Shown here piece by piece: positions 1-64,000 of a DNA stretch of 64,000 bases (the stretch's first letter is position 1; each line of letters begins with the position of its first letter). The notes under the pieces are model-generated. The model was given only the letters and a program-made list of their open reading frames with translations, was not told where the DNA came from and ran no database searches. The position numbers and the translations under genes are program-made. This DNA is from Paramarasmius palmivorus (lineage: Eukaryota; Basidiomycota; Agaricomycetes; Agaricales; Marasmiaceae). Location: NCBI GenBank assembly GCA_037176845.1, contig JAYKXP010000011.1, positions 248,001 through 312,000 of the forward strand, read 5' to 3'.

Positions 1-1351
1 TCGTCAACGCAGGCTCAAATTCGCAGGACTGGTTCCGCAGTCTCTACTTCAGAGTTTGGGTTGCTGGATCGTTCGTCGCGATTCTATACATGCCCTTGTT
101 GACCATATTCACGAGGGAAGATCACCTTCAGGTCAGTCATGATATGCCATCATTCTTGATCAATGCTCACACGGATATCAGAATGAAGCCTACACTATCT
201 TGGCAGGCAGCTTGGGAAGCTTGTCCTTGACAATTTCGTTTCTACCTATCCTGTGAGCATGGTGACCACCAGTTACAGCTGATTTTTATTGATGCCGTCC
301 ATCCAGTTTCACCTTCCCTGCGTTCCTTGCTAATTTGGTCCGCCTTTTCCTATCAATGATCCAAGCCCCATGTGCTAATGTCAGAATAGAAGCGGGAGGG
401 GGTTGACAACGGGACCGTGGTTCGACTGACAAAATTCCACGAATTGAACGTGAGTGCTCCCGATGTGACTGCGATTCGAGGTACTGAGAAATTTTACAGT
501 CCATCCGGGTTCTCTTTCGTTTCCTATTTACCGTGCCCTTCGTCGTTCTTGGCGTTGACGGTGTCCGACCGCACAAGCACGTCAATGAGAGTATGTTGTG
601 GACAGGTAAAGTACACCAATGTCACTTTGAACCGCGGGCGTCTGACATGATCGGTAGATCTGCTGACAATGCTCGCCGCGTTTGGCTGTGCGGTGTCGTC
701 TGGAATTACTCTGACGGTATGTGCATTTGTCCTGGTATTATCCATCAAAAGCGTCATGACCGGCTTGTCAGATATTCTTCCCTCGGTCGGTGGAAGGCGA
801 GATTGCCTCCAAGGAAGCGCGAAGATCTACCCGTTCACATCCATCTACGCGCTCACAGGCTTGGTCAGATACAAGCAGCATGGCCGAAAACCGACCAAGT
901 TATACCCACAGCGGAAGACATCTTGTGCATGAGTCTTCGACCAAAAAGTACGCACTGTCCACACATGACGAGCACCCTTTCGAGCAACAATACGACGATC
1001 TATCACCTATCTCTATCGATAAATCCTTCCATTCACCATCAGAAACGATGGCCGATGCATACCGAGCTCAAACTCTTCCCAAGTTGGCTCCTATACGACC
1101 GAATCGTCGGATAGGCGAAGATGTGGAGTTGGGCGGAATAGGTGCGGGTGCGGCAGCCAATAACGCGTCAAGAAATACACTCTTTTCCGTCAATCCTGCC
1201 GTACATCAATTCAGGTCACCCATAGGTATGTTCTTGACCTTGTGGACATCAGTTGATGATCCTGACTTGTGGTGCCTCCACAGATGTTGCGGCGTACAGG
1301 AGCCCGATACCTGCCACAAATCATTCGCGGTTGACCTTTTCACGCCCGTGA
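1..1351 (+). CDS. Multi-pass membrane protein, 3' part
   Basis: The gene is cut by the left edge of the window. Several short exons can be joined on the plus strand. They encode hydrophobic stretches near 60-115, 300-370 and 665-720, followed by a long polar tail rich in Ser, Thr and Pro (about 790-1225). A last intron (about 1227-1285) leads to a short final exon ending in TGA at 1349-1351. The layout, membrane helices then a cytoplasmic disordered tail, resembles fungal receptor-like or transporter-like membrane proteins, but I recognise no family. Exon phases before 500 are uncertain. Confidence 0.5.
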
Positions 1352-1943
1352 TCTTTTGATTGTTGGGTTTTTGGACTTTGGAATTGGACTGTTCGCCACG
1401 ACTCTCGTATGTGAAGTGTATGTATGATAGTTGCTCTTAAAAACTGTTTCGTTCGGAAACGATGATGTCTTATACTTGTTAGTCACCGCTATAATTATTC
1501 CTATCTATCACTAGTCGAGTAATGCGCATTCCTTTTTGCAGGCCAACTTACGAAATCTAGCACACAGCCTACAGAATTCATCTTGCCCTGCAGGGTGTCC
1601 GCAGCCGGACAGCAGCAGACAGCGCCAAGGCATATCAGGTACTCCAGTGCTCACAAGATCTTTCAAGTAACGTCCGGATCTATCACACATCTTCGACACA
1701 AGTGTTACTTGTACTCCAGAATCGATCTATTTCAGTGCCATAAGATGGTGACTGGTTCAAGTTGGGCATCTCGTAGAGCACAGACTGCTAAGAGTAATAA
1801 CGCTCGTGGCGGATGTACATCGGGTCGCGAGGATCAGATTCATACCACTTCTCAGGCCTCAGTTGCGCAGTCGTTTGCGAGGTTTTTTATAACAGCTAAA
1901 GAGATACTGTCTTCCTCGTCGTGATTAACCCCAAGATACGCCA
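1352..1943. other. Intergenic spacer
   Basis: This stretch separates two plus-strand membrane protein genes. It contains a short plus-strand open frame ending at 1924 with a basic, Ser-rich product. No domain, intron pattern or start context supports it as a gene. Confidence 0.4.
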
Positions 1944-2494
1944 ATGGCCCCAGAACAACTCAGGACCCGGTTCGAATACGACCAGCTAGTGATCATTTGT
2001 ATCACGATAACATCTCTCCTCTCGACCGTCATATTCATCTTTTCGTTCTTCAACATAGACCAGGCCTCTGTCTTCGTCGTCCCTATCGCATACTTCTGGA
2101 CATGCATCTTCTATTCGAATGTCCTAATCCTGCGCTCCTTCCATCGTCGACTGACGCGACGACTCGGCCCCAAGGCTCTCGCGCATTCTCCGCGGACATG
2201 CCCGCCGCTATATTCCAAGACTAGCGTTGTCAGTGCTTGGTGTGTGACGGCACTCTGGCTCTTGTCCACACCGTTCACGTTTTGGACGATAAGCTCAGCG
2301 TTCATGTGGAATTCTGTTACGATCGCCCCTTGCTTCCCCAAGCCATCCTGTGCGGGTTGAATAACATTGTCACAGTGATCATGGCGACTATGATTAGGAA
2401 AGGAAGACGTCAGTTTCTCTCTCAGAGTAGCAACGCAAGTGTGTCGAGGGGTATGTCAACGGATGGAGGAACCAATGAGAAGTCTAATGTTTGA
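1944..2494 (+). CDS. Small membrane protein with about four hydrophobic segments
   Basis: An ATG at 1944 opens a frame with hydrophobic helices at about residues 17-40, 45-65 and 95-130, with a basic loop (residues 66-90) between them. The frame ends at 2360. A second frame then continues to 2494 with a basic, Ser-rich C-terminal tail, so either a splice event joins the two or the gene carries a frameshift. I could not find an intron of normal size in the right phase. The family is unknown; small four-helix membrane proteins of this kind are common in agarics. Confidence 0.45.
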
Positions 2495-2714
2495 CCGTGG
2501 GGTTTCAATTAATGGTATGTAGTTGGCATAGAATCTCTTGTGATTGAGCTGACGACAAATCGTATAGATCGGAAAGACGACGTGGTTTCATTGGAGAGTG
2601 GCTCTGGCGAACCAGTATCGAAACTGTATTGTATCTGTGGTGTACATTGTTCTACAATAGCACGATATTTATCGAGCTTCGATGCAAAAAGATGCATGAG
2701 CTAAATGCCATGAT

Positions 2715-4330
2715 CTAGTGATCTTCGTCCAAGTCGTATTCACCGTCAGACATTGGATTTTCTGGGAAAGGTTCTTGAAGATTACTCGGGTATAACATTT
2801 CAACACCTAGTGGGGAGAATAAGTAAGTGTGCGATATGCAATCAATCATGCTCGACGTACTGAACTGCATGCTCGTTTTTATCTTGTCTGCACAACAAGG
2901 ACATTTCCAACGCACATATCTCACAGCAAGAGCTTCCAGCTTGTTTCTCCAAGCCCGACCAAATTCCACCTCCATGATGATGCACAAGACGATCTGACTG
3001 AGTTCTGGGAACATCGTCATAAGGACCGTGAAGAATAACGTCCAATTGTAGCATTCGAGGAGGTCTACGAGCTTCGTTGGGGAGGGCGTGTGCAAGGTAA
3101 GTTGGAGTGTACGAAGTGCAGGTGCACGAAGTTCTCCCAAGAAGTTGATACATATACGGTCCAACAAGTTCATTGGCCAGTATTCGGTGGTGAGAGTGCC
3201 GATAGCTATGAACTGAAGTTCAGGAAGCGGAGGAAAGGGGTTGTGTTGGCAATAGAGACGAGGTATCCTATAAGTCCCTGTGGACTGGTGTCAGCGCATG
3301 TCGTGGTGATGATAAAAATACATTACCTCTATGATCAGCTAGTTCTTTTGTGTCCAAGCTGAGATGCGTCAAGGTTGACGAAACCTTTTTCAGAAGGAGG
3401 CATAAAACCCGAAGGCTCATCCCTTCTTCATCAATCCTCAGCGAACGAAGTTTTGGCATGGATTCGCAGACGAGATGGTAATAAACCCAGTCAAAGTTTG
3501 AGCCAAACGGTCTCAATATCTCCAAACGTTCAAGGTCTTTCATGGTGAAACGAGGGCAAGGGTCTTTCGCATCTGGAGGAGTGGACAATGAGCTAGTGGA
3601 CACGGATGCACCACCAAACCGAAGGTTATAATCCAATGACAGCCCGCGGATAGGTCCGCAATACGCGAGAAATGTTTTGAGCTGTTCGATGCTCTCGAAT
3701 GGGGTAGAGATGTGAAGCGTCCGGAGGTTCGGAAACAGGCCGAGTAATTGTTGAACCCCTCGCGATGCTTGAAGTGGTACAGCCCATGGTTCGGTATTCG
3801 TCCATGTCATCTCCTGAACACCGGGCAGAGTACGAAGCTCGATAGGACATGGCTGATCATCATCTGTGACAACACTGGTTTCGACTTGTATTCTGCGCAC
3901 CAAATTGGTAATAGCGGGATCTCTCTTGAGTCTTTTTTCGAAGCGGGTGAGGCAGGATGGGCTATAAAGCGCATACTTGGAATAGAAGACAGGTCGAGCA
4001 GCCGCATACCATGCTTTGGAGACAAGAGCGCAACCTAGGATCTCGCTGCGCCAGTCAAAGCCATGTCCAACGTTGAATGTGAAGATTTCCGTGAGGATTT
4101 CTTGAGGAAGCTCGGGTAACTCTGCCAAAAAGATCTTGTTATTACGCGTTCACAAAGAGCAGGACAAACGTACTAGGACGAATTAAGGGCTTGTGAGGCT
4201 TGAGCAAGGTCTGAATCTTGACCATGGGTAGTGATTGCTGAGAAAAGAGTAAGTAGTCGCGTGCTGGTCGCGTGTGCGGCAGCTTCTTCAACATCCCCTC
4301 TCCCACGCCTTGGCCTAGGTACCAGGCCAT
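2715..4330 (-). CDS. F-box protein with leucine-rich C-terminal region
   Basis: Three exons on the minus strand. The short first exon starts at the ATG at 4330 or at an internal ATG about 120 bases on. It joins through a small intron to a long exon ending near 3347, and the last exon runs from about 3265 to the TAG at 2715. The F-box lies at the start of the second exon: LPELPQEILTEIF, then a Trp and a VSKAWY motif. The remainder has spaced Leu-rich segments as in agaric F-box/LRR proteins. Such proteins bring substrates to SCF ubiquitin ligases through Skp1. The target cannot be inferred. Confidence 0.75.
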
Positions 4331-4483
4331 CGTTCAACATACTTGCACGGTGCTCATGCCTAGCGATTATTTGCGTGCTCGACCAGATCGTCGTCTTGGG
4401 CTCTTTATAAGGATACTGGAATTTATATAAATTCTTGAATTATTTTGGGATGTAGTTGGACTAGAACTACCGAGTACTGCTAG

Positions 4484-5823
4484 CTACGCTGTCCTAGGCT
4501 TCCTGTGAGGAGCAAACGTTCCGTATAAACTAGCAGCCTTCCACCCTATTCCGGTATTATGCGTAGCGAGAAGAGCAGCTACTGTACTGTCGATATCGAG
4601 GAAGTAGACATGTCCTAAACCATTTGAAGTGACGTGGGTACCGCCGACCAAACCAAAGGCAGAGAAATCCTGCATGAGCTTGGCCGCATCGAGTACCGGT
4701 GGTTCGCCCCCGCGATTGACCTGAGGTGGTCCCTGGAGTTGGAGTGTTCGTGAGATACCGAGTTCAAGGGCCAAATATTGATGTCGTGTTATCGTTGTGC
4801 CCATGATTTGCTTAGTACGGGGGACGAGGGATGATAAGCTAGGTCTTTGCGTGGATGAAAGTCGTCTGAGAAATACCGAAGCCTCTCGGGTTGTTCTGAA
4901 CTTCAAAGTCTGTTCGTTGTGAGGGCTGGCTCCTTCATATAGAACTAGCAGGGCGTACCAAAAGATTGTCTTCTTTGAGATGGCTAGACATGACGGACAG
5001 ATTCGTCGTTACCCCGATGAGGTCGCGAACAACCTGAGGGTCTGGAACAAAATCACGGATGCAGACAGTATTGTGCGTTAAAGGATTAGGATTTGCGCGT
5101 GGGGTTGAAAGATGAGACCGCTTTCTGTATGGGACCTAGTTCGAAAGGTATAGGTTTTGCCGCACTCTCCGCCATTAGGGCCTGTTTTTTTTTGTTGATT
5201 AATTCAAGACTACAAGAAGAGGATTAAAAACTCACTCTATACGCCTGAATCGTCCGGTGGAACGTTACGCGAAACGTCCTTTCCGCCTTTTCCTCGACCT
5301 GCTCCTCAATGTCCATGATACTCCAGCTATTGACACCCAATGCCGCATGAATATCTTCCTTCGATCCATCTGGTCCAACGCTCCAATTTAAGGACCGTGA
5401 ATACCCTGTCCAAAGTGTAGCAATTGACTGTCCCCTACAACCTACACTCTTCCGGTCGAATTTGGCACTGGATTCTTCAGGTAAAGCAATATGACCAGCT
5501 TTCACGTCCTGTAAAAACCGCGATGCCACCCGGGGGTCCAAAAAGCGAATACTAGCATCGTTTTTTACGAAGTCTATACGTGCTATGGGCTCGTATGGGG
5601 AGAGCAGATTCGGGAGTGTCTGTTTTGAGTTGGCAGGTAGGTTGGAGATTGTGACAGCCCTTGGAGCGTATTGTGGAACTAGTGAGTAGGCTCGTGTGGG
5701 ATTCAATGTTTGGTGAGACGACCCAAAGAACGCCCAGCGACTATGGGCAACATGAGGAAACAATCCGAGTCGCATAGGACTGTGACAGGTGGTGGTGGGA
5801 ACATGACAGCCCGCGAAATTCAA
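4484..5823 (-). CDS. RRM-like RNA-binding protein (intact copy)
   Basis: Three exons: 5823 to about 5235, about 5132-4970, and about 4918-4484. The N-terminus is basic and Ser-rich and could be a mitochondrial presequence. Three RRM-like units follow, seen as RNP2-like strands (VTISNLP; NTVCIRDF; RTLQLQGPP) each paired with an RNP1-like strand (ASIRFLDP in the first, GHVYFLDID in the last). The usual aromatic RNP1 residues are only partly kept, so RNA binding is an inference. A damaged paralogue lies immediately upstream on the same strand, which points to tandem duplication. Confidence 0.6.
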
Positions 5824-5910
5824 ACTGACACGGTTCGGTCAAATTTTAAATCGTGCATTATCCTCGCAGCCAAGCCAAGGAATCGTACTGAGAACGTTTT
5901 AAAAGGATGA

Positions 5911-7215
5911 TTACTCTTCTATTGAATCCGTGTCGTCTAATTTAGTCAGTGACATATGACTAGTATTAGATCTTGTAACAAAACACGCGGGTAGATGTTC
6001 GTAACCCTTCACATCTCCACGATTTATAGCAGCAATAGCTGTAGCAGCACTGTCAATATCAAGGAAGTGAACATATCCAATATCGTTGTGGACGGTGGCT
6101 TGGTGAACAATTCCAAAGGGCGTGAAATCTTTGATGAGCTGATATGCCCTAGCTTTTGGATCGATCCTGGACGCTCTCCGTCTCTGGTCTGCCGGAGGGA
6201 GCGATATATAAATTGACGGCGAGATGCCCAGGTTGATCGCTAGCCATTGGTGCCGTGGAATGGCTGGACCTGTAAGCCTTTGAATTTGACGGTCAAAAGC
6301 CGACATGAGGATAGGTGACTGCAAGACTCGTCCACGAAACATAAAAGCTTGACGAGATGTCGCGAATGACAGTTGCTATGCTGTTATTAGTGCTTTTTGC
6401 ATAAAGGAAGCGTGAAAAGACACGCACCAATGTGTTATTCTCATCCAGGTGGCTAGACGTTATAGACAAGTTCGTTGCGAGCTTGCCAAGTTCTAAAAAG
6501 GGTCCACGTTTTGGAAGAAAGTTGCCTAGGTGAAGGACATTGCCCGTTTTTTTATATTGAGGTATATAAGACGATACGGTGTCTTGCACAAGGCCAATGC
6601 GGAAAGGAATAGGTTGGATTGTTTCGCCCGGAAGGCACTCTACCGAGAGAGCCTACTTGTACCGTTTGAGATTGAAAAGGTGGGAGAAAAAGAAAAAAAA
6701 TAGGCTCACCTGTGCGGCAGCCTCCATATCTGAGAATGTTACGCGTAATGTCCGCCCTGGTCCTTCAGATAACCTCTCGACCCCCATGAAACCTTCCTCA
6801 AACATGACCTTTCTCCGTATATCCTCGTCCGAAGTTCTGGACTAAAATGTCCACTTTACGGACCGCGATTCTCCACGCCAAAGTCCTGCAAAAGATATCT
6901 CGCTTTCCTGTGCATATTCCATGCTTTCTGCCCTGGATCCTCCAGGTAAGAGGAATCCAGCCTCCACCTCTTTGATGAAGCAAGCTGCTACCCTTGGGTC
7001 AATGAAGCGGATATATGTCGAGTCTCCTATGACTTTGATACCGTCTATGGGCTCGTAGGGAAGTAAAAGTCTCGGGAGAACCTGGAGTGCTCCGGGTGGT
7101 ATATTGTCGACTTTAACCAATCTCGATGCATTTGACGAGTTGGCTCTTGTCTGGATTGAGCTTTCTGAGGAACGATCGAGAAGAAATCCAAGGACGGCGA
7201 GTAACGTGGAAGTTC
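5911..7215 (-). pseudogene. Decayed tandem paralogue of the RRM-like gene
   Basis: Exon by exon this matches the intact gene at 4484-5823: the same PYEPI and FIDPRVA region, the same three-exon layout and the same C-terminal GYVHFLDIDS strand. Two lesions are visible. Near 7150 the coding phase shifts by one base relative to the intact copy, between the presequence and the first RRM. At 6842-6844 an in-frame TAG stands where the intact copy has a Gly codon, and homology continues in the same frame after it. No donor or acceptor lets an intron remove the stop. The third exon (6342-5911) remains open. Confidence 0.6.
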
Positions 7216-7832
7216 AACTGCATCTGGCCTCTGGGTTGCTCAGAGGATATTCGGCTTTTCTTTCAGATTCCCACGGACGCGTTTTCTCACCTACACCACC
7301 ATGATTTGCTACTTGCTCACTTTGAACCTACTATGTCTACTCCGAGAGTAAGCTCAGTTTATGTGTCTAGCTCAAGAGATACTGATCTTAAAATATCTCA
7401 GGCAACGTCCGTTGGTCTAGTATTCGCTTAGACTCTCCAGCCGTTGGGCCATATGAGGTTCAGTGCCATCATCGTTTGTCCTCTTTTCTCCCGGCTGACC
7501 GGTCTAGCACTGCAGATTCGTGGACTTCATCGGCATTCAACACCGCCTCGAAAATCATTAGCGTTGATGCGCCCCAGTCCGCCGTTCTGTGATTGGGCGA
7601 CGGATGGTGCGCGTCTCCTCCGTGGAGGCTAGGAACATGGAGCGTAACGGCAGCACAAAGCTTTGGCTCTGTACCATGTCCGTGGACAAGCCATTTTTCT
7701 CTACCTCTGCCGGGCCTTTATCCAGGCTACGAGAGGTACAAGTGAAGCCTTGCAAACCAGATAAAAGGAGCGAACGCGAATCATCAAACGACAAGCTACC
7801 TTCCTCTCCTTCGTACTCGCAGAGTCTTCAAG
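7216..7832. other. Intergenic spacer upstream of the FAD oxidase
   Basis: Only short overlapping open frames on both strands are seen. None has a domain or a convincing splice pattern. The right part (about 7700-7832) is probably the promoter and 5' leader of the oxidase gene. Confidence 0.4.
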
Positions 7833-9578
7833 ATGTCTTTGCGCTCTTGGATTGGCCTCGCTCTCCTTTCATCTCGGTTCTTCCTCCCCACAGAGGCGCT
7901 CCCGGCCGCTAATGCAGGAGATGCCGCGTGTGCTTCTCTTGTATCCTCTCTTGGAGCGGACATTGTACACACCTCAGGATCCGGATTCCAGGACTCCGTG
8001 GACTCACCTTTGAATTTGGTCAACAATGCTTTGACTCCCGCGTGTGTCGTGACACCCACTAGCACGGAGCATGTCAGCCAAGCCATGGCTGCCATCTATA
8101 ATGCAAAGTCCAAGTATGCTGTCTTGGCCGGTGGTCACAGTGCCATGAAAGGCTGGAACAAGTATGTATCATCTGAATTTGAGCTATTTCGAGACTGATA
8201 TACGTGTTATTTAGTGTCGAGGGAGGTGTTCTCATCGATTTCAAGAACATGAAGAGCGCCTCGTATAATGCCCAGAAGGATACGATAACGCTTCAACCTG
8301 GTATTCGCTGGGGTGAAACTGTTGCTGCTCTTGCTCCCCAGGGCGTTGCTCCGGTTGGCGGAAGAGCTGCGTGAGTTGACCTTCCTATAATGCCCTATAC
8401 CTTCTTCTGACTGAAACTTCTGTAGACACGTCGGTTCCGGTTTCTTACTTGGAGGCGGTATTAGCTTCCTGTCGCCTGCTGTTGGATGGGGCGCAGACTT
8501 GTACAGAGAGCTTGATGTCGTCTTGGTCGATGGAACTGTCGTCACTGCGACTGTCGACAATGAGTACTCTGACCTCTTCAAGGCACTCAAGGGTGGGGGA
8601 AACCGCTTTGGAATTGTCACTCGCTACGAAGTGGAGGCTTACCATAGTGGAACAAAAGATGACAAGACCTGGACGGGTGGTTACATCCAGGTAAATTCGC
8701 GTCTTATGGTCAGAGTACCTTTCTAATTACCCTTTCCCTAGTATCCCGAATCGTCAATTGAAGACGTCCTGAAAGCTACCGCTCGCTTCACTCGCGAAGT
8801 CAAGGATCCTAACGCCAGTAAGCCGGTGAATTTTTGCACTATAAGCCATGGCTGATTGTTTCGTCTCAGCTATCTTCGTAACCCTTGTTGAACTTGTCAA
8901 CGACGGAGTCATCACTCCATTCTTGCAAGTCAACCTCTTCTATCACGGCAGTGAACTCCCCGAGAGCGTCTTCGGCGAGCTCCAGTCCATCCCTTCTGCC
9001 GCATCTAACATTCGACCCATGAGCTACGCCGACATCGTCGCCGAGACATTCCCAGACGAAGATGCTCATGGAACTACCTTCATTTACGGCTCATCCGTAT
9101 TGGCAGGTACTGACGAAGACGCTTTCGTCAATGCCTTCAAAGCCAACCTCGATTTCACCAACTCACATAAGAGCCAATTATCCAACACTGCACTCACTTT
9201 CACGCCAGTTCCGGACTCGCAGGTCCTTGCAGGTCGTGAACGTGGTGGAAACGCGATTGATGCTCCGGTGACTGGTGGATATGCCGTTGTGCAGATTATG
9301 CAAACACTCGTTCCTGGTGTGGTTGAACCCTCGAGCGAGATCCTTGACGCTAAGAAGCAACTTTTGCAGCAGTACGTTGATTTAATTCTATTGTGCTTTC
9401 GATGCGACTGACATGTATCCTTCTGTGCAGAATTAAACCCACGCCTGGCCTCCCTCTGTTCCTGAACGAATGTGACGCCAACCAAAACATCTTTGCCACA
9501 TACGGGCAGTACAACTTCCTGAAGCAGACATATGCCAAGTATGATCCAGAGAGGTGGGTGGCATTGGATAATGCCTAG
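7833..9578 (+). CDS. Secreted FAD-linked oxidoreductase (PCMH/BBE type)
   Basis: Six exons joined by five introns (about 8162-8214, 8369-8425, 8691-8741, 8820-8870 and 9373-9430) give a protein of roughly 480 residues. A hydrophobic signal peptide (residues 1-25) precedes the mature part. The FAD-binding PCMH domain shows LAGGHSAMKGWN, where the His normally carries FAD covalently, and the GSGFLLGGGISFLSP loop. The Cys used for bicovalent flavin attachment in berberine-bridge-type enzymes is missing there. The C-terminus has the BBE-type segment with YGQYNFLKQ and KYDPERW. Substrates of this family include sugars, alkaloids and phenolics, so the substrate here is open. Epoxide hydrolases lie downstream on the other strand. 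Confidence 0.88.
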
Positions 9579-9681
9579 TCAACATTCACTCACTAGTCTT
9601 GTGTAGGATTCAACATGCAATTTACTTCCGGACCCATGGGCCTCTAAACTAGCGTTCAGGTTAACTTATTCAAACGGTGTA

Positions 9682-9756
9682 TTATAGTTCCCTCGCCATT
9701 ACAGCATACTAGTAGTCACTTCTTGGTATAATCGCTGGTCTATACTTGTGTAATAA
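9682..9756 (+). repeat. Direct repeat, left copy, flanking EH1
   Basis: About 75 bases starting at TTATAGTTCCCTCGCCATTA in the 3' flank of the oxidase gene. They recur, slightly diverged, at 11997-12067 on the far side of EH1. The stretch is not coding. Confidence 0.7.
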
Positions 9757-9868
9757 AATATCTTTATTTCATCACGATACAAAGAATCTTTCCTTACAAC
9801 GCAACAAAAGTTACCATTCCGTTTGGTCTCTATGCTATAATTGAGGCAGATATAGGTATGCATGCCCA

Positions 9869-11422
9869 TCATGCATATCCATCTTTTCCTGGTACAACGC
9901 CATACGCAGGACCGCCCTTTCCAAACATCTTCCTCAAGTCTGACACCAGCTCCTTCGGAGTTGCATGCGCTGCGAAGTGTCCACCACGTTCATGTTCTGC
10001 AGTGAACACGAGATTCTTGTCGGCGTACCACCTGAGAAACTAGTAAGAAACAATGTTGGTCGAGGGAATTGTGATCTGTACGCACGATATTGGGCCCAGT
10101 CCAACTTCCTTAGGGAAGAACGAGTAACCTGTAGGAATGGTAGGCTTTGGACCGGCTTCTAGGCCTCCAGTTTGTTCAACCTCGTAATACGTCCTAACAG
10201 TGGCCGCGGGTCCTGAGCGCGAGAACCAATAAATGGAGATCCACGTCAATACTGCAAGTTTCGCGCGAAAGTCAGTGGATTATTCAGTTCATAAACTACC
10301 GACAGCGACATACCTTCGTCGTCTTCCCAAGGGTAACCGTCTGTCAAGGTGAACAGTTTCTCATAGATCCATGCCAGTAGCCCGACTGGCGAGTCTGCCA
10401 AACTATAACCGATAGTTTGGGGTTGAGTTGCCTGTTCTTTGAAGAATCCCGAGCCTTTCTCCCAGAACCACTTGGAGACCTCAAGCCTTTTGAGGTCCCT
10501 TTCGGTGTACTTTGACGGATCGGCACCTTCAGGGGGAGTAGACATGCTAAATTACGGGTAGTTTAGTCTAGAGGAACTCAAGCGTCATATGAACATACAA
10601 AGGTGAGTTGGAATGCCAAGCTTTGACATGTTTTCCGCCGTAGGTGGATGCCATAGTGCGTGTAATCTTCATAGCAGCTTCTATGAGTGTGATTCGCCAA
10701 CATAGATCAATATAACGAACCGGATGACCCCAATCTCCGCCCTGAGTAACTGAAGAGAAACTAAATCAGCAACGTCAAATTGGCCATAAAGCGCGAACGT
10801 GCCATATTCGGTATATCCAAGCGCCTGCATCAGTTTGTGTCCGGTCTGTGATAATGCATCAAGATACAACAACAGTACCCAGTACGAGCCAGGAACATAC
10901 CTCGGCATACTTGGTGAGGTCAAACCCCTTCTTCTTCGTTCCTTCCGAGAATCCGTAGCCAGGCAGACCGAGTGCAACGACATGGAAGCTCGGTGAACCG
11001 GGCTCATTAGCCGTTAGGAGTGGCAAAATCTTTCGCACTTCCAGGAAACTCCCGGGCCCTAGCAAAGCAGGTTAGCTACCATGAAACAATCAAGAGGACC
11101 ACAACATACATCCATGGACGAACAACAGCGGGATAGCATTTGGCACCTCGCTCTTCTTGTAGATGTAATGGATGTTCAGCACGCCGTGCCCTTCGACCTC
11201 GATATCCCTCGTGAATTGTGGCAGCTCCTCGTTCAAGATTGTTTCGTACTTCCTCCAGTCGTAGCCATCCTTCCATCTTGCTAACAGCCTACGAATATCG
11301 GCCAGCGGAACGCCGTAGTGCCATCCAGCGTCATCGAGCTCGTCTGGGAGACAGGTGAGGTCGAGCTTCTTTTTCAGAAGGTCAAGAGCTTTGTCGGATA
11401 CAGCGATCTTGAATGAAGACAT
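9869..11422 (-). CDS. Epoxide hydrolase EH1 (EHN domain plus alpha/beta hydrolase)
   Basis: A gene of about eight exons, starting at the ATG at 11422 and ending in TGA at 9869. The N-terminal EHN domain comes first. It is followed by the oxyanion motif HGWPGSF (split by an intron near 11060-11107), the nucleophile motif GGDWG (about 10715), the lid segment [16 protein letters not shown] with its Tyr, and the C-terminal GGHFAA catalytic His (about 9980). The catalytic residues I can see are intact. Splicing GGDWGHP to ITRTMA through a 54-base intron restores the usual family sequence. The enzyme adds water to an epoxide to give a diol. It is the least duplicated copy, next to the FAD oxidase, and shares about 400 bases of 5' flank with EH2. 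Confidence 0.85.
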
Positions 11423-13200
11423 GGGAGATAAATCGATAATGATTCGTGTCAAGGCGCCATGAAGGGTTTTTATATGTTGGGATTGGGGTGTATTTGTCAT
11501 TTGCAAGCTAGCAGACAATGGCACCATAGCCCAAATTGTGAGTAATGCTGGTGAGAATGGTATCCTTTGCTAGCTGACATATCATAGTTGGTAAGATGCC
11601 GTCGGCCTGGTGGTGAGGTGGCCTCGCCAGATATCCCAGAAGAGTCCATTGCGCAGATCCGATGGAGCGAGGAGCGTCAGTGGAGGCCGTGTCGTGTCGT
11701 GTCGCTTGAATTTGCGTAGAAACATGATGGGTATTGTTATAATACTTAGATTGTGTTTCAATCACCGTAGAAGCCATACCGACCTAAGGGAGCCTAAGGG
11801 TGATTTAATCCTGAGCTTGCTATGAGAGGTCAGAAATCAGACGCTGACGACGGTCCGGCAGTGTAGTTGTGGTAAGAGACATGTGCGTGACGCAACGCGG
11901 GCCAGCGACAGACCACAACATCCGATATCGTCGGTTTACAACTCCAGAACGTTACTGAAATTTGGGAATGGGTAGTGGTGACATTGAAGCGTTGCATTAT
12001 AGTTCCCTCGCCATTAGAACATAATAATCACTCCTTGGTATAATCGCTGGTCTATACTCGTGTAATAGAGTACTAGCGGTGCCAGGGTAAGACGAAAGAG
12101 ATTCAGCTGTAGACACCGGCTTGGATCCAACATGGGTTCGGGACTGAGGCATGTTTAGTCCTAGAATAGGTGATGACCATGACCTATGAGAGCGAGGGAC
12201 AAATTGAAATCTTAGAAGCGCACCTTTTTTAGTCAAGCCAGCAGAATTTTCGTTCCGAGCACCGCAATAGGTTGGGATATCGTATTCAAGGTTGGCATTA
12301 TTGCTCTGAAGGACGGGTTAATTGCGCTGCTGAAGACGTAGGGTGAGGACAACGTACCTTTTTCTCCCTTTAGAATGGATCCGTGTACAGGTGGGCAGAC
12401 GTCTCAGAGGAGCATCTTGTAGCTAGGGAAAGGGTGGTGGTCAAAGTGGAAGCGTGTTGGTCGCCGGCGCTTTTTTTCTCAAACCGTCATGTTCAACGCT
12501 CCCATCTCTTCGCAACTCTGTAACAGTACGTTCAGCTGCCATCTATGAACCATTTGAAATCTGAGCTAACATACCTTCAAGGAGCCCAGCAGGGTTGACT
12601 TGCAGTTTGAACCACCCGAGGCTGGATTCCAGTATGTTTTCTATTCTTGCTCGACTCTTTTCATCGTAGCTTATTGCTCCGCCTACACAAGGAAACACTC
12701 AAGCTGCTGTCTATACACCCCCGAAAATGATTTTTTCGTGTTGCCAAACTCAAACACACCTCGTAACACCACCTTGACCCCGACGGATCCGCTCCTGCAC
12801 TCGACCTTTCCTTTTACTACCTCTCTCGGGGTCGTCTTCAACCAGCTTTGACCCTCGTTATCTAGATCTTGGTTTACTCGAGTCCCAACTGGTCCTGAAG
12901 TCGATAAACACGCAATTCAGTTTGACGAGGCTAGAACTTCGTTCGTGGATACAGAGACAAGGGCTGGGATGGCAAGGGAGAAACCGAAGCAAAGTGTAGC
13001 TGGAAGCGATGATGGAACCACAAAGTACCTGGTAGTAGTAAGTATCGTCGCATCTTTGAGGTTGATAAAGATGTCAATAACCGTCACAGGTCAGGAAAGA
13101 TCTCCTAGGGCTCTACGATGAAGGCTATCGCCAACTCGGAATTGCATTCCTACGCGTACACCCGACACGAGCTTGCCATACAGGTTTGTAACACTGGGGA
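11423..13200. other. Intergenic region; EH promoter homology and an old direct repeat
   Basis: From 11423 to about 11815 the sequence matches the 5' flank of EH2 (19784-20150) and, more weakly, EH3 (25174-25560), so the duplicated segment includes the promoter. Bases 11997-12067 repeat the oxidase 3' flank. From 12.1 to 13.2k I see no convincing gene, only short open frames with possible splice signals around 12530-12850. Confidence 0.6.
11997..12067 (+). repeat. Direct repeat, right copy, flanking EH1
   Basis: A diverged copy of 9682-9756, in the same orientation, placed beyond the EH1 promoter. EH1 with its promoter therefore sits between two direct repeats. Confidence 0.7.
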
Positions 13201-13231
13201 CAATTTCGCATGAGTTTGTGTTCTTTATACT

Positions 13232-13337
13232 GGACTTATACAAGACTTATGCAAGGTCTAAGCATAAGTCATGCATAAGGTCCAAAATTTTGAGTAAGTA
13301 TAGCATAAGTCTTTAAAAAAACCCGAGACTTATGCTT
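13232..13337. repeat. Cluster of ACTTATGC/GCATAAGT palindromic motifs
   Basis: Within about 105 bases the word ACTTATGC or its complement occurs about six times. GACTTATGC pairs with GCATAAGTC at 13245-13271, and GCATAAGTCT (from about 13303) pairs with AGACTTATGC (to about 13336) around an A-rich loop. The result is a nest of perfect 9-10 base inverted repeats, as in miniature inverted-repeat elements or a strong cruciform. It lies upstream of the gene at 13495. Confidence 0.7.
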
Positions 13338-13494
13338 TCTTGCCCCCAGTGTAAGCACTTTTTCGATGCTATCTGCGGGCTCTGTAAGTGGCGTCTGTTC
13401 TGTTAGCCGTGTCGCATGACCAAGATCGTCACTCTCCCGTCCAACGCCCACTATGTGCTCTTCACACGCATCCCTTGACCCTTGAACACTGCTC

Positions 13495-15515
13495 ATGAAC
13501 TTCTTCCAAGGATCCTCCAATTTTTCTATCGAAGGAGGGAACTTCTCAAATGTTGCCGGTTCCCAGAATAACTACCACGTAGCGGGCAAGTTACAACTCT
13601 CAGATCCAACAAAGGAGACTCGACAAGTGACTGCTTGGGATCAGGTATGTCTGTCACGACCGGAGTTTGATACGACCTACTGAAATATATTTCAGTACCA
13701 AGAACTCAAGACGGGGGACATCCGGCTCAAAAAGAAGGTCGCAGAGACAACGGTGAAAAGGCGGGATGCAGAAGGCTGGTCGTCCTGGAGAAATTTGGAT
13801 GCTCGTAGAATCATCTACACTGCCAGCGTTCATGGTGAGGATCGAAGGGAGAGGGAGTTTCTCTACGTCAAATACGATGGCCCTGATGCTGTTCAAGTGA
13901 GGCTATCTTTCCTTCGAATGGTGCACTTATTGACCGTTCTCTATTCAAACAGGCCCATCATCAAGACTTTGAACACTTCTCCGCAGTTAAGTAAGCTAAT
14001 CATACAATGTTTCTTCCGAAGCTCATGTTTTACATCCCAGGGATATCGATTACATCCAGCTTTTTGGCTACAGTACCTGGAACGTGTTACCCTCACTTGT
14101 GTTCTACGATGGTGAGGGGAACAATATCGTCATAGTAGGATCGTGCTAACTTGCATGTAGCACTCGTGCCAGTGGCGCATGTATTTGAACGAAACGGGTT
14201 CCCGTCACTCTTACACACATATTTCGACTACGTATGTTTTTAGTTCTCTCTCTACTTATTTTGATAATCATCTCCCTTGATAGGCTTCCTTAACGCAGGG
14301 AATAGAAGCAAAAACAGTATGCCTACCCATCTCGGATGAACCTTCAATACTCAAGTTAGGCTTTTAGCTCCTTCGTGAACTATGGATCAAACCAGGGACT
14401 GGCATTTTATGCAAAGGGCCTTACGTCGAGGACTCCTCCAGCACCCTTTACCAGGTCTGGCCAGGGACCACTCCCGCACTTCCCAGTAGCAGTCATCCTT
14501 TTCTGGACCTTCAGACCTATAACAACACTGGCCTTCTTTTTCGGTACCTCATCGGAATTCTTCCCATACAAGATATCATCCAAGGAATTCGCCGGTCATT
14601 CAGAGCAACCCCAGAGCATCCCAACAACCGAGACGCCAAATTCATCCTCTCATTCCTCCCTGGCACGATTTATCACAGAACATCTCTCGAGATCATCGCT
14701 CGATACTCGGGAGACAGAGAGAGATGGTATTACGACCCTTGGGAGAAGCAGTTTCGCGTATCAGATGCCATGCGAGAAAACATACTTGTGATCGATGATA
14801 AATTAGTGAGGTGCGTTTGAAATGGCGTTGAAGTGGTTATTTGGACTGATTTGGGGTACAGGTTCATGTTGAAGCCAGCGGACATTGCTAGCCTTGAGTC
14901 GTTTGAGCTATATTATCTTTTGCGGCCTAGGGGGATATGGGTTTCCTTTATGGATTCATGGGTGTCGCAGGCACATGGGATCTTCATCCAGCTTGGGATT
15001 GAAGAGAGTGAATGGGAGGAATATGGTGAATTTATCGTGGTTATTGTCGGAGTGTTGGTACTGATTGATGTATGTCAGCTATTTTGGGTCACTTTTGGCT
15101 CAAGCTTGAACGAGACGAAGAATCACATACACCTGCTGACATCCCCAATTCAACCCCGATATACCTCTTCATCCGACCAGTCCCCCGCCCTTCCGATAAT
15201 GACAACGGGTGGGATGATTGGCTGGCAGGGACGATGTACTACTGGTCGTTTGACTCCGTCGGGAAAGAGGAGATGTCGCAGGGTGAACAGCAGAGGTTGG
15301 GTCTTCCATCGTTTAGGACTACCGTTGTAGTAGGGCATAGTTGGTGGAATCACGACGCCTATGATGCGATTGGAATGGTCAATCGTCACCAAGGCTTTGA
15401 TCCCGCGTCATTGGGTCTGGCGAGATCTCTTGGGCAAACGATTCTTGAGGTGGCTGGTCGTAACACGCGTTTTGAGGAGGTCAATGACGAAGGTCAACCC
15501 CCATACTTCCTTTGA
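13495..15515 (+). CDS. Agaricomycete-specific hypothetical protein (NFxxGxFxxVxG family)
   Basis: A multi-exon gene of about nine exons, starting at 13495 and ending at 15515. The N-terminus has the recurring agaric signature FxxGxFSNVAGSQNNYHV. Later segments (YIQLFGYSTW; LVPVAHVFERNGFPS; YYWSFDSVGKEEM; WWNHDAYDAI) belong to the same widespread family of mushroom proteins, from recall of the family rather than a search. No catalytic motif is known to me. Several introns have clear GT..AG borders (for example about 13645-13695 and 13897-13950). The exon structure between 14300 and 15100 is less certain. Confidence 0.6.
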
Positions 15516-16207
15516 TGCACCGCTCTAATGCAGAACATTCTCAAGATGACAAGGCTTCGGTGATTGATATCAGTGCTGAGTTGGCCCATCCATCCGCACT
15601 TCCATCAGAATTCGAGGAGAGGATTCGATGGATACGTGCGTATCGCTCGTTATTCTTGGGTCATACAAGAACATCATCAAACAAGGATAGCCCGTGCTCA
15701 GATGGACCAGATATTGCAGATGTTGATTGAGGTGGTGCACAGAGATGCTCGAGAGTTTCAATAGTTTTCTTTCAAAAGATTCGACTCGCAAGTCGGAATT
15801 ACGGCTCATAATGCATGATATACCAGTTTAGTGCTCAAGTGTTTGGATGGTTCTGAATACTTACCTCAGGCTAATGTCCGTCATTCCATTATTCAACCAT
15901 TACTCCTTTTCCAGTCCCATATACATTAACTGTGATTTGAATGCAAATTGGACCAATAAATCCCATGCCCGTGTCAAAGGTACGAGTGATTGAGTCTGCC
16001 TAGGCGAGACTAGAGTCTTTTGGATCTTCCCGGGAGCACCGACATTCGCTGAATGTGTGCCGCGGTTGAATCCAAACGCTGGTGGAGTTTGCCGGACCGG
16101 CACCTGCACCTGTCTGAATGAGCATAGATGCTTTGGCGTATCACTAAATCAATTACTGTAAGTGTCTATCTATTACTGAGCTGAATTAAGGGCACATAAA
16201 TTAAAGA
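15516..16207. other. Spacer between convergent genes
   Basis: Short plus-strand open frames (to 15764) and a minus-strand one (15900-16109) are present. None shows a domain, and I see no supported gene. Confidence 0.4.
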
Positions 16208-17454
16208 TTAAGCCTTGAACCTTCTCTCGTGTTCTAAACACGCCTCCAAAGCAGCTAAAACCGATTTCTGCCAAGGAATATATTCCTTGAGCCCCAGCAC
16301 CTCACTGGCAAATGTCGTGTCCAGCGGAACATCAGTTTGCGCAGGAGCAACTGTATCGGCCAACGGTAATCGTTGCGTTAGCTCAGGATGAGCTTTCTTG
16401 ATTACTTTGACAGCATCCTTCCACTTGAATATGTCTCCGTGAATGATCATACGTTTGTGACGGCCTGGTACCTTGGGCGCATCTAATGCGAGAACGTGTG
16501 CCTTTGCAATATCGCGAACGTCGACAAGGTGCCCAATATTAAGGGAAGGATACGCGTTGGGACCATCCCGATCACCAGTAATCAGTCCATATACGACAGA
16601 GTTGGTGCCGAGTTGGTTAATATCGGGAGTGTACGGGAAGTTTGGGACGAGAGGACCAAAGACCATAGGTGGAATAACTATCGTGTTTGTTAGCTAGAAA
16701 TCAGGCCTGTGCAAAAAGAATACTTACGAACTGTAATGTCGACGTCGGGATGCTCCTGTGCAATATCTCGCAACTTCTTATCCGCAACTGTCTTTGCTGC
16801 TTGGTAAACAAAGAAAGCATCCTGTTCACTAGGCTTTATATCCTTCAGCTCTATGTCGCCAAAATCCTTCTCGTTGAGGACTTTATTTCCAAAGGCATTC
16901 TTGAAGTCGGCTGATAGGTCATAGGAAGTCTTAAGCGCAACGCACAAATTTACATGAATCATCAAAACCTACCATTGAAGAGGTTCACCACTGTTCCAGT
17001 AACGATAATCTTCTGAATACCGGAAGCGATTGATTGATTGACAATGTTCAGTGTTCCCTCGTACGCGCCCTGCATACAGATGAATGAGAGCTGGTTGTAC
17101 TGTCGACCTAGGACTCGCTCACCTTGAATGTCTCCTCGCTGTTAGCCCCATTGAAAAATCCGGGAACAGCGGTGTGGATAACCGCAGACACGCCTTTCAA
17201 GGCCTCGGTGTGGTCGTCCAATAAGCTCGGTAGCTCGACAATTTCGAGCTGCGATCCTGCGTCGGGGAAGATGGCCTTGACTTTGTTGGCAGAGCGAACG
17301 ACTGCTCGAATTTTGATGTTCTTGGCTAGGAGTTGAGATACAATGTGGGATCCAATGAATCCGGTTGCACCAGTCACCTTGGGACAAAGTTTAGTGAACG
17401 GAGAGTGCTACAGATGTTGCAACTTACTAGTACGAGGCCCGTGGATGAAGACAT
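16208..17454 (-). CDS. NAD(P)-dependent extended SDR reductase (dihydroflavonol reductase-like)
   Basis: Four or five exons from the ATG at 17454 to the TAA at 16208, giving about 340 residues. The Rossmann motif VTGATGFIGSHI is at the N-terminus, completed by a small first intron. The catalytic pair Y-x3-K is seen in VYQAAKT, and PPMVFGPLVPNF and the NIGHLVDVRDIAKAHVLAL segment are typical of ketone and aldehyde reductases of the Gre2/DFR group. The protein probably reduces a carbonyl using NADPH. It lies between EH1 and EH2. Confidence 0.88.
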
Positions 17455-18110
17455 TGTAACGAAGATGAGACTGGCAATTGGATGGTGAGGGTTTGTCGTG
17501 ATCCATTGTCTTTAGTTTCCGCCTCTCTTTATACTTGTCATACAAACCCTTGCGATAAGAGGAACATGGAATTGGTAAGACGGTGTCTTCGTCAGGACTG
17601 TCGGCGAGTTCAGTATGATTGATCAGTAAAGCTTAGCAAGGTCCGCACCTTCTGGGTATAAGTAGATGAATTGCGCCAAAACGTCGACCCCTGGCCGTAA
17701 ATATCTGTAGGCTGTAGCTGGTTTGTCACCCTCTTTGCGGGCTCGTAATGTGCTTCCTAAGCTGCTTTAAAGATTGATAGAAAGCTAGCCCGGTCAATTT
17801 CCTGGATTCTTGATGGTTACGGTAGACGAGAGTGTCCAATTGAAGACTGATTACGAGGCAGGAGAGCACAGAGCATTGATTGAAGATTCGAAGGCCAAAA
17901 TGGTCAACGTCACGCATCACGCATCGTCACAGATGAGTAACGCGACCCCGCCAGACGTTGCCGCGCCGCGCCCGTATGTACTCCCGCGCAGAGTTAAGAA
18001 ATTTTCATATATTCCATCAAGAATTTTGCGAGCACGATATTGCATGAGGCTCAGAGGTCACACGAAGCAGAAACGTGGTTTGTCTTTTGTGTCTCCGTGG
18101 TAATTCATCT
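17455..18110. other. Spacer between reductase and EH2
   Basis: I see no supported gene. A plus-strand open frame at 17810-18103 has no recognisable content. From about 18111 the sequence matches the 3' flank of the FAD oxidase (9767-9835), which marks the left edge of the EH2 duplicate unit. Confidence 0.45.
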
Positions 18111-18219
18111 CATCACGATACATATCTTCCCTTACAACGCAACGAAAGGTACGACCTCATCCGGTCTCTATTCTCAACATGATAATACATTTGAAGCAGT
18201 ATATAGGTACCCAGGATTA

Positions 18220-19783
18220 TCATGCAGTAGCATAACCATCCTTTCCTGGTACAACGCCATACGCAGGACCGCCCTTTCCAAACATCTTCCTCAAGTCTGA
18301 CACCAGCTCCTTTGGCTGCTCATAGGCTGCGAAATGTCCACCGTGATCATGCTCTGCAGTGAACACGAGATTCTTGTCGGCGTACCACCTGAGAAACCAG
18401 TGAGAAATAACGTTGATTGAGGAAATAGTAATTTGTACGCACGATACTGGGCCTATACCGAGTTCCTTCGGGAAGAACGAGTAACCTGTAGGGATGGTAG
18501 GCTTTGGGCCTCCTTCTATGCCTCCAGTTTGCTCAACTTCGTAATACGTCCTAACGGTGGCCGCGGGTCCTGAGCGCGAGAACCAGTAAACGGAGATCCA
18601 CGTCAACACTACACGATGCGCACAAGAATCAGTGGGTCGTTCGGTAGACGTACTCTCGAGGACAGCTTACCTTCATCGTCTTCCCAAGGGTAACTGTCTG
18701 TCCAGACAACCAATTTCTCATAAATCCATGCCAGTAGCCCAACTGGCGAGTCCGCCAAGCTATACCCGATGGTTTGAGGTTGAGTTGCCTGTTCTTTGAA
18801 ATAGCCTGAGCCTTTCTCCCAGAACCACTCTGAACGCTCAAGCGCTTTGAGGTCCCTTTCGGTATATTTCGATGGATCGGCACCTTCTGGAGGAGTAGAT
18901 AGGCTAAATTACGGGTAGTTCAGTCTAGAGAAACTCAAGTGTCGCAGGAACATACAAAGGTGAATTGGAATGCCAAGCTTTGATATGATTTCCGCCGTAG
19001 GTGGATGCCATAGTGCGCGTAATCTTCATAGCAGCTTCCATGAGTATGTGAGTTGACAACATAGATCGACATAACGAACCGGATAACCCCAGTCTCCGCC
19101 TTGAGTAACTGAAGGGAAACGAATTCAGCAATCCCGAAATCACCACTGAGTGTCAAAGTGTACCATATTCGGTGTATCCAAGCGCCTGCATCAGTTTGTG
19201 TCCGGTCTGTGATAATGCATCAAGATCTAATAAAGGTATCCAGTATGAGCAAAGAACGTACCTCGGCATACTTGGTCCGATCGAATCCCTTCTTCTTCGT
19301 TCCTTCTGAGAATCCGTATCCAGGCAGACCGAGTGCAACGACATGAAAGCTTGGTGCGCCGGGCGAATTAGCCGTTAGCAATGGCAGGATCTTTCGCACT
19401 TCCAGGAAACTTCCAGGCCCTGGCAAAGTAGGTTAGCTATCGTGGACCAATTACAATGACTACAACATACATCCGTGGACGAACAACAGTGGGATAGCAT
19501 TTGGCACCTCGCTCTTCTTGTAGATGTAATGGATATTCAGCACGCCGTGCCCTTCGACCTCGATGTCCCTCGTGAATTGTGGCAGCTCCTCGTTCAAGAT
19601 TGTTTCGTACTTCCTCCAGTCGTAGCCATCCTTCCATCTTGCTAACAGCCTACGAATATCGGCCAGCGGAACGCCGTAGTGCCATCCAGCGTCATCGAGC
19701 TCGTCTGGGAGACAGGTGAGTTCGAGCTTCTTTTTCAGAAGGTCAAGAGCTTTGTCGGATACAGCGATCTTGAATGAAGACAT
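18220..19783 (-). CDS. Epoxide hydrolase EH2
   Basis: Same exon plan as EH1, from the ATG at 19783 to the TGA at 18220, and highly similar throughout. The EHN domain, HGWPGSF-type oxyanion loop, GGDWGYP nucleophile motif, lid segment with [14 protein letters not shown] and the GGHFAAYEQ catalytic His region can all be assembled in frame. Differences from EH1 are scattered substitutions, so this copy is probably functional. It begins the first tandem unit. Confidence 0.84.
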
Positions 19784-20758
19784 GGGAGATAATGATTCGT
19801 GTCAAGGCGCCATGAGGGGTTTTTATATGTTGAGATTGGGGTGCGTCTTTGTCATTGCAAGCTAGCAGACAATGGCACCATAGTCCAAATCATGAGTAAT
19901 GGTGGTGAGAATGGCATCCTATGCAAGCTGACATATCATAGTTGGTGAGATGCCGTCGGCCTGGTGGTGAGGTGGCCTTGCCAGATATCCCAGAGGAGTC
20001 CATTGCGCAGATCCGATGGAGCGAGCAGCTCGGTGTCGCTTGAATTTGTATAGAAACATCATCGTTTGAGATGTTCTAAACAGACTCCGTTCTAATCGCC
20101 ACAGAAACTATACCGACCTAAGGGTGATCCAATTCTGAAGTACACGTTTGAAGGGTTAAATGTAGTAAGGGTGTCGAAATATCAGAAAAGACACCTTACC
20201 TTAAACGTTACTCTTGAGTTATATGAGAGCAACAACGACTTCAAGTTTGCTATGCGAAGAAAAAAAAAAAAGACCCTGACAATGGAAATGTAACTGTGGA
20301 AGATGATAAAGAAATGAAGAAGAGACATGGGTGCAATGTGTAGGACGGCGTCGCGACGCGTGTGAAGGTCAGACTGCTGTCCTTGTTGGCTTTTCTCTCA
20401 ACGACCACCACCATCTGTCTCCAATTGCGCAGCGGGCCCTCAATGTTACCTATCTAGGTCTCAGAGCACGCCGATTCCGATAGGGTGATATAAAGAGGTA
20501 ATTCTTTTCGTCTTTCATCTCTTTCTTGGCAGGAACAGATTTGACAGGTTCAACCTCTTTCGCAAGCTCTTCAAGCAACCGTGGTTCTCGTGGATTTGGA
20601 CTTATCCGAGAATGATTTGGCTATGTGGGCGCAGAGATCATCTCACTCAAGTTTTCACGGATCCGGATGAAACCCCCTCAAAAATCTCATAACTACCCAA
20701 AATACCTCCCTCGGACCCTCAAACGGATTCAACCACAACCATCACCAATATCCTTTGC
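19784..20758. other. EH2 promoter and spacer
   Basis: The left 370 bases match the 5' flank of EH1. The right part is duplicated in unit 2 (about 25600-26200). No gene is seen. An 11-13 base A-tract lies near 20260. Confidence 0.5.
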
Positions 20759-21178
20759 ATGTCTTTTCATCCAGAGCACTTCCAATCGACCTCTGCCATT
20801 ATTCTCAAGCAAGTATCACTATCGTCCACTACATCATTCACTTTCATGACCGCAACAACTACGTCGCATTTCGCTGCTCCAGGGGCGGCGGTACCCCTTC
20901 CACCACCTGATACGCATCATTCCTGAACTCGAACTCACTTGGGTTCACTTGGTCAACGACGAGGATACTCCTACATTCTCGCTTTCGAGTCAGCGCAGCC
21001 CATTGGGCAAGCTACGGTCGCCAAAGGTGATCTTGAGCCTAGAGCTGGCTCTTTACCTCGCAGGAGTAGGAACAAAGCGCCTGCGCCTGTTCCACCCATT
21101 GAAGACAAGGGATTCAATTTGTTCGTGCAATTGGTTCCTCGGTGTACGTCTTCGGACGATTCGGATGTAAATCAATAA
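20759..21178 (+). pseudogene. Family A, copy A1, interrupted by a stop
   Basis: From the ATG at 20759 the frame stays in register with the intact copy A3 (30861-31265) but contains TGA at 20924-20926, codon 56. The same frame then continues with the conserved core GSLGQRRGYSYILAF, AKGDLEPRAGSLPRR and an acidic end DDSD. One nonsense change thus separates it from an open frame. The family is unknown to me: a Ser/Thr/Pro-rich N-terminal half and a basic core. Readthrough or a downstream start cannot be excluded. Confidence 0.55.
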
Positions 21179-21735
21179 CTGCATTGTGCAGAACACCTGT
21201 ATTACATTGCTATCGGACAATCATATATATCTTTGGATAGCTCCTCCACACCATCGCCCTGATTCCTGAAAATGAAGCATCCCGGCGTCGAAACCGGTGA
21301 ACTAACCGCCGGTAACCAAAGTATCTACTTTCTTCTTTCGCACCATCATCGACATCGTTCGCGGCTGCTCGCTCAAAGTTCTCTGGGCATTCCGAGTCTT
21401 TCATAAACAACGCGGGTATCAAATACACTTTCCAAGCCACTAGAGTCACGGTAATGCCTTCAATGACTAGCGAAACGAACTGGTCGGCCTCCTTTTGCTT
21501 TCCACAAGCACTCTGCGATACTCATCGTCCCTCAATGACCCCCACTCATGCAGACAGACATAAGGCCTAAAGCTAAAGCTCGATCATATGCCCAAAGCGT
21601 GGGATCTATTCTCGATCGTGCGCCCACAGAGTTAAAAGACGAGCAGAGGCAACTTGCACAGCATTCGCTTTCTTGAAAGTGAACCTTTACCATCTCTGCT
21701 TTTGCATCGAGAATCTACGACTTCTTGTGCTCAAC

Positions 21736-22228
21736 ATGTTCACCTCAACTGCTACAATTGCTCTTCCTACCAGTGTCGATGCTACTGCGGTACGTTCCCC
21801 TTTTACGCGTCGATTTTGAGACTAGCCCCTTTACTGACTCGGGGGTTTCATAGCTGTCTGGGTTCGTGCAGGCGGCCATCATCGACATGGTTGATACTCG
21901 CGATGGCACTAGTGAGTTATCTGGTGTTGACTTTGTGCCGGAGATGGAGGTAGCGGAGGAGTTGATGAGTGTGTTGGCCGATTTTGTTGCTACTGACACC
22001 CCACAGCCCAACACTATCGAAAGGACCCCTTTTACATCTATCGGCAATATACCCAATGCAAGACCAGTTATTGCAACCAGGATCACCAACAATACGAGCC
22101 AAAGACGAAGCCTCAGTCAGAAAGAAAATGTCAAGCCCCTATCCACAAAGAACAATAAGCGCAAGAAGCGTGCTACACCAGGGTCTTTAGTCGAAATCAT
22201 GCTTCGACCTACGACAAGACCCTGGTGA
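21736..22228 (+). CDS. Family B, copy B1: small unknown protein
   Basis: Two exons (21736-21789 and 21872-22228) with clean GT..AG borders encode about 138 residues. The N-terminal half is acidic and hydrophobic (DFVPEMEVAEELM, LADFVATD). The C-terminal half is basic (SQRRSLSQKENVKPL, KRKKRATPG) and ends in LRPTTRPW. The KRKK stretch could be a nuclear signal. Copy B2 at 27089 has the same structure and length with scattered substitutions, so both appear maintained. I recognise no family. Confidence 0.55.
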
Positions 22229-22631
22229 ATGGTTTGATTTCATCTTTTTTTGTTCCTCTTGATGTCGGTGCTGGATATGGTGGTCAAGGTCGCGGAGGTG
22301 CCCCTATACCCACACTTCTGTGTCAATTATATCGGTACGTTTGTGATCTTGATATTTATTTTATTCGATTCGTTGATATATTCCTTGCCAGATCAGATAT
22401 GCCTCGGTGGTTCGGTTTGGTATTTCTCACCTATACCCGATTTACTTTCGTTCGTCGTTGCGCCACACAAGTTCTAATCATTATCTTACAGTGCATCGCG
22501 TCAATCCTCTCACATGATTCAAGCGCACGAAAAAGATAAGTCTCTTTCCGTATTATAAGCATCTACGAGTTCTTCTGCTGTCTCTGTACTACTGTTATGT
22601 CCCTCTGGGCTCTCTCTCTGGTTCTGGCGTC

Positions 22632-23379
22632 TTGATCCTGGGCTATCTGTGGGCTTCTGATGTGTTCTATGGTTGCTACTGGGTCTATCTAGGGTTCTCT
22701 CTGCTTTGCTCTCTGCTTAACTCTATGGATACTTCGTCTTTGACTTGGTTCTCTGCTCTTCGCTCGCTGGTACTCCTACTACGTTACTTTCCTACTTTTA
22801 TCCTTGCCCTTTCCATCGGTACATTGCTCACTTCCTGCGTTTCTGATAGCCCTCGAGTCTCGACCGTCTCGCCACATTTTCCTAAGGTTCGTACACCACC
22901 ACGTTGGTTTTCGTTCATCCGTTTTGACGTGTGTCTGTTTTCTCTAGGTGTCGAGCAATAGACCCGTAAGTCATCCTATTTTCTTCCTAACTCCAAACTG
23001 ATGCTTGCACTTTTAGATTTTGTTGGGTCACGGAGTCTGGTCGCAAAAACGTTCGTGCTTTCACGTTCTTCCCGTACGTCGTTACTAACGTGTTTTTGTT
23101 TTCTTAGGTGTCGAGCAATTGACCCGTAAGTCATCCTACTCCCTCCTTATCCCCAAACTGATGCTTGCACCTTCAAAGGTTTCGGTGATCACGGTGACAC
23201 GGACACTCGTGGTTGCAAAAAGGTTCGTGCTCTTACATTCCCTTCGTAGGTCGTTACTGACTTTTTGGTGCGCCACTAGAGGCCGAGCTACTCGTTCCTG
23301 TGAGTGATGCACTTGATCTTGACTCTCCTGACTGATGCTAGCGTTTCCAGACAAGTTGGCGTACAAGCATCATATGTGA
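22632..23379 (+). other. Family C, copy C1: repeated, spliced-looking exon array
   Basis: A hydrophobic open segment (from about 22632) is followed by alternating tiny exon-like and intron-like pieces. An 18-base piece GTGTCGAGCAATNGACCC occurs at 22948-22965 and 23108-23125, each preceded by a TAG acceptor and followed by GTAAGT. A 34-44 base piece follows after a branch-like CTGATGC and an acceptor, then GTTCGT. A last pair ends near 23379. Copy C2 has the same punctuation. The reading frame is not conserved between copies, so this may be a spliced non-coding transcript or a decayed gene. Confidence 0.5.
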
Positions 23380-23505
23380 ACTTTACTCTGACCCCGCCAC
23401 GGCACCTGTTCCAACCATACTTACGTCGAAAACTAGTATTGCATTTCATTTATTCCCTGTTATATATGTACATTTCGTTCTCCAAACACGTATTCCAAAG
23501 AAAGA

Positions 23506-23545
23506 CGCCCCTAGTAGCTGAGCTGGCCACACTGCACGCAACTGG
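23506..23545 (-). pseudogene. 3' scrap of a small secreted protein gene
   Basis: These bases match the last codons of the intact secreted protein gene (28906-28945), encoding a CVQCGQLS-like end with Tyr before the stop. Homology ends abruptly at the EH3 3' flank. The scrap marks the junction of the tandem duplication. Confidence 0.65.
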
Positions 23546-23612
23546 AACGATACCAAACGAAAGTTACCATTCCGTTTGGTCTGCTATGATTGAGGCAGAT
23601 ATAAGCATCTCA

Positions 23613-25173
23613 TCATGCATATCCGTCTTTTCCTGGTACAACACCATACGCAGGACCGCCCTTTCCGAACATCTTCTTCAAGTCCGACACCAGCTCCTTT
23701 GGCTGCTCATGCGCTGCGAAATGTCCACCGTGATCATGCTCTGCAGTGAACACCAGATTCTTGTCGGCGTACCACCTGAGAAACTAGTGAGAAATAACGT
23801 TGGTTGAAGAAATGGTAATTTGTACGCACGATCTTGGGCCCAGTCCAATTTCCTTCGGGAAGAACGAATAACCTGTAGGGATGGTAGGCTTTGGACCGGC
23901 TTCAAGGCCCCCAGACTGAGAAACCTCGTAATATGTCCTAGCAGTCGCAGCGGGTCCTGCCCGCGAGAACCAGTAAACAGAGATCCACGTCAAAACTACA
24001 CGATGCGCACAAGAATCAGTGGGTCGTTCGGTAGACGTACTCTCGAGAACAACTTGCCTTCATCATCTTCCCAAGGGTAACTGTCCGTCCATACAACCAG
24101 TTTCTCATAAATCCATGCTAGTAGCCCGACTGGCGAGTCCGCCAAGCTATACCCGATTGTTTGAGGTTGAGTTGCCTGTTCTTTGAAGTAGCCTGAGCCT
24201 TTTTCCCAGAACCACTTCGAACGCTCAAGCGCTTTGAGGTCTCTCTCGGTATATGTCGATGGATCGGCACCTTCTGGAGGAGTAGATAGGCTAAATCATG
24301 GGCAGTTTCAGTCTCGAAGGTCTCAAGCATCATGGGAACTTACAAAGGTGAGTTGGTATGCCAAGCCTTGACATGCTTTCCGCCATAGGTGTGTGCCATA
24401 GTGCGTGTAATCTTCACGGTAACTTCCGTGAGCGCGTGGGTTGTCACATAGAGTAATGGAACGAACCGCATAGCCCCAGTCTCCACCTTGAGTAACTGAA
24501 GGGAAACGAAATTAGCGATCCCGAAGTCACCACTGTGCGTCAAAACGTACCATATTCGGTGTATCCAAGTGCCTGCATTAGTTTGTGTCCGGTCTGTGTG
24601 ATAATGCATCAAAGTCTGAGAAACGTATCTAGTATGAGCGAAGAGCATACCTCGGCGTACTTGGCCAGGTTGAATCCCTTCTTTTTCGTTCCTTGAGAGA
24701 AGCCGTATCCAGGCAGACCGAGTGCAACGACATGGAAGCTTGGTGCGCCGGGCGAATTAGCCGTTAGGAGCGGCAAGATCTTTCGCACTTCGAGAAAGCT
24801 CCCGGGCCCTAGCAAACCAGGTTAGCTATCATGAACCGATCGAGAGGACTACAACATACATCCATGGACGAACAGCAGCGGGATAGCATTTGGAACCTCG
24901 CTCTTCTTGTAGATGTAATGGATATTCAGCACGCCGTGCCCTTCGACCTCGATATCCCTCGTGAATTGTGGCAGCTCCTCGTTCAACATCTTTTCGTACT
25001 TCCTCCAGTCGTAGCCATCCTTCCACCTTGCTAGCAGCCTACGAATATCTGCCGAGCGGAACGCCATAGTCCCATCCGGCATCATCGAGCTCGTCTGGAA
25101 GACGACTGAGCTCGAGCTTCTTTTTCAGAAGGTCAAGAGCTTCGTCGGATACTGTGATCTTGAATGAAGACAT
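23613..25173 (-). pseudogene. Epoxide hydrolase EH3 with a frameshift in exon 1
   Basis: Same gene plan as EH1 and EH2, ATG at 25173, TGA at 23613. In exon 1, near 25052, the plus strand reads CTGCCGAGCGG where EH1 has CGGCCAGCGG, one base more, so the EHN domain falls out of frame. Downstream parts are intact: [24 protein letters not shown], the lid segment and [10 protein letters not shown] downstream ATG in the shifted frame (about 25085) could start a protein lacking the first 40 residues. It is therefore a young pseudogene or an N-terminally truncated enzyme. Confidence 0.65.
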
Positions 25174-26218
25174 GGGGGATAAGGAATGGTGTTAAGGCGA
25201 CATGAAGGGAATTTATATGTTGTGATTGGGGGTGTATTTGTCATTGCGAGTTAGCAGATAATGGCACTCTAGTCCGAATCGTGAGTAATGGTGTCGAGTG
25301 AGAAGGCCATCCTATTCAGCTGACATATCAAAGATGGTAAGACGCCGTCGGCCTTGTGCTGAGAACATCGGTGACATTGTATATCCCAGAAGAAGGCATG
25401 CACAGATCCGATGGGTCCGACCGTCAGTAACAGCCAACTGCCAACTCAGCAGCAGAAGGACGTCATATCGCTTGAATTTGCGCAGAACCGTGATTGGGTT
25501 GAGATATTCCGAAGAGACTCTGTTCCAATGGCCGCCGAACCTATAAGGGTGATCCAATTCTGAAGTATGCATCTAGCGGGGTCGAGTAGAAGTCATGTAT
25601 GGGCTGGGTCCCTGTCGAGAGCTCGGAAAAGGCACCTGCTCACATATAAACGTGAGTAACCCTCAAAGGGCTATGCGAAGTCGGAAACTGACTCTGAAGA
25701 CAAAGGGGCAGTTGTGTGACCTTATGCGTGACGCTGGGTCATATATCGTACATGGAGGAGGAGGAGGAGAATGGCAGCAGGTCCCGTTGCGGCGCGCGGA
25801 ACAGCCGCTCATGGTGAGAAACAACCTTTCTCCCTGACCACCATCACCTCAACTTTACTCTCGATCTGCGATTCTAGATGAGGGGCCGATGTTACTCACC
25901 AATAAGTGGATGGTAGCCTATGATACGAAGAGGCAAGTTTTTTGTCTCTAATCTCTTTCTGTTATCTACATGTCCTCATAGAGACATGTTTGACAGGTTT
26001 GATCCTCTTTCGCAAGGAGCTCTTCAAGCTATGATGTTCCTTGTTGTGGATTCGGGCCTTTATGAGCTGGTTATGGCTGCTGTGGGCGTAGAGAACATCT
26101 CAGTACAGTTAAGACTGTTCAGCTTCGGTCTGTCTCACTCAAATCTTTCGCGGATGGAACCACCTCAAAAATATCCTTTGCGTCCCTGCTCAGTTCACCA
26201 CTCGCACCTGGACAACCC
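25174..26218. other. EH3 promoter and spacer
   Basis: Matches the spacer 19784-20758 of unit 1 with more divergence in its left part. No gene is supported. Confidence 0.45.
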
Positions 26219-26590
26219 GTGTCTTTCTATCCAGAGCATTTTCGGTCAACCTCTGCCATTCTCGAACAACTATCACCATTATCTCCTGCACCATTCACCG
26301 TCACGACCAGAACTATGTTGCACTTCGTATCGCTGCCCCTTCCACCACTCGATGCACATCATGATCATGCCAGAACTCGAACTCACTCGGGTTCGTTTGG
26401 TCAAAGGATACTCCTTCAGCCGAGCCGATTGACCAAACTACGGTCGCCAAAGGTGGTCTTGAGCCCAGAGCTTTACCTCGCAGGAGCAGGAAGAAAGCGC
26501 TTGCGGCTGTTCCACCCAATGAAGACAAGGGCTTTGATTTGTTCATGGAATCGGTTCCTCGGTGTACGAGTGTACGTCTTTGGACGATTC
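26219..26590 (+). pseudogene. Family A, copy A2, degraded
   Basis: The frame corresponding to A1 and A3 starts with GTG instead of ATG at 26219. It keeps the STSAILEQLSP-like N-terminal half but loses the reading phase around 26400-26440, where bases are missing relative to A1. The basic core and acidic end are then in another frame. Confidence 0.6.
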
Positions 26591-27088
26591 GGATGTAGAC
26601 CACATTATGCGGAACACCTGTATTACATTGCCATTGGACAATCACATATACCTTTGGCAGACTATCCTCCTGATTCCTGAAACGACGGTACCCAAAGCAT
26701 CTACCGCTTGCTTTCTTTCTACATCGTTTGCTACCACCCCGAAATTTCGAGTCTTTCATAATGACACGGGTCCTAGAGCACTTTCCGAGCGACCAAAGTC
26801 ACGGTAATGCCTTCATGATCACTAACGAAACGAACTAATCGACCTCTTTTTGCCTTCCACAAACCCTCTGCGATACTCATCGTCCTCAATGATCCTACAA
26901 CACCTCATGCAGGCGGACATAAGGCTAAAGCTCGATCATATGCCCAAAGCGTGGGATCTATTCTCGATCGTGCGCCCACAAAGTTAAAAGACGAACAGAG
27001 GCAACTTGCACAGCATTCGCTTTCTTGAAAGTGAACCTTTACCATCTCTGCTTTTGCATCGAGAAACTACTACTTCTTGCGCTCCAAA

Positions 27089-27581
27089 ATGTTCGTCTCA
27101 ACTGCTAAAATTGCTCTTCCTACCAATGTCGACGCTACCGCGGTATGTTCCCCTTTTACGCGTCGATTTTGAGACTAGCCCCTTTACTCACTCGGGAGTT
27201 TCATAGCTGTCTGGGTTCGTGCAGGCGGCCATTATCGACATGGTTGATACTCGCGATGGCACTAGTGAGTTATCTGGTGTTGACTTCGTGCCGGAGATGG
27301 AGGTAGCGAAGGATTTGATGAGTGTGCTAGCCGATTTTGTTGCTACTGACGCCCCACAGCCCAACCCTATCGAAAGGACCCCCTTTACATCTATCGGCAA
27401 TATACCGAGTGCAAGGCCAACTATCACAACTAGGACCACCACCACTACAAGCCAACGACGAAGCCGTAGCCAGAAGGAAAATGTCAAGCCCCTATCCACG
27501 AAGAACAGCAAGCGCAAGAATCGTGCTACACCAGGGTCTTTGGTCGAAGTCATGCTTCGACCTACGACAAGACCCTGGTGA
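27089..27581 (+). CDS. Family B, copy B2: small unknown protein
   Basis: Two exons (27089-27142 and 27225-27581), the same structure and length as B1. Changes from B1 are mostly single substitutions (for example MFVSTAK for MFTSTAT and EVAKDLM for EVAEELM), with no frame disruption over about 138 codons. The basic C-terminal half and LRPTTRPW end are kept. Function unknown. Confidence 0.55.
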
Positions 27582-27991
27582 ATGGTTTGATTTCACTTTC
27601 CTCTTCTCTGGATGTTGGTGCTGAATATGGTGGTCAAGGTCGTGAGGTGCCCCTACACCCGCACCTCTGTGTCAATTATACCGGTACGTTTGTGGTCCTG
27701 ATATTTACCTTATTCGGTTTGTTGATATGTTACTTGCCAGGCTAGACATACCTCGGTGGATCGGTTTGGCTTTCTTCTCACCTATACCCCATTTACTTCC
27801 GTTCTTCGTTGCGCCACACAAGTTCTGATCATTATCTTACAGTGCATCGCGTCAATTCTCTCCATGGTTCAAGCAGACGAAAAAGATAAGTCCCTTTTCA
27901 TACTCCCATAACTATCTCCGAGTCTGTCCCCTGTTTCTGCCGTTTCTGTACTACTGTCATATCCCTCTGGTCCCTCTCTGGTTCTAGCGTC

Positions 27992-28800
27992 TTGATCCTG
28001 TGCTGTCTGTGGGCTTCTACTGTGTTCTATGGCTGCTACTGGGTCTCTCTAGGGTTCCCGGTTCCGAATCTCTCGACTCTGCTCCGGGCTCAATTCTGTA
28101 GCTACTACTTCGTCTTCCGCTTGGTTCTCTGTTCTTCGCTCGCTCGTGCTCCTACTACATCGTTCTTAGGCTCCTTTTCGTTTCTCTTTCCATCGGTACA
28201 TTGCTCATTCCTCGCGTTTTTGACAGCCCCCGAGTCTCGACGGCTCCTGCACGTTTTCCTATGGTTCGTACACCGCCACATCATTCTTCGTTCACCTGTT
28301 GACGTGTTTCTGTTTTCTTTAGGTGTCGAGCAATCGACCCGTAAGTTGTCCTATTTCTTTATCCCAAAACTGATGCTTGCACCTTTAGATTTCGTTGGGT
28401 CACGGTGGCATGGAGTCTGGTCGTTGCAAAAGGTTCGCGCTTTTTTCCACGTTCTTTTCGTAGGTTGTTACTGACGCGGTTTTGGTTTCCTCAGGTGTCG
28501 AGCAATCGACCCGTAAGTCATCCTAATTCTTGTTTATCCCCAAACTGATGCTTGCACCTCTAGATTTCGCTGGGTCATGGTGGCACGGAGTCTGGTTGTT
28601 GCACAAAGGCTCGCGCTTTCACCTTCTTTTCATGCGTCGTTACTGGTGATGTTTCAGGAGCGCCATTCGTTCCTGTGAGTAAAGTTGTTGTCTTTGATTT
28701 CCCCGACTGATGCTCAAGTACTTTCAGAAAAGTTGGCGTACAAGCATCATGAGTATACGAACGTTGGCCTGACTCCGCTACCCCGCCTACTCTAGCCATA
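27992..28800 (+). other. Family C, copy C2: repeated, spliced-looking exon array
   Basis: Same layout as C1. The 18-base exon-like piece lies at 28323-28340 and 28495-28512 (period 172). Each is followed by GTAAGT and an intron-like stretch with CTGATGCTTGCACCT before TAG, then by pieces at 28389-28432 and about 28564-28608. A last short piece near 28660 ends in GTGAGT. If all are spliced the frame stays open to about 28765, but in a different phase register from C1. The third donor reads GCTCGC rather than GTTCGC. Confidence 0.5.
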
Positions 28801-28905
28801 TGTTGAAAACTAGTATTACATTTCATTTGTGCCCTGTTTCATATGTACATTCTGTCAATATTCTTCGTTCCCAAAACATAGTATTCCAAAGAAACCCGAA
28901 CGCGT

Positions 28906-29305
28906 TTAGCAGCTGAGCTGGCCGCACTGCACGCAACTAGTACGAATGCCGTAGTCGCAAGTCTGTCCAGTGTTTCCGTTGCACTCAAAGACATGCCCGT
29001 TGGTACAAGCTTTATTGATAGCTTCGTTACCGCAGAACTGGCCTTGGATCTTGTTACAGAGGCAACTGGATGAGACGCAGGCCCTCTGTAATTATGTAGT
29101 ATGAGATGCCGTACCCGACGAAGAAAGAAACAGAGCGAGTACTCACGGCGTTCAGTTCATGCTCCTCGAGAGGGGCGGGTACGGCAACGGTGGCTGCGTT
29201 GCTGGTGACAGCAAGGGTGATGATAATAGCGAAGATGGCGGTGAACTAGGGCAAAGAGTGGGTTAGCATCGACTCGAGTATGATAAGGTAGATGAGTACC
29301 TTCAT
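28906..29305 (-). CDS. Small secreted cysteine-rich protein
   Basis: Three exons: a 5' exon encoding only Met-Lys, then about 29248-29146, then about 29087 to the TAA at 28906. The product is about 94 residues. A hydrophobic signal peptide (FTAIFAIIITLAVT) is followed by a short acidic propeptide-like region and a mature part with ten Cys in about 59 residues (for example ACVSSSCLC, QFCGN, FECNGN, QTCDYG, CVQCGQLSC). Ten paired Cys suggest five disulfides. Such proteins in agarics include effector-like and fruiting-related secreted proteins, and the role here is unknown. Confidence 0.75.
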
Positions 29306-30860
29306 CGTAGATTGTAGAAGGCTCGAGGTAGTGTTTTGTTAGCACTGGGGTATGCTGCAGCCATTCGTAGGTCTTTTATACTTTCAGGTCGATCACCGGG
29401 ATGCTGTCTCGAGGAGCTGAAGTTTAGCTGGAGTACACGCCCAGGTTTGGTCTGGATAGTAAACGACAGCTGTGTGGTAGGTAATTGGTGGCCTGTTCCT
29501 GTATCATGCTACCTCGAAGCTGGCAGCTGGAATTTTGACAGGTATCGACAGTTAATCAGAGGATGTGAAGTAGAACGTCGGAGATGGGTGAACGAATACG
29601 TTCCGCAGCATGCGAGTTAAAGCGTTGAAGGTGTACTAGTACTAGCTATGGATCGACTTGAGCTTGGGCCTTCAATGAAAATGGGGGAGAGCCTCGAGTG
29701 AGTCAAAGGGAAGAAGGACGACGTAGAGGCTGTCGACATGGACATGTTGATCAAGTATCGATGGGGCCTGAAAACCAAATTCATTGTCAAACGGTGTACG
29801 GTCATAAAAAGGATCGAGGCGCTAACTAGACTGATGGTCCACTGGGCTTGAGCTCGTAGGGATATTCATGAACCGTTAGTGACCCAATTCACAGAAACAC
29901 GGTAGGGTCGAATAATAAATGGGTTGAGGTTATGTCTCGATCTTGATTCCAGAGGTCTGAAGGTACACATGCATTCGTTGATCCTCCGAAGACATCGTGT
30001 ACGTTTTGAAATCTTCCGAGCTTTGAGCGTTGTGACAGTTCCTTCCTGCCAGTATCGATACTTGAAGCTGGGTTCTAAGCCTCGAATCCAGAGTGAGAGC
30101 GAGTACTAGCAGAACATCAATAGGTGTGCATTCGAAGGGATGGACTACGCTGCACTCACCTATCTGTGTAACTTCCACGCTACGAGGAGTCTCGAAAAGT
30201 CATGTTGCTGCGTTCCGTGCCATTCTCTAGGCTTCTAGCTTGAGCTCGGCGTGATTGAGGTGGTTGCAACCTGCAAGGCGGTTGTGTGATGCGGCAGCGA
30301 AGGACTGGGAAAGCCGCCGGAAGCCGGAAACCGCCGGCAATTCGTACCTCTCCAAATCAGAAATCTCAGGCATCACCACTGGCACCTCAAAGTCAAGCCT
30401 CAAGTGCAAGCTTCAATGCCTCAATGCCTCAATATTCAATGTGCTACTGTCTACTTCAGCCGCTGATAAGACCTTAGTGGCCCGGGGAGCTCAAGGGATA
30501 GTGGGAATAGCAGGGGGCCTAGCGGTGAGTTTCGCGACATTCTGTGATAGTATCGGTTTCATCAAGCAGGCCGTCTCAGAAATCCCTCGGTCACTTCTCG
30601 CAACATTGAAGAGCAAGTACTAGTCAATTGCAAGCAGCTGTGGACATTGGCCAGTCATTCTCTGTCTGCCCATACCTACCAGTCTCGGTCTCGGTCTCAG
30701 TCTCAGTCGCTTTGGTCTCGGTCTTGCCACTGAAACAACCTCTCAAAAACTCATAAATACATGCTTCCAACGCTACCGTTCATCCAGAACAACTTGAACT
30801 TGAACCACAACCATCATCATATTACTTTGCTCAACTCTGCCACTCGCATCTAAACAAACC
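29306..30860. other. Spacer, no confident gene
   Basis: Several short open frames occur. The longest, plus strand 30255-30623, encodes about 122 residues with one Gly/Ala-rich hydrophobic segment near its C-terminus, but no domain or splice support. At 30682-30707 there is a short TCGGTC/TCAGTC tandem repeat. From about 30720 the sequence resembles the A1 upstream region. Confidence 0.4.
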
Positions 30861-31265
30861 ATGCCACTCTCCCCAGAGCCCTTACAATCGACCTCAGCTG
30901 TCACCCTCGAACAACTCTCACCATCATCTACCACATCCTCTACTCTCATGAACGTCGCAAACACTTCGCTCACCATCATGCCGCCCTCAGGGGCGGCTGT
31001 ACCCCGTTCACCTCCACATGCATACCAGCGCGTCAGCCCTGGCTCATTGAGCGAACGCAGGGGGTACATATACACTATCGCGTTCCAAGCAGCGAAACCA
31101 ATCGGTCAAGTCGCGGTCGCGAAAGGGGATCTTGAACCTAGAGCAGGTTCATTACCACGTAGGACCCGAAAGAAGGTTCCTGCACCACCCAAAGTTGTCG
31201 AAGAAAAGGGTTTCGAGTTGTTCATACAACCATGTACGTCTCCGGATGATTCGGACGACGAATAG
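30861..31265 (+). CDS. Family A, copy A3: small unknown protein, intact
   Basis: A single open frame of 134 codons. The N-terminal half is rich in Ser, Thr and Pro (SPEPLQSTSAV, TSLTIMPPSGAAV). The conserved core is ERRGYIYTIAFQAAKPIGQ followed by AKGDLEPRAGSLPRRTRKK, and the end is acidic (PDDSDDE). A1 and A2 carry lesions, so this is the only intact copy in the window. It belongs to the third, older A-B-C set, which has no epoxide hydrolase. No known family. Confidence 0.6.
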   Translation: MPLSPEPLQSTSAVTLEQLSPSSTTSSTLMNVANTSLTIMPPSGAAVPRSPPHAYQRVSPGSLSERRGYIYTIAFQAAKPIGQVAVAKGDLEPRAGSLPRRTRKKVPAPPKVVEEKGFELFIQPCTSPDDSDDE

Positions 31266-31879
31266 ATATCATGTTTGCGTTCTGTGATTTGCTTGTATAT
31301 GCTATACTTTACCATTGGACAATCATACCCATTCAATATCTACTGTATCGTGTGAACCAGAAAAGCATCATCTTCGCAAACTGTCAATATCGAGAACGTC
31401 GATGGCGTTCAAAGTGACCAGATGACGACATCGTCTCTTTTTCCTCAACCACGTTGTGCTCAGTCCTATCGACCAAACCTCGTTGGTACCTACCGTCTGA
31501 TGGGGGCGAGAACTGACGAAGAATTAGAGATGAACGGGTCTGGTAGCTAGCTAAAGGTACGTTCCAAACCCGAAATACTCTGTTCAACAAACTCACGCAT
31601 TCCTTTCGTCCAGGAATTTAGAGCAGAACTTGAAGCTTGAAGGATTGAAATTATACGTGTCTCGATCTTAACTCTACAGATACGGATCCACGCATACATT
31701 CTACATGTATCTCGATACGTAGTTGACAATCCAAAAACAAAAACTTCACCAAGTCGCCGTGTTTTGCAGAACTCGTAAACTACCTGAACGTAAACGCGTA
31801 AACGCGTAAACCAAGCCTTCCACTCTCCTACTTTCCAGGTTGTCTAGTACGATACCCTCAGGATCACAAGGCGACTTTA

Positions 31880-32240
31880 CGTAGCATTCGATATTGCCAC
31901 TACTACTCTACCAACGTCAACGCTACCGAGGTGCGCTATCTGTCTACGCATCAATTTTGAATTTAGACCCCTTTACTAACTCGCCTTTCTGGGTTCGTGC
32001 AGATAACTCTCTTCGACATGATTACTGGTCTGCTAAAGAAGAGCCTCAATCCGCAGAGTCGACGAACGTTTTGGCTGATTTTGTCGCTACAGCCCAACTT
32101 ATCATCGTCGAAAGAGCCTTTTTCACCTCGATTGGCGATAGACACGATGCAATACCGACTATTGCTGTTTGCAAAGCAGGAAAATATTAAACCCATAACC
32201 CCGAGTCTGAAGAACAACAACCAGGGTCGGTAACTTCAAC
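31880..32240 (+). pseudogene. Family B relic (third copy)
   Basis: Similarity to the B1/B2 intron and second exon is clear in GGTTCGTGCAG and in the LADFVAT and SIGD-like coding pieces (about 32070-32150). No ATG stands at the expected place, and the frame is broken by deletions and stops. Confidence 0.5.
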
Positions 32241-33389
32241 TTACGACGAGGCCTTGGCCCTGCTCGCTTCGGTTTCTGCTGAACGTTCTCGCCGCTCGGT
32301 TGTCGAGACAACCCAATTCGGCTGCGATGTCGCTGGTACCGGTGTGTCTTCCTTCCGTTCAGTTCGTTCATTTCTCTGACGTAGTTGGTAGTATCCAGGA
32401 TACTCGATGTTTGGGCTTGGTTCTTCGTTTGCCGTGAACGATACATCGAGTTTCTCTTCTTTTTTTCTGTTGCTGGCAGCCTCTGACTTGAAGTTGTTTC
32501 GTTCGGTGTGCTTCGCGTGGCTGCAGACAAACGACGGTACGTCTTTTTTGCTTTGCCTCGTGTTCGCCATGGCGATTGACGTATTCAGCAGGTTATTGTC
32601 ATGCTCTGGATGTATCCATCTGGAGGTTTCGTTCTTCTGCATTGTGCAGTTCTCGCCATCAGATTACTACTCTATTTATTCGTTACTGGTTGCTACTTCC
32701 GGTTTCGATCTACGTCGTCCCGCTTATCTCGGTTCCTTTCTTCATCTACCCACACCCCTTTTGCTTATCCGTTCGTTGTCTATTCAGCGCCGACATCTTC
32801 ACAACAGTCGGCACGTCCTCATTAATTCTTGCCACTGTCAGTTCAAATCAAGGTTTGGCTATCATCGTGTCACCGCGTATCCCAGCGTTAACATGTTGGT
32901 CTAGATAGCAAGCCAATGGCACCCCGTGAGCCATTCTGTTTCTTTTTGTCTTCCCCGCTCACGCTTGAACCTCTAGGCTCCTAGCATGGCTATGAGGTAC
33001 GCATCGTGCTTTCCGAGCGTACATCCCAGTGGAAATCTTCTTTGTTAACGTTTCTGTTCCTGTTAGGTTGTCTCGTTCAACGTTTCCGTAGGGATCTAAA
33101 GACCAATTAATCGCTCCCGTAGGTCGTCGTAATTCTCTGTTTGTGCTCCGACCTGATGCGAGCGTCTTTAGATTCTGTTGGCCGGGGAGCGCCTAACATA
33201 TACCCAGCGCTTCAATTTTCCATTTACCCTCGGATGACATCCGATAGATGTATATCCATCTTTCCCATGCTCCTTTTTCAATGGTGTCTACATCAACATC
33301 TTACGCTGCAATGCTTCGGGTAGCTTCCGAGTATTGGGTGTATATAACACGCAAGGATTTTCTGGTTTCGATATCAAAGAACAACGAAC
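32241..33389. other. Spacer with degraded family C sequence
   Basis: A long hydrophobic plus-strand open frame (32407-32904) occupies the position of the hydrophobic exon of C1 and C2. Splice-like pieces CTGATGCGAGCGTCTTTAG followed by ATTCTGTTGG near 33160-33185 match the family C punctuation. Intact repeat exons are not seen. A GTAAACGC triplet repeat lies just upstream at about 31788-31812. Confidence 0.4.
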
Positions 33390-34292
33390 ATGGCTGAAGA
33401 ATACAAACGCGTCATCCTCGTTACTGGTTCCAACACTGGTATCGGCTTTGACATTGTCAGGCTACTCGCCGCGAAGGGACATACACTGTACCTATCGGCA
33501 CGAAGGGTCGATGCTGGAAAGGAAGCACAGTGAGTTGTTTATTCTGACGTTCGATTGTGACGCTCAAAATCTTATTAGACAGAAACTCAAGGATGAATAT
33601 GGTCTAGACGTCAAATTTGTGCAGCTGGACATACATGATATCAAATCAATTGAAGCCGCGAGGGACACTATCGACAAGGAAGAAGGAAGGCTCGACGTGC
33701 TCGTCAACAACGCAGGTAAGGGTAGGCCAATAATTCTATAATCGTCTCATCCTAACAATGTTACTAGGAACCGGCGCCATAGGCGAATCCCAAAGAGCCG
33801 ACACAATAGACATGAACGTCCTCAGATCCGTCTTTGAAACCAACTTTTTCGGCCTCGTCCAAACCACCGTTACCTTCCTCCCACTCATCCGCAAAGCCAA
33901 GCCCAGCTACGGCAACATCGTCCAAAACGGTATGCGTGGAGGATCGGCTACCTTCCAGACTTCGCCTAGGGCACGTACGGAATGGGCAGCGTACTGTACC
34001 AGCAAATCGGCGATGAATATGTATTCAATTGCGTTGGCCAGAGAGCTGAAGAAGGATGGGATTAGAGTGAATTGTTTGTGTCCGGGGTTTACCACGACAA
34101 AGTTGAATCATTTTGCGCCGGGTGGAAAGACGACGGAGGAGGCTGCGAGTTTGTTTGTGGAGTGGTGTTTGTTGGGACCGGGGACTGAGGAAAAGACTGG
34201 CAAGTGATTCTTTTATTGACTGTAGGCTAAAGAGCTGAGATTGTTGTTTGATAGGTCTTTTCTGGAGTGATGAAGGAGAGATACCGTGGTGA
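33390..34292 (+). CDS. Short-chain dehydrogenase/reductase
   Basis: Exons 33390-33530, about 33579-33714 and 33768 to about 34197, then a short last exon. The protein is about 260 residues. TGSNTGIG (cofactor Rossmann motif), LDVLVNNAG and the catalytic YCTSK (Y-x3-K) are present. The Ser of the usual catalytic tetrad is not evident in NIVQNGMRGG. The natural end GLFWSDEGEIPW, typical of fungal carbonyl-reductase-like SDRs, is reached only if the last intron uses a GC donor (GCAAGT at about 34199). A GT donor four bases on gives a shorter tail ending at 34270. The enzyme probably reduces a carbonyl with NADPH. Confidence 0.82.
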
Positions 34293-34469
34293 AGGAAGCA
34301 CAATAACTCAGAGGTTCGATTGCTTGTACACACTAAAGCTCTTCTCTGAATTGCAGGGAAAGCTATGGAATTTCACAAAATGTTTACGGAATACAAATGA
34401 TTGTTATACAGAAATGAGCTAGACGATGTGGGAGGTACCTGACCAACGTTGGGTGGGGTACGGAATTTC

Positions 34470-35293
34470 CTAACGACGCTGAGCTGGAGGAACCTGTTCG
34501 TCACCCTGAGGAGCGGCAGAGGCTTCCGACGACGCTGAGTTGTCAGTGGTGGTGGCGGAGGCTTCTGACGATGCTAAGGTGTCAGAGGCGGTAGCAGTGG
34601 CTTCTGGCGGCGCTGAGGCGTCGGAGGCAGTGGCGGAAGCTTCAACGGACGACACTGAGGCGTCGGAGGCGGTAGCAGGCGGGGGTGGTGGCGGAGCATC
34701 GGTAGCCGGCGGTGGTGGGGGTGCCTCGGTAGCTGGAGGTGGTGGGGGTGCATCAGTAGCTGGAGGTGGCGGGGGTGTATCAGCTGGTGGGGGTGGTGGA
34801 GGCACGGCAGCTGGCGGAGGTGGTGGTGGAGCACCAGCAGGTGGAGGTGGTGGAGGTGCATTAGCAGGCGGAGGTGGTGGAGGTGCATTGGCAGAGGCAA
34901 GTGGAGGTGCGACAGCCAGCACAGGCGGTGGAGGTGCATCAGCTGGTGGAGGGGGTGCAGCGGATTCAGCAGGTGGGGGTGGTGGTGGTGCATCAGCAGG
35001 GGGAGCAGGCGCGGCAGCTGGCGGAGGTGGTGGCGGAGCACCAGCAGCTGGAGGTGGTGGAGGTGCGTCGGCGGGCGGAGGTGGTGGTGTGGCATCAACA
35101 CCAAGCTTAGCGGGTGCGATGCCAGCATCGACCTTGGCTCTCAAGGCATCAACACCAGGCTGAATAGGGAGCTAGGGTAACCGGTTCAAGTTGGCATAGG
35201 AAACAAAGCAGATGAGTGAGATGTACTCACAGCGATGGCGTACGACGCCATTACAAGTGCAAAGAATGTGGGGGCAAGTCGGAAAGTCTTCAT
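34470..35293 (-). CDS. Secreted proline/alanine-rich repeat protein
   Basis: Two exons (35293-35231 and 35171-34470). The first encodes a signal peptide, MKTFRLAPTFFALVMASYA. The mature protein begins with a short LPIQPGVDALRAKVD segment. It then has about 130 residues of PPPPPADA- and PPPPPAAGA-type repeats, followed by a Ser/Ala/Thr-rich tail and a QVPPAQRR end. The repeat suggests an extended, possibly O-glycosylated wall or matrix protein. The plus strand is correspondingly rich in GGTGGAGGTGG. Repeat number is probably variable. Confidence 0.72.
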
Positions 35294-35511
35294 ATTTTGT
35301 GAAAGAGAAAGTTGAGTTGTAAAAGAACTAGTTGTCTGAGTCAATCAGAAGGTGTTTTGGTGAAGAGCATCGTCCAGAATGACGATCTTTTATACTATCC
35401 AGTATCAACACCTTTGGTCGAGCACTCAGCAGTCCATCGCTAGGGCTAAGCTACGGATGGAGTAGGCGGCGAATTCGGATGAAGAATGACGTTAGAATAA
35501 CGCGGAAATTA

Positions 35512-35847
35512 TGGTGTACCTTATTGGACAAAAACGATAATCAGGTGAAACGATATGGCAAGAGCTGGAATTATAGCAGTTTCTGGCAAGATCTTAACAG
35601 AAAGCCGTATTATCGGACAATCTGACAGAATCTGGCATACCACACATGCGCATGTCCACCGATCTGCGAGAATCTGGCATAATATGACGTAGACATGGAA
35701 TCTCGTACTCTGCGAGAACGGCAGAATGAAATACAAATATCCCAACAGAAATTGTAATCACATTCTTATTTATATCTTCCTTGGCAAACAAAACGCCAGA
35801 TTCTGGCATTCTCCCAGAACAACAGTATTACTTAAATGGTACACCAA
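35512..35847. repeat. Short inverted-repeat-bounded segment with TCTGGCA copies
   Basis: TGGTGTACC at 35512-35520 is matched in inverse by GGTACACCA at 35839-35847, followed by an A-tract. Inside, TCTGGCA recurs at about 35582, 35631, 35673 and 35802, twice in the longer form AGAATCTGGCATA, and GCCAGATTCTGGC forms a palindrome at about 35795. The segment lies directly upstream of the HECT gene. It could be a miniature element or the left end or promoter of the large element. No target-site duplication is evident. Confidence 0.5.
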
Positions 35848-35888
35848 AAAAAAAAAAAAGATGTAGTTCTGCTCTACCTGCAGCCGCC

Positions 35889-38800
35889 ATGAGTGACAGC
35901 AGCAACACACCACAGATCCATTCCCAGCGCCTATGGTCCCTCTTTTCTCAGATTTCTGACCCCCGGGTCAAGTCTAATATAGTACAACTCAGCGATTATG
36001 CCGTTTTCGAACAGTTTAAACAGAGTGTCGCAGGGGTACGTCCATTCATGTATACGTGACATCGGAGAGATGTCAATTTTACGATCCTCAACAGCGTCTT
36101 CATCTCTACACCCATGCAGGGAACCAACCTCCGGTCGACGAAGATTATAGCTGGATCCTCTCTCTTCTTCCTGAGCTACACGGATTCCTAGCGCAACGTG
36201 GGCTACTCACCACGTCTACGCCACCATCATATCCGCCCCCATCGTACCCTGCATATCATATGCCTTTCTTCTATCCAGGACAAATGCCCACTCCATATGG
36301 TATTACTCCCCCACCTATTCCTTCCAGCTCCCCGCCATCTCTACCCATTCCACCTACCCCTGAGCGTCCTTCCCTCTCTTTGCCAAGGCCAGCTCCCATT
36401 ACCGGCTCCTTTACGGTACCTCCTCCTCCTACCGGTAATACCAACAATCGACGCACTGCCAGTTACTCCCGAAACAGAGGCAGCACAGCATCGGTCATCG
36501 GCCAAGCCATGTCTACGGCGCAAACCCATGCACGCGACCCATTCTCTACGCCGTCGTCTGCCTTTGTCAACAGCAAGCGCATTGGCATCTTGATATATCC
36601 ACTCCATGTCAGTCTTCGTCATCACATTATCCCTTGATTCATAAATAACACACCAGTCTTCCTGGAACAGGTCAAGGCTCACAGTCAGGATCCCATCCCC
36701 CATTTGGGCAGTTATCCTCCCAGCTTCGATCCCATCAACATCGACACGGTGGTCAAGAAGTTCAAGTTTCTCGGCTTGTATACATATCAACAAGTCCACC
36801 CTCGTAACCCTATTCCACCGTCAGACCTAACGACGACCATACAGAGCCATCTACGTACCAATGGCATGCAACTTCCATCGACGGAACCCGATGACCCTGA
36901 CACGCTCGCAAGCCAGCCCTTTCGTATATTAGACTTCACCGTAACCCGTCCACCGGAGCGATTCAATGGAAAGCTCGGCTTCTTTACAGAATCCACGTTG
37001 ACTTTCCGGGAAATTAAAGACATGAAATACAACAAACAAACCAGACTACCACTGGACATCGACCCTTCCACAGGGGAGGCCATTCCTGTGATTGTCATCT
37101 GTGAGCACCATCTCTGATCAATATTCCAGTCGCATATTCACCAGATATGGGCAGCTCCGTCTCATGGCAATATACAGGGTCCCCTTGACACCATCCTCGC
37201 CTCACTAGACAATGACGTTTCTGACGTCCCAGTCCATCTCCTTTCTAGTATGCATCAATGCTTGGGTTGGAGGCTTCTTCTCTCTGTCCCCATCCTCAAA
37301 CCTGAGCCGTCAGTCCTCCGCTCTCACCAGCGCTGCCTACCGACCGCCGCACTGTGCCCTAAGACCTCGGTAAGACGCTTTATCATATGCCCTAAACCCT
37401 CTTCCACATTGACGTCTCACAACACAGACTCCCGGTGTGAGGACTTCTACAAACGTGTCTCGGCCAGTGACACCACCACAAGTACCTCAAAGACGAGCTC
37501 TGGAACTCTCTCCAGGAAGCGTAAGTGTGCTCTCTCTGCACTCAAACACCCTCTCACATCCTTTTTGTCCACAGCAACGACCTAACCGGCAGGTTCGAAT
37601 ACGACGAGCATCCACACCCCCATCGCCATCTCCGACTCGACCAGAATCACCGCTTCTCCCCTCCATACCTGTAACCCCATCTTCACAGACCTCAAGAGGA
37701 TCCGGTCTCCAAACAGTCTCTCCGCCAAATGTTGCCGTTCCACGTCCACCGCCACTTCAAAAACACGAGATAGCCACTGCCCGAGAAATCTCTCGTTGGA
37801 AACGCAATGTGCCCATCTCACACCACCCACGCGAAAATATTAAGTGTGAATTCGACACCTTTCAGACAGGTGCAGTATACCTCACAGGCCTCTTGCAACA
37901 TCTCTGCGATTCCAACCCGTCCGCTGCACCGTTTTCAAAGCCTCCAGGCACCTTACAGGCCCCTGAAAATCCGACCCTTTTGGCGTTCTTTGGTCATGGA
38001 GATCTGCTATTCAATGTGGGGAGTAGTATCGGACCTGGCCCTAGACGCCAGATCTATTCCGAAGCAGTACGGATCCTCCTTCAGGAAGGCTGGCATTATG
38101 CTCCCTGCGACTCTCTTTTCATCGTACCTCCAAGCCGCGCGCTCGCCAGCATAGACCAGTTACGCAAACTGCGAGGTCATGGTGCCCTACTTGCATCCTT
38201 TCTTTATCAGTACAAGGCTGCACCTCTTCCGGTTTCCCCTTGGGTCATCATGTACCTCATCCACGGACACGCCTTTCTTGACCAGCTCTCACCGTCCCTT
38301 ATCCATGCCCTTGACCCTGTCGGCTTCGAACAATACTCCCCCATTCTGCAGCTGGAAACAAACCAGCGCCGACCCGAGGGCGCAGAGGCCATCGGACACC
38401 CGTTAAACACATTCCTGATAGAACACCTGGACATGCAAGTAAGCACTCATCGTTCACAAGCAATCAATGAAGAATTCACTTTTTCTCCAGCTTAAGGACC
38501 TTGATCTCATACCAGGAGAAGATGCCGTGAAGACGCTGCGTCAACTCGCTTTCGGTGTAATTTTCTTCGGCCTTCCGCCTCATGCTATGAATCCGTTTCA
38601 AACGCTGGACTCGCTGAAAACACTTCGAGGAGGCTTTGCAGTTGAGCTGATCCGTGGCAAAACCTTCGTCGATGTAAGTCCCTAATACGACTCCTGAGCG
38701 ATTACTTACCTTCTTGCTACTCCTACCTTCTTGCTACTCCAGACCTTTGCTGGTGCGAGACTGCCGAGCACTTCGCGGTTCGTAGCAGCCCTGTATGCCT

Positions 38801-39457
38801 TTCCTGCAAACGCCAAGGAAGTTCTCCCTCATATCCAGGTCGGTCTTGAAGCATCCCAGTGGGCCGAGTATCGCCAACACCTCGTCCGCGACAATCCATC
38901 ATCAACACCCTCCATATCCAGGCTTACCATTAAACAGTTACCTTTGTGGACTCGCATTTTCCGGTGCCATCTTCACCGTTTCCTCCTTGGACGCGGTGTT
39001 CCCACCACTTTTTGTAGCACGCACGATCTCCCCTACTCCCCTTCCCAGCTAAAGGACAAGTATTTTCGCCTGAAGTTGTTATTAATGCAGGTAACTGGCA
39101 TTCCTAGTCTCCCCGCGAATAGTAATTGGAAGATTGTGGTATGTGTCCGAACATCCTGCCAAAGCAGACACCGGCTAACAAAGCACTGAAGTTCAGCATT
39201 ACTGCTCGTGTTCAGGTCGAGTTCACCTGATCGATCCTTCGTTTGCCCATTACTCACACACTCCACAGCGCAGCATTCCAGATAATGTCATCCCCCCTAT
39301 GCTATTCCACACTTGCTCTAGGGAGATCGACGTATATATTAACCCCGCCATGCAGAAGCTTTTGCTCAATCTTCCATCCGGTGAAGAGCAATCCTCGGCA
39401 TTCGATGCGTGGTTTTTCGACGAGATCAATGTACCAAGCGCCTTCAATAAAGTTTAG
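35889..39457 (+). CDS. HECT-type E3 ubiquitin ligase-like protein
   Basis: Nine exons splice in consistent phase to about 1,033 residues: 35889-36035, 36095-36607, 36671-37100, 37155-37369, 37428-37520, 37575-38438, 38491-38673, 38743-39138 and 39197-39457. The N-terminal third is Pro-rich and disordered. The C-terminal half fits a HECT domain. N-lobe features are NVGSSIGPGPRRQIYSEA (the D-x-GG-x-R position) and LFIVPP. The C-lobe has QVTGIPSLPANSNWKI (matching TG-x-x-x-LP-x-x-G) and IPPMLFHTCSREIDVYI, with Cys at about residue 987 in the place of the catalytic LPxAHTC, 47 residues from the end. It would carry ubiquitin as a thioester. The match is by motif reading only and is divergent. Confidence 0.68.
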
Positions 39458-39580
39458 CCTGTGTAGTCGATCGTTGTTGTAACTCCATGTGGATGTGATA
39501 TTTAGATGACAAATATACCCTCTATTCGAGAGAGATACATATAGGCGCAGGCCGTGTCAAATTGCTCGATTTCTTCCGCC

Positions 39581-41457
39581 ATGCCTCCTAGGAGGCGATC
39601 ATCCAGGTCAATACAGGCGACAAACCCTGTCCCCCAGCTCGTTGCATATAGAGCCAACCAGCGGTCTCGCGGGGCCGTTACCAATTTGTCCAGCCAGCCA
39701 GATCATGGTGAGCCGCTCTTTTTACCAGACCCAGACGAGGATACCGAGCGATGCGTAGGAGACAACAACGACGACACCCTGGGAGAAAACGAAGAGCACC
39801 AAATGGATTATCAATCGCGCTCGTCATCCCCTATCTCCATCTCTTCCTCCTCTACACACGCAGATGACATAGAGCAAGTTCTGGAGAACCTTGAAGACGG
39901 TTTTTATGACTCGAACGATATCGTTACCAGTGTAGAAGATGACAACCTCGTTGATCCCCACTACCGCACTCTCCTGAAGGACACGCAGGGTAATAGCCAC
40001 CTTTCTCCCTTGGCCCACTTTTCCTCTCTAACGTCCTAAAATTCAATAGATACAGAGAACTACACAGAGGCCCTTTCTATGCTCTGCGAAGCCATTTTGT
40101 CCATGAAAGCTCTGGTCCACCTCACGCTGGAGTACCGTCTATCCAATCCACCACCCACGCCCTCTGACTCACGGCAACACCACCTCACCATCATTCAGAC
40201 AATCGACATAAAGCGCCGGCGAGTCGATACCAGTGACGTCAACCTAAAGGCCATGTTCGATGCTCTGTCCGGGCAGCCTGGACCAATAGCCCAGACACTA
40301 GCAACTCTTTCAACCTACTATCCCAACAACAATCCCTTTGTGGGGATGACACGCCGCCTGGTCCAAGACCACGACGTCTCTGATTGCTCATTCCACCAGT
40401 ACGGGCGCCTTCAGGAAGTGCTCACCGCAGGCACCCGCGCAGCAGAAACCATAGCCAGGCCTATCCTTGATTACGAGCCACTGATGCAAGAGTTGTGCCG
40501 TGATGCCAATCATCCGACAAGCGATCCGGAAATGCATCCAATATTCTTAGTGCACCTATCCTGTGACGACAAAGAGGTGAGCATTCTAGTCCAAAACACT
40601 TTTCCAGCCAAGCTCACCTGGCATCTATGTAGCCTGCTGCAAGTGGTGACAATGGTGACAATTGCATAAGTACCGCATCTAACCCTACGGAGATGCAACA
40701 ACCTCCCTCTCTTGCTGCATCTCCGCAATCCCCCACGGCCACATCGCTCGAACCACCCATTCCACCAGAGGAGATATACTTCTCTCAGAGTACCCCCGGC
40801 TTTGCGTCGAGTTCACAACTCAACGCCGCTCCGGCGCCACAAATTCCCAGCCCAACCACGATAGCTCCCAGCCAGGTCCAATGCACCAATCCGCTCCACT
40901 CCTATCCTTCTATCACAGCTATTGCCAGTGTGCAGGCTACGAGTATCACACACAGCAACACTCCTCCTGCGAGCGCCGTTCAATTGTACCTGGAGTCGTA
41001 CCCACAATCCTTGCCACTCATTAACGAAATCCGCACTTGGTTGCATTCACGACCCCAGTACGGAAAAGCTTATTGTCGGATACGTGCAGGGCGCCTCATT
41101 GAGCAGCTCCACGAGGTCTTGCAGATTTACCCTGCACAAAAACGGTACCCCACACTTTCCGATGGGTTGCTGCTGAAGCCGGAGGCACTCGCACAGTACT
41201 TCTCGCTCGGGAGTAGCACCTATGCCTCTTTCCGCACCATGTACAACAACGCGCTCCACATCTACTGGACACTCGATCACACCACTCCCCGTGATAAGGA
41301 ACAGGAGGAACTCTATGAAGTACTCCGAATCATGCTCAGGGATACAGACGTTGTGTTGAGCGAATGCCCGCAGTTTTCACGAGAGTTCCAGGTCGCAGGA
41401 AAGATGAATGTTGCCTCGTACGAATACATGATAAAGCCATACCCTAAACGCAAATGA
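39581..41457 (+). CDS. Unknown acidic protein of the large element
   Basis: Three exons: 39581 to about 39989, about 40050-40576, and about 40640-41457, roughly 590 residues. The N-terminus is basic (MPPRRRSSRS), then strongly acidic and Ser-rich (residues 45-130). A helical middle follows (TEALSMLCEAILSMKALVHLTLEYRL). A low-complexity Pro/Ser/Thr linker leads to a folded-looking C-terminal part with AYCRIRAGRLIEQLHEVLQIY and ends in a basic KPYPKRK. No domain is recognised. It follows the HECT gene by only 124 bases on the same strand. Confidence 0.6.
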
Positions 41458-41703
41458 TGACATTGTCGTCAAAGTTAGTAAAGTAGCATTCAATGCCAAT
41501 AGGTTACTCACGCAAAATCGAGAGGAATATGTGAGATCGGATTTGATCCTTCAACACCCGGTTGCAACACATTTGATACCTTGCCTGAGCATTCCTATGA
41601 AAGCTGTCTTGTACTGTTAGTGTGAAGGAGACAAAATGTATTCCCGCTCACTTTGGATAAACCACTGCTCGTTTTCCACCCAAGAAATCCCGAAGTACGC
41701 CTT

Positions 41704-42002
41704 GTGGGACACCAGAGTCCCACTCAGAACTGACACCAGAGTCAGTATCGAATAACTTGAATGCTTAGCCTAGGCTAGCCCGAATGAGAATGCGAGCGAT
41801 GACGGGAAAGACCAAAGTGTGACGAGGTCTTGGCAAGCGGCTAACCCTAGTATGACCATGCTAGGGTTTAGGTGCACATGATATGCCAACGTACTTCGAA
41901 GTCATCGACATCTGCTCTGCAATTCCTCGTCGTCAGGTTCGCAACTTTGGTGTTGCGATATGGCGAATAGTCCACTTTTTCGTTGCACAACTCTGGCGTT
42001 GT
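41704..42002. repeat. Covarying hairpin cluster 1 (four hairpins)
   Basis: Two hairpins with loop ACCAGA: 41704-41723 (arms GTGGGAC/GTCCCAC) and 41729-41746 (ACTGAC/GTCAGT). Two with the complementary loop: 41939-41958 (TCGCAAC-TTTGGT-GTTGCGA) and 41987-42002 (ACAAC-TCTGGC-GTTGT). The AACCCTAG hairpin lies between the pairs at 41843-41868. Arms differ from copy to copy but stay self-complementary. Confidence 0.85.
41843..41868. repeat. AACCCTAG / CTAGGGTT hairpin, copy 1
   Basis: Perfect 8-base arms AACCCTAG and CTAGGGTT around a 10-base loop, followed by TAGGTGCACATG. Related copies lie at 54908-54933 and 63578-63607, each also followed within 10 bases by ACATG. Confidence 0.85.
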
Positions 42003-42463
42003 CTGCATACGATCAATGTGAAACAATAAATACTCCCCACAACGGCCTCCAAAACCACCCCCAAGCTGAAGCAAAAATACACCCGGTTGATCTTCACGCT
42101 CACGGTATGTCCAATTCACCTCAATGTACATTAGTGCTGATATCTTTCCAGCATCACAAAGACGCTGTCCTGCCAGCCAGACACGCTAATCCCACCGACC
42201 CGGCACTGATACTTGGCACTGGTATGTCCTACGGTGTATCTCACCTTTACTATAGGTTAAATGAACCTCAATACATTACAGGCCGTCCTTTATGCTCCCA
42301 CAGTTCTTCACAGACACTGTTCGCTCTGGCCAGCTTGTTACTGTCCCCCACACCACGGATTTCTTCTGCCAGTCGCTTTCCACCCATCCGTCCATGTAGA
42401 CTCTCGCTCTTAAGGATTGATTATCACAATGTCACAGTGAAAACTACACGAAACATTGTAATT

Positions 42464-43032
42464 CTACCATTCAAAGTCGTCCATTGGTATGATATAACCT
42501 GCCTCCCACTCTGCAATGGCGCAGACCAGCTCTGCCTGCAGCCAGTCGTTGCTGGACTGAGGATCAAGCAATGCCCCGTACGCATCAATATCCACCAATA
42601 CGTGAAGTTCCTGCTTGCCGCTCTTACTGGGCCTGAACAGGAAGCGCGGTCCTTCTTTTAGCTTGATCGCCAGTATAGATATGTACACCTGCGCAAGCAC
42701 CGAGTCAACATTGCCAACGCCAGGCCGGAGAATGCGAACCTCACCTTGAATGTTGTGGATCCCTCCTCTCCCGACGGAAACGCAGCGCTTTTCCACAAAT
42801 GGCAGCGTCGTTGGGTTTCGCTATACCCCGCCACCGTCGGCAAGTCCCAAGAGGACTCAAAGCCTGCCTCTCCTCCCAGAAAATTCTGCAGGGCATCATT
42901 CATAAGCGATTCCACCTCTTCTCCGCCGTAGGGAGTAGGATTGGCCTTTATGACAACCTTCAATGACGCCAATAGATCGTCTGGGCTCCCTGGTTGCACG
43001 TTTGCTCGGTAGCTATCCGATGGGAATGTCAT
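42464..43032 (-). CDS. Small unknown protein of the large element
   Basis: Two exons (43032 to about 42754, and about 42696 to the TAG at 42464) with a GTGAGG..GCAG intron, about 168 residues. The product has SPDDLLASLKVVIK and EEVESLMNDALQNFLGGE helices, then a strand-rich second exon (YISILAIKLKEGPRF, LHVLVDIDAYG). No domain is recognised. An upstream in-frame extension to 43170 exists, but the ATG at 43032 is the first plausible start. Confidence 0.5.
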
Positions 43033-43701
43033 TATTGACCTGCGCAAACGTTGGCAAAAAAAAATCCTCACAGTGCCTGTGGCTGAACGGTCATTCGACG
43101 TGCAGTTGTAATGAAGTCGGTGATATACATCGCTGAAACGGCTGCACAGTTCATGAAAACCCAACCGCACCTTAAATACCCCTTTTCAGTGCTTTTTCAG
43201 TGATCCTCGTGGCCCATCGGTCGCCGTAGAGATCGATTTTCGAATTTGACGGTCATCACAATACCGACTGTGAAGTTTGATCCACGCGTATACCATAAAT
43301 CCGTTCTTATCAGCCACCCATTCTTGTTCCGACGTCCGCTCCAGCGACTCAAGTTGCAGTGTACAATTGTGCACCTGTCCAGCCTGACCGAAGCTGTCAC
43401 TCTCTTCCAGATACTCCATCTGCTTCGGAAAGGGAAAGGAATGGCAACCAGCACCATTTATCACCCGAAGCGGCATTAAAAGACCTATTCCACCAATTGG
43501 AAACTGAGTCGCGAAAATTGGCTTCCACCTCCCCTTTCCACCTCACCGCAGTTTCCATTAGCCCCCGGCATCTCGGTCGATCGATCGTTATATCAACGCC
43601 ACGCAAAAACGTCTATCTACTTATCTACAATCCAAATGTCGGTACATAGCAGTAATCTTACCCACGATTCGCCGTCCAATCCCGCCTGCCCAACCTCACC
43701 T
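43033..43701. other. Spacer
   Basis: Overlapping short open frames on both strands, none supported. A duplicated CTTTTTCAGTG word lies at about 43180-43202. Confidence 0.4.
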
Positions 43702-45711
43702 TCAATGAATGATCGGCGGCATTTGATCCTCGTTCCGGTACCAAGTCCATACAACCATGTTTTGGGCTCCGCACAAGATCATGATGAGCTGAGCGCCAGA
43801 CCCGTCCAACGGCTTAGAGGGGTAATAAGTAAATGCGGCCTCTGGCACCTCGTCGAACGGGATGATCAACAACTTTCCGTTCGGATCAGATAGATTCACC
43901 TGCACACAATCATTCACCGTCAGCTTTTCTCGAATGGCTGCGAGCTCCCTTTCACGACTCTTCAGCACCATGTGAACCACATATCTGATGAACCCCTTGT
44001 CCACGTATTTCATAGCGTGAGACCCTTCTATCACAACAGTCAGGTCTTGCCATTGCAGCCCAAAGTGGCGATTCGCACTCACTCTTTTTCTCCTCCTGCC
44101 AATGTCGGCAACCCTTTTGATGGGTTTTCCAGCTCTCACGAGCGCATTTTTCTGAGCAATATGCATGATGCAAACAACCGCTGCATGCACGGGAACGCTC
44201 TTCATCTTCAGGGCGTGGCCCTTGACGCTCACACTGGAAACAGTGTGTCAATCACGTATAATCGGCATACCAGGCAGAGTGCTTACCCCAGGGTTGTAAC
44301 ACAGTCGCTTATCCATACCACTATAAGCCGTTGTCACATACATTGCCCTGATCGTCGCAACGTGCAATGCTCGGGACTTCCAGTCATGCCACAAGCGTGC
44401 CCCGTCACCGTTATATTCCAGCTCGCACTGTAACACTGGCAGAACTCGACGCAATATGCAAGGTGACAACAGATGACATTGATAGATCGCTAAAAGTTGC
44501 CGAATCTCGAGGAGAAGTGCTGCGTCCAGGTGTTCGTAGTTGATACGCTCTTCATGCCTTTTCTCTGCAATAAATAGAGCGTCGATCCTAGCAATCCCTC
44601 TCAGCACTCCTCCGCCAATGGCTTCGATCACCCATCCGGTACTACCTGGGATGTGAGCGACCTCCCCAAGAAACCGAATGCCCATTAAGAGAATAGCGCG
44701 CAAGACATTCGTAGGGCATAATCGGCCTGCTCTATCGGTACAGGCCCGTTTCGTCGCCGCTACGCAAGAGGAGACAATTTTCGCCATCCAATACGACCAA
44801 TGGCGCGTCAGAGCTTCTCCTCTCCGATGCGGCAGAATTTTTACCATAACAACGACCATGCATAGAACATCGTCAACGCAGTCGAGAAACCCTCGTTTAC
44901 GCATGAGACTCGCCAGACAATTGACCATAATGGGCATGGCATTGTCATGCTCTGGGATAGCCAGGAATTCTGCGACGCATTCGGGGAATATGTAGTCGAA
45001 GTCTTGGAGCTGACTCCCATACAGTGCAAGGAATGCACGTCCTACCGCTGGCACTATTTTCCCCATTCCCGCTGTTGCCAATAGCAAACGGCGACATATG
45101 ATTCCTACCCCTTCCTCCGCACGAGCCAGTGACAATAGTTGCTGATAGCGATGGTAGGTGCCAAGGTTAAACAGGAAGTTGCAGACGCTGCCGGCGATTT
45201 CTTCATCCCAGCTACCCTCTGAGAAGATCGGCGGTCTTTGCATATCTTTGTGAACGAAGTAGAAAGTAGGCCCCCATTCCGCCAGCCATGACATCCAGCG
45301 AAAAATGTGCATCCAAGTGTTCCCCTGAGACAGGCCTGTAAATCTATACTCGACCTCTGGCTGACCCCCCTTGTACGGTCCAAGGTATTCTGCGAAATGC
45401 CGAAATGCCTCGACCATCTCCCATCCACGAGTAAGGAAGTCGTTTTCGTTTGAAGAGGAGATGTTGGGACAAGGAGATGTGAACGCCTGTTTCAGATATC
45501 GCATCAAACGAGGATCCTTATCTTTCGCCCATTTCTCCAGGTCCACCACCTGCGGTTCCATACTAAGCCCTGTTGTAACGTCCACCGAGGTTGGACTTCT
45601 TGAGATATTTACGAGTTGGGGCGCTAGTGGGGGTCGTGGTGCAAGCTTGAAAGTTACCCCCCGACGATGAACTCCTATTTGATTTTTCTCTGCTTTGCAA
45701 TCATCCTCCAT
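43702..45711 (-). CDS. MYND-type zinc finger protein
   Basis: A long first exon (45711 to about 44269, about 480 residues) encodes an alpha-helical region. It is followed by a GTAAGC..CCAG intron and a second exon carrying the finger. The finger ligands read CYNPGC (the first pair, split by the intron), then ACSGC, YCSEKC, W and H, and a final GC, the C/C/C/H pattern of agaric MYND fingers. A second intron of about 55 bases, with a CTGAC branch site, leads to a C-terminal exon of about 120 residues ending IIH at 43702. MYND fingers mediate protein contacts in chromatin and repression complexes. The long N-terminal region is typical of the expanded agaric family. Confidence 0.78.
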
Positions 45712-46007
45712 CGCTTATATTAGTTGATCGTTCACACTAGCTATACAACCGAAGAGTACCAGTTTCTTTCACTTTGCAATTCATCATGTATCATATCGTC
45801 CGATGTCTCTAGAGAATACATTTCTTTTGTCTCTTATGCCCTGATGCTGAGGATGTATGTGTGTAAGTAGATGTAGCGTACAACCAAAAAAATGACAACA
45901 TGTTTCAAGAATATACAATTAATCTGCATTGACAGAATCGTCCCAACGTACTTTCTGTGATCCGGGTTCTGATCAAGAAGAATGTGTGCAGCGACACCAC
46001 TCCCTTT

Positions 46008-47503
46008 TCAACCTTCCATCTCGGCTATTACCCCACCGAATTCGGTCAAAGTGGTCTCCAAACGGTCGACGCACGTACGCAGGTCACTCCTGTCGTATCG
46101 AATTTCCGTGGTTACATCCTCGAAAGCTCTTTTGATAGAACGCAGCTTGGTAGTAACGCCTGCCGCTGTCAAAGGCCTAAAGCTACCACTGCTGGAAAGG
46201 GGTACACCAGTCGGTCTTGCAACTCTAGGAGATCGAGCCATCTTGCGTCGGGACATTGTGTTGTCCCTGGCATCGGCACCGTGACCATTGACGCCTGTAT
46301 CATGCTCGCTCGCCGTTTCTGGAACCACAGACAGGCTCTTAGGTCGGCATTTTGACTTTTTGGCTGCACTAGGAGAAGTGAGGAAGCCACTAGACGAAGG
46401 TTTATGGGTGGCATATTTGCCGGTAGACTTTGTCAGAATGAAGATCAGTTAGCTCCGACGTCATTGTTGGGTGTAAGCAAAGTTACTCACAGAACCGGCT
46501 AATGGCGAATCCAGAATATCATCCTCGAGGAGCTGCGACACTTCCAAGTCCGAATCATCACAATCGGGATTAGATTGACGTCCCTTCTTGTTTGGAGATG
46601 GTTTATTCTTTACGTCCCTGTCCGGCGATGTTCGCTCGCAATCCAATTTTCTTTTAAGAGTGTGTTTTGACTAAACGAACAAAGAAAGAGAAGTTTCAGC
46701 ATATACAGGGCCAGTATCAAACCAAACTCACTGAAACTGCTGGGTATGGTTCCTGCTCATTCTTCTCTGATTCGTCTTCGTCTTGTGATTCGGTGTTTCT
46801 TGTTGCATTGCGTGACTGTCAGGAAAGAATCAGTTTTGGCCTGGGAAACAAACCGCACAACTCACCGAACCTGCCAATGTCCGCCGTTTGCTGCCGCCTG
46901 TTCCTGACAACATTGCTCTACCGCTCTAGGGCGAGATCAGTACTGCGAGCCTATGTCCCAAGAGGTTTCTGCTACTCACTGAGACTGTCTTTGTACCTGC
47001 ACTGATAGATGCGCCAGACTCCTTTCCACCGACCTTGATCTCCCTGGGGGTAGATTTAGTCGCTTTGACACTCTTCTCTTTGACCGTGTCTGTCTCCCCA
47101 GGTTCGGCGTCTGACCCCTCCTCAGTGTCGGATTTGGCGTCATACCACTCACGGAGCTCTAAAAACAGAGATTCATCTATGCCCATGAGCTCCAAAACCT
47201 GATACTTCTTGTGGGCTAGTGTCTTTGAACAATGACCATCTCCCCTGCAATGTGTGCACTGGGTTGAGCCAGCGCTCGGGTGAATGCAATCTAGGTTCTT
47301 CTCCTGGCATCGTTTGCATATCTGAGTAATAATCACGTTGAGCTTATCATGGCCTTTCATTCATGACATACCTTTTTTTTATTTGATTTCATCCACTCTA
47401 ACACTTTGTACCTTCGGTTGTACGTGCGACAGAACTCCTCTTTCAACGCGTCTGTAAGCCTGCTGTTAGCGTTGTTATGTGTGGGTAACTCCCGATCCAC
47501 CAT
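46008..47503 (-). CDS. Cysteine-knuckle, nuclear-looking regulatory protein
   Basis: Six exons join with GTGAGT/GTATGT donors to about 415 residues from the ATG at 47503 to the TGA at 46008. Near the N-terminus, after RRYKVLEWMKSNKKK, lies ICKRCQEKNLDC followed by QCTHCRGDGHCS. These two Cys triplets resemble a Zn(II)2Cys6-like knuckle found in many agaric proteins. The middle is acidic and Ser/Thr-rich. Basic stretches (SKHTLKRKLDCER; NKKGRQ; MSRRKMARSPRVARP) look like nuclear signals. The C-terminal 60 residues form a likely coiled coil (KLRSIKRAFEDV, DRLETTLTEFG). DNA binding is inferred. Confidence 0.6.
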
Positions 47504-47830
47504 CGTTGCAGGAAAAGCTGGACAAAAAGCAGGCGACGACGGTGGGATGAAAGTCAACCGTGTTCAGATTGAAGATCGTGCCGTGGCAAGTTCTCACGAA
47601 AAGGTCGGACATTGACAACCTCCAACGCCGGGAATATTTTGCTACAACGATGCAACTGGAACCAGAAATCGAGCACACTCACTGCCTCCATTCCCCCCAC
47701 TGGCGCCTTTTCCTTCCGCAGAGTCTCAACAACACGTCTCCCCCGTCACGTCACCCCTGTCAATCCTCCATGCCAGCATGACAACAAGTTGGCGAGTGGC
47801 GCAGATACGGATAACAGTTCAGATAAACAT

Positions 47831-48445
47831 ATGAACGTGCTCATCATTGAAGTACGTCGTTTGTTTCTACATACCTCATTAGCTGACACCCCTGCGTCAC
47901 CCTGTTGATATAGATGCAGTCATTGAAGAAGGTAATGAAACCACCACCACTCCTCTGGCCCTTCACATTCTGACATTCACGGATGTGCCCTTCGCTAGAC
48001 CAACGAAACCACTGAACACAAGCTCAATAGGATGCCTCAAAAACATGCCACCTTACAATGCGAATTATGTCCAGATTCACAAGGGAAAGCAACGATCTCG
48101 CCACAATGCAGGTAGCCCTTTCAATCGTTTCGATACCGTCGTCCCCAATCTGATATCCACCAGCATCATGTCCGTCAAGTCCTTGCTCACTTCAATTGCA
48201 ACCTTTTCCTAAAGCCGATGACTGATGCGGTTATGTACGACAAACATCACAAGTTTTTTCCGCCTACTGACCATTGTCCATCTAGACTTCCAGATTGTGG
48301 CCACTCCTACTGTGGTGACTGTGCGCACATATTGAAAGACAACCGAATGGGCTGTAAAACGTGCGAGACAGCGATTGAGAACACACCCATTCCCAATCAC
48401 ACTGTCCGAGATCGGCGTAATTCGTTGAATCTAATTCAGTATTAG
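47831..48445 (+). CDS. RING-finger protein (probable E3 ubiquitin ligase)
   Basis: Short exons on the plus strand end at 48443-48445. A helical N-terminus (NVLIIE, MQSLKK, then TTEHKLNRM) leads to the RING. Spliced ligands read CELC, then PQC, CGHSYCGDC and GCKTC, which is the C3HC4 order C-x2-C..C-x-H-x2-C-x2-C..C-x2-C. The intron inside the RING (about 48108-48288) is longer than usual and could hide a small exon. The start at 47831 is the first in-frame ATG, but an upstream exon is likely, because the same frame is open back to about 47612. The last 50 bases overlap, antisense, the 3' end of the next gene. Confidence 0.62.
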
Positions 48446-49493
48446 GAGGACAATAACCAATAGAAACATAGCACATACGTTGTAGGCCGGAATGAATCAA
48501 AGTACTCATCAGCCTCTTCCTGCGTGAGGAAAACCTCCAGCGAACCTCCATCCCATTGAAGACCCATCTCGACAGCCTCTTCGCTAAAGCGTGGGATCAT
48601 TGAAACTATGATAAAGCACTGAGTGAAACTACATACAGGCTGTCATAAATCCCAGGCACTGCTCCTTCGCTCACGACAAACGATAGTAACGGCGGAGAGT
48701 CATAGTCCGCAATATATACCCGGTTGATGCTTTCAATCACCCCGGATTGCTGGGCCCGCTGAAACGCCAAGGCAGCTTCCGTATAGGTATCGAAGAAATG
48801 CATAAGGTTGTGTGTATCTCGGGCATCCGCTGTATTGACTTCACGGCTGTCGGGGTTACGTTCAGCGCCCCAGCATAGCTAAACTTCAACTTCAGACTTA
48901 CAGGGACTCAAAAGCACCCGGCTTTACGCCGCGAAAGACTACGACCGCCTTGTTTTCCAGCGATGTTCCAGCGATGTTTTCCAACACGAAGGGATTTCTG
49001 CCCAAAGTCCTTTCTTCGATAGCTTCGATAGCGAGGGAGAGGTATCCTGCTAAGGGATGAGACACGGAATCGCCCAGCGTTTATAGGGAACTTACGAGTA
49101 AAGGCCAGGATGCGTCTTCTGTCTTCTGACCGGCCTGAACGAGATATTTGAGACGCGCCAGAAACCAGAGCGTTTGTATATTCACCGAGACACCTAGTTG
49201 GCGTCCTATCCTCAGGGTCCAGCGCGACTTTCCTGGCCGTATTAGCGACACGGTTGGTTGCCTGAATGCTGCAGGAACGTACAAACCGCCCGTTCCAGTT
49301 GACAACACGCATATCGAAGATCTGCATAAGAAGATAAGGTATGGCTGTAGAGGTAGGAAGCCAACGATTTACCTGTCACCGATTTCTGGATAGCGGCCAA
49401 GTTCACACCATCCGTGGTTAATGCTGTATCCAGTCGTTTTCGCTGTCCCAGTGCTGCGTTGTCAGGGAGTAAAACATTCTGTTCCGTGGCCAT
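48397..49493 (-). CDS. Protein with RNase H1 N-terminal (viroplasmin-like) domains
   Basis: About six exons from the ATG at 49493. After an N-terminal region there are two units resembling the RNase H1 N-terminal/caulimovirus viroplasmin domain. The first is AVVVFRGVKPGAFESL, then HFFDTYTEAALAFQRAQ. The second is LLSFVVSEGAVPGIYDSL, then LEVFLTQEEADEYF. The pattern is V-x-F-x-G-x-x-PG-x-Y/F-x-S followed by a helix with EA-x-x-x-F/Y. These domains bind RNA:DNA hybrid or double-stranded RNA in RNase H1. No catalytic RNase H domain follows. The second exon boundary (about 49327) could not be phased with certainty. The stop at 48397 gives an antisense overlap with the RING gene. Confidence 0.58.
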
Positions 49494-49505
49494 TTCAGTC
49501 GTTTT

Positions 49506-49720
49506 TTTGCATAGAGTGAGTCGAGATAGCAAAGCCTTCAGTCGTGTGCTGACTCCCCTGTCAGTGGATGTATTGGGTGCCTTAAAGAGCATTGTCAAGC
49601 GGGATATTTGAGGGCATGAAGAAATGACTCGAGACACCAAAGTCTTCAGATATAGCCTGACGCCAGAGTCAGTGGATGGATTGGATGGATTTGAGAACAT
49701 CGTCAAGCGGAAATTTTCTT
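49506..49720. repeat. Tandem direct repeat, unit about 108 bases
   Basis: The stretch about 49510-49612 is repeated at about 49618-49720 with offset 108: TCAGTGGATG at 49561 and 49669, GTCAAGCGG at 49594 and 49702. Each unit carries one or two of the CTGAC..GTCAG hairpins. It forms the upstream region of the minus-strand gene starting at 49493. Confidence 0.75.
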
Positions 49721-49755
49721 GCCCAAACCTTCAGGTCTCATGACTCACGTGAGAC
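49549..49755. repeat. Covarying hairpin cluster 2
   Basis: CTGAC-TCCCCT-GTCAG at 49549-49564 (core diverged), AGAC-ACCAAA-GTCT at 49632-49645 and CTGAC-GCCAGA-GTCAG at 49657-49672. A different hairpin, GTCTCA..TGAGAC, containing the palindrome CTCACGTGAG, follows at 49735-49755, where the other clusters have the AACCCTA hairpin. Confidence 0.8.
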
Positions 49756-49896
49756 AATTTTGAACTGTAAGCGCTTATAGACTATAGTTCAGACAACAGC
49801 ACTCATGCAAAAGGCCGCCGGCCCTTGTATTATTAGCCAGAAATACAATCGATATTAACTAAAGACACTACAACGTCTCATGGAAGTATATATTCA

Positions 49897-52800
49897 CTAG
49901 CGCTTTCTCCTCTTCGATATCAGTCTGTGAGATGGTGGTTGGCCCTTGCCTTTCCAGGATAAAGGCGTGTCCGATTCATCACTGTCCTCATCATTCGCAG
50001 ACCTTTGTCGTTTGCCCAGCTCAACTCTTTTCTCTGACAAATCAACCACTCCCTCTGATTCCTCATCCGAACTGGAATCTGAGTCAGAATCCGACGTGGA
50101 ACCATATCCATCTCTGGGTGGTTCCTGAGGCGGCATTCTGAAACCCAGACCCTCCAGCAGGCTTCGGTACGTGTGATCGTCCGGCCGATCCCGATCGCCA
50201 TTGACTACATAGAATGGACCCCGCTGAGGGCATTCATGAGCCCAGGCATAGGACTCTGCATGCGAAGGACTGTAAACAAAGCCATTGCTCAACAACACAT
50301 CGCCATCCGACCCGAGAGCAGTCTCTACATCCGGCCAAGCATTTGGTACTGACTTGAGTAGCTCTGCTTTCAAAGCTGTCTTGACGTGTGACTGAGTTGG
50401 AATCCTGCATTCCTTTGCCTGTCGAAGAAGGGTGGCACACTGCTGAACCATGAAGGAGGAACGAATGTCATCGATGGAAACCTTGGCTTGGACTACTAGT
50501 TCGTTGGTGGCTGGGTCTAGCGTGTATCGGTGCACATGCCACCCCGAGCCCGTTAACCAATCCAATATACGTTTGCCGTATTCCCGCGCGGAGGCATACA
50601 GCAGAACATCCCTTTGCGGTATGGTTTTGGCCGACGTATAGCGTTCTGCCCAGAGGGCGCTCCCAAAATCCATGATGTTCAACACGTGCAAGAAATCGAG
50701 GATACCGGTAAATGTAAGGAGGTTTGGGATATCGGCGAGCGGTTCGGAGGACAGGCACTGCGCAATATAACCTTCCGATACGATCATGTCGTGCCAAAAA
50801 CGTACGATGCGAGTCAGTATCTCGCGGTGACAATCATGAGAAGTATTGGTAAACTCGTCGGATCGGTGAACCATGTGCAAAAGGGCCCAACATGTACGGC
50901 GCATGGTAGACATGCAATAAAAGTGACCCCCGTAGCACATCGCAGTCTCTGGAGTGACCACATAGTGAACAGTCAGTGGGGGCATCACACTAGAGCGGAA
51001 AAGGTGAGGGCACATTAAAACAAACATAGAAATCGCACTCACATTAAATCACTTTCACGTAGTAGCACAAGCGTTACCTCCCAGCCCAGGCTGTTTTCGC
51101 CGCTGAACTTTAGCCCTCGAAAGAACTCTAAGGACGCAGCTTCTCTCCAATCATTTGTATCAGGGGGAGTCAAGATGTACACCAGCTTCGATCCTTTGCC
51201 ACATCCGATCACCGTGCCGAAACCACATGCATCAACGTGTGCGCGGTGAAATGATTGCGTCGTTCCGAACAGGCCCCACTTGAGGTCCTCTACGAAAGTC
51301 GGCAATGGAGGCGTATTTGCCTTACGAATGTCGTTGCAATGCTGGTAAGCGACATCGTCAGTTGACAGTCCGTAAGGAATCCAAGTGTTGTTAACTGTTC
51401 CAGGGAGTGACAGCACGTTGAGGGGACGAGGATTGGGACGCTGAATTTCTGCGAGGACACGGGATAGAGTGGTCGTGCGATGCACGTAGTCCGCTTCGTC
51501 CGAGATACCACTGAGCGAGAGATCTGACGGAGTAGTAGTGAGTTCTAGGCACTTGAGAGGGGGAAAGGCGGATACACACCATGAACTGTACGACGGGATA
51601 ACGTGTTGCCAAGCGATCGCAGTGTCTGCTCCATCGTGCGACCATCCACTGAGTGAGGTCCATTGAAGATGACAAGAGGTTTTTTACTGAATAGAGACTG
51701 CAGATCGCCTGCAGCATGCCGCAGTTGATGGAATGGCATGGCCACTATCTGCTTGTAAGTGCGTGCCCGTTCTGGTATAGTTGGATTATCATTAGTTGGA
51801 GGTAGGCCTGCATCAATGACCCGTGGGCTTAAACTGTCGCTACAAGTGGCGCGGCAGAGAGTGGCCAACATTTCGAAGTCCAGCACATCTTCCTGCTCAT
51901 AGCGGTGAGGGGTGTAGACCAGAGAGGCCTTGTCCGGCATAAAGTGGGGGATGAGGTAAGTTTTTCCTGTAAATATCTGCGGAATTGATCAAAGCCAGTT
52001 AAGGTCGCGCGCAAATAAACACTTACTTCACGATCAGGAGGCTCCTCGGACAAGGGCGGAGGTCTCTTGGCCCCAGATTCCGTGTGCGACTCGACGCCCA
52101 GGACATCGTCTGTTACCGGTGATTGCTCTGCCTTAGGCTTCCCATCCTGCACCGTCTTCACCTTGTCGTTCTGGGTCTGGTCGTTCTTCTTCTTCTTGGG
52201 CTTCTTGGGCTTCTTTTTGGGCTTCTTCTTGGGCTTTTCCTCCCCCTCTGATACTGCCGCTTGGATGTCTGGAACTGTTTGTTGGGCATCAGTGCTCTGT
52301 TTAGCAGCCTTGGTTTTGCTACGTAAGGCACGACCTGAATCAGAGCAGACTTATTAGTAACGGAAGTGCGGACATTGGATCGATTCACCTTCGATGACAG
52401 GATCATTTTGCGTGTCTATCAAATGTAACTCGTCATTCAGGGCTTCACGTTCCTTCCTTTGGGCCGATTCAGAGGCAGTTACAACACTAGAACTTGTGTC
52501 TTGTGGGCAGTTGTCTTCATCAGCATTGTTTGAAGCTGAAGAGGGATCCACATCCATGTCTTTCGGCTCTGACTCGTCATTCGGGGCTCCGGCAGTTACA
52601 GCACTAGAACTCGTATCTTGTGGGCAGTTGTCTTCATCAGCATTGTTTGAAGCTGAAGAGGGATCCACATCCATGTCTTTCGGCTCTGACTCGTCATTCG
52701 GGGCTCCCTGATCGTTTGTTTGGGCCGACTCAGACGAGGTTACAACACTCGAACTCATATCTTGTGGTGAGTTATGCTCAAAAGCATTGTTCAATGCTGT

Positions 52801-54776
52801 AGAGAGATCTGATGCTGGAGGAGTTGCAGGGAGTGGTGCAGACGAATTTTCATCGACGTCCATGTCTACCGGCTCTGACTCGTCATTCGGGGCTTCCTGG
52901 TCCTTTGTTGGGGCTGACAGAGGCGACATTACAACACTCGAACTCCTATCTTGTATTGAGTGGTCTTCATCTGCGTTGTTTGAAGCTGTGGAGGGATCTG
53001 ATGCCAAAGAAGTTGCAGGGAGTGGTGCAGATGATTTTCCATCGAGTGGTGCAGGTCCAAATATAGTTTGATCAACATCTATCTTTGTTGATTTGGAACC
53101 GATATCATCCACAACGCCACTGTCTTCCACTAAAGCTGAGGGGTCTGAACAGGTTGAAATGGCAGGAGGTTGTGCAGGTGCAGACGAATTTGGATCTACG
53201 TTCATGCGTGATATGGGACTCGGAGTGGTGTCTTCAATGACATGGCCATCACGTTGGGAGTCTGATGAACGCGTGTCGTCTAAGGTGTGAGTGGCAGTTG
53301 GGTTATCATTGACATCCGTCTGAGTGCTTGGATCACCATTGATGACGACGCCTGCGTCATCCGATGAACTGGAACCTGATGATGTGGCACCGGTATACCC
53401 ATCTCCCTGTCCTTCGGCAGCAATGTTATCCTCTGCTTCATCGTCGATGTGCCGTTCCATGACTATAAAAGCCCCCTTTATATCGGGAAGAACGGCAGGC
53501 TGTGCCTGGTCGTCGGGAAAGGGCGTCGGAGCGCGTAATTGTCTGCAGCGTATGCAAAATTCTTCGAGATCAACGCCAGTGTCCTTCCGGAAAAAGTTCC
53601 GACTCTGGTGTGACCACCCAGCGACAGGGCGCATTGCGCGATACGTAGTCAAAAAGTCAAGGAGTGCGGCTTCGGAAGATTTCTCATCCAGAGCCATATG
53701 AAGTATTTGTTGCCATAAAGCTTGCTCAACCATTGCCAACTCTGGAGGTCTCTGATTACCCAAGTGGTACCAGACCTAAGTACTAGAGTTAAACGGTGTG
53801 TCCAAGGAGGAGATGGTCGACGTACTTTCACCGTTGCAGTCGGCAGCGCCCGATTTTGCATGGCCTGCCCCATGAGTAGTACCAGAGGCGACACAGTGAT
53901 CGCGTAATGAAAAGCGTTACGAATCTTGGCTGAGGGAATCTTGCGGGAGGTGTTTGGCAAGTCGGAAAGACCCTGTGAAGAAGTAGGATGAGATATCCAG
54001 CGTATCTGCTGGGGCCAGACTTCAACCCACCTGACTGAGGGAGTAAAGATAGTACGCCGCAGACTCCATGTTCAGGAGCGAAACCTGCAGCTTGATCAAC
54101 GTCTCTCGACCATCCATGGTGGTGAGAAGGCGCTGAAAACGCGTTGAGTTGTTGTGGTCCACAGTCTGGGTCACACTGAGCTGCTGGCTCTGTACCGCTT
54201 CTTCAAATTCTGCAGACCTCGTTGTCAGTTCATGTTGCCAGGAACCAAGCTCCTCTAACCCGCACTGGGAGAACGTGAGATCAGGTTACGATGATGGGGG
54301 TAGTGTGCCACATACCAAAAGCGCACGTTCTGTCGAGCTCAAGGTGAACCTCGTACGTTCCACTTTCTCCAAAGGCCTAGTAGTTGCAGCACAGGTCGAA
54401 GAGAGAAGTCGGTCAATGAGTATATAGTTGAGCAATGTCTCCACCGCTTTTCGTCGGCCGCCTGTCTTCCGCTTGATGTCGAAGGCCACGAGAACTGAAA
54501 GATTCCGCTCGGAGGACTTGCCGTATGATTTGGACACATCCGTGAAAAAGGTTCGAGCAGAAGTCTGGTCGGAGGATGGTAGAGGAATAGGAGAGTTGGT
54601 GATCAGTGCGCTCATTAGGAAACATGGACACACACCTGGAACTCAGAAGGCAGTTTTGATATCAATCCTTCGACGTCCTCACCAGTATAGTCTGACGCGG
54701 TCCAAGGCAGGAGGTGGACATCCGTCCATTCTTTGGGTGCCAGAAGTGTTAGCGAGGATGTTGCCTTGGGAGGCAT
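49897..54776 (-). CDS. Large JmjC-domain protein (Fe(II)/2-oxoglutarate dioxygenase-like)
   Basis: Nine exons from the ATG at 54776 to the TAG at 49897, about 1,500 residues. The N-terminal 330 residues are helical. A long acidic, Ser/Asn/Asp-rich region follows (about 53400-52390) with tandem repeats, then a Lys-rich tract (KPKKKPKKKPKKPKKKK). The JmjC domain spans exons 7-9: FHRAHVDACGFGTVIG holds the H-x-D metal pair, and VHYVVTPETAMCYGGHFY holds the distal His. The HxD and distal His match the usual ligand set, so catalysis is possible. Known relatives demethylate histone lysines or hydroxylate proteins. The C-terminus is acidic, then basic (SKRRKR). Its 5' side faces hairpin cluster 3. 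Confidence 0.78.
52482..52715 (-). repeat. 117-base coding tandem repeat in the JmjC gene
   Basis: Two nearly identical 39-codon units (TTGTGGGCAG at 52501 and 52618) encode NDESEPKDMDVDPSSASNNA-like acidic repeats. Weaker related units continue to about 53000. The near identity suggests recent unequal exchange. Confidence 0.8.
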
Positions 54777-54785
54777 TCCGTTTTA

Positions 54786-55310
54786 CTACTGAACACCTGA
54801 GTTCTAGTAGATACTGACGCCAAAGTCAGTGTTCAGGAGAGATGAGAGATGTGTTCAAGCGGATGAGACTGTTTCGGGGATAGAGTACATAGATGAAAGT
54901 GGGATCAAACCCTAGCAAGTCTCTACTAGGGTTGAGTCACATGTTCTGCTCTTGACCGACGGAGGCTTTTTCCATGTCGGGAAATTGTGTAACGCACAGA
55001 TAATTTTGGTTCCGTTAATCAAACAGGATAGTCCACAGCAAAAATAAGTAGATTGACGCCTGTGTGAGCCTCATCAATCATCATGGACCGTCCACAACGG
55101 TGGAGGACAAAGATGTTTGAATAGATCATGTGCCGGTGTTGAGCGTTAGCCATTACATACACAACATAAAGCTTCAAATTTCAAAGATTCCTCTCTTACT
55201 TTCACGTTCAAGTTTCTGTCCATGGTGAGCATCCATTACTCATCTTTGAATTTGCGACTCTGGCGTCGTACTTTCCCTTCCTATAACAAGTAACGCGACT
55301 CTGGTGTCGT
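54786..55310. repeat. Covarying hairpin cluster 3 (four hairpins)
   Basis: Left pair: 54786-54810 (CTACT and GAAC around loop ACCTGA, then GTTC, a bulged T and AGTAG) and 54813-54830 (ACTGAC-GCCAAA-GTCAGT). Right pair in the opposite sense: 55255-55268 (CGAC-TCTGGC-GTCG) and 55296-55309 (CGAC-TCTGGT-GTCG), each extended by a G-T pair. The AACCCTAG hairpin at 54908-54933 lies between. The cluster separates the JmjC gene from the divergently oriented gene to its right. Confidence 0.85.
54908..54933. repeat. AACCCTAG / CTAGGGTT hairpin, copy 2
   Basis: Perfect 8-base arms and a 10-base loop, as in copy 1. Followed by GAGTCACATG. Confidence 0.85.
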
Positions 55311-55450
55311 CTTGTGCTTGCCCCTTGAAAAGTCGATAATTGATCCACTTTGCATTTTCAAGGGTTCCACCTCACGTCCGTCAAGCTCTGTCACTGTGGG
55401 TGATCGGCGTATCGAGTCGTATCTCATTGATCTGAATAAATTCAATCTAG

Positions 55451-57699
55451 AGTGATTCATCAGTTTCCGCCGTGAACCGACTGGGAGATGTACAATTAGA
55501 TGAGAATGGTGTGTCACAATCTTTTCTGTCATTGAAGATACTAAAAAACCATTGCCCTGCAGTCAAAGTAAAACCGTGGCAAGGGCTCGTCGGAGCTTTC
55601 TTAGGTCCAACCAGTGAAATATTTCTAACGTCACCGAATACGACGGTTCTGTATGAACCACCACTCTCCACACGGACTGTGCGCCGTCGGAAGGACTACC
55701 GTTTCGCTCAAGACGATCCCCTTCTTTGGCCCCAACGCTTCTTTGAAGACCGCTGCCACTACTCAGTTATTCGACGACCACCAGAAGATCCCTCGGACCC
55801 ACTCTGTGATTGGTGGGAGGATCCGAACGACGTGCCTTTTAATGCGGAAGAGGGAGTCCTCACAGGCGTTGGCAAGCTCCATCATCCTTATGTCCTCCGG
55901 CATCTGAACGATATTGAAGACATCAACAAGCGTTTCGACGCTCACGCCGTCAGCACAACACACTCGAAACCAAACAAATACGCTGCGGTGCTGAAATACC
56001 ATCTCAACAGAAACTATCGAGTGCTCACCGATCTTGCTCACACCTGCCACGAAGCACGCTGTGTATACTCCTTCATGCAACGATGCTATATTGAATTAGT
56101 GGCTGCATTGGATTGGGTGGAGGTATACCAGCCACGCATGGAAGGACGATTGCCAAGCTGGAATGGTCACGCAGATGCGAAGAAGTTGATGGGTGCTTTT
56201 GTCGTGGACGAAAAGTCCGCCACTCATTTGTTCAATGCGGGGATTCCGGTGTGGGTGGTTCGTGAACGTAGATATCACAGTTCCACCCTTATCATGAAGG
56301 ATGCCGCAGTGACCACACCCTCTGGATATGCGTCGTTCGAGCCCATGGACAGCGAAGATCCGGTATACGTTGGTGCGGATGTTATGGAGAAGATAAAGGC
56401 CTTGGAGAAATACACAAGTCGAGGGATCCAGTGGGGAGATCCGTTCAAGTCGGCTCAGCTTACCACAGCTCCTGTGGCAACACTCCTGCCGCAGAAAAGG
56501 CCAGGTAAGTGAATATCCATCTCTTCCATCACTTTCGGTTTACCTCAGATACTACCACCAGGCGGCCGCACTACTCAAGCACCTCCTAAGCGCAAGAAGG
56601 ATACTTGTGGACAGGACCCGGTACGGAAACCCAAAATGGCGGGAGCTGTAAATGGTAGGCTTGAGCACAATACCGTTTGGAGTGTTAGCGTTGACCACCT
56701 TACCTATAAGAACCTGCGGTTGGTTCCACGTCTGTATTGAGTCCAGGGATAAGGAGCAACAGGGACAAGTTCGAGGTCTTTGTGTCGGACTTTGCACCTC
56801 CTACTCCTGATGCATGGGCTGCCGGCCTTTCCAAGGTCAACAGAAGTCAACCTCGACGACAAGCTGTGGCAGGGTACGTTCTCCCCGAGATGGGTTTGTT
56901 CCTCAATGTGCCGGCGACAAAACGCAATAAATATCTAGCCAGCTGGCTGAAGTACCGCAGTGCGCTGATCTTTCGCGCGAACGATGCCTCGCAGCCGCCG
57001 CCCTTGTGGAGGGCTCAACTTTGGAGAATGCTTCTTGCACTGGAAATCACTGGAAATGCTGCACTAGACACACACACCGATGGGATTACGCACGAGGAGG
57101 GAGAGATTTCGGAGCCTGCTAAAACCACAACACAAAAGCAGCGAGATATCGTTCATGAGGCTTTGGGAACGTGCATTCGTCGATCCGGTGTGGCCATCAA
57201 CGAGTCTGTCGTCGCTCGCAGCGATATCCAATTCGAATGGAGAGGCAGGCCGAGACGGATGTCTGACTTGGATGATCCACAACTCGTCAGGGATATTTTG
57301 TGCGAGCTGGCCCAGCTGAGTTTCAGGTTCGAGCTTCTATCACTTGATCGTGCCAGATGTGCTGCTCGAGGTGACTCCAAGGATCTTGAACTGGATCGAG
57401 CTTTGCGCGAGGAGAAAGTGCAGAAATGCTTCACGGCCGACAACCAAGACAGTTGCGCGCGGGGATTGGCGGCGGTAAACATACGTGACCGTGGACCCTA
57501 TCTATTGAACCTCCAACATGTTATGCGGGAGTGGAAAGGTGCTGGAAATCAACAGTGGTTGACCGTGCCACCACGTTCTCTCGAGCTCTATACTGACGGA
57601 GAGCTTGAGCGGCTGGAGAGACGTATTGCGATTTTTTATACTCAGCTTTTTTATGATGAATACGGACGTGCTTGTACTCTCCCCCATCGTCCTACCTGA
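55451..57699 (+). CDS. Large agaric-specific unknown protein, 5' exon unresolved
   Basis: The main exon (about 55451-56505) is open but has no ATG near its start, so at least one short 5' exon lies upstream, possibly joined through a CTAG acceptor at 55450. Two further introns (about 56507-56572 and 56655-56710) lead to the long last exon ending at 57697-57699. The whole is about 730 residues. The first part has KVKPWQGLVGAFLG, LLWPQRFFEDRCHY and HADAKKLMGAFVVDEKSATHLFNAG. The linker is basic (PPKRKKD). The second part includes WLKYRSALIFRANDASQPPPLW. I know the family only as an expanded mushroom hypothetical, and no function is known to me. Confidence 0.6.
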
Positions 57700-57889
57700 T
57701 TGCTTCCAGGTTTGCAGTGATATCAACAGCATTTTTCCATAGATATGTCCTATACAGCATTTTTCCATTGACGGCCTATACAGTATACTACAATATATTT
57801 GAGATACCATACAATGTATTTGTTTTTGCAAGCGTATGTATTGTTTAGGCGCTCTTGGGCTTGTATTTACGGTGTTATTTACAATGATA

Positions 57890-58647
57890 CTAGTCGTCTT
57901 CGGTGCTTTCCACTAACAGGTCCTGCAGTTCGTAGACGCTTTCCACAGCAACGTTCGCCATTTCGATTGCCCGGAGGAGGAGGTCTGCAGTCCGGCCTAG
58001 GATTGCGCCTGGTGTTTCTGAAGAGTTTTTAACCCGTTTCTTCTCAGGTCCCAAACGATCCGGAGATCTGCTCCTGTTCCGCTTTTTGCCTGTTGCAGAA
58101 GTGGCTACTTTGTTGGGGCAGCTTCCCTGTGGTTCGTCCTCGTCGGTGATATCAATCACGACGCCGTTAAACTGCTCCTTCAGCCACGCTGTTATGCCTG
58201 ACGACGTTGAAAATGTGTCGCGCAAGGATTCGTTGAATGTAACGATCATCGTTCCGAACGTCGTTCGGTATGTCACTTCCTGTTTCTCGGTTCGATCGGA
58301 GGGAAGGACAAACTGGACATTGGTGAGAAGAGGCAAAAATGACGAAGGCGGAAGAGGCATGGCAATATGAGTGCTCACATGGATGTCTATCTTCAAGGAG
58401 GAGATTCTCTCTGTCGGCAAGCCACTTGCATTTGCAACCTTGGAGAGGAAGTTGTTGCAGAATTGCGGTCCACTGTGCAGCAAATCATGCAAAGCTTGAC
58501 GAAAGTTGCTCTTCAGGGAATCAGAGAGAGCTTCAACACCGGAAGTCGCGGTTATCTTCACGATAGCCATAATTATTTCAGCTTGAGGAGCAGATTAGAA
58601 TAGAGCTTGCAGACAAGCGAGGAAATTTTACCTTTGGTATGGGACAT
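57890..58647 (-). CDS. Small nuclear-looking unknown protein
   Basis: Two exons: a short one from the ATG at 58647 (MSHTKAEII...) spliced into the main exon, or a start at the internal ATG at 58570. About 230 residues. The N-terminal half is folded-looking (LKSNFRQALHDLLHSG; EVTYRTTFGTMIVTF). It is followed by VVIDITDEDEP, which has the hydrophobic-then-acidic form of a SUMO-interacting motif, and by basic KKRNRSRSPDRLGPEKKRVK, a likely nuclear signal. It is divergently arranged with the integrase, with 120 bases between the two starts. No known family. Confidence 0.55.
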
Positions 58648-58767
58648 TGCGGATGTGGACAGAAGAAAAGACGGGTGGGAGCTATCGATCGGAGCGGTTA
58701 TATACCGATCCGATCTCCTGAGAAAAAGGGGGCGATTTATGTCTATCTTGTTCGAGTCCTGACCTCC

Positions 58768-60578
58768 ATGGCTGATCCCTTCAACGTCGTAAACAACTTG
58801 CGAGAGGCATATTATGGCCTCGAGCGCCGAGTGCTCCGCGCTCACTATACTATGGCCGGCGATTCACAGCAATTAGAGGGGGAGAAAGCACATGCGTTGG
58901 CCTTTCTGTCAGCGGTGCAGGCAGTGAGTTATATCTAAAATCGTTCGTAACTGTGTCATTGAAATTACCCGTATCGTCAGAATGAGCACCGTTTCTCCCT
59001 AGAGGAGTTCGCATGCATCAGCAACAACATACAGGCCATGATGAATGTGCTTGACGAGACAGCCAATAGATTGAGCGATCAACCTGACTCTGATACCATC
59101 CCGGTGGTCCACCGTGTCAAAACAGGCGGGCGCGGAAGGCCGAAAGTGGAGATCGATAAAGGAGTGCTTGGGGAGGCTCTAATCCTTCGCGGGGGTCCAG
59201 GGTCCCTAGCTTTGCCTTTTGGTTGTTCTAGCCGAACCATCCGGCGCCGTGCTATTGAGTACGAGCTGGTGGAGCCAGGACATCCGGTTTGCACTACAGA
59301 GAGGCATGCTGATGGCTCGATTACTCGCACCTACACCTCTAGCACTCCTGCAGTCTCGAATATAACAGACCAGGAGCTGGATGGGATGTTATTTGCCATC
59401 CTTCGGACATTCCAGAATTTTGGGTTACGTATGCTTCGAGGGCGATTGTTAGCAGATGGACATCGTGTACCTCGAGAGCGGATCAAGGCGTCATTCCTGC
59501 GCGTTAACGGTGCTCCCAATCCATTCGGTCATCGTGATCTTCATCGGCAGAAATACAACGTAGCTGGTGCCAACTCGCTTTGGCATCATGATGGGCAGCA
59601 TGGTGAGTAGAACCGCATTCTTTGGTAAATCAACAGGACACATTCACGCGAAATTAGGTCTCATTCGATGGAAGATTGTCATCCACTGTTTTATTGATGG
59701 TAAGAGTCGCATGGTAACCGCCATCCGAGTCAGCAATAACAACCGTGCATCCACCGTCGAGGAGCTTTTTCATGAAGGTACTTCTCTACATGGCTGCCCT
59801 CGACGTGTCCGAGGAGATCATGGAACGGAGAACCTTCGCGTCGCGGAGTGGATGGAGGAGACTTTTGGCATTGGGTCATATATCTGGGGAAGGTGAGAAG
59901 GTTTTCAACGTCTAGGAACGGTCTGCGTCAACATTTCACAGGTCCGTGCACAACACCAGAATCGAACGATTGTGGTACGATGTCACTCATAACTTTGGCA
60001 AGAAGTGGAAAGACTTTTTTCAAAAGTTGGAGGTATACGAGTCCCTGGACCACAACAGCAGCGGCCATCTCTGGCTGCTACATCACCTGTTCCACTTCTA
60101 CATTGATTTGGATGCACAAGAGTGGGCATCCGCTTGGAATCACCATCCTCTCACGCTTCGGAACGAACCAAATCGTAGCCCAAGGGATCTATTCCTATTC
60201 AGTCATATTCAAGATGGCCCTCGGGGTGTCGCTTTGCGACCAGTGGCTCCTGAAGAAGAAGTGGTAGAGCCTGCGCTATATGGGATAGATTGGGAGGCTC
60301 TCGAGGACTCGCGCATCCAAGATCACTTTTTTCAGAGGCAGGAACAGGAGGAAGTCTATGTTATGGTAGAAGACCCGACGGTGCCTTCCAATCTCAACCA
60401 CGTCCCTGTGGAACCCCCAAACTGTCCTTTCACTGAGGAACAGATACAATACCTTGACGGTGTTTTGCGGGAGGAGTTCCAGCACACGGATCGCAGGGAC
60501 ATGGAGATTTGCAGAATGATATGGAGACGGGCCTTTGAGATCTGTACTCAATTTGTGCTGGATGCAGGAAGAGAGTAA
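58768..60578 (+). CDS. DDE (rve-fold) integrase/transposase, apparently intact
   Basis: Four exons (about 58768-58923, 58981-59604, 59659-59892 and 59941-60578), about 550 residues. A helix-turn-helix region (GRPKVEIDKG, FGCSSRTIRRRAIEYEL) precedes the catalytic core. Acidic residues are the Asp in LWHHDGQHG, the Asp in RVRGDHGTEN and the Glu in VHNTRIERLW. The last two are separated by about 32 residues once the third intron is removed. DGKSR and VSNNNRASTVEELF are typical of a eukaryotic integrase-core family that I recall from fish and mushrooms. It would cut and join DNA ends and is the best candidate for moving the surrounding element. No disabling change is seen. Confidence 0.86.
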
Positions 60579-60812
60579 CAAAAGGGTGGCATGACCGCAA
60601 TCTGGCGGACCTAGAGTAGTGGAGATTTGTCGTATGTACAACAACAGGTCGAGGGAGAAGCTGAATATTTCTGGCCGTTATATGTGCAGAGAAGGTTGAT
60701 TGAAAACATCTAATGAAAACAATACACCTGACAGGCAAAATGGGGTCCTCAATATTGCGTTCGACAAACTGCTCCGCCTTGACGTCATGTTCCACCGGCT
60801 TCTTCTCCTGTT

Positions 60813-61413
60813 TCAGGCTGAAACGAGGCCTTTCAGGCGATTAATTTCATCCTTTAGGTACCCGACCTCTTTCTCATGCTTGTCGGCCAGGTCGGAGAGC
60901 TGAGACTTCAGCTGCGTGATCGTTTCCTCGCTCCTGATGAGCTGCACTCGGAGGCTTAGAATGATGACAGTTTCATCGGTCATCAGCGGCATTGGGGGCT
61001 CCCTATTCAGTACGGTCGTGGTAAGCAGAAAGCTTAGGGCATGGTAGGAAGGCTGTAACTCACTGACGCACCAACTTTCCTTCGACGCGTCTCTCTTTGA
61101 GAGGTTCGCCTGTTTCGCGACTTTTTTTCACGCCAGAACGAGCGCCTGAAGGATCGAGTCAGGGGATTGAATAGGTACAACTGCGAACTGTTCACTTCAC
61201 CTTCTTCATACTTGCCATCCACCTCAGACTCCAGAAAATCTTGGTGGTCAAATCTGTGCCGGTCATTAGGGGTAGTAACGCTGGGAGAAGACGATATACG
61301 AACGCATTGTTGAGGTCTCTCTTGACATAGGAAAACCGTTGAGCACAACTACGCCGAGGTCGTTTCGGAGGGGTGTTCTCAACGTCGGCTTGAGATTCCC
61401 GTTTGACCTTCAT
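60813..61413 (-). CDS. Small basic coiled-coil protein
   Basis: From the ATG at 61413 the N-terminus is basic (KVKRESQADVENTPPKRPRRS). After one or more introns (about 61035-61290 in a second frame), a last exon ends in TGA at 60813. That exon is a clear coiled coil: VQLIRSEETITQLKSQLSDL, then KHEKEVGYLKDEINRLKGL. A middle segment is Arg-rich (SFRRSFWREKKSRNRRTSQR). Splice sites inside are not fully resolved. Function unknown; it may form a dimer and bind nucleic acid. Confidence 0.5.
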
Positions 61414-61637
61414 ATCGGGAGGTTGGGAAGAATGGTAATGGCAGGTTGAAGAGAACGGATGGCCGGATAGCGAAGATACCGAGGTGGAAAATAAATATCA
61501 AATGGGTATCTCTCAACCTTGCACTGCATCTACCACTGGCACTGCAACCCGAAAACCCTGACGAAAATGCAAAACCGTGGTGAGTAGCAAGCTAAACACC
61601 CGAAATAATTATTAAGTATTCCGGTGTAGCGTTTAAT

Positions 61638-63224
61638 ATGGCCAGTATGGACACCGAAATAACGAGGATTGATAACGATATCCAGCGATTGATTCAGAGG
61701 AGAGACGGATTGCTGAGAAAGCAAAAGGGTCTATGGGCAGGAAGGAACGAGGTCAGTCAGCCTCTGGTTCATAGGCTGGATTCCGATGTTTTGGGAACGA
61801 TTTTCGAGGCCTCCGCGGCGTATGCGTTCGACCAGCCCCTGATTTTGGGAAGCGTCTGCCAAAAGTGGAGAGCAACTGCTGTCCGTACTCCTCGTCTTTG
61901 GGAAAACATCTACATCAACATTCCGGGTAGGCCATGGGGAGGTGATGCCAGCTCGGAGTTGTTTGAGCTATACGAAGAGCAGATGAGGAGGAAGGAAAAC
62001 AGGTTGCGTGCATGGTTGGATAGGTCGGGCAGCGTTCCTCTTATCGTGTCATTTCACGCTGCCGCATTTCCACTGGACAGGATCGGCTCTCAACAGGTGT
62101 GGGGGGACTTCTTGCGCCTGCAGCGCAAACTGACCCACATCATCATGGACCACTCTCAACGCTGGCGTTCAGTGACATTGCGCGCGCCATCCTATCTCCG
62201 ACGCCTTTTAGATGACGCTGGTGTGTTAGGTAGCCTCCGAACATTGAGGTTGTTACCTCCAACGGATCGTAAAAAGTTTGTACCAAGAGGTGCACAACTA
62301 TCCGACGTGGAAAGCTTCCTGCGTGCTCCGATTCGAGAATTGGTGTTGGAGGATAACCTGTTGGATATGTACGATCTGCCTGTAGCTTGGGACAGCCTGA
62401 CCAGTGTCGTTATCGACTTTGTCGACGGAATCCCAATCGCGACGGCCCTATCTATACTCTCTGCGGGTGCCACGAATCTACAAGATTGCAGCCTGAGGAT
62501 CTCCAACATTAGGGACTTGGATGATCCAGTCATGCCAATGTCTTTTCCCAAGTTGGAGTCTCTAGCACTCTTTATTGCGGTGGATGGAGTGGGGCTAGAG
62601 GAAGTTGCGCCACGTATGCAAGACATCGGGGGAGGTATTGTGGCAACCGCACTGCAGAGTTTCCAGGTCGAGTGCACTCCTCTCAAATCGACACGAAGGA
62701 TCCTCGAATGGCCTTTCAACTCATTGCTCGGATCGAAGATGACCTCGTTATCTTTCAACCTCGACGGCCTTGGTCCACATGCGATTGTGACGATACTCGC
62801 ATGCATTCCGTCTCTTGGATCTCTAACTTTGACAAACATCACACCCATGACTATCAAGGGAGTCGTTTCCTTCCTTATCTCAGGTGTAGACGGTCGGGTA
62901 TTATGCCCATGGTTGACCGAAATCCGTGTTGATCTGTATCGATGGTATGATGACCCAATCGAGGAGATGTTCGAGGAGGTAACGAGGTTGGTGGAGTGCC
63001 GCATAGAAGAAAATGGGGAAACTGCGCCGTTGAAGAGGGTCTGGGGACGGTCAAGTACATTTCCCAGAAGTCGAAACTTGTCCCACAAGATCAAGCTCTT
63101 GAGGCAAAAAGGAGTTGATATCGAGTGGGCGTACTCGACGACAAAACAGATAGGGGTGGGGTTTGACTACGGGGACGAAGACACTGAAGATGAATCACAC
63201 CATGCATTTCCCTTTCGCGTGTAG
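61638..63224 (+). CDS. F-box protein, single exon
   Basis: A 528-codon open frame without introns. A coiled-coil start (DNDIQRLIQRRDGLLRKQKGL) leads to an F-box-like motif: VHRLDSDVLGTIFEASAA, then LILGSVCQKWRATAVRTPRLWENI. This is the layout of the large agaric F-box family. The remainder has about ten Leu-rich segments (SLRTLRLLP; LESLALFIAVDG; MTSLSFNLDGLG) and an acidic tail. It would link a target to an SCF ubiquitin ligase. It is the right-most complete gene before hairpin cluster 4. Confidence 0.82.
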   Translation: MASMDTEITRIDNDIQRLIQRRDGLLRKQKGLWAGRNEVSQPLVHRLDSDVLGTIFEASAAYAFDQPLILGSVCQKWRATAVRTPRLWENIYINIPGRPWGGDASSELFELYEEQMRRKENRLRAWLDRSGSVPLIVSFHAAAFPLDRIGSQQVWGDFLRLQRKLTHIIMDHSQRWRSVTLRAPSYLRRLLDDAGVLGSLRTLRLLPPTDRKKFVPRGAQLSDVESFLRAPIRELVLEDNLLDMYDLPVAWDSLTSVVIDFVDGIPIATALSILSAGATNLQDCSLRISNIRDLDDPVMPMSFPKLESLALFIAVDGVGLEEVAPRMQDIGGGIVATALQSFQVECTPLKSTRRILEWPFNSLLGSKMTSLSFNLDGLGPHAIVTILACIPSLGSLTLTNITPMTIKGVVSFLISGVDGRVLCPWLTEIRVDLYRWYDDPIEEMFEEVTRLVECRIEENGETAPLKRVWGRSSTFPRSRNLSHKIKLLRQKGVDIEWAYSTTKQIGVGFDYGDEDTEDESHHAFPFRV

Positions 63225-63446
63225 TGCAGTATTGTATAGCGCGTAGATTGTGATGAATACATTCATGCCATCATGCCATGGTGTGTACTGTAGCTGAGAG
63301 AGATGTCCATCCTGAGGCCGCATAAGAGAATGACCATGTAAGGGGGAAAAAGTCACCTCGTACCGTTGTTCACCCAAAGCGGTCAATCCGGGCGGTTGGT
63401 TTGTAGGTAACCTTGGTGTCCCCGGCTGTAAGGAAATGGCATTTGC

Positions 63447-63491
63447 GACAACACCAGAGTTGTCTATTGCGTTCTGCGACACCAAAGTCGC
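63447..63491. repeat. Covarying hairpin cluster 4 (two hairpins)
   Basis: GACAAC-ACCAGA-GTTGTC at 63447-63464 and GCGAC-ACCAAA-GTCGC at 63476-63491, in the same orientation as the left pairs of clusters 1 and 3. No opposite pair is seen to the right before the window ends. Confidence 0.85.
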
Positions 63492-63577
63492 CAATACGCA
63501 TGATGGAAGTAGTGAAGCAGGGACTCATTCAAGCCTTAGTGGAATTAGATGGTGACGTGCTAAAGCATCATGTGATA

Positions 63578-63607
63578 TAACCCTACCTGTACTATGTACT
63601 AGGGTTA
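63578..63607. repeat. TAACCCTA / TAGGGTTA hairpin, copy 3
   Basis: Perfect 8-base arms around a 14-base loop that itself holds GTAC-TAT-GTAC. Followed by GGTTACATG and preceded by CATGTGATA, which lengthens the inverted symmetry. Confidence 0.85.
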
Positions 63608-63685
63608 GGTTACATGTCGAGACTCGACCGCTCGCGAAGTATTCCATTGATGCATAATGTCTTTATTGCTACGCCTAATATATCG

Positions 63686-63708
63686 TTTCTCAAAGAGTTT
63701 GAGAAACA
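63686..63708. repeat. Perfect 10-base inverted repeat
   Basis: GTTTCTCAAA, spacer GAG, TTTGAGAAAC. It lies between hairpin copy 3 and the partial gene at the right edge. Confidence 0.75.
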
Positions 63709-63804
63709 TTATTGCCTACATATTGTTGTACAAAAAACGTTCTAACAGCGCTAACAGGGTTTTTTTAAAAAATATCAGCATCCAGTATCAACGCCCATGG
63801 AGTG

Positions 63805-64000
63805 CTACAAACAGTCTGTATAACCTGCGTCAGCGCTATCCCATTCGCTTTGCCAAGGCTCCTCCCGGTAGAGAAATCCCGACTGGAGTGGCATGAAAGT
63901 CTCCCATCGTACAACCATGCCCTGACTTCGCAGTCGCTCCAGCTCTCGCCGGAAGGCGCGGTAAAGGCTGGGGGGGTCCGTGCAGAAGACTTCGAGCATT
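63805..64000 (-). CDS. C-terminal end of an unknown gene
   Basis: A minus-strand frame is open from the window edge to the TAG at 63805. It contains YRAFRRELERLRSQGM and EEPWQSEWDSAD. Whether the ATG at about 63999 is a start or an internal Met cannot be told, because the gene may continue past the edge. No family recognised. Confidence 0.4.
   Translation of the reverse strand, partial: MLEVFCTDPPSLYRAFRRELERLRSQGMVVRWETFMPLQSGFLYREEPWQSEWDSADAGYTDCL

Follow-up and report, generated by a model that had tools for sequence, protein, structure and literature searches.

The spacers of a large mobile element in Paramarasmius palmivorus carry a family of small hairpins in which a six-base loop is conserved while the arms differ from copy to copy. 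That these hairpins have been selected for a folded strand is well supported by comparison of the sequences, because the arms covary, pair better than swapped arms do and change slowly together with the core, while the cores sampled elsewhere in the genome lack two consecutive pairs. The explanation we favour, with about even confidence, is that they are cis-acting stem-loops in RNA leaders, read by a loop-recognising protein and jointly controlling the RNAs of the element. The analysis started from a stretch of 64,000 bases (the window) and was extended to related elements in the genome.

A conserved loop on covarying arms

The core ACRCCARAGT was found 13 times in the window, as compared to a mean of 0.53 and a largest count of 4 in 100 shuffles. 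Eleven of these cores, all between 41709 and 63488, are extended by 2-5 Watson-Crick pairs, which confirms an earlier note on this DNA that had listed eleven copies with complementary 2-5 bp arms in 41704..63491, arm sequences included. The note also placed the cores only in the spacers of one block, and this is true of the armed copies only, since the two armless cores lie at 6875, outside the block, and at 53602, inside an ORF (52354-53763). The two copies with a changed loop that it claimed were recovered at 49552 (TCCCCT) and 54793 (TCAGGT), and further such copies lie just right of the window at 69346, 69437, 69474 and 69714 (counted from the window start). When each spacer is read outward the consensus is AC-U[C/U]NGGN-GU. 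The features are listed below in window coordinates, the strand being the outward strand.

35510..35536, no strand: left end of the element, terminal inverted repeat TAYGGTGTACC..TGGACAAAAA; its partner ends at 72702, outside the window
41704..41723, minus: hairpin M1-left distal, arms GTGGG/CCCAC, loop TCTGGT
41729..41746, minus: hairpin M1-left proximal, arms ACTG/CAGT
41843..41868, no strand: central palindrome AACCCTA-N12-TAGGGTT of module M1
41939..41958, plus: hairpin M1-right proximal, arms TCGCA/TGCGA, loop TTTGGT
41987..42002, plus: hairpin M1-right distal, arms ACA/TGT, loop TCTGGC
49552..49561, no strand: tandem copy of 49660, stem kept (CTGAC/GTCAG), loop changed to TCCCCT
49631..49646, minus: hairpin M2 distal, arms GAG/CTT with one core-strand wobble, loop TTTGGT
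49657..49672, minus: hairpin M2 proximal, arms CTG/CAG, loop TCTGGC
54286..54776, minus: 5' part of gene G8, with hairpins 54793 and 54817 before its ATG and a homolog in C210
54793..54802, minus: hairpin M3-left distal, changed loop TCAGGT, 17 positions before the G8 ATG
54813..54830, minus: hairpin M3-left proximal, arms ACTG/CAGT, loop TTTGGC
54908..54933, no strand: central palindrome of module M3
55255..55268, plus: hairpin M3-right proximal, arms CG/CG then an outward-strand G-T pair, loop TCTGGC
55296..55309, plus: hairpin M3-right distal, arms CG/CG then an outward-strand G-T pair, loop TCTGGT
55451..57699, plus: gene G9, two ORFs, neither with a Pfam match; hairpins upstream in C11 and C210
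58963..60578, plus: integrase gene, apparently of several exons, Pfam rva_4 (PF24764)
63447..63464, minus: hairpin M4-left distal, arms GACA/TGTC, loop TCTGGT
63476..63491, minus: hairpin M4-left proximal, arms GCG/CGC, loop TTTGGT
63579..63606, no strand: central palindrome of module M4 (N14)

Covariation was analyzed in an alignment of 42 copies from three elements, chosen by the loop pattern only; copies on contig C279 were left out because they duplicate those on C11, the contig of the window. Three armless rows (C11 53602, C11 68683 and C89 81062) were kept in the base counts, covariation and swap tests and excluded from the mean predicted pairing and the wobble count. The A-U and C-G pairs adjoining the loop are invariant, both being required by the search pattern. 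The outer five pairs vary in sequence, and at the second flanking pair all four Watson-Crick types occur (CG 15, UA 11, GC 6, AU 3, besides GU 1, UG 1 and 5 unpaired). Covariation reached 0.547, as compared to 0.197 +/- 0.025 in shuffled alignments, where 0 of 500 were as high, and 0.09-0.17 in versions slid out of register. When whole arms were swapped between copies in 100,000 trials, the number of pairs averaged 68.9 with a maximum of 108, against the 140 of 210 observed, and the 36 non-redundant rows gave 119 of 180 (swap mean 57.7, maximum 85). The same test on 12 rows of the window, with copy 6875 omitted and 53602 included, yielded 30 of 36 pairs for k=3 (0 of 100,000 as high) and 41 of 60 for k=5 (1 of 100,000). 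Two of five covariation measures were unremarkable. Pairs changed on both sides numbered 5 vs. 5.0 after shuffling (484 of 500 as high), and further pair types 21 vs. 18.5 (23 of 500). The compensatory variation proposed in the earlier note is thus borne out, as the arms have changed independently and their pairing exceeds that of shuffled, slid and swapped controls.

None of 14 cores sampled elsewhere in the genome had two consecutive pairs, and core matches at four loci picked for a matching first pair (L043-L046) had one consecutive pair only. Chance or a single recent duplication is scarcely credible as the origin of the hairpins: some are local tandem duplicates (49.5k and 69.3-69.5k in C11, 80.7k and 84.3k in C89), but these are few, the counts are far beyond controls and the three diverged elements carry different arms.

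The loop reads U-Y-N-G-G-N, with C in 29 and U in 13 of the 42 copies at Y, where the pattern admitted C or T only. An unforced scan for AC-N6-GT with paired arms gave as misfits one duplicate (TCCCCT) and four others, which we take as chance, and showed no loop family with another closing. The loop Y stands opposite an invariant G, so that a C-G or U-G pair is possible on the outward strand only, and such a pair may form inside the loop. Little separates the two strands: wobbles at the first three pairs of armed copies number 9 on the outward vs. 4 on the core strand, mean predicted pairing is 0.80 vs. 0.79 and local energy -7.9 vs. -7.1. In its context, predicted outward-strand pairing falls below 0.5 for 8 of the 39 armed copies. 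No Rfam covariance model matched positions 35000-64000 of the window at an E value of 1 or below.

The element family and conservation of its hairpins

Over the whole genome the enrichment of the core is slight (673 vs. 445), but tandem core pairs occur 19 times vs. 0 for a reversed control, all of them within four contigs (C11, C279, C210 and C89). These contigs hold three diverged versions of a large element that encodes an rva_4 integrase, one version being present as two ~91% copies in C11 and C279. In C11 the element spans 35510-72702 (37,193 bases). Its terminal inverted repeats, a trait shared with TIR DNA transposons, match at 22 of 30 terminal bases, and the flanking bases, looked at for a target site duplication, are ggaaat and tattac. 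The element ends also bear TCTGGCA repeats. A Pfam scan of 20 ORFs, which covers part of the intron-split genes, placed rva_4 above the cut-off and one F-box-like match at it, the rest being below or without a match; no tyrosine recombinase domain was among them. The genes at the two ends, G1 and G2, have ORFs with either no match or a weak one below the cut-off, and a search with the G9 protein, in a database with uncertain fungal coverage, found nothing homologous at an E value of 0.001 or lower. Starship elements of Pezizomycotina are likewise large and gene-rich, but their classification centres on a tyrosine recombinase (PMC12134995), whereas the present element has terminal inverted repeats and an rva_4 integrase. 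Two other integrase loci (L047 and L048, 16 kb together) contained no core, no palindrome and no repeated loop.

Between C11 and C279, 17 hairpins could be compared, the C11 copy at 69346 being absent from the count. Substitutions amounted to 1/170 in the core, 3/136 in the arms and 154/1701 in the rest of the spacers (Fisher test against the rest, 6e-6 for core and 0.004 for arms), and this comparison of sequences establishes purifying selection on both arms and core. It also bears on a mutational origin, in which replication template switching would perfect small palindromes. Such correction of imperfect palindromes is known, and several copies are tandem duplicates; yet the arms evolve slower than the spacer in this one comparison, the loop has been kept, and no common loop family is visible among the other hairpins of these spacers. 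We consider this origin very improbable.

Modules, genes and rearrangements

The usual order is palindrome, hairpin, hairpin, gene, resembling a promoter. Of the 12 half-modules measured, 11 have their nearest hairpin 49-123 bases from the palindrome and one has it at 324; of 17 nearest pairs, 16 are spaced by 24-46 bases and one by 100. Each of the 6 two-sided spacers has its copies in a uniform orientation with respect to the centre. A hairpin core is found 13-17 positions before the G8 ATG in C210 and C11, and in C11 and C210 a hairpin precedes the first aligned residue of G9 by about 258-273 bases. However, at least 5 of 16 half-modules aim at the 3' end of the neighbouring gene (G2 in C11 and C210, F-box-like genes twice in C11 and once in C89), so that outward RNA there would be antisense or short non-coding. 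Intron-like signals were noticed at half-modules facing gene 3' ends. One MITE-like repeat family as the source of the hairpins was rejected, because no repeat of this kind appeared when the spacers of different modules were compared by blastn, and because each half-module remains next to its orthologous gene across the diverged elements.

The position of the modules could also reflect a double-stranded promoter motif, ACTYNGGNGT, bound by a transcription factor, with arm symmetry as a by-product of, for example, relaxed dimer contacts. In keeping with this, the nearby AACCCTA..TAGGGTT palindrome has constant half-sites, as in an ordinary DNA site, and C11 and C210 encode a small cysteine-rich protein with what we label Zn2Cys6-like spacing and without a Pfam match. 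With their shared motif and, as a rule, a single DNA palindrome, the divergent spacers are also reminiscent of bidirectional promoters or subterminal transposase repeats of large elements, but the hairpins covary in their arms, sit inside the element and mostly form ordered pairs. A double-stranded site would keep its sequence and not its pairing, whereas here all four Watson-Crick types occur at the second flanking pair, orthologous copies keep their arms, and the cores sampled elsewhere lack paired arms. We regard such a motif as improbable.

Rearrangements touch the modules as well. Relative to both flanks, 27.6 kb of the interior is inverted between C11 and C279, and both breakpoints fall inside hairpin modules. 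The two modules are different ones, each split at a similar place between its halves. A single module is common to the homologs of G2 and G9 in C210, which looks as though half of M1 had been joined to half of M3. Integron attC sites lie between gene cassettes, work as a folded strand and have variable arms. Together with the uniform orientation in two-sided spacers, these rearrangements would suit folded single-stranded DNA of that kind, bound by a recombinase or replication protein so that blocks between modules flip or exchange. However, breakpoints are expected in spacers anyway, the crossovers lie beside and not within hairpins, and adjacencies broken between C11 and C210 (2/3 module vs. 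2/6 other, a hand count) give no clear contrast. The hairpins have a fixed six-base loop where attC has fixed outer boxes, and the 20 scanned ORFs revealed no integron integrase or other tyrosine recombinase, the integrase match being rva_4. Hairpins directly before an ATG would also be left unexplained, and we find this reading unlikely as the primary one. The earlier note had linked the folded strand to recombination, replication or silencing; selection on a folded strand is well supported, whereas expression control fits the position better than such a role because of the promoter-like order and the core 13-17 positions before an orthologous ATG. Recombination keeps some support from the inversion breakpoints, even though spacers are where these are expected.

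Known loop readers and a candidate function

RNAs bound by Smaug/Vts1 carry several recognition elements (SREs) each. The SRE loop rule is CNGG in a hairpin loop on an unspecific stem (PMC4053848, PMC2895634, PMC9893680). The present hairpins share the CNGG-type loop, on a stem whose outer five pairs vary, and the free and fixed positions agree (Y-N-G-G-N). In contrast to the SRE as defined in PMC4053848, the CNGG here follows an unpaired U and occupies positions two to five of a six-base loop. Its C is replaced by U in 13 of 42 copies, and the two loop-adjoining pairs are fixed in the search pattern. SREs are located in the mRNA 3' UTR (PMC9893680), whereas most of the present hairpins are on the outward side of a palindrome and those of G8 precede the gene. 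By its sequence the loop thus resembles a Smaug/Vts1 site but falls outside the strict definition. SAM_2 matches number 5 in the genome, none on the four element contigs. The fixed A-U and C-G beside the loop would be unneeded by a pure loop reader, which counts against one. In the open-licence literature, with the terms used, we found no description of such hairpins in a fungal element.

Taken together, our comparisons establish the modules, the loop consensus, their usual order and the restriction of tandem pairs to these elements. We infer that the modules are transcribed and that the hairpins act as RNA and not as single-stranded DNA, and likewise the kind of protein that binds them and the direction in which it regulates. 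In the proposed RNA-leader mechanism, a family of large elements with terminal inverted repeats sets many of its genes apart with spacer modules, each usually a central AACCCTA..TAGGGTT palindrome flanked on one side or on both by two or three outward stem-loops. Transcripts of the outward strand, which probably exist, would carry the hairpins in their 5' leader. There a loop-reading protein, perhaps one of the host with a SAM domain like that of Smaug/Vts1, could recognise U[C/U]NGGN on almost any stem and set translation or decay of the element RNAs together. More speculatively, and on balance doubtful, the paired hairpins of this giant transposon, fixed in the loop and free to drift in the stem, may put its RNAs under a single Smaug/Vts1-type RNA-binding protein of the host, as a post-transcriptional regulon whose modules double as joints for flipping and exchange of gene blocks.

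Selection for a folded shape in the non-coding DNA of a mobile element can seldom be demonstrated by sequence alone, and here it can; the palindrome of these spacers, an ordinary DNA site, serves as the contrast from within. Should the hairpins work in RNA, they would illustrate a way to co-regulate a large transposon post-transcriptionally and offer a ready test of which protein reads them. Should they work as folded DNA, eukaryotes would have in them a counterpart of the joints of integrons.

Core counts and arm covariation

The window holds 13 exact copies of the core ACRCCARAGT, against a shuffled mean of 0.53, and the arm sequences listed in the earlier note were recovered, as 11 of the 13 carry them with 2-5 further Watson-Crick pairs. 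The two armless cores lie at 6875 and 53602, the latter within a long ORF. Over the genome (68.3 Mb, 393 contigs) the core matched 673 times and the reversed pattern 445 times; tandem cores, two within 38 bases, numbered 19 vs. 0. A looser loop pattern gave 29 tandem pairs and its control 4. Of these pairs, 26 lie on the contig of the window (C11) and on C279, C89 and C210, which carry versions of the same large element, while the remaining three, on C23, C86 and C88, are about the number expected from the control. Tandem hairpin pairs are restricted to a single family of large elements. Core matches sampled outside the elements (n = 14, five drawn from four loci picked for matching the first pair) had a mean of 1.36 of 5 flanking pairs, and none of the 14 had two consecutive flanking pairs.

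The relaxed loop pattern has 42 copies in C11, C89 and C210; all of them, with or without paired arms, were aligned. At least three of the first four flanking positions were paired in 34 of 42; six control patterns, not counting one identical to the hairpin set read from the opposite strand, gave 3-12 copies each, of which 1-3 were so paired. Covariation over the 42 copies was 0.547 vs. 0.197 ± 0.025 after shuffling, with 80 vs. 33.5 cells changed on both sides, and slid versions of the alignment reached at most 0.169. Two coarser measures did not stand out from shuffled values: pairs changed on both sides (5 vs. 5.0) and further pair types (21 vs. 18.5). When whole right arms were swapped among copies, the maximum in 100,000 trials was 108 pairs, compared with 140 of 210 observed, and after removal of similar copies (36 rows) 119 of 180 pairs stood against a swap maximum of 85. 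Between C11 and C279, 17 hairpins had substitutions at 1/170 core and 3/136 arm positions, as compared to 154/1701 elsewhere in the spacers. Each of the three arm changes results in a G-T pair, on the outward strand (read away from the spacer centre) in two cases and on the core strand in the third. We conclude that the hairpins are real and selected for structure.

The element and its copies

The C11 element is 37,193 bases long. Its terminal inverted repeats, the left one at 35510 and the right one beyond the window at 72702 (numbered from the start of the window), match at 22 of 30 terminal bases. C279 holds a second copy; identity over its long aligned pieces is 83-93%, in most of them about 91-93%. 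The version on C210 is diverged, with tblastn matches for 10 C11 gene blocks, and C89 is only distantly related to C11, in the integrase, an F-box-like gene and the right-end genes. All four contigs carry an integrase gene of Pfam family rva_4 (PF24764), on C89 about 16.6 kb from the hairpins. This family gave 39 matches genome-wide (about 20 loci by hand count) and hairpin pairs turned up on four contigs; the examined parts of two other integrase loci had no hairpin.

Both the C11 and C279 copies adjoin related proline-rich repeat gene/promoter sequence (window 35123-35509; C279 4669-5051), which suggests a preferred insertion target. A 97% copy of an exon of element gene G1 at C218 3128-4201 may be the end that the C279 copy lacks. 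TCTGGCA repeats, which include the loop letters CTGG, occur near the element ends (window 35510-36110), four in the left 600 bases and two in the right 611, with none in a middle stretch. A cluster of four long element ORFs (window 61638-63224; locus L028, 304-5084) is called F-box-like: two reach the Pfam cut-off or fall just short of it, one matches weakly and one has no match, and two are 78% similar across 460 bases. A small protein (window 46926-47360; C210 14843-15118) has the spacing C-x2-C-x6-C-x9/11-C-x2-C-x5-C, in our own reading resembling a Zn2Cys6 DNA-binding domain; a Pfam scan gave no match. Imperfect repeats of 117-189 bases lie within a long ORF at 52402-53040, and the left part of the window has a ~1.8-1.9 kb repeat in three copies (9763-11682, 18104-20035 and 23556-25363).

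Spacer modules and gene order

The hairpins are arranged in intergenic modules (M1-M5 in C11). In all six two-sided spacers the core faces inward, + copies left and - copies right, and in the four one-sided spacers all copies are +. The outward-strand consensus is AC-T[C/T]NGGN-GT. Most modules contain a central palindrome, AACCCTA-N11-14-TAGGGTT (M1, M3, M4 and M5 of C11, four in C279 and one in C89); those of C210 are imperfect, and none was found in M2 of C11. Examples of the AACCCTA..TAGGGTT palindrome in the window are:

41843-41868, AACCCTA..TAGGGTT palindrome
54908-54933, AACCCTA..TAGGGTT palindrome
63579-63606, AACCCTA..TAGGGTT palindrome

Of 12 half-modules measured, 11 have their nearest hairpin 49-123 bases from the palindrome and one has it at 324. 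The nearest hairpin pair is spaced by 24-46 in 16 of 17 cases (100 in one), and a third copy is present in some half-modules. In the palindrome the half-sites are kept and the spacer varies, as should be expected of a double-stranded site; the hairpins show the reverse.

Genome-wide, AACCCTA-N8-16-TAGGGTT has 35 sites vs. 1 for the reversed control, 9 of them within hairpin modules. Nine palindromes of 28-29 bases sit 2.3-5.4 kb from contig starts, perhaps as a subtelomeric repeat, and one on C115 precedes a distant homolog of element gene G9 by about 377 bases.

The C11 interior (41910-69508, 27.6 kb, reaching past the right edge of the window) is inverted between its flanks in C279 (9912-37885, copies ~91% identical), with breakpoints inside hairpin modules, between the halves of M1 and of M5. 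One C210 module lies between G2 and G9; in C11 these genes are neighbours of M1 and M3, respectively. Gene shuffling at modules is suggestive only, since a hand count of C11 against C210 gave 2 of 3 adjacencies broken at modules vs. 2 of 6 elsewhere.

Known hairpins, strand and molecule

The Smaug/Vts1 recognition element (SRE) is defined in PMC4053848 by the loop CNGGN0-3, with CNGG at the loop 5' end and a non-specific stem. Fixed and free loop positions agree with the element hairpins; however, these have an extra unpaired U before CNGG and, in 13 of 42, U instead of C. Strict identity was rejected as both features fail that definition, and the hairpins are therefore SRE-like, not an SRE. 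A C-G pair is a feature of known SRE loops. The host genome has five SAM_2 matches, none on C11, C279, C89 or C210. No Rfam family matches window 35000-64000 at E up to 1, and no report of such hairpins was found in the open-licence literature searched; the word 'hairpin' is absent from the main text of PMC12730594, on fungal DNA transposons.

The C/T loop position (C in 29 and T in 13 of 42) lies opposite an invariant G on the outward strand, where it could pair as C-G or U-G, whereas the opposite strand would give C-G or C-A. The outward strand is favoured by this, although the search pattern had admitted only C or T there. An unforced scan with free loop letters agrees, with few misfits. 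Wobbles at the first three flanking positions of copies with arms number 9 outward vs. 4 core-strand, a hand count too small to decide the strand, and pairing in context is predicted at 0.80 for the outward vs. 0.79 for the core strand. The orthologous G8 genes of C11 and C210 have the distal hairpin core 17 and 13 positions, respectively, upstream of their ATG. An RNA reading is rated first because of hairpin position, not strand statistics. The hairpins are probably a leader RNA signal, and for the mechanism as a whole we hold the balance to be even.
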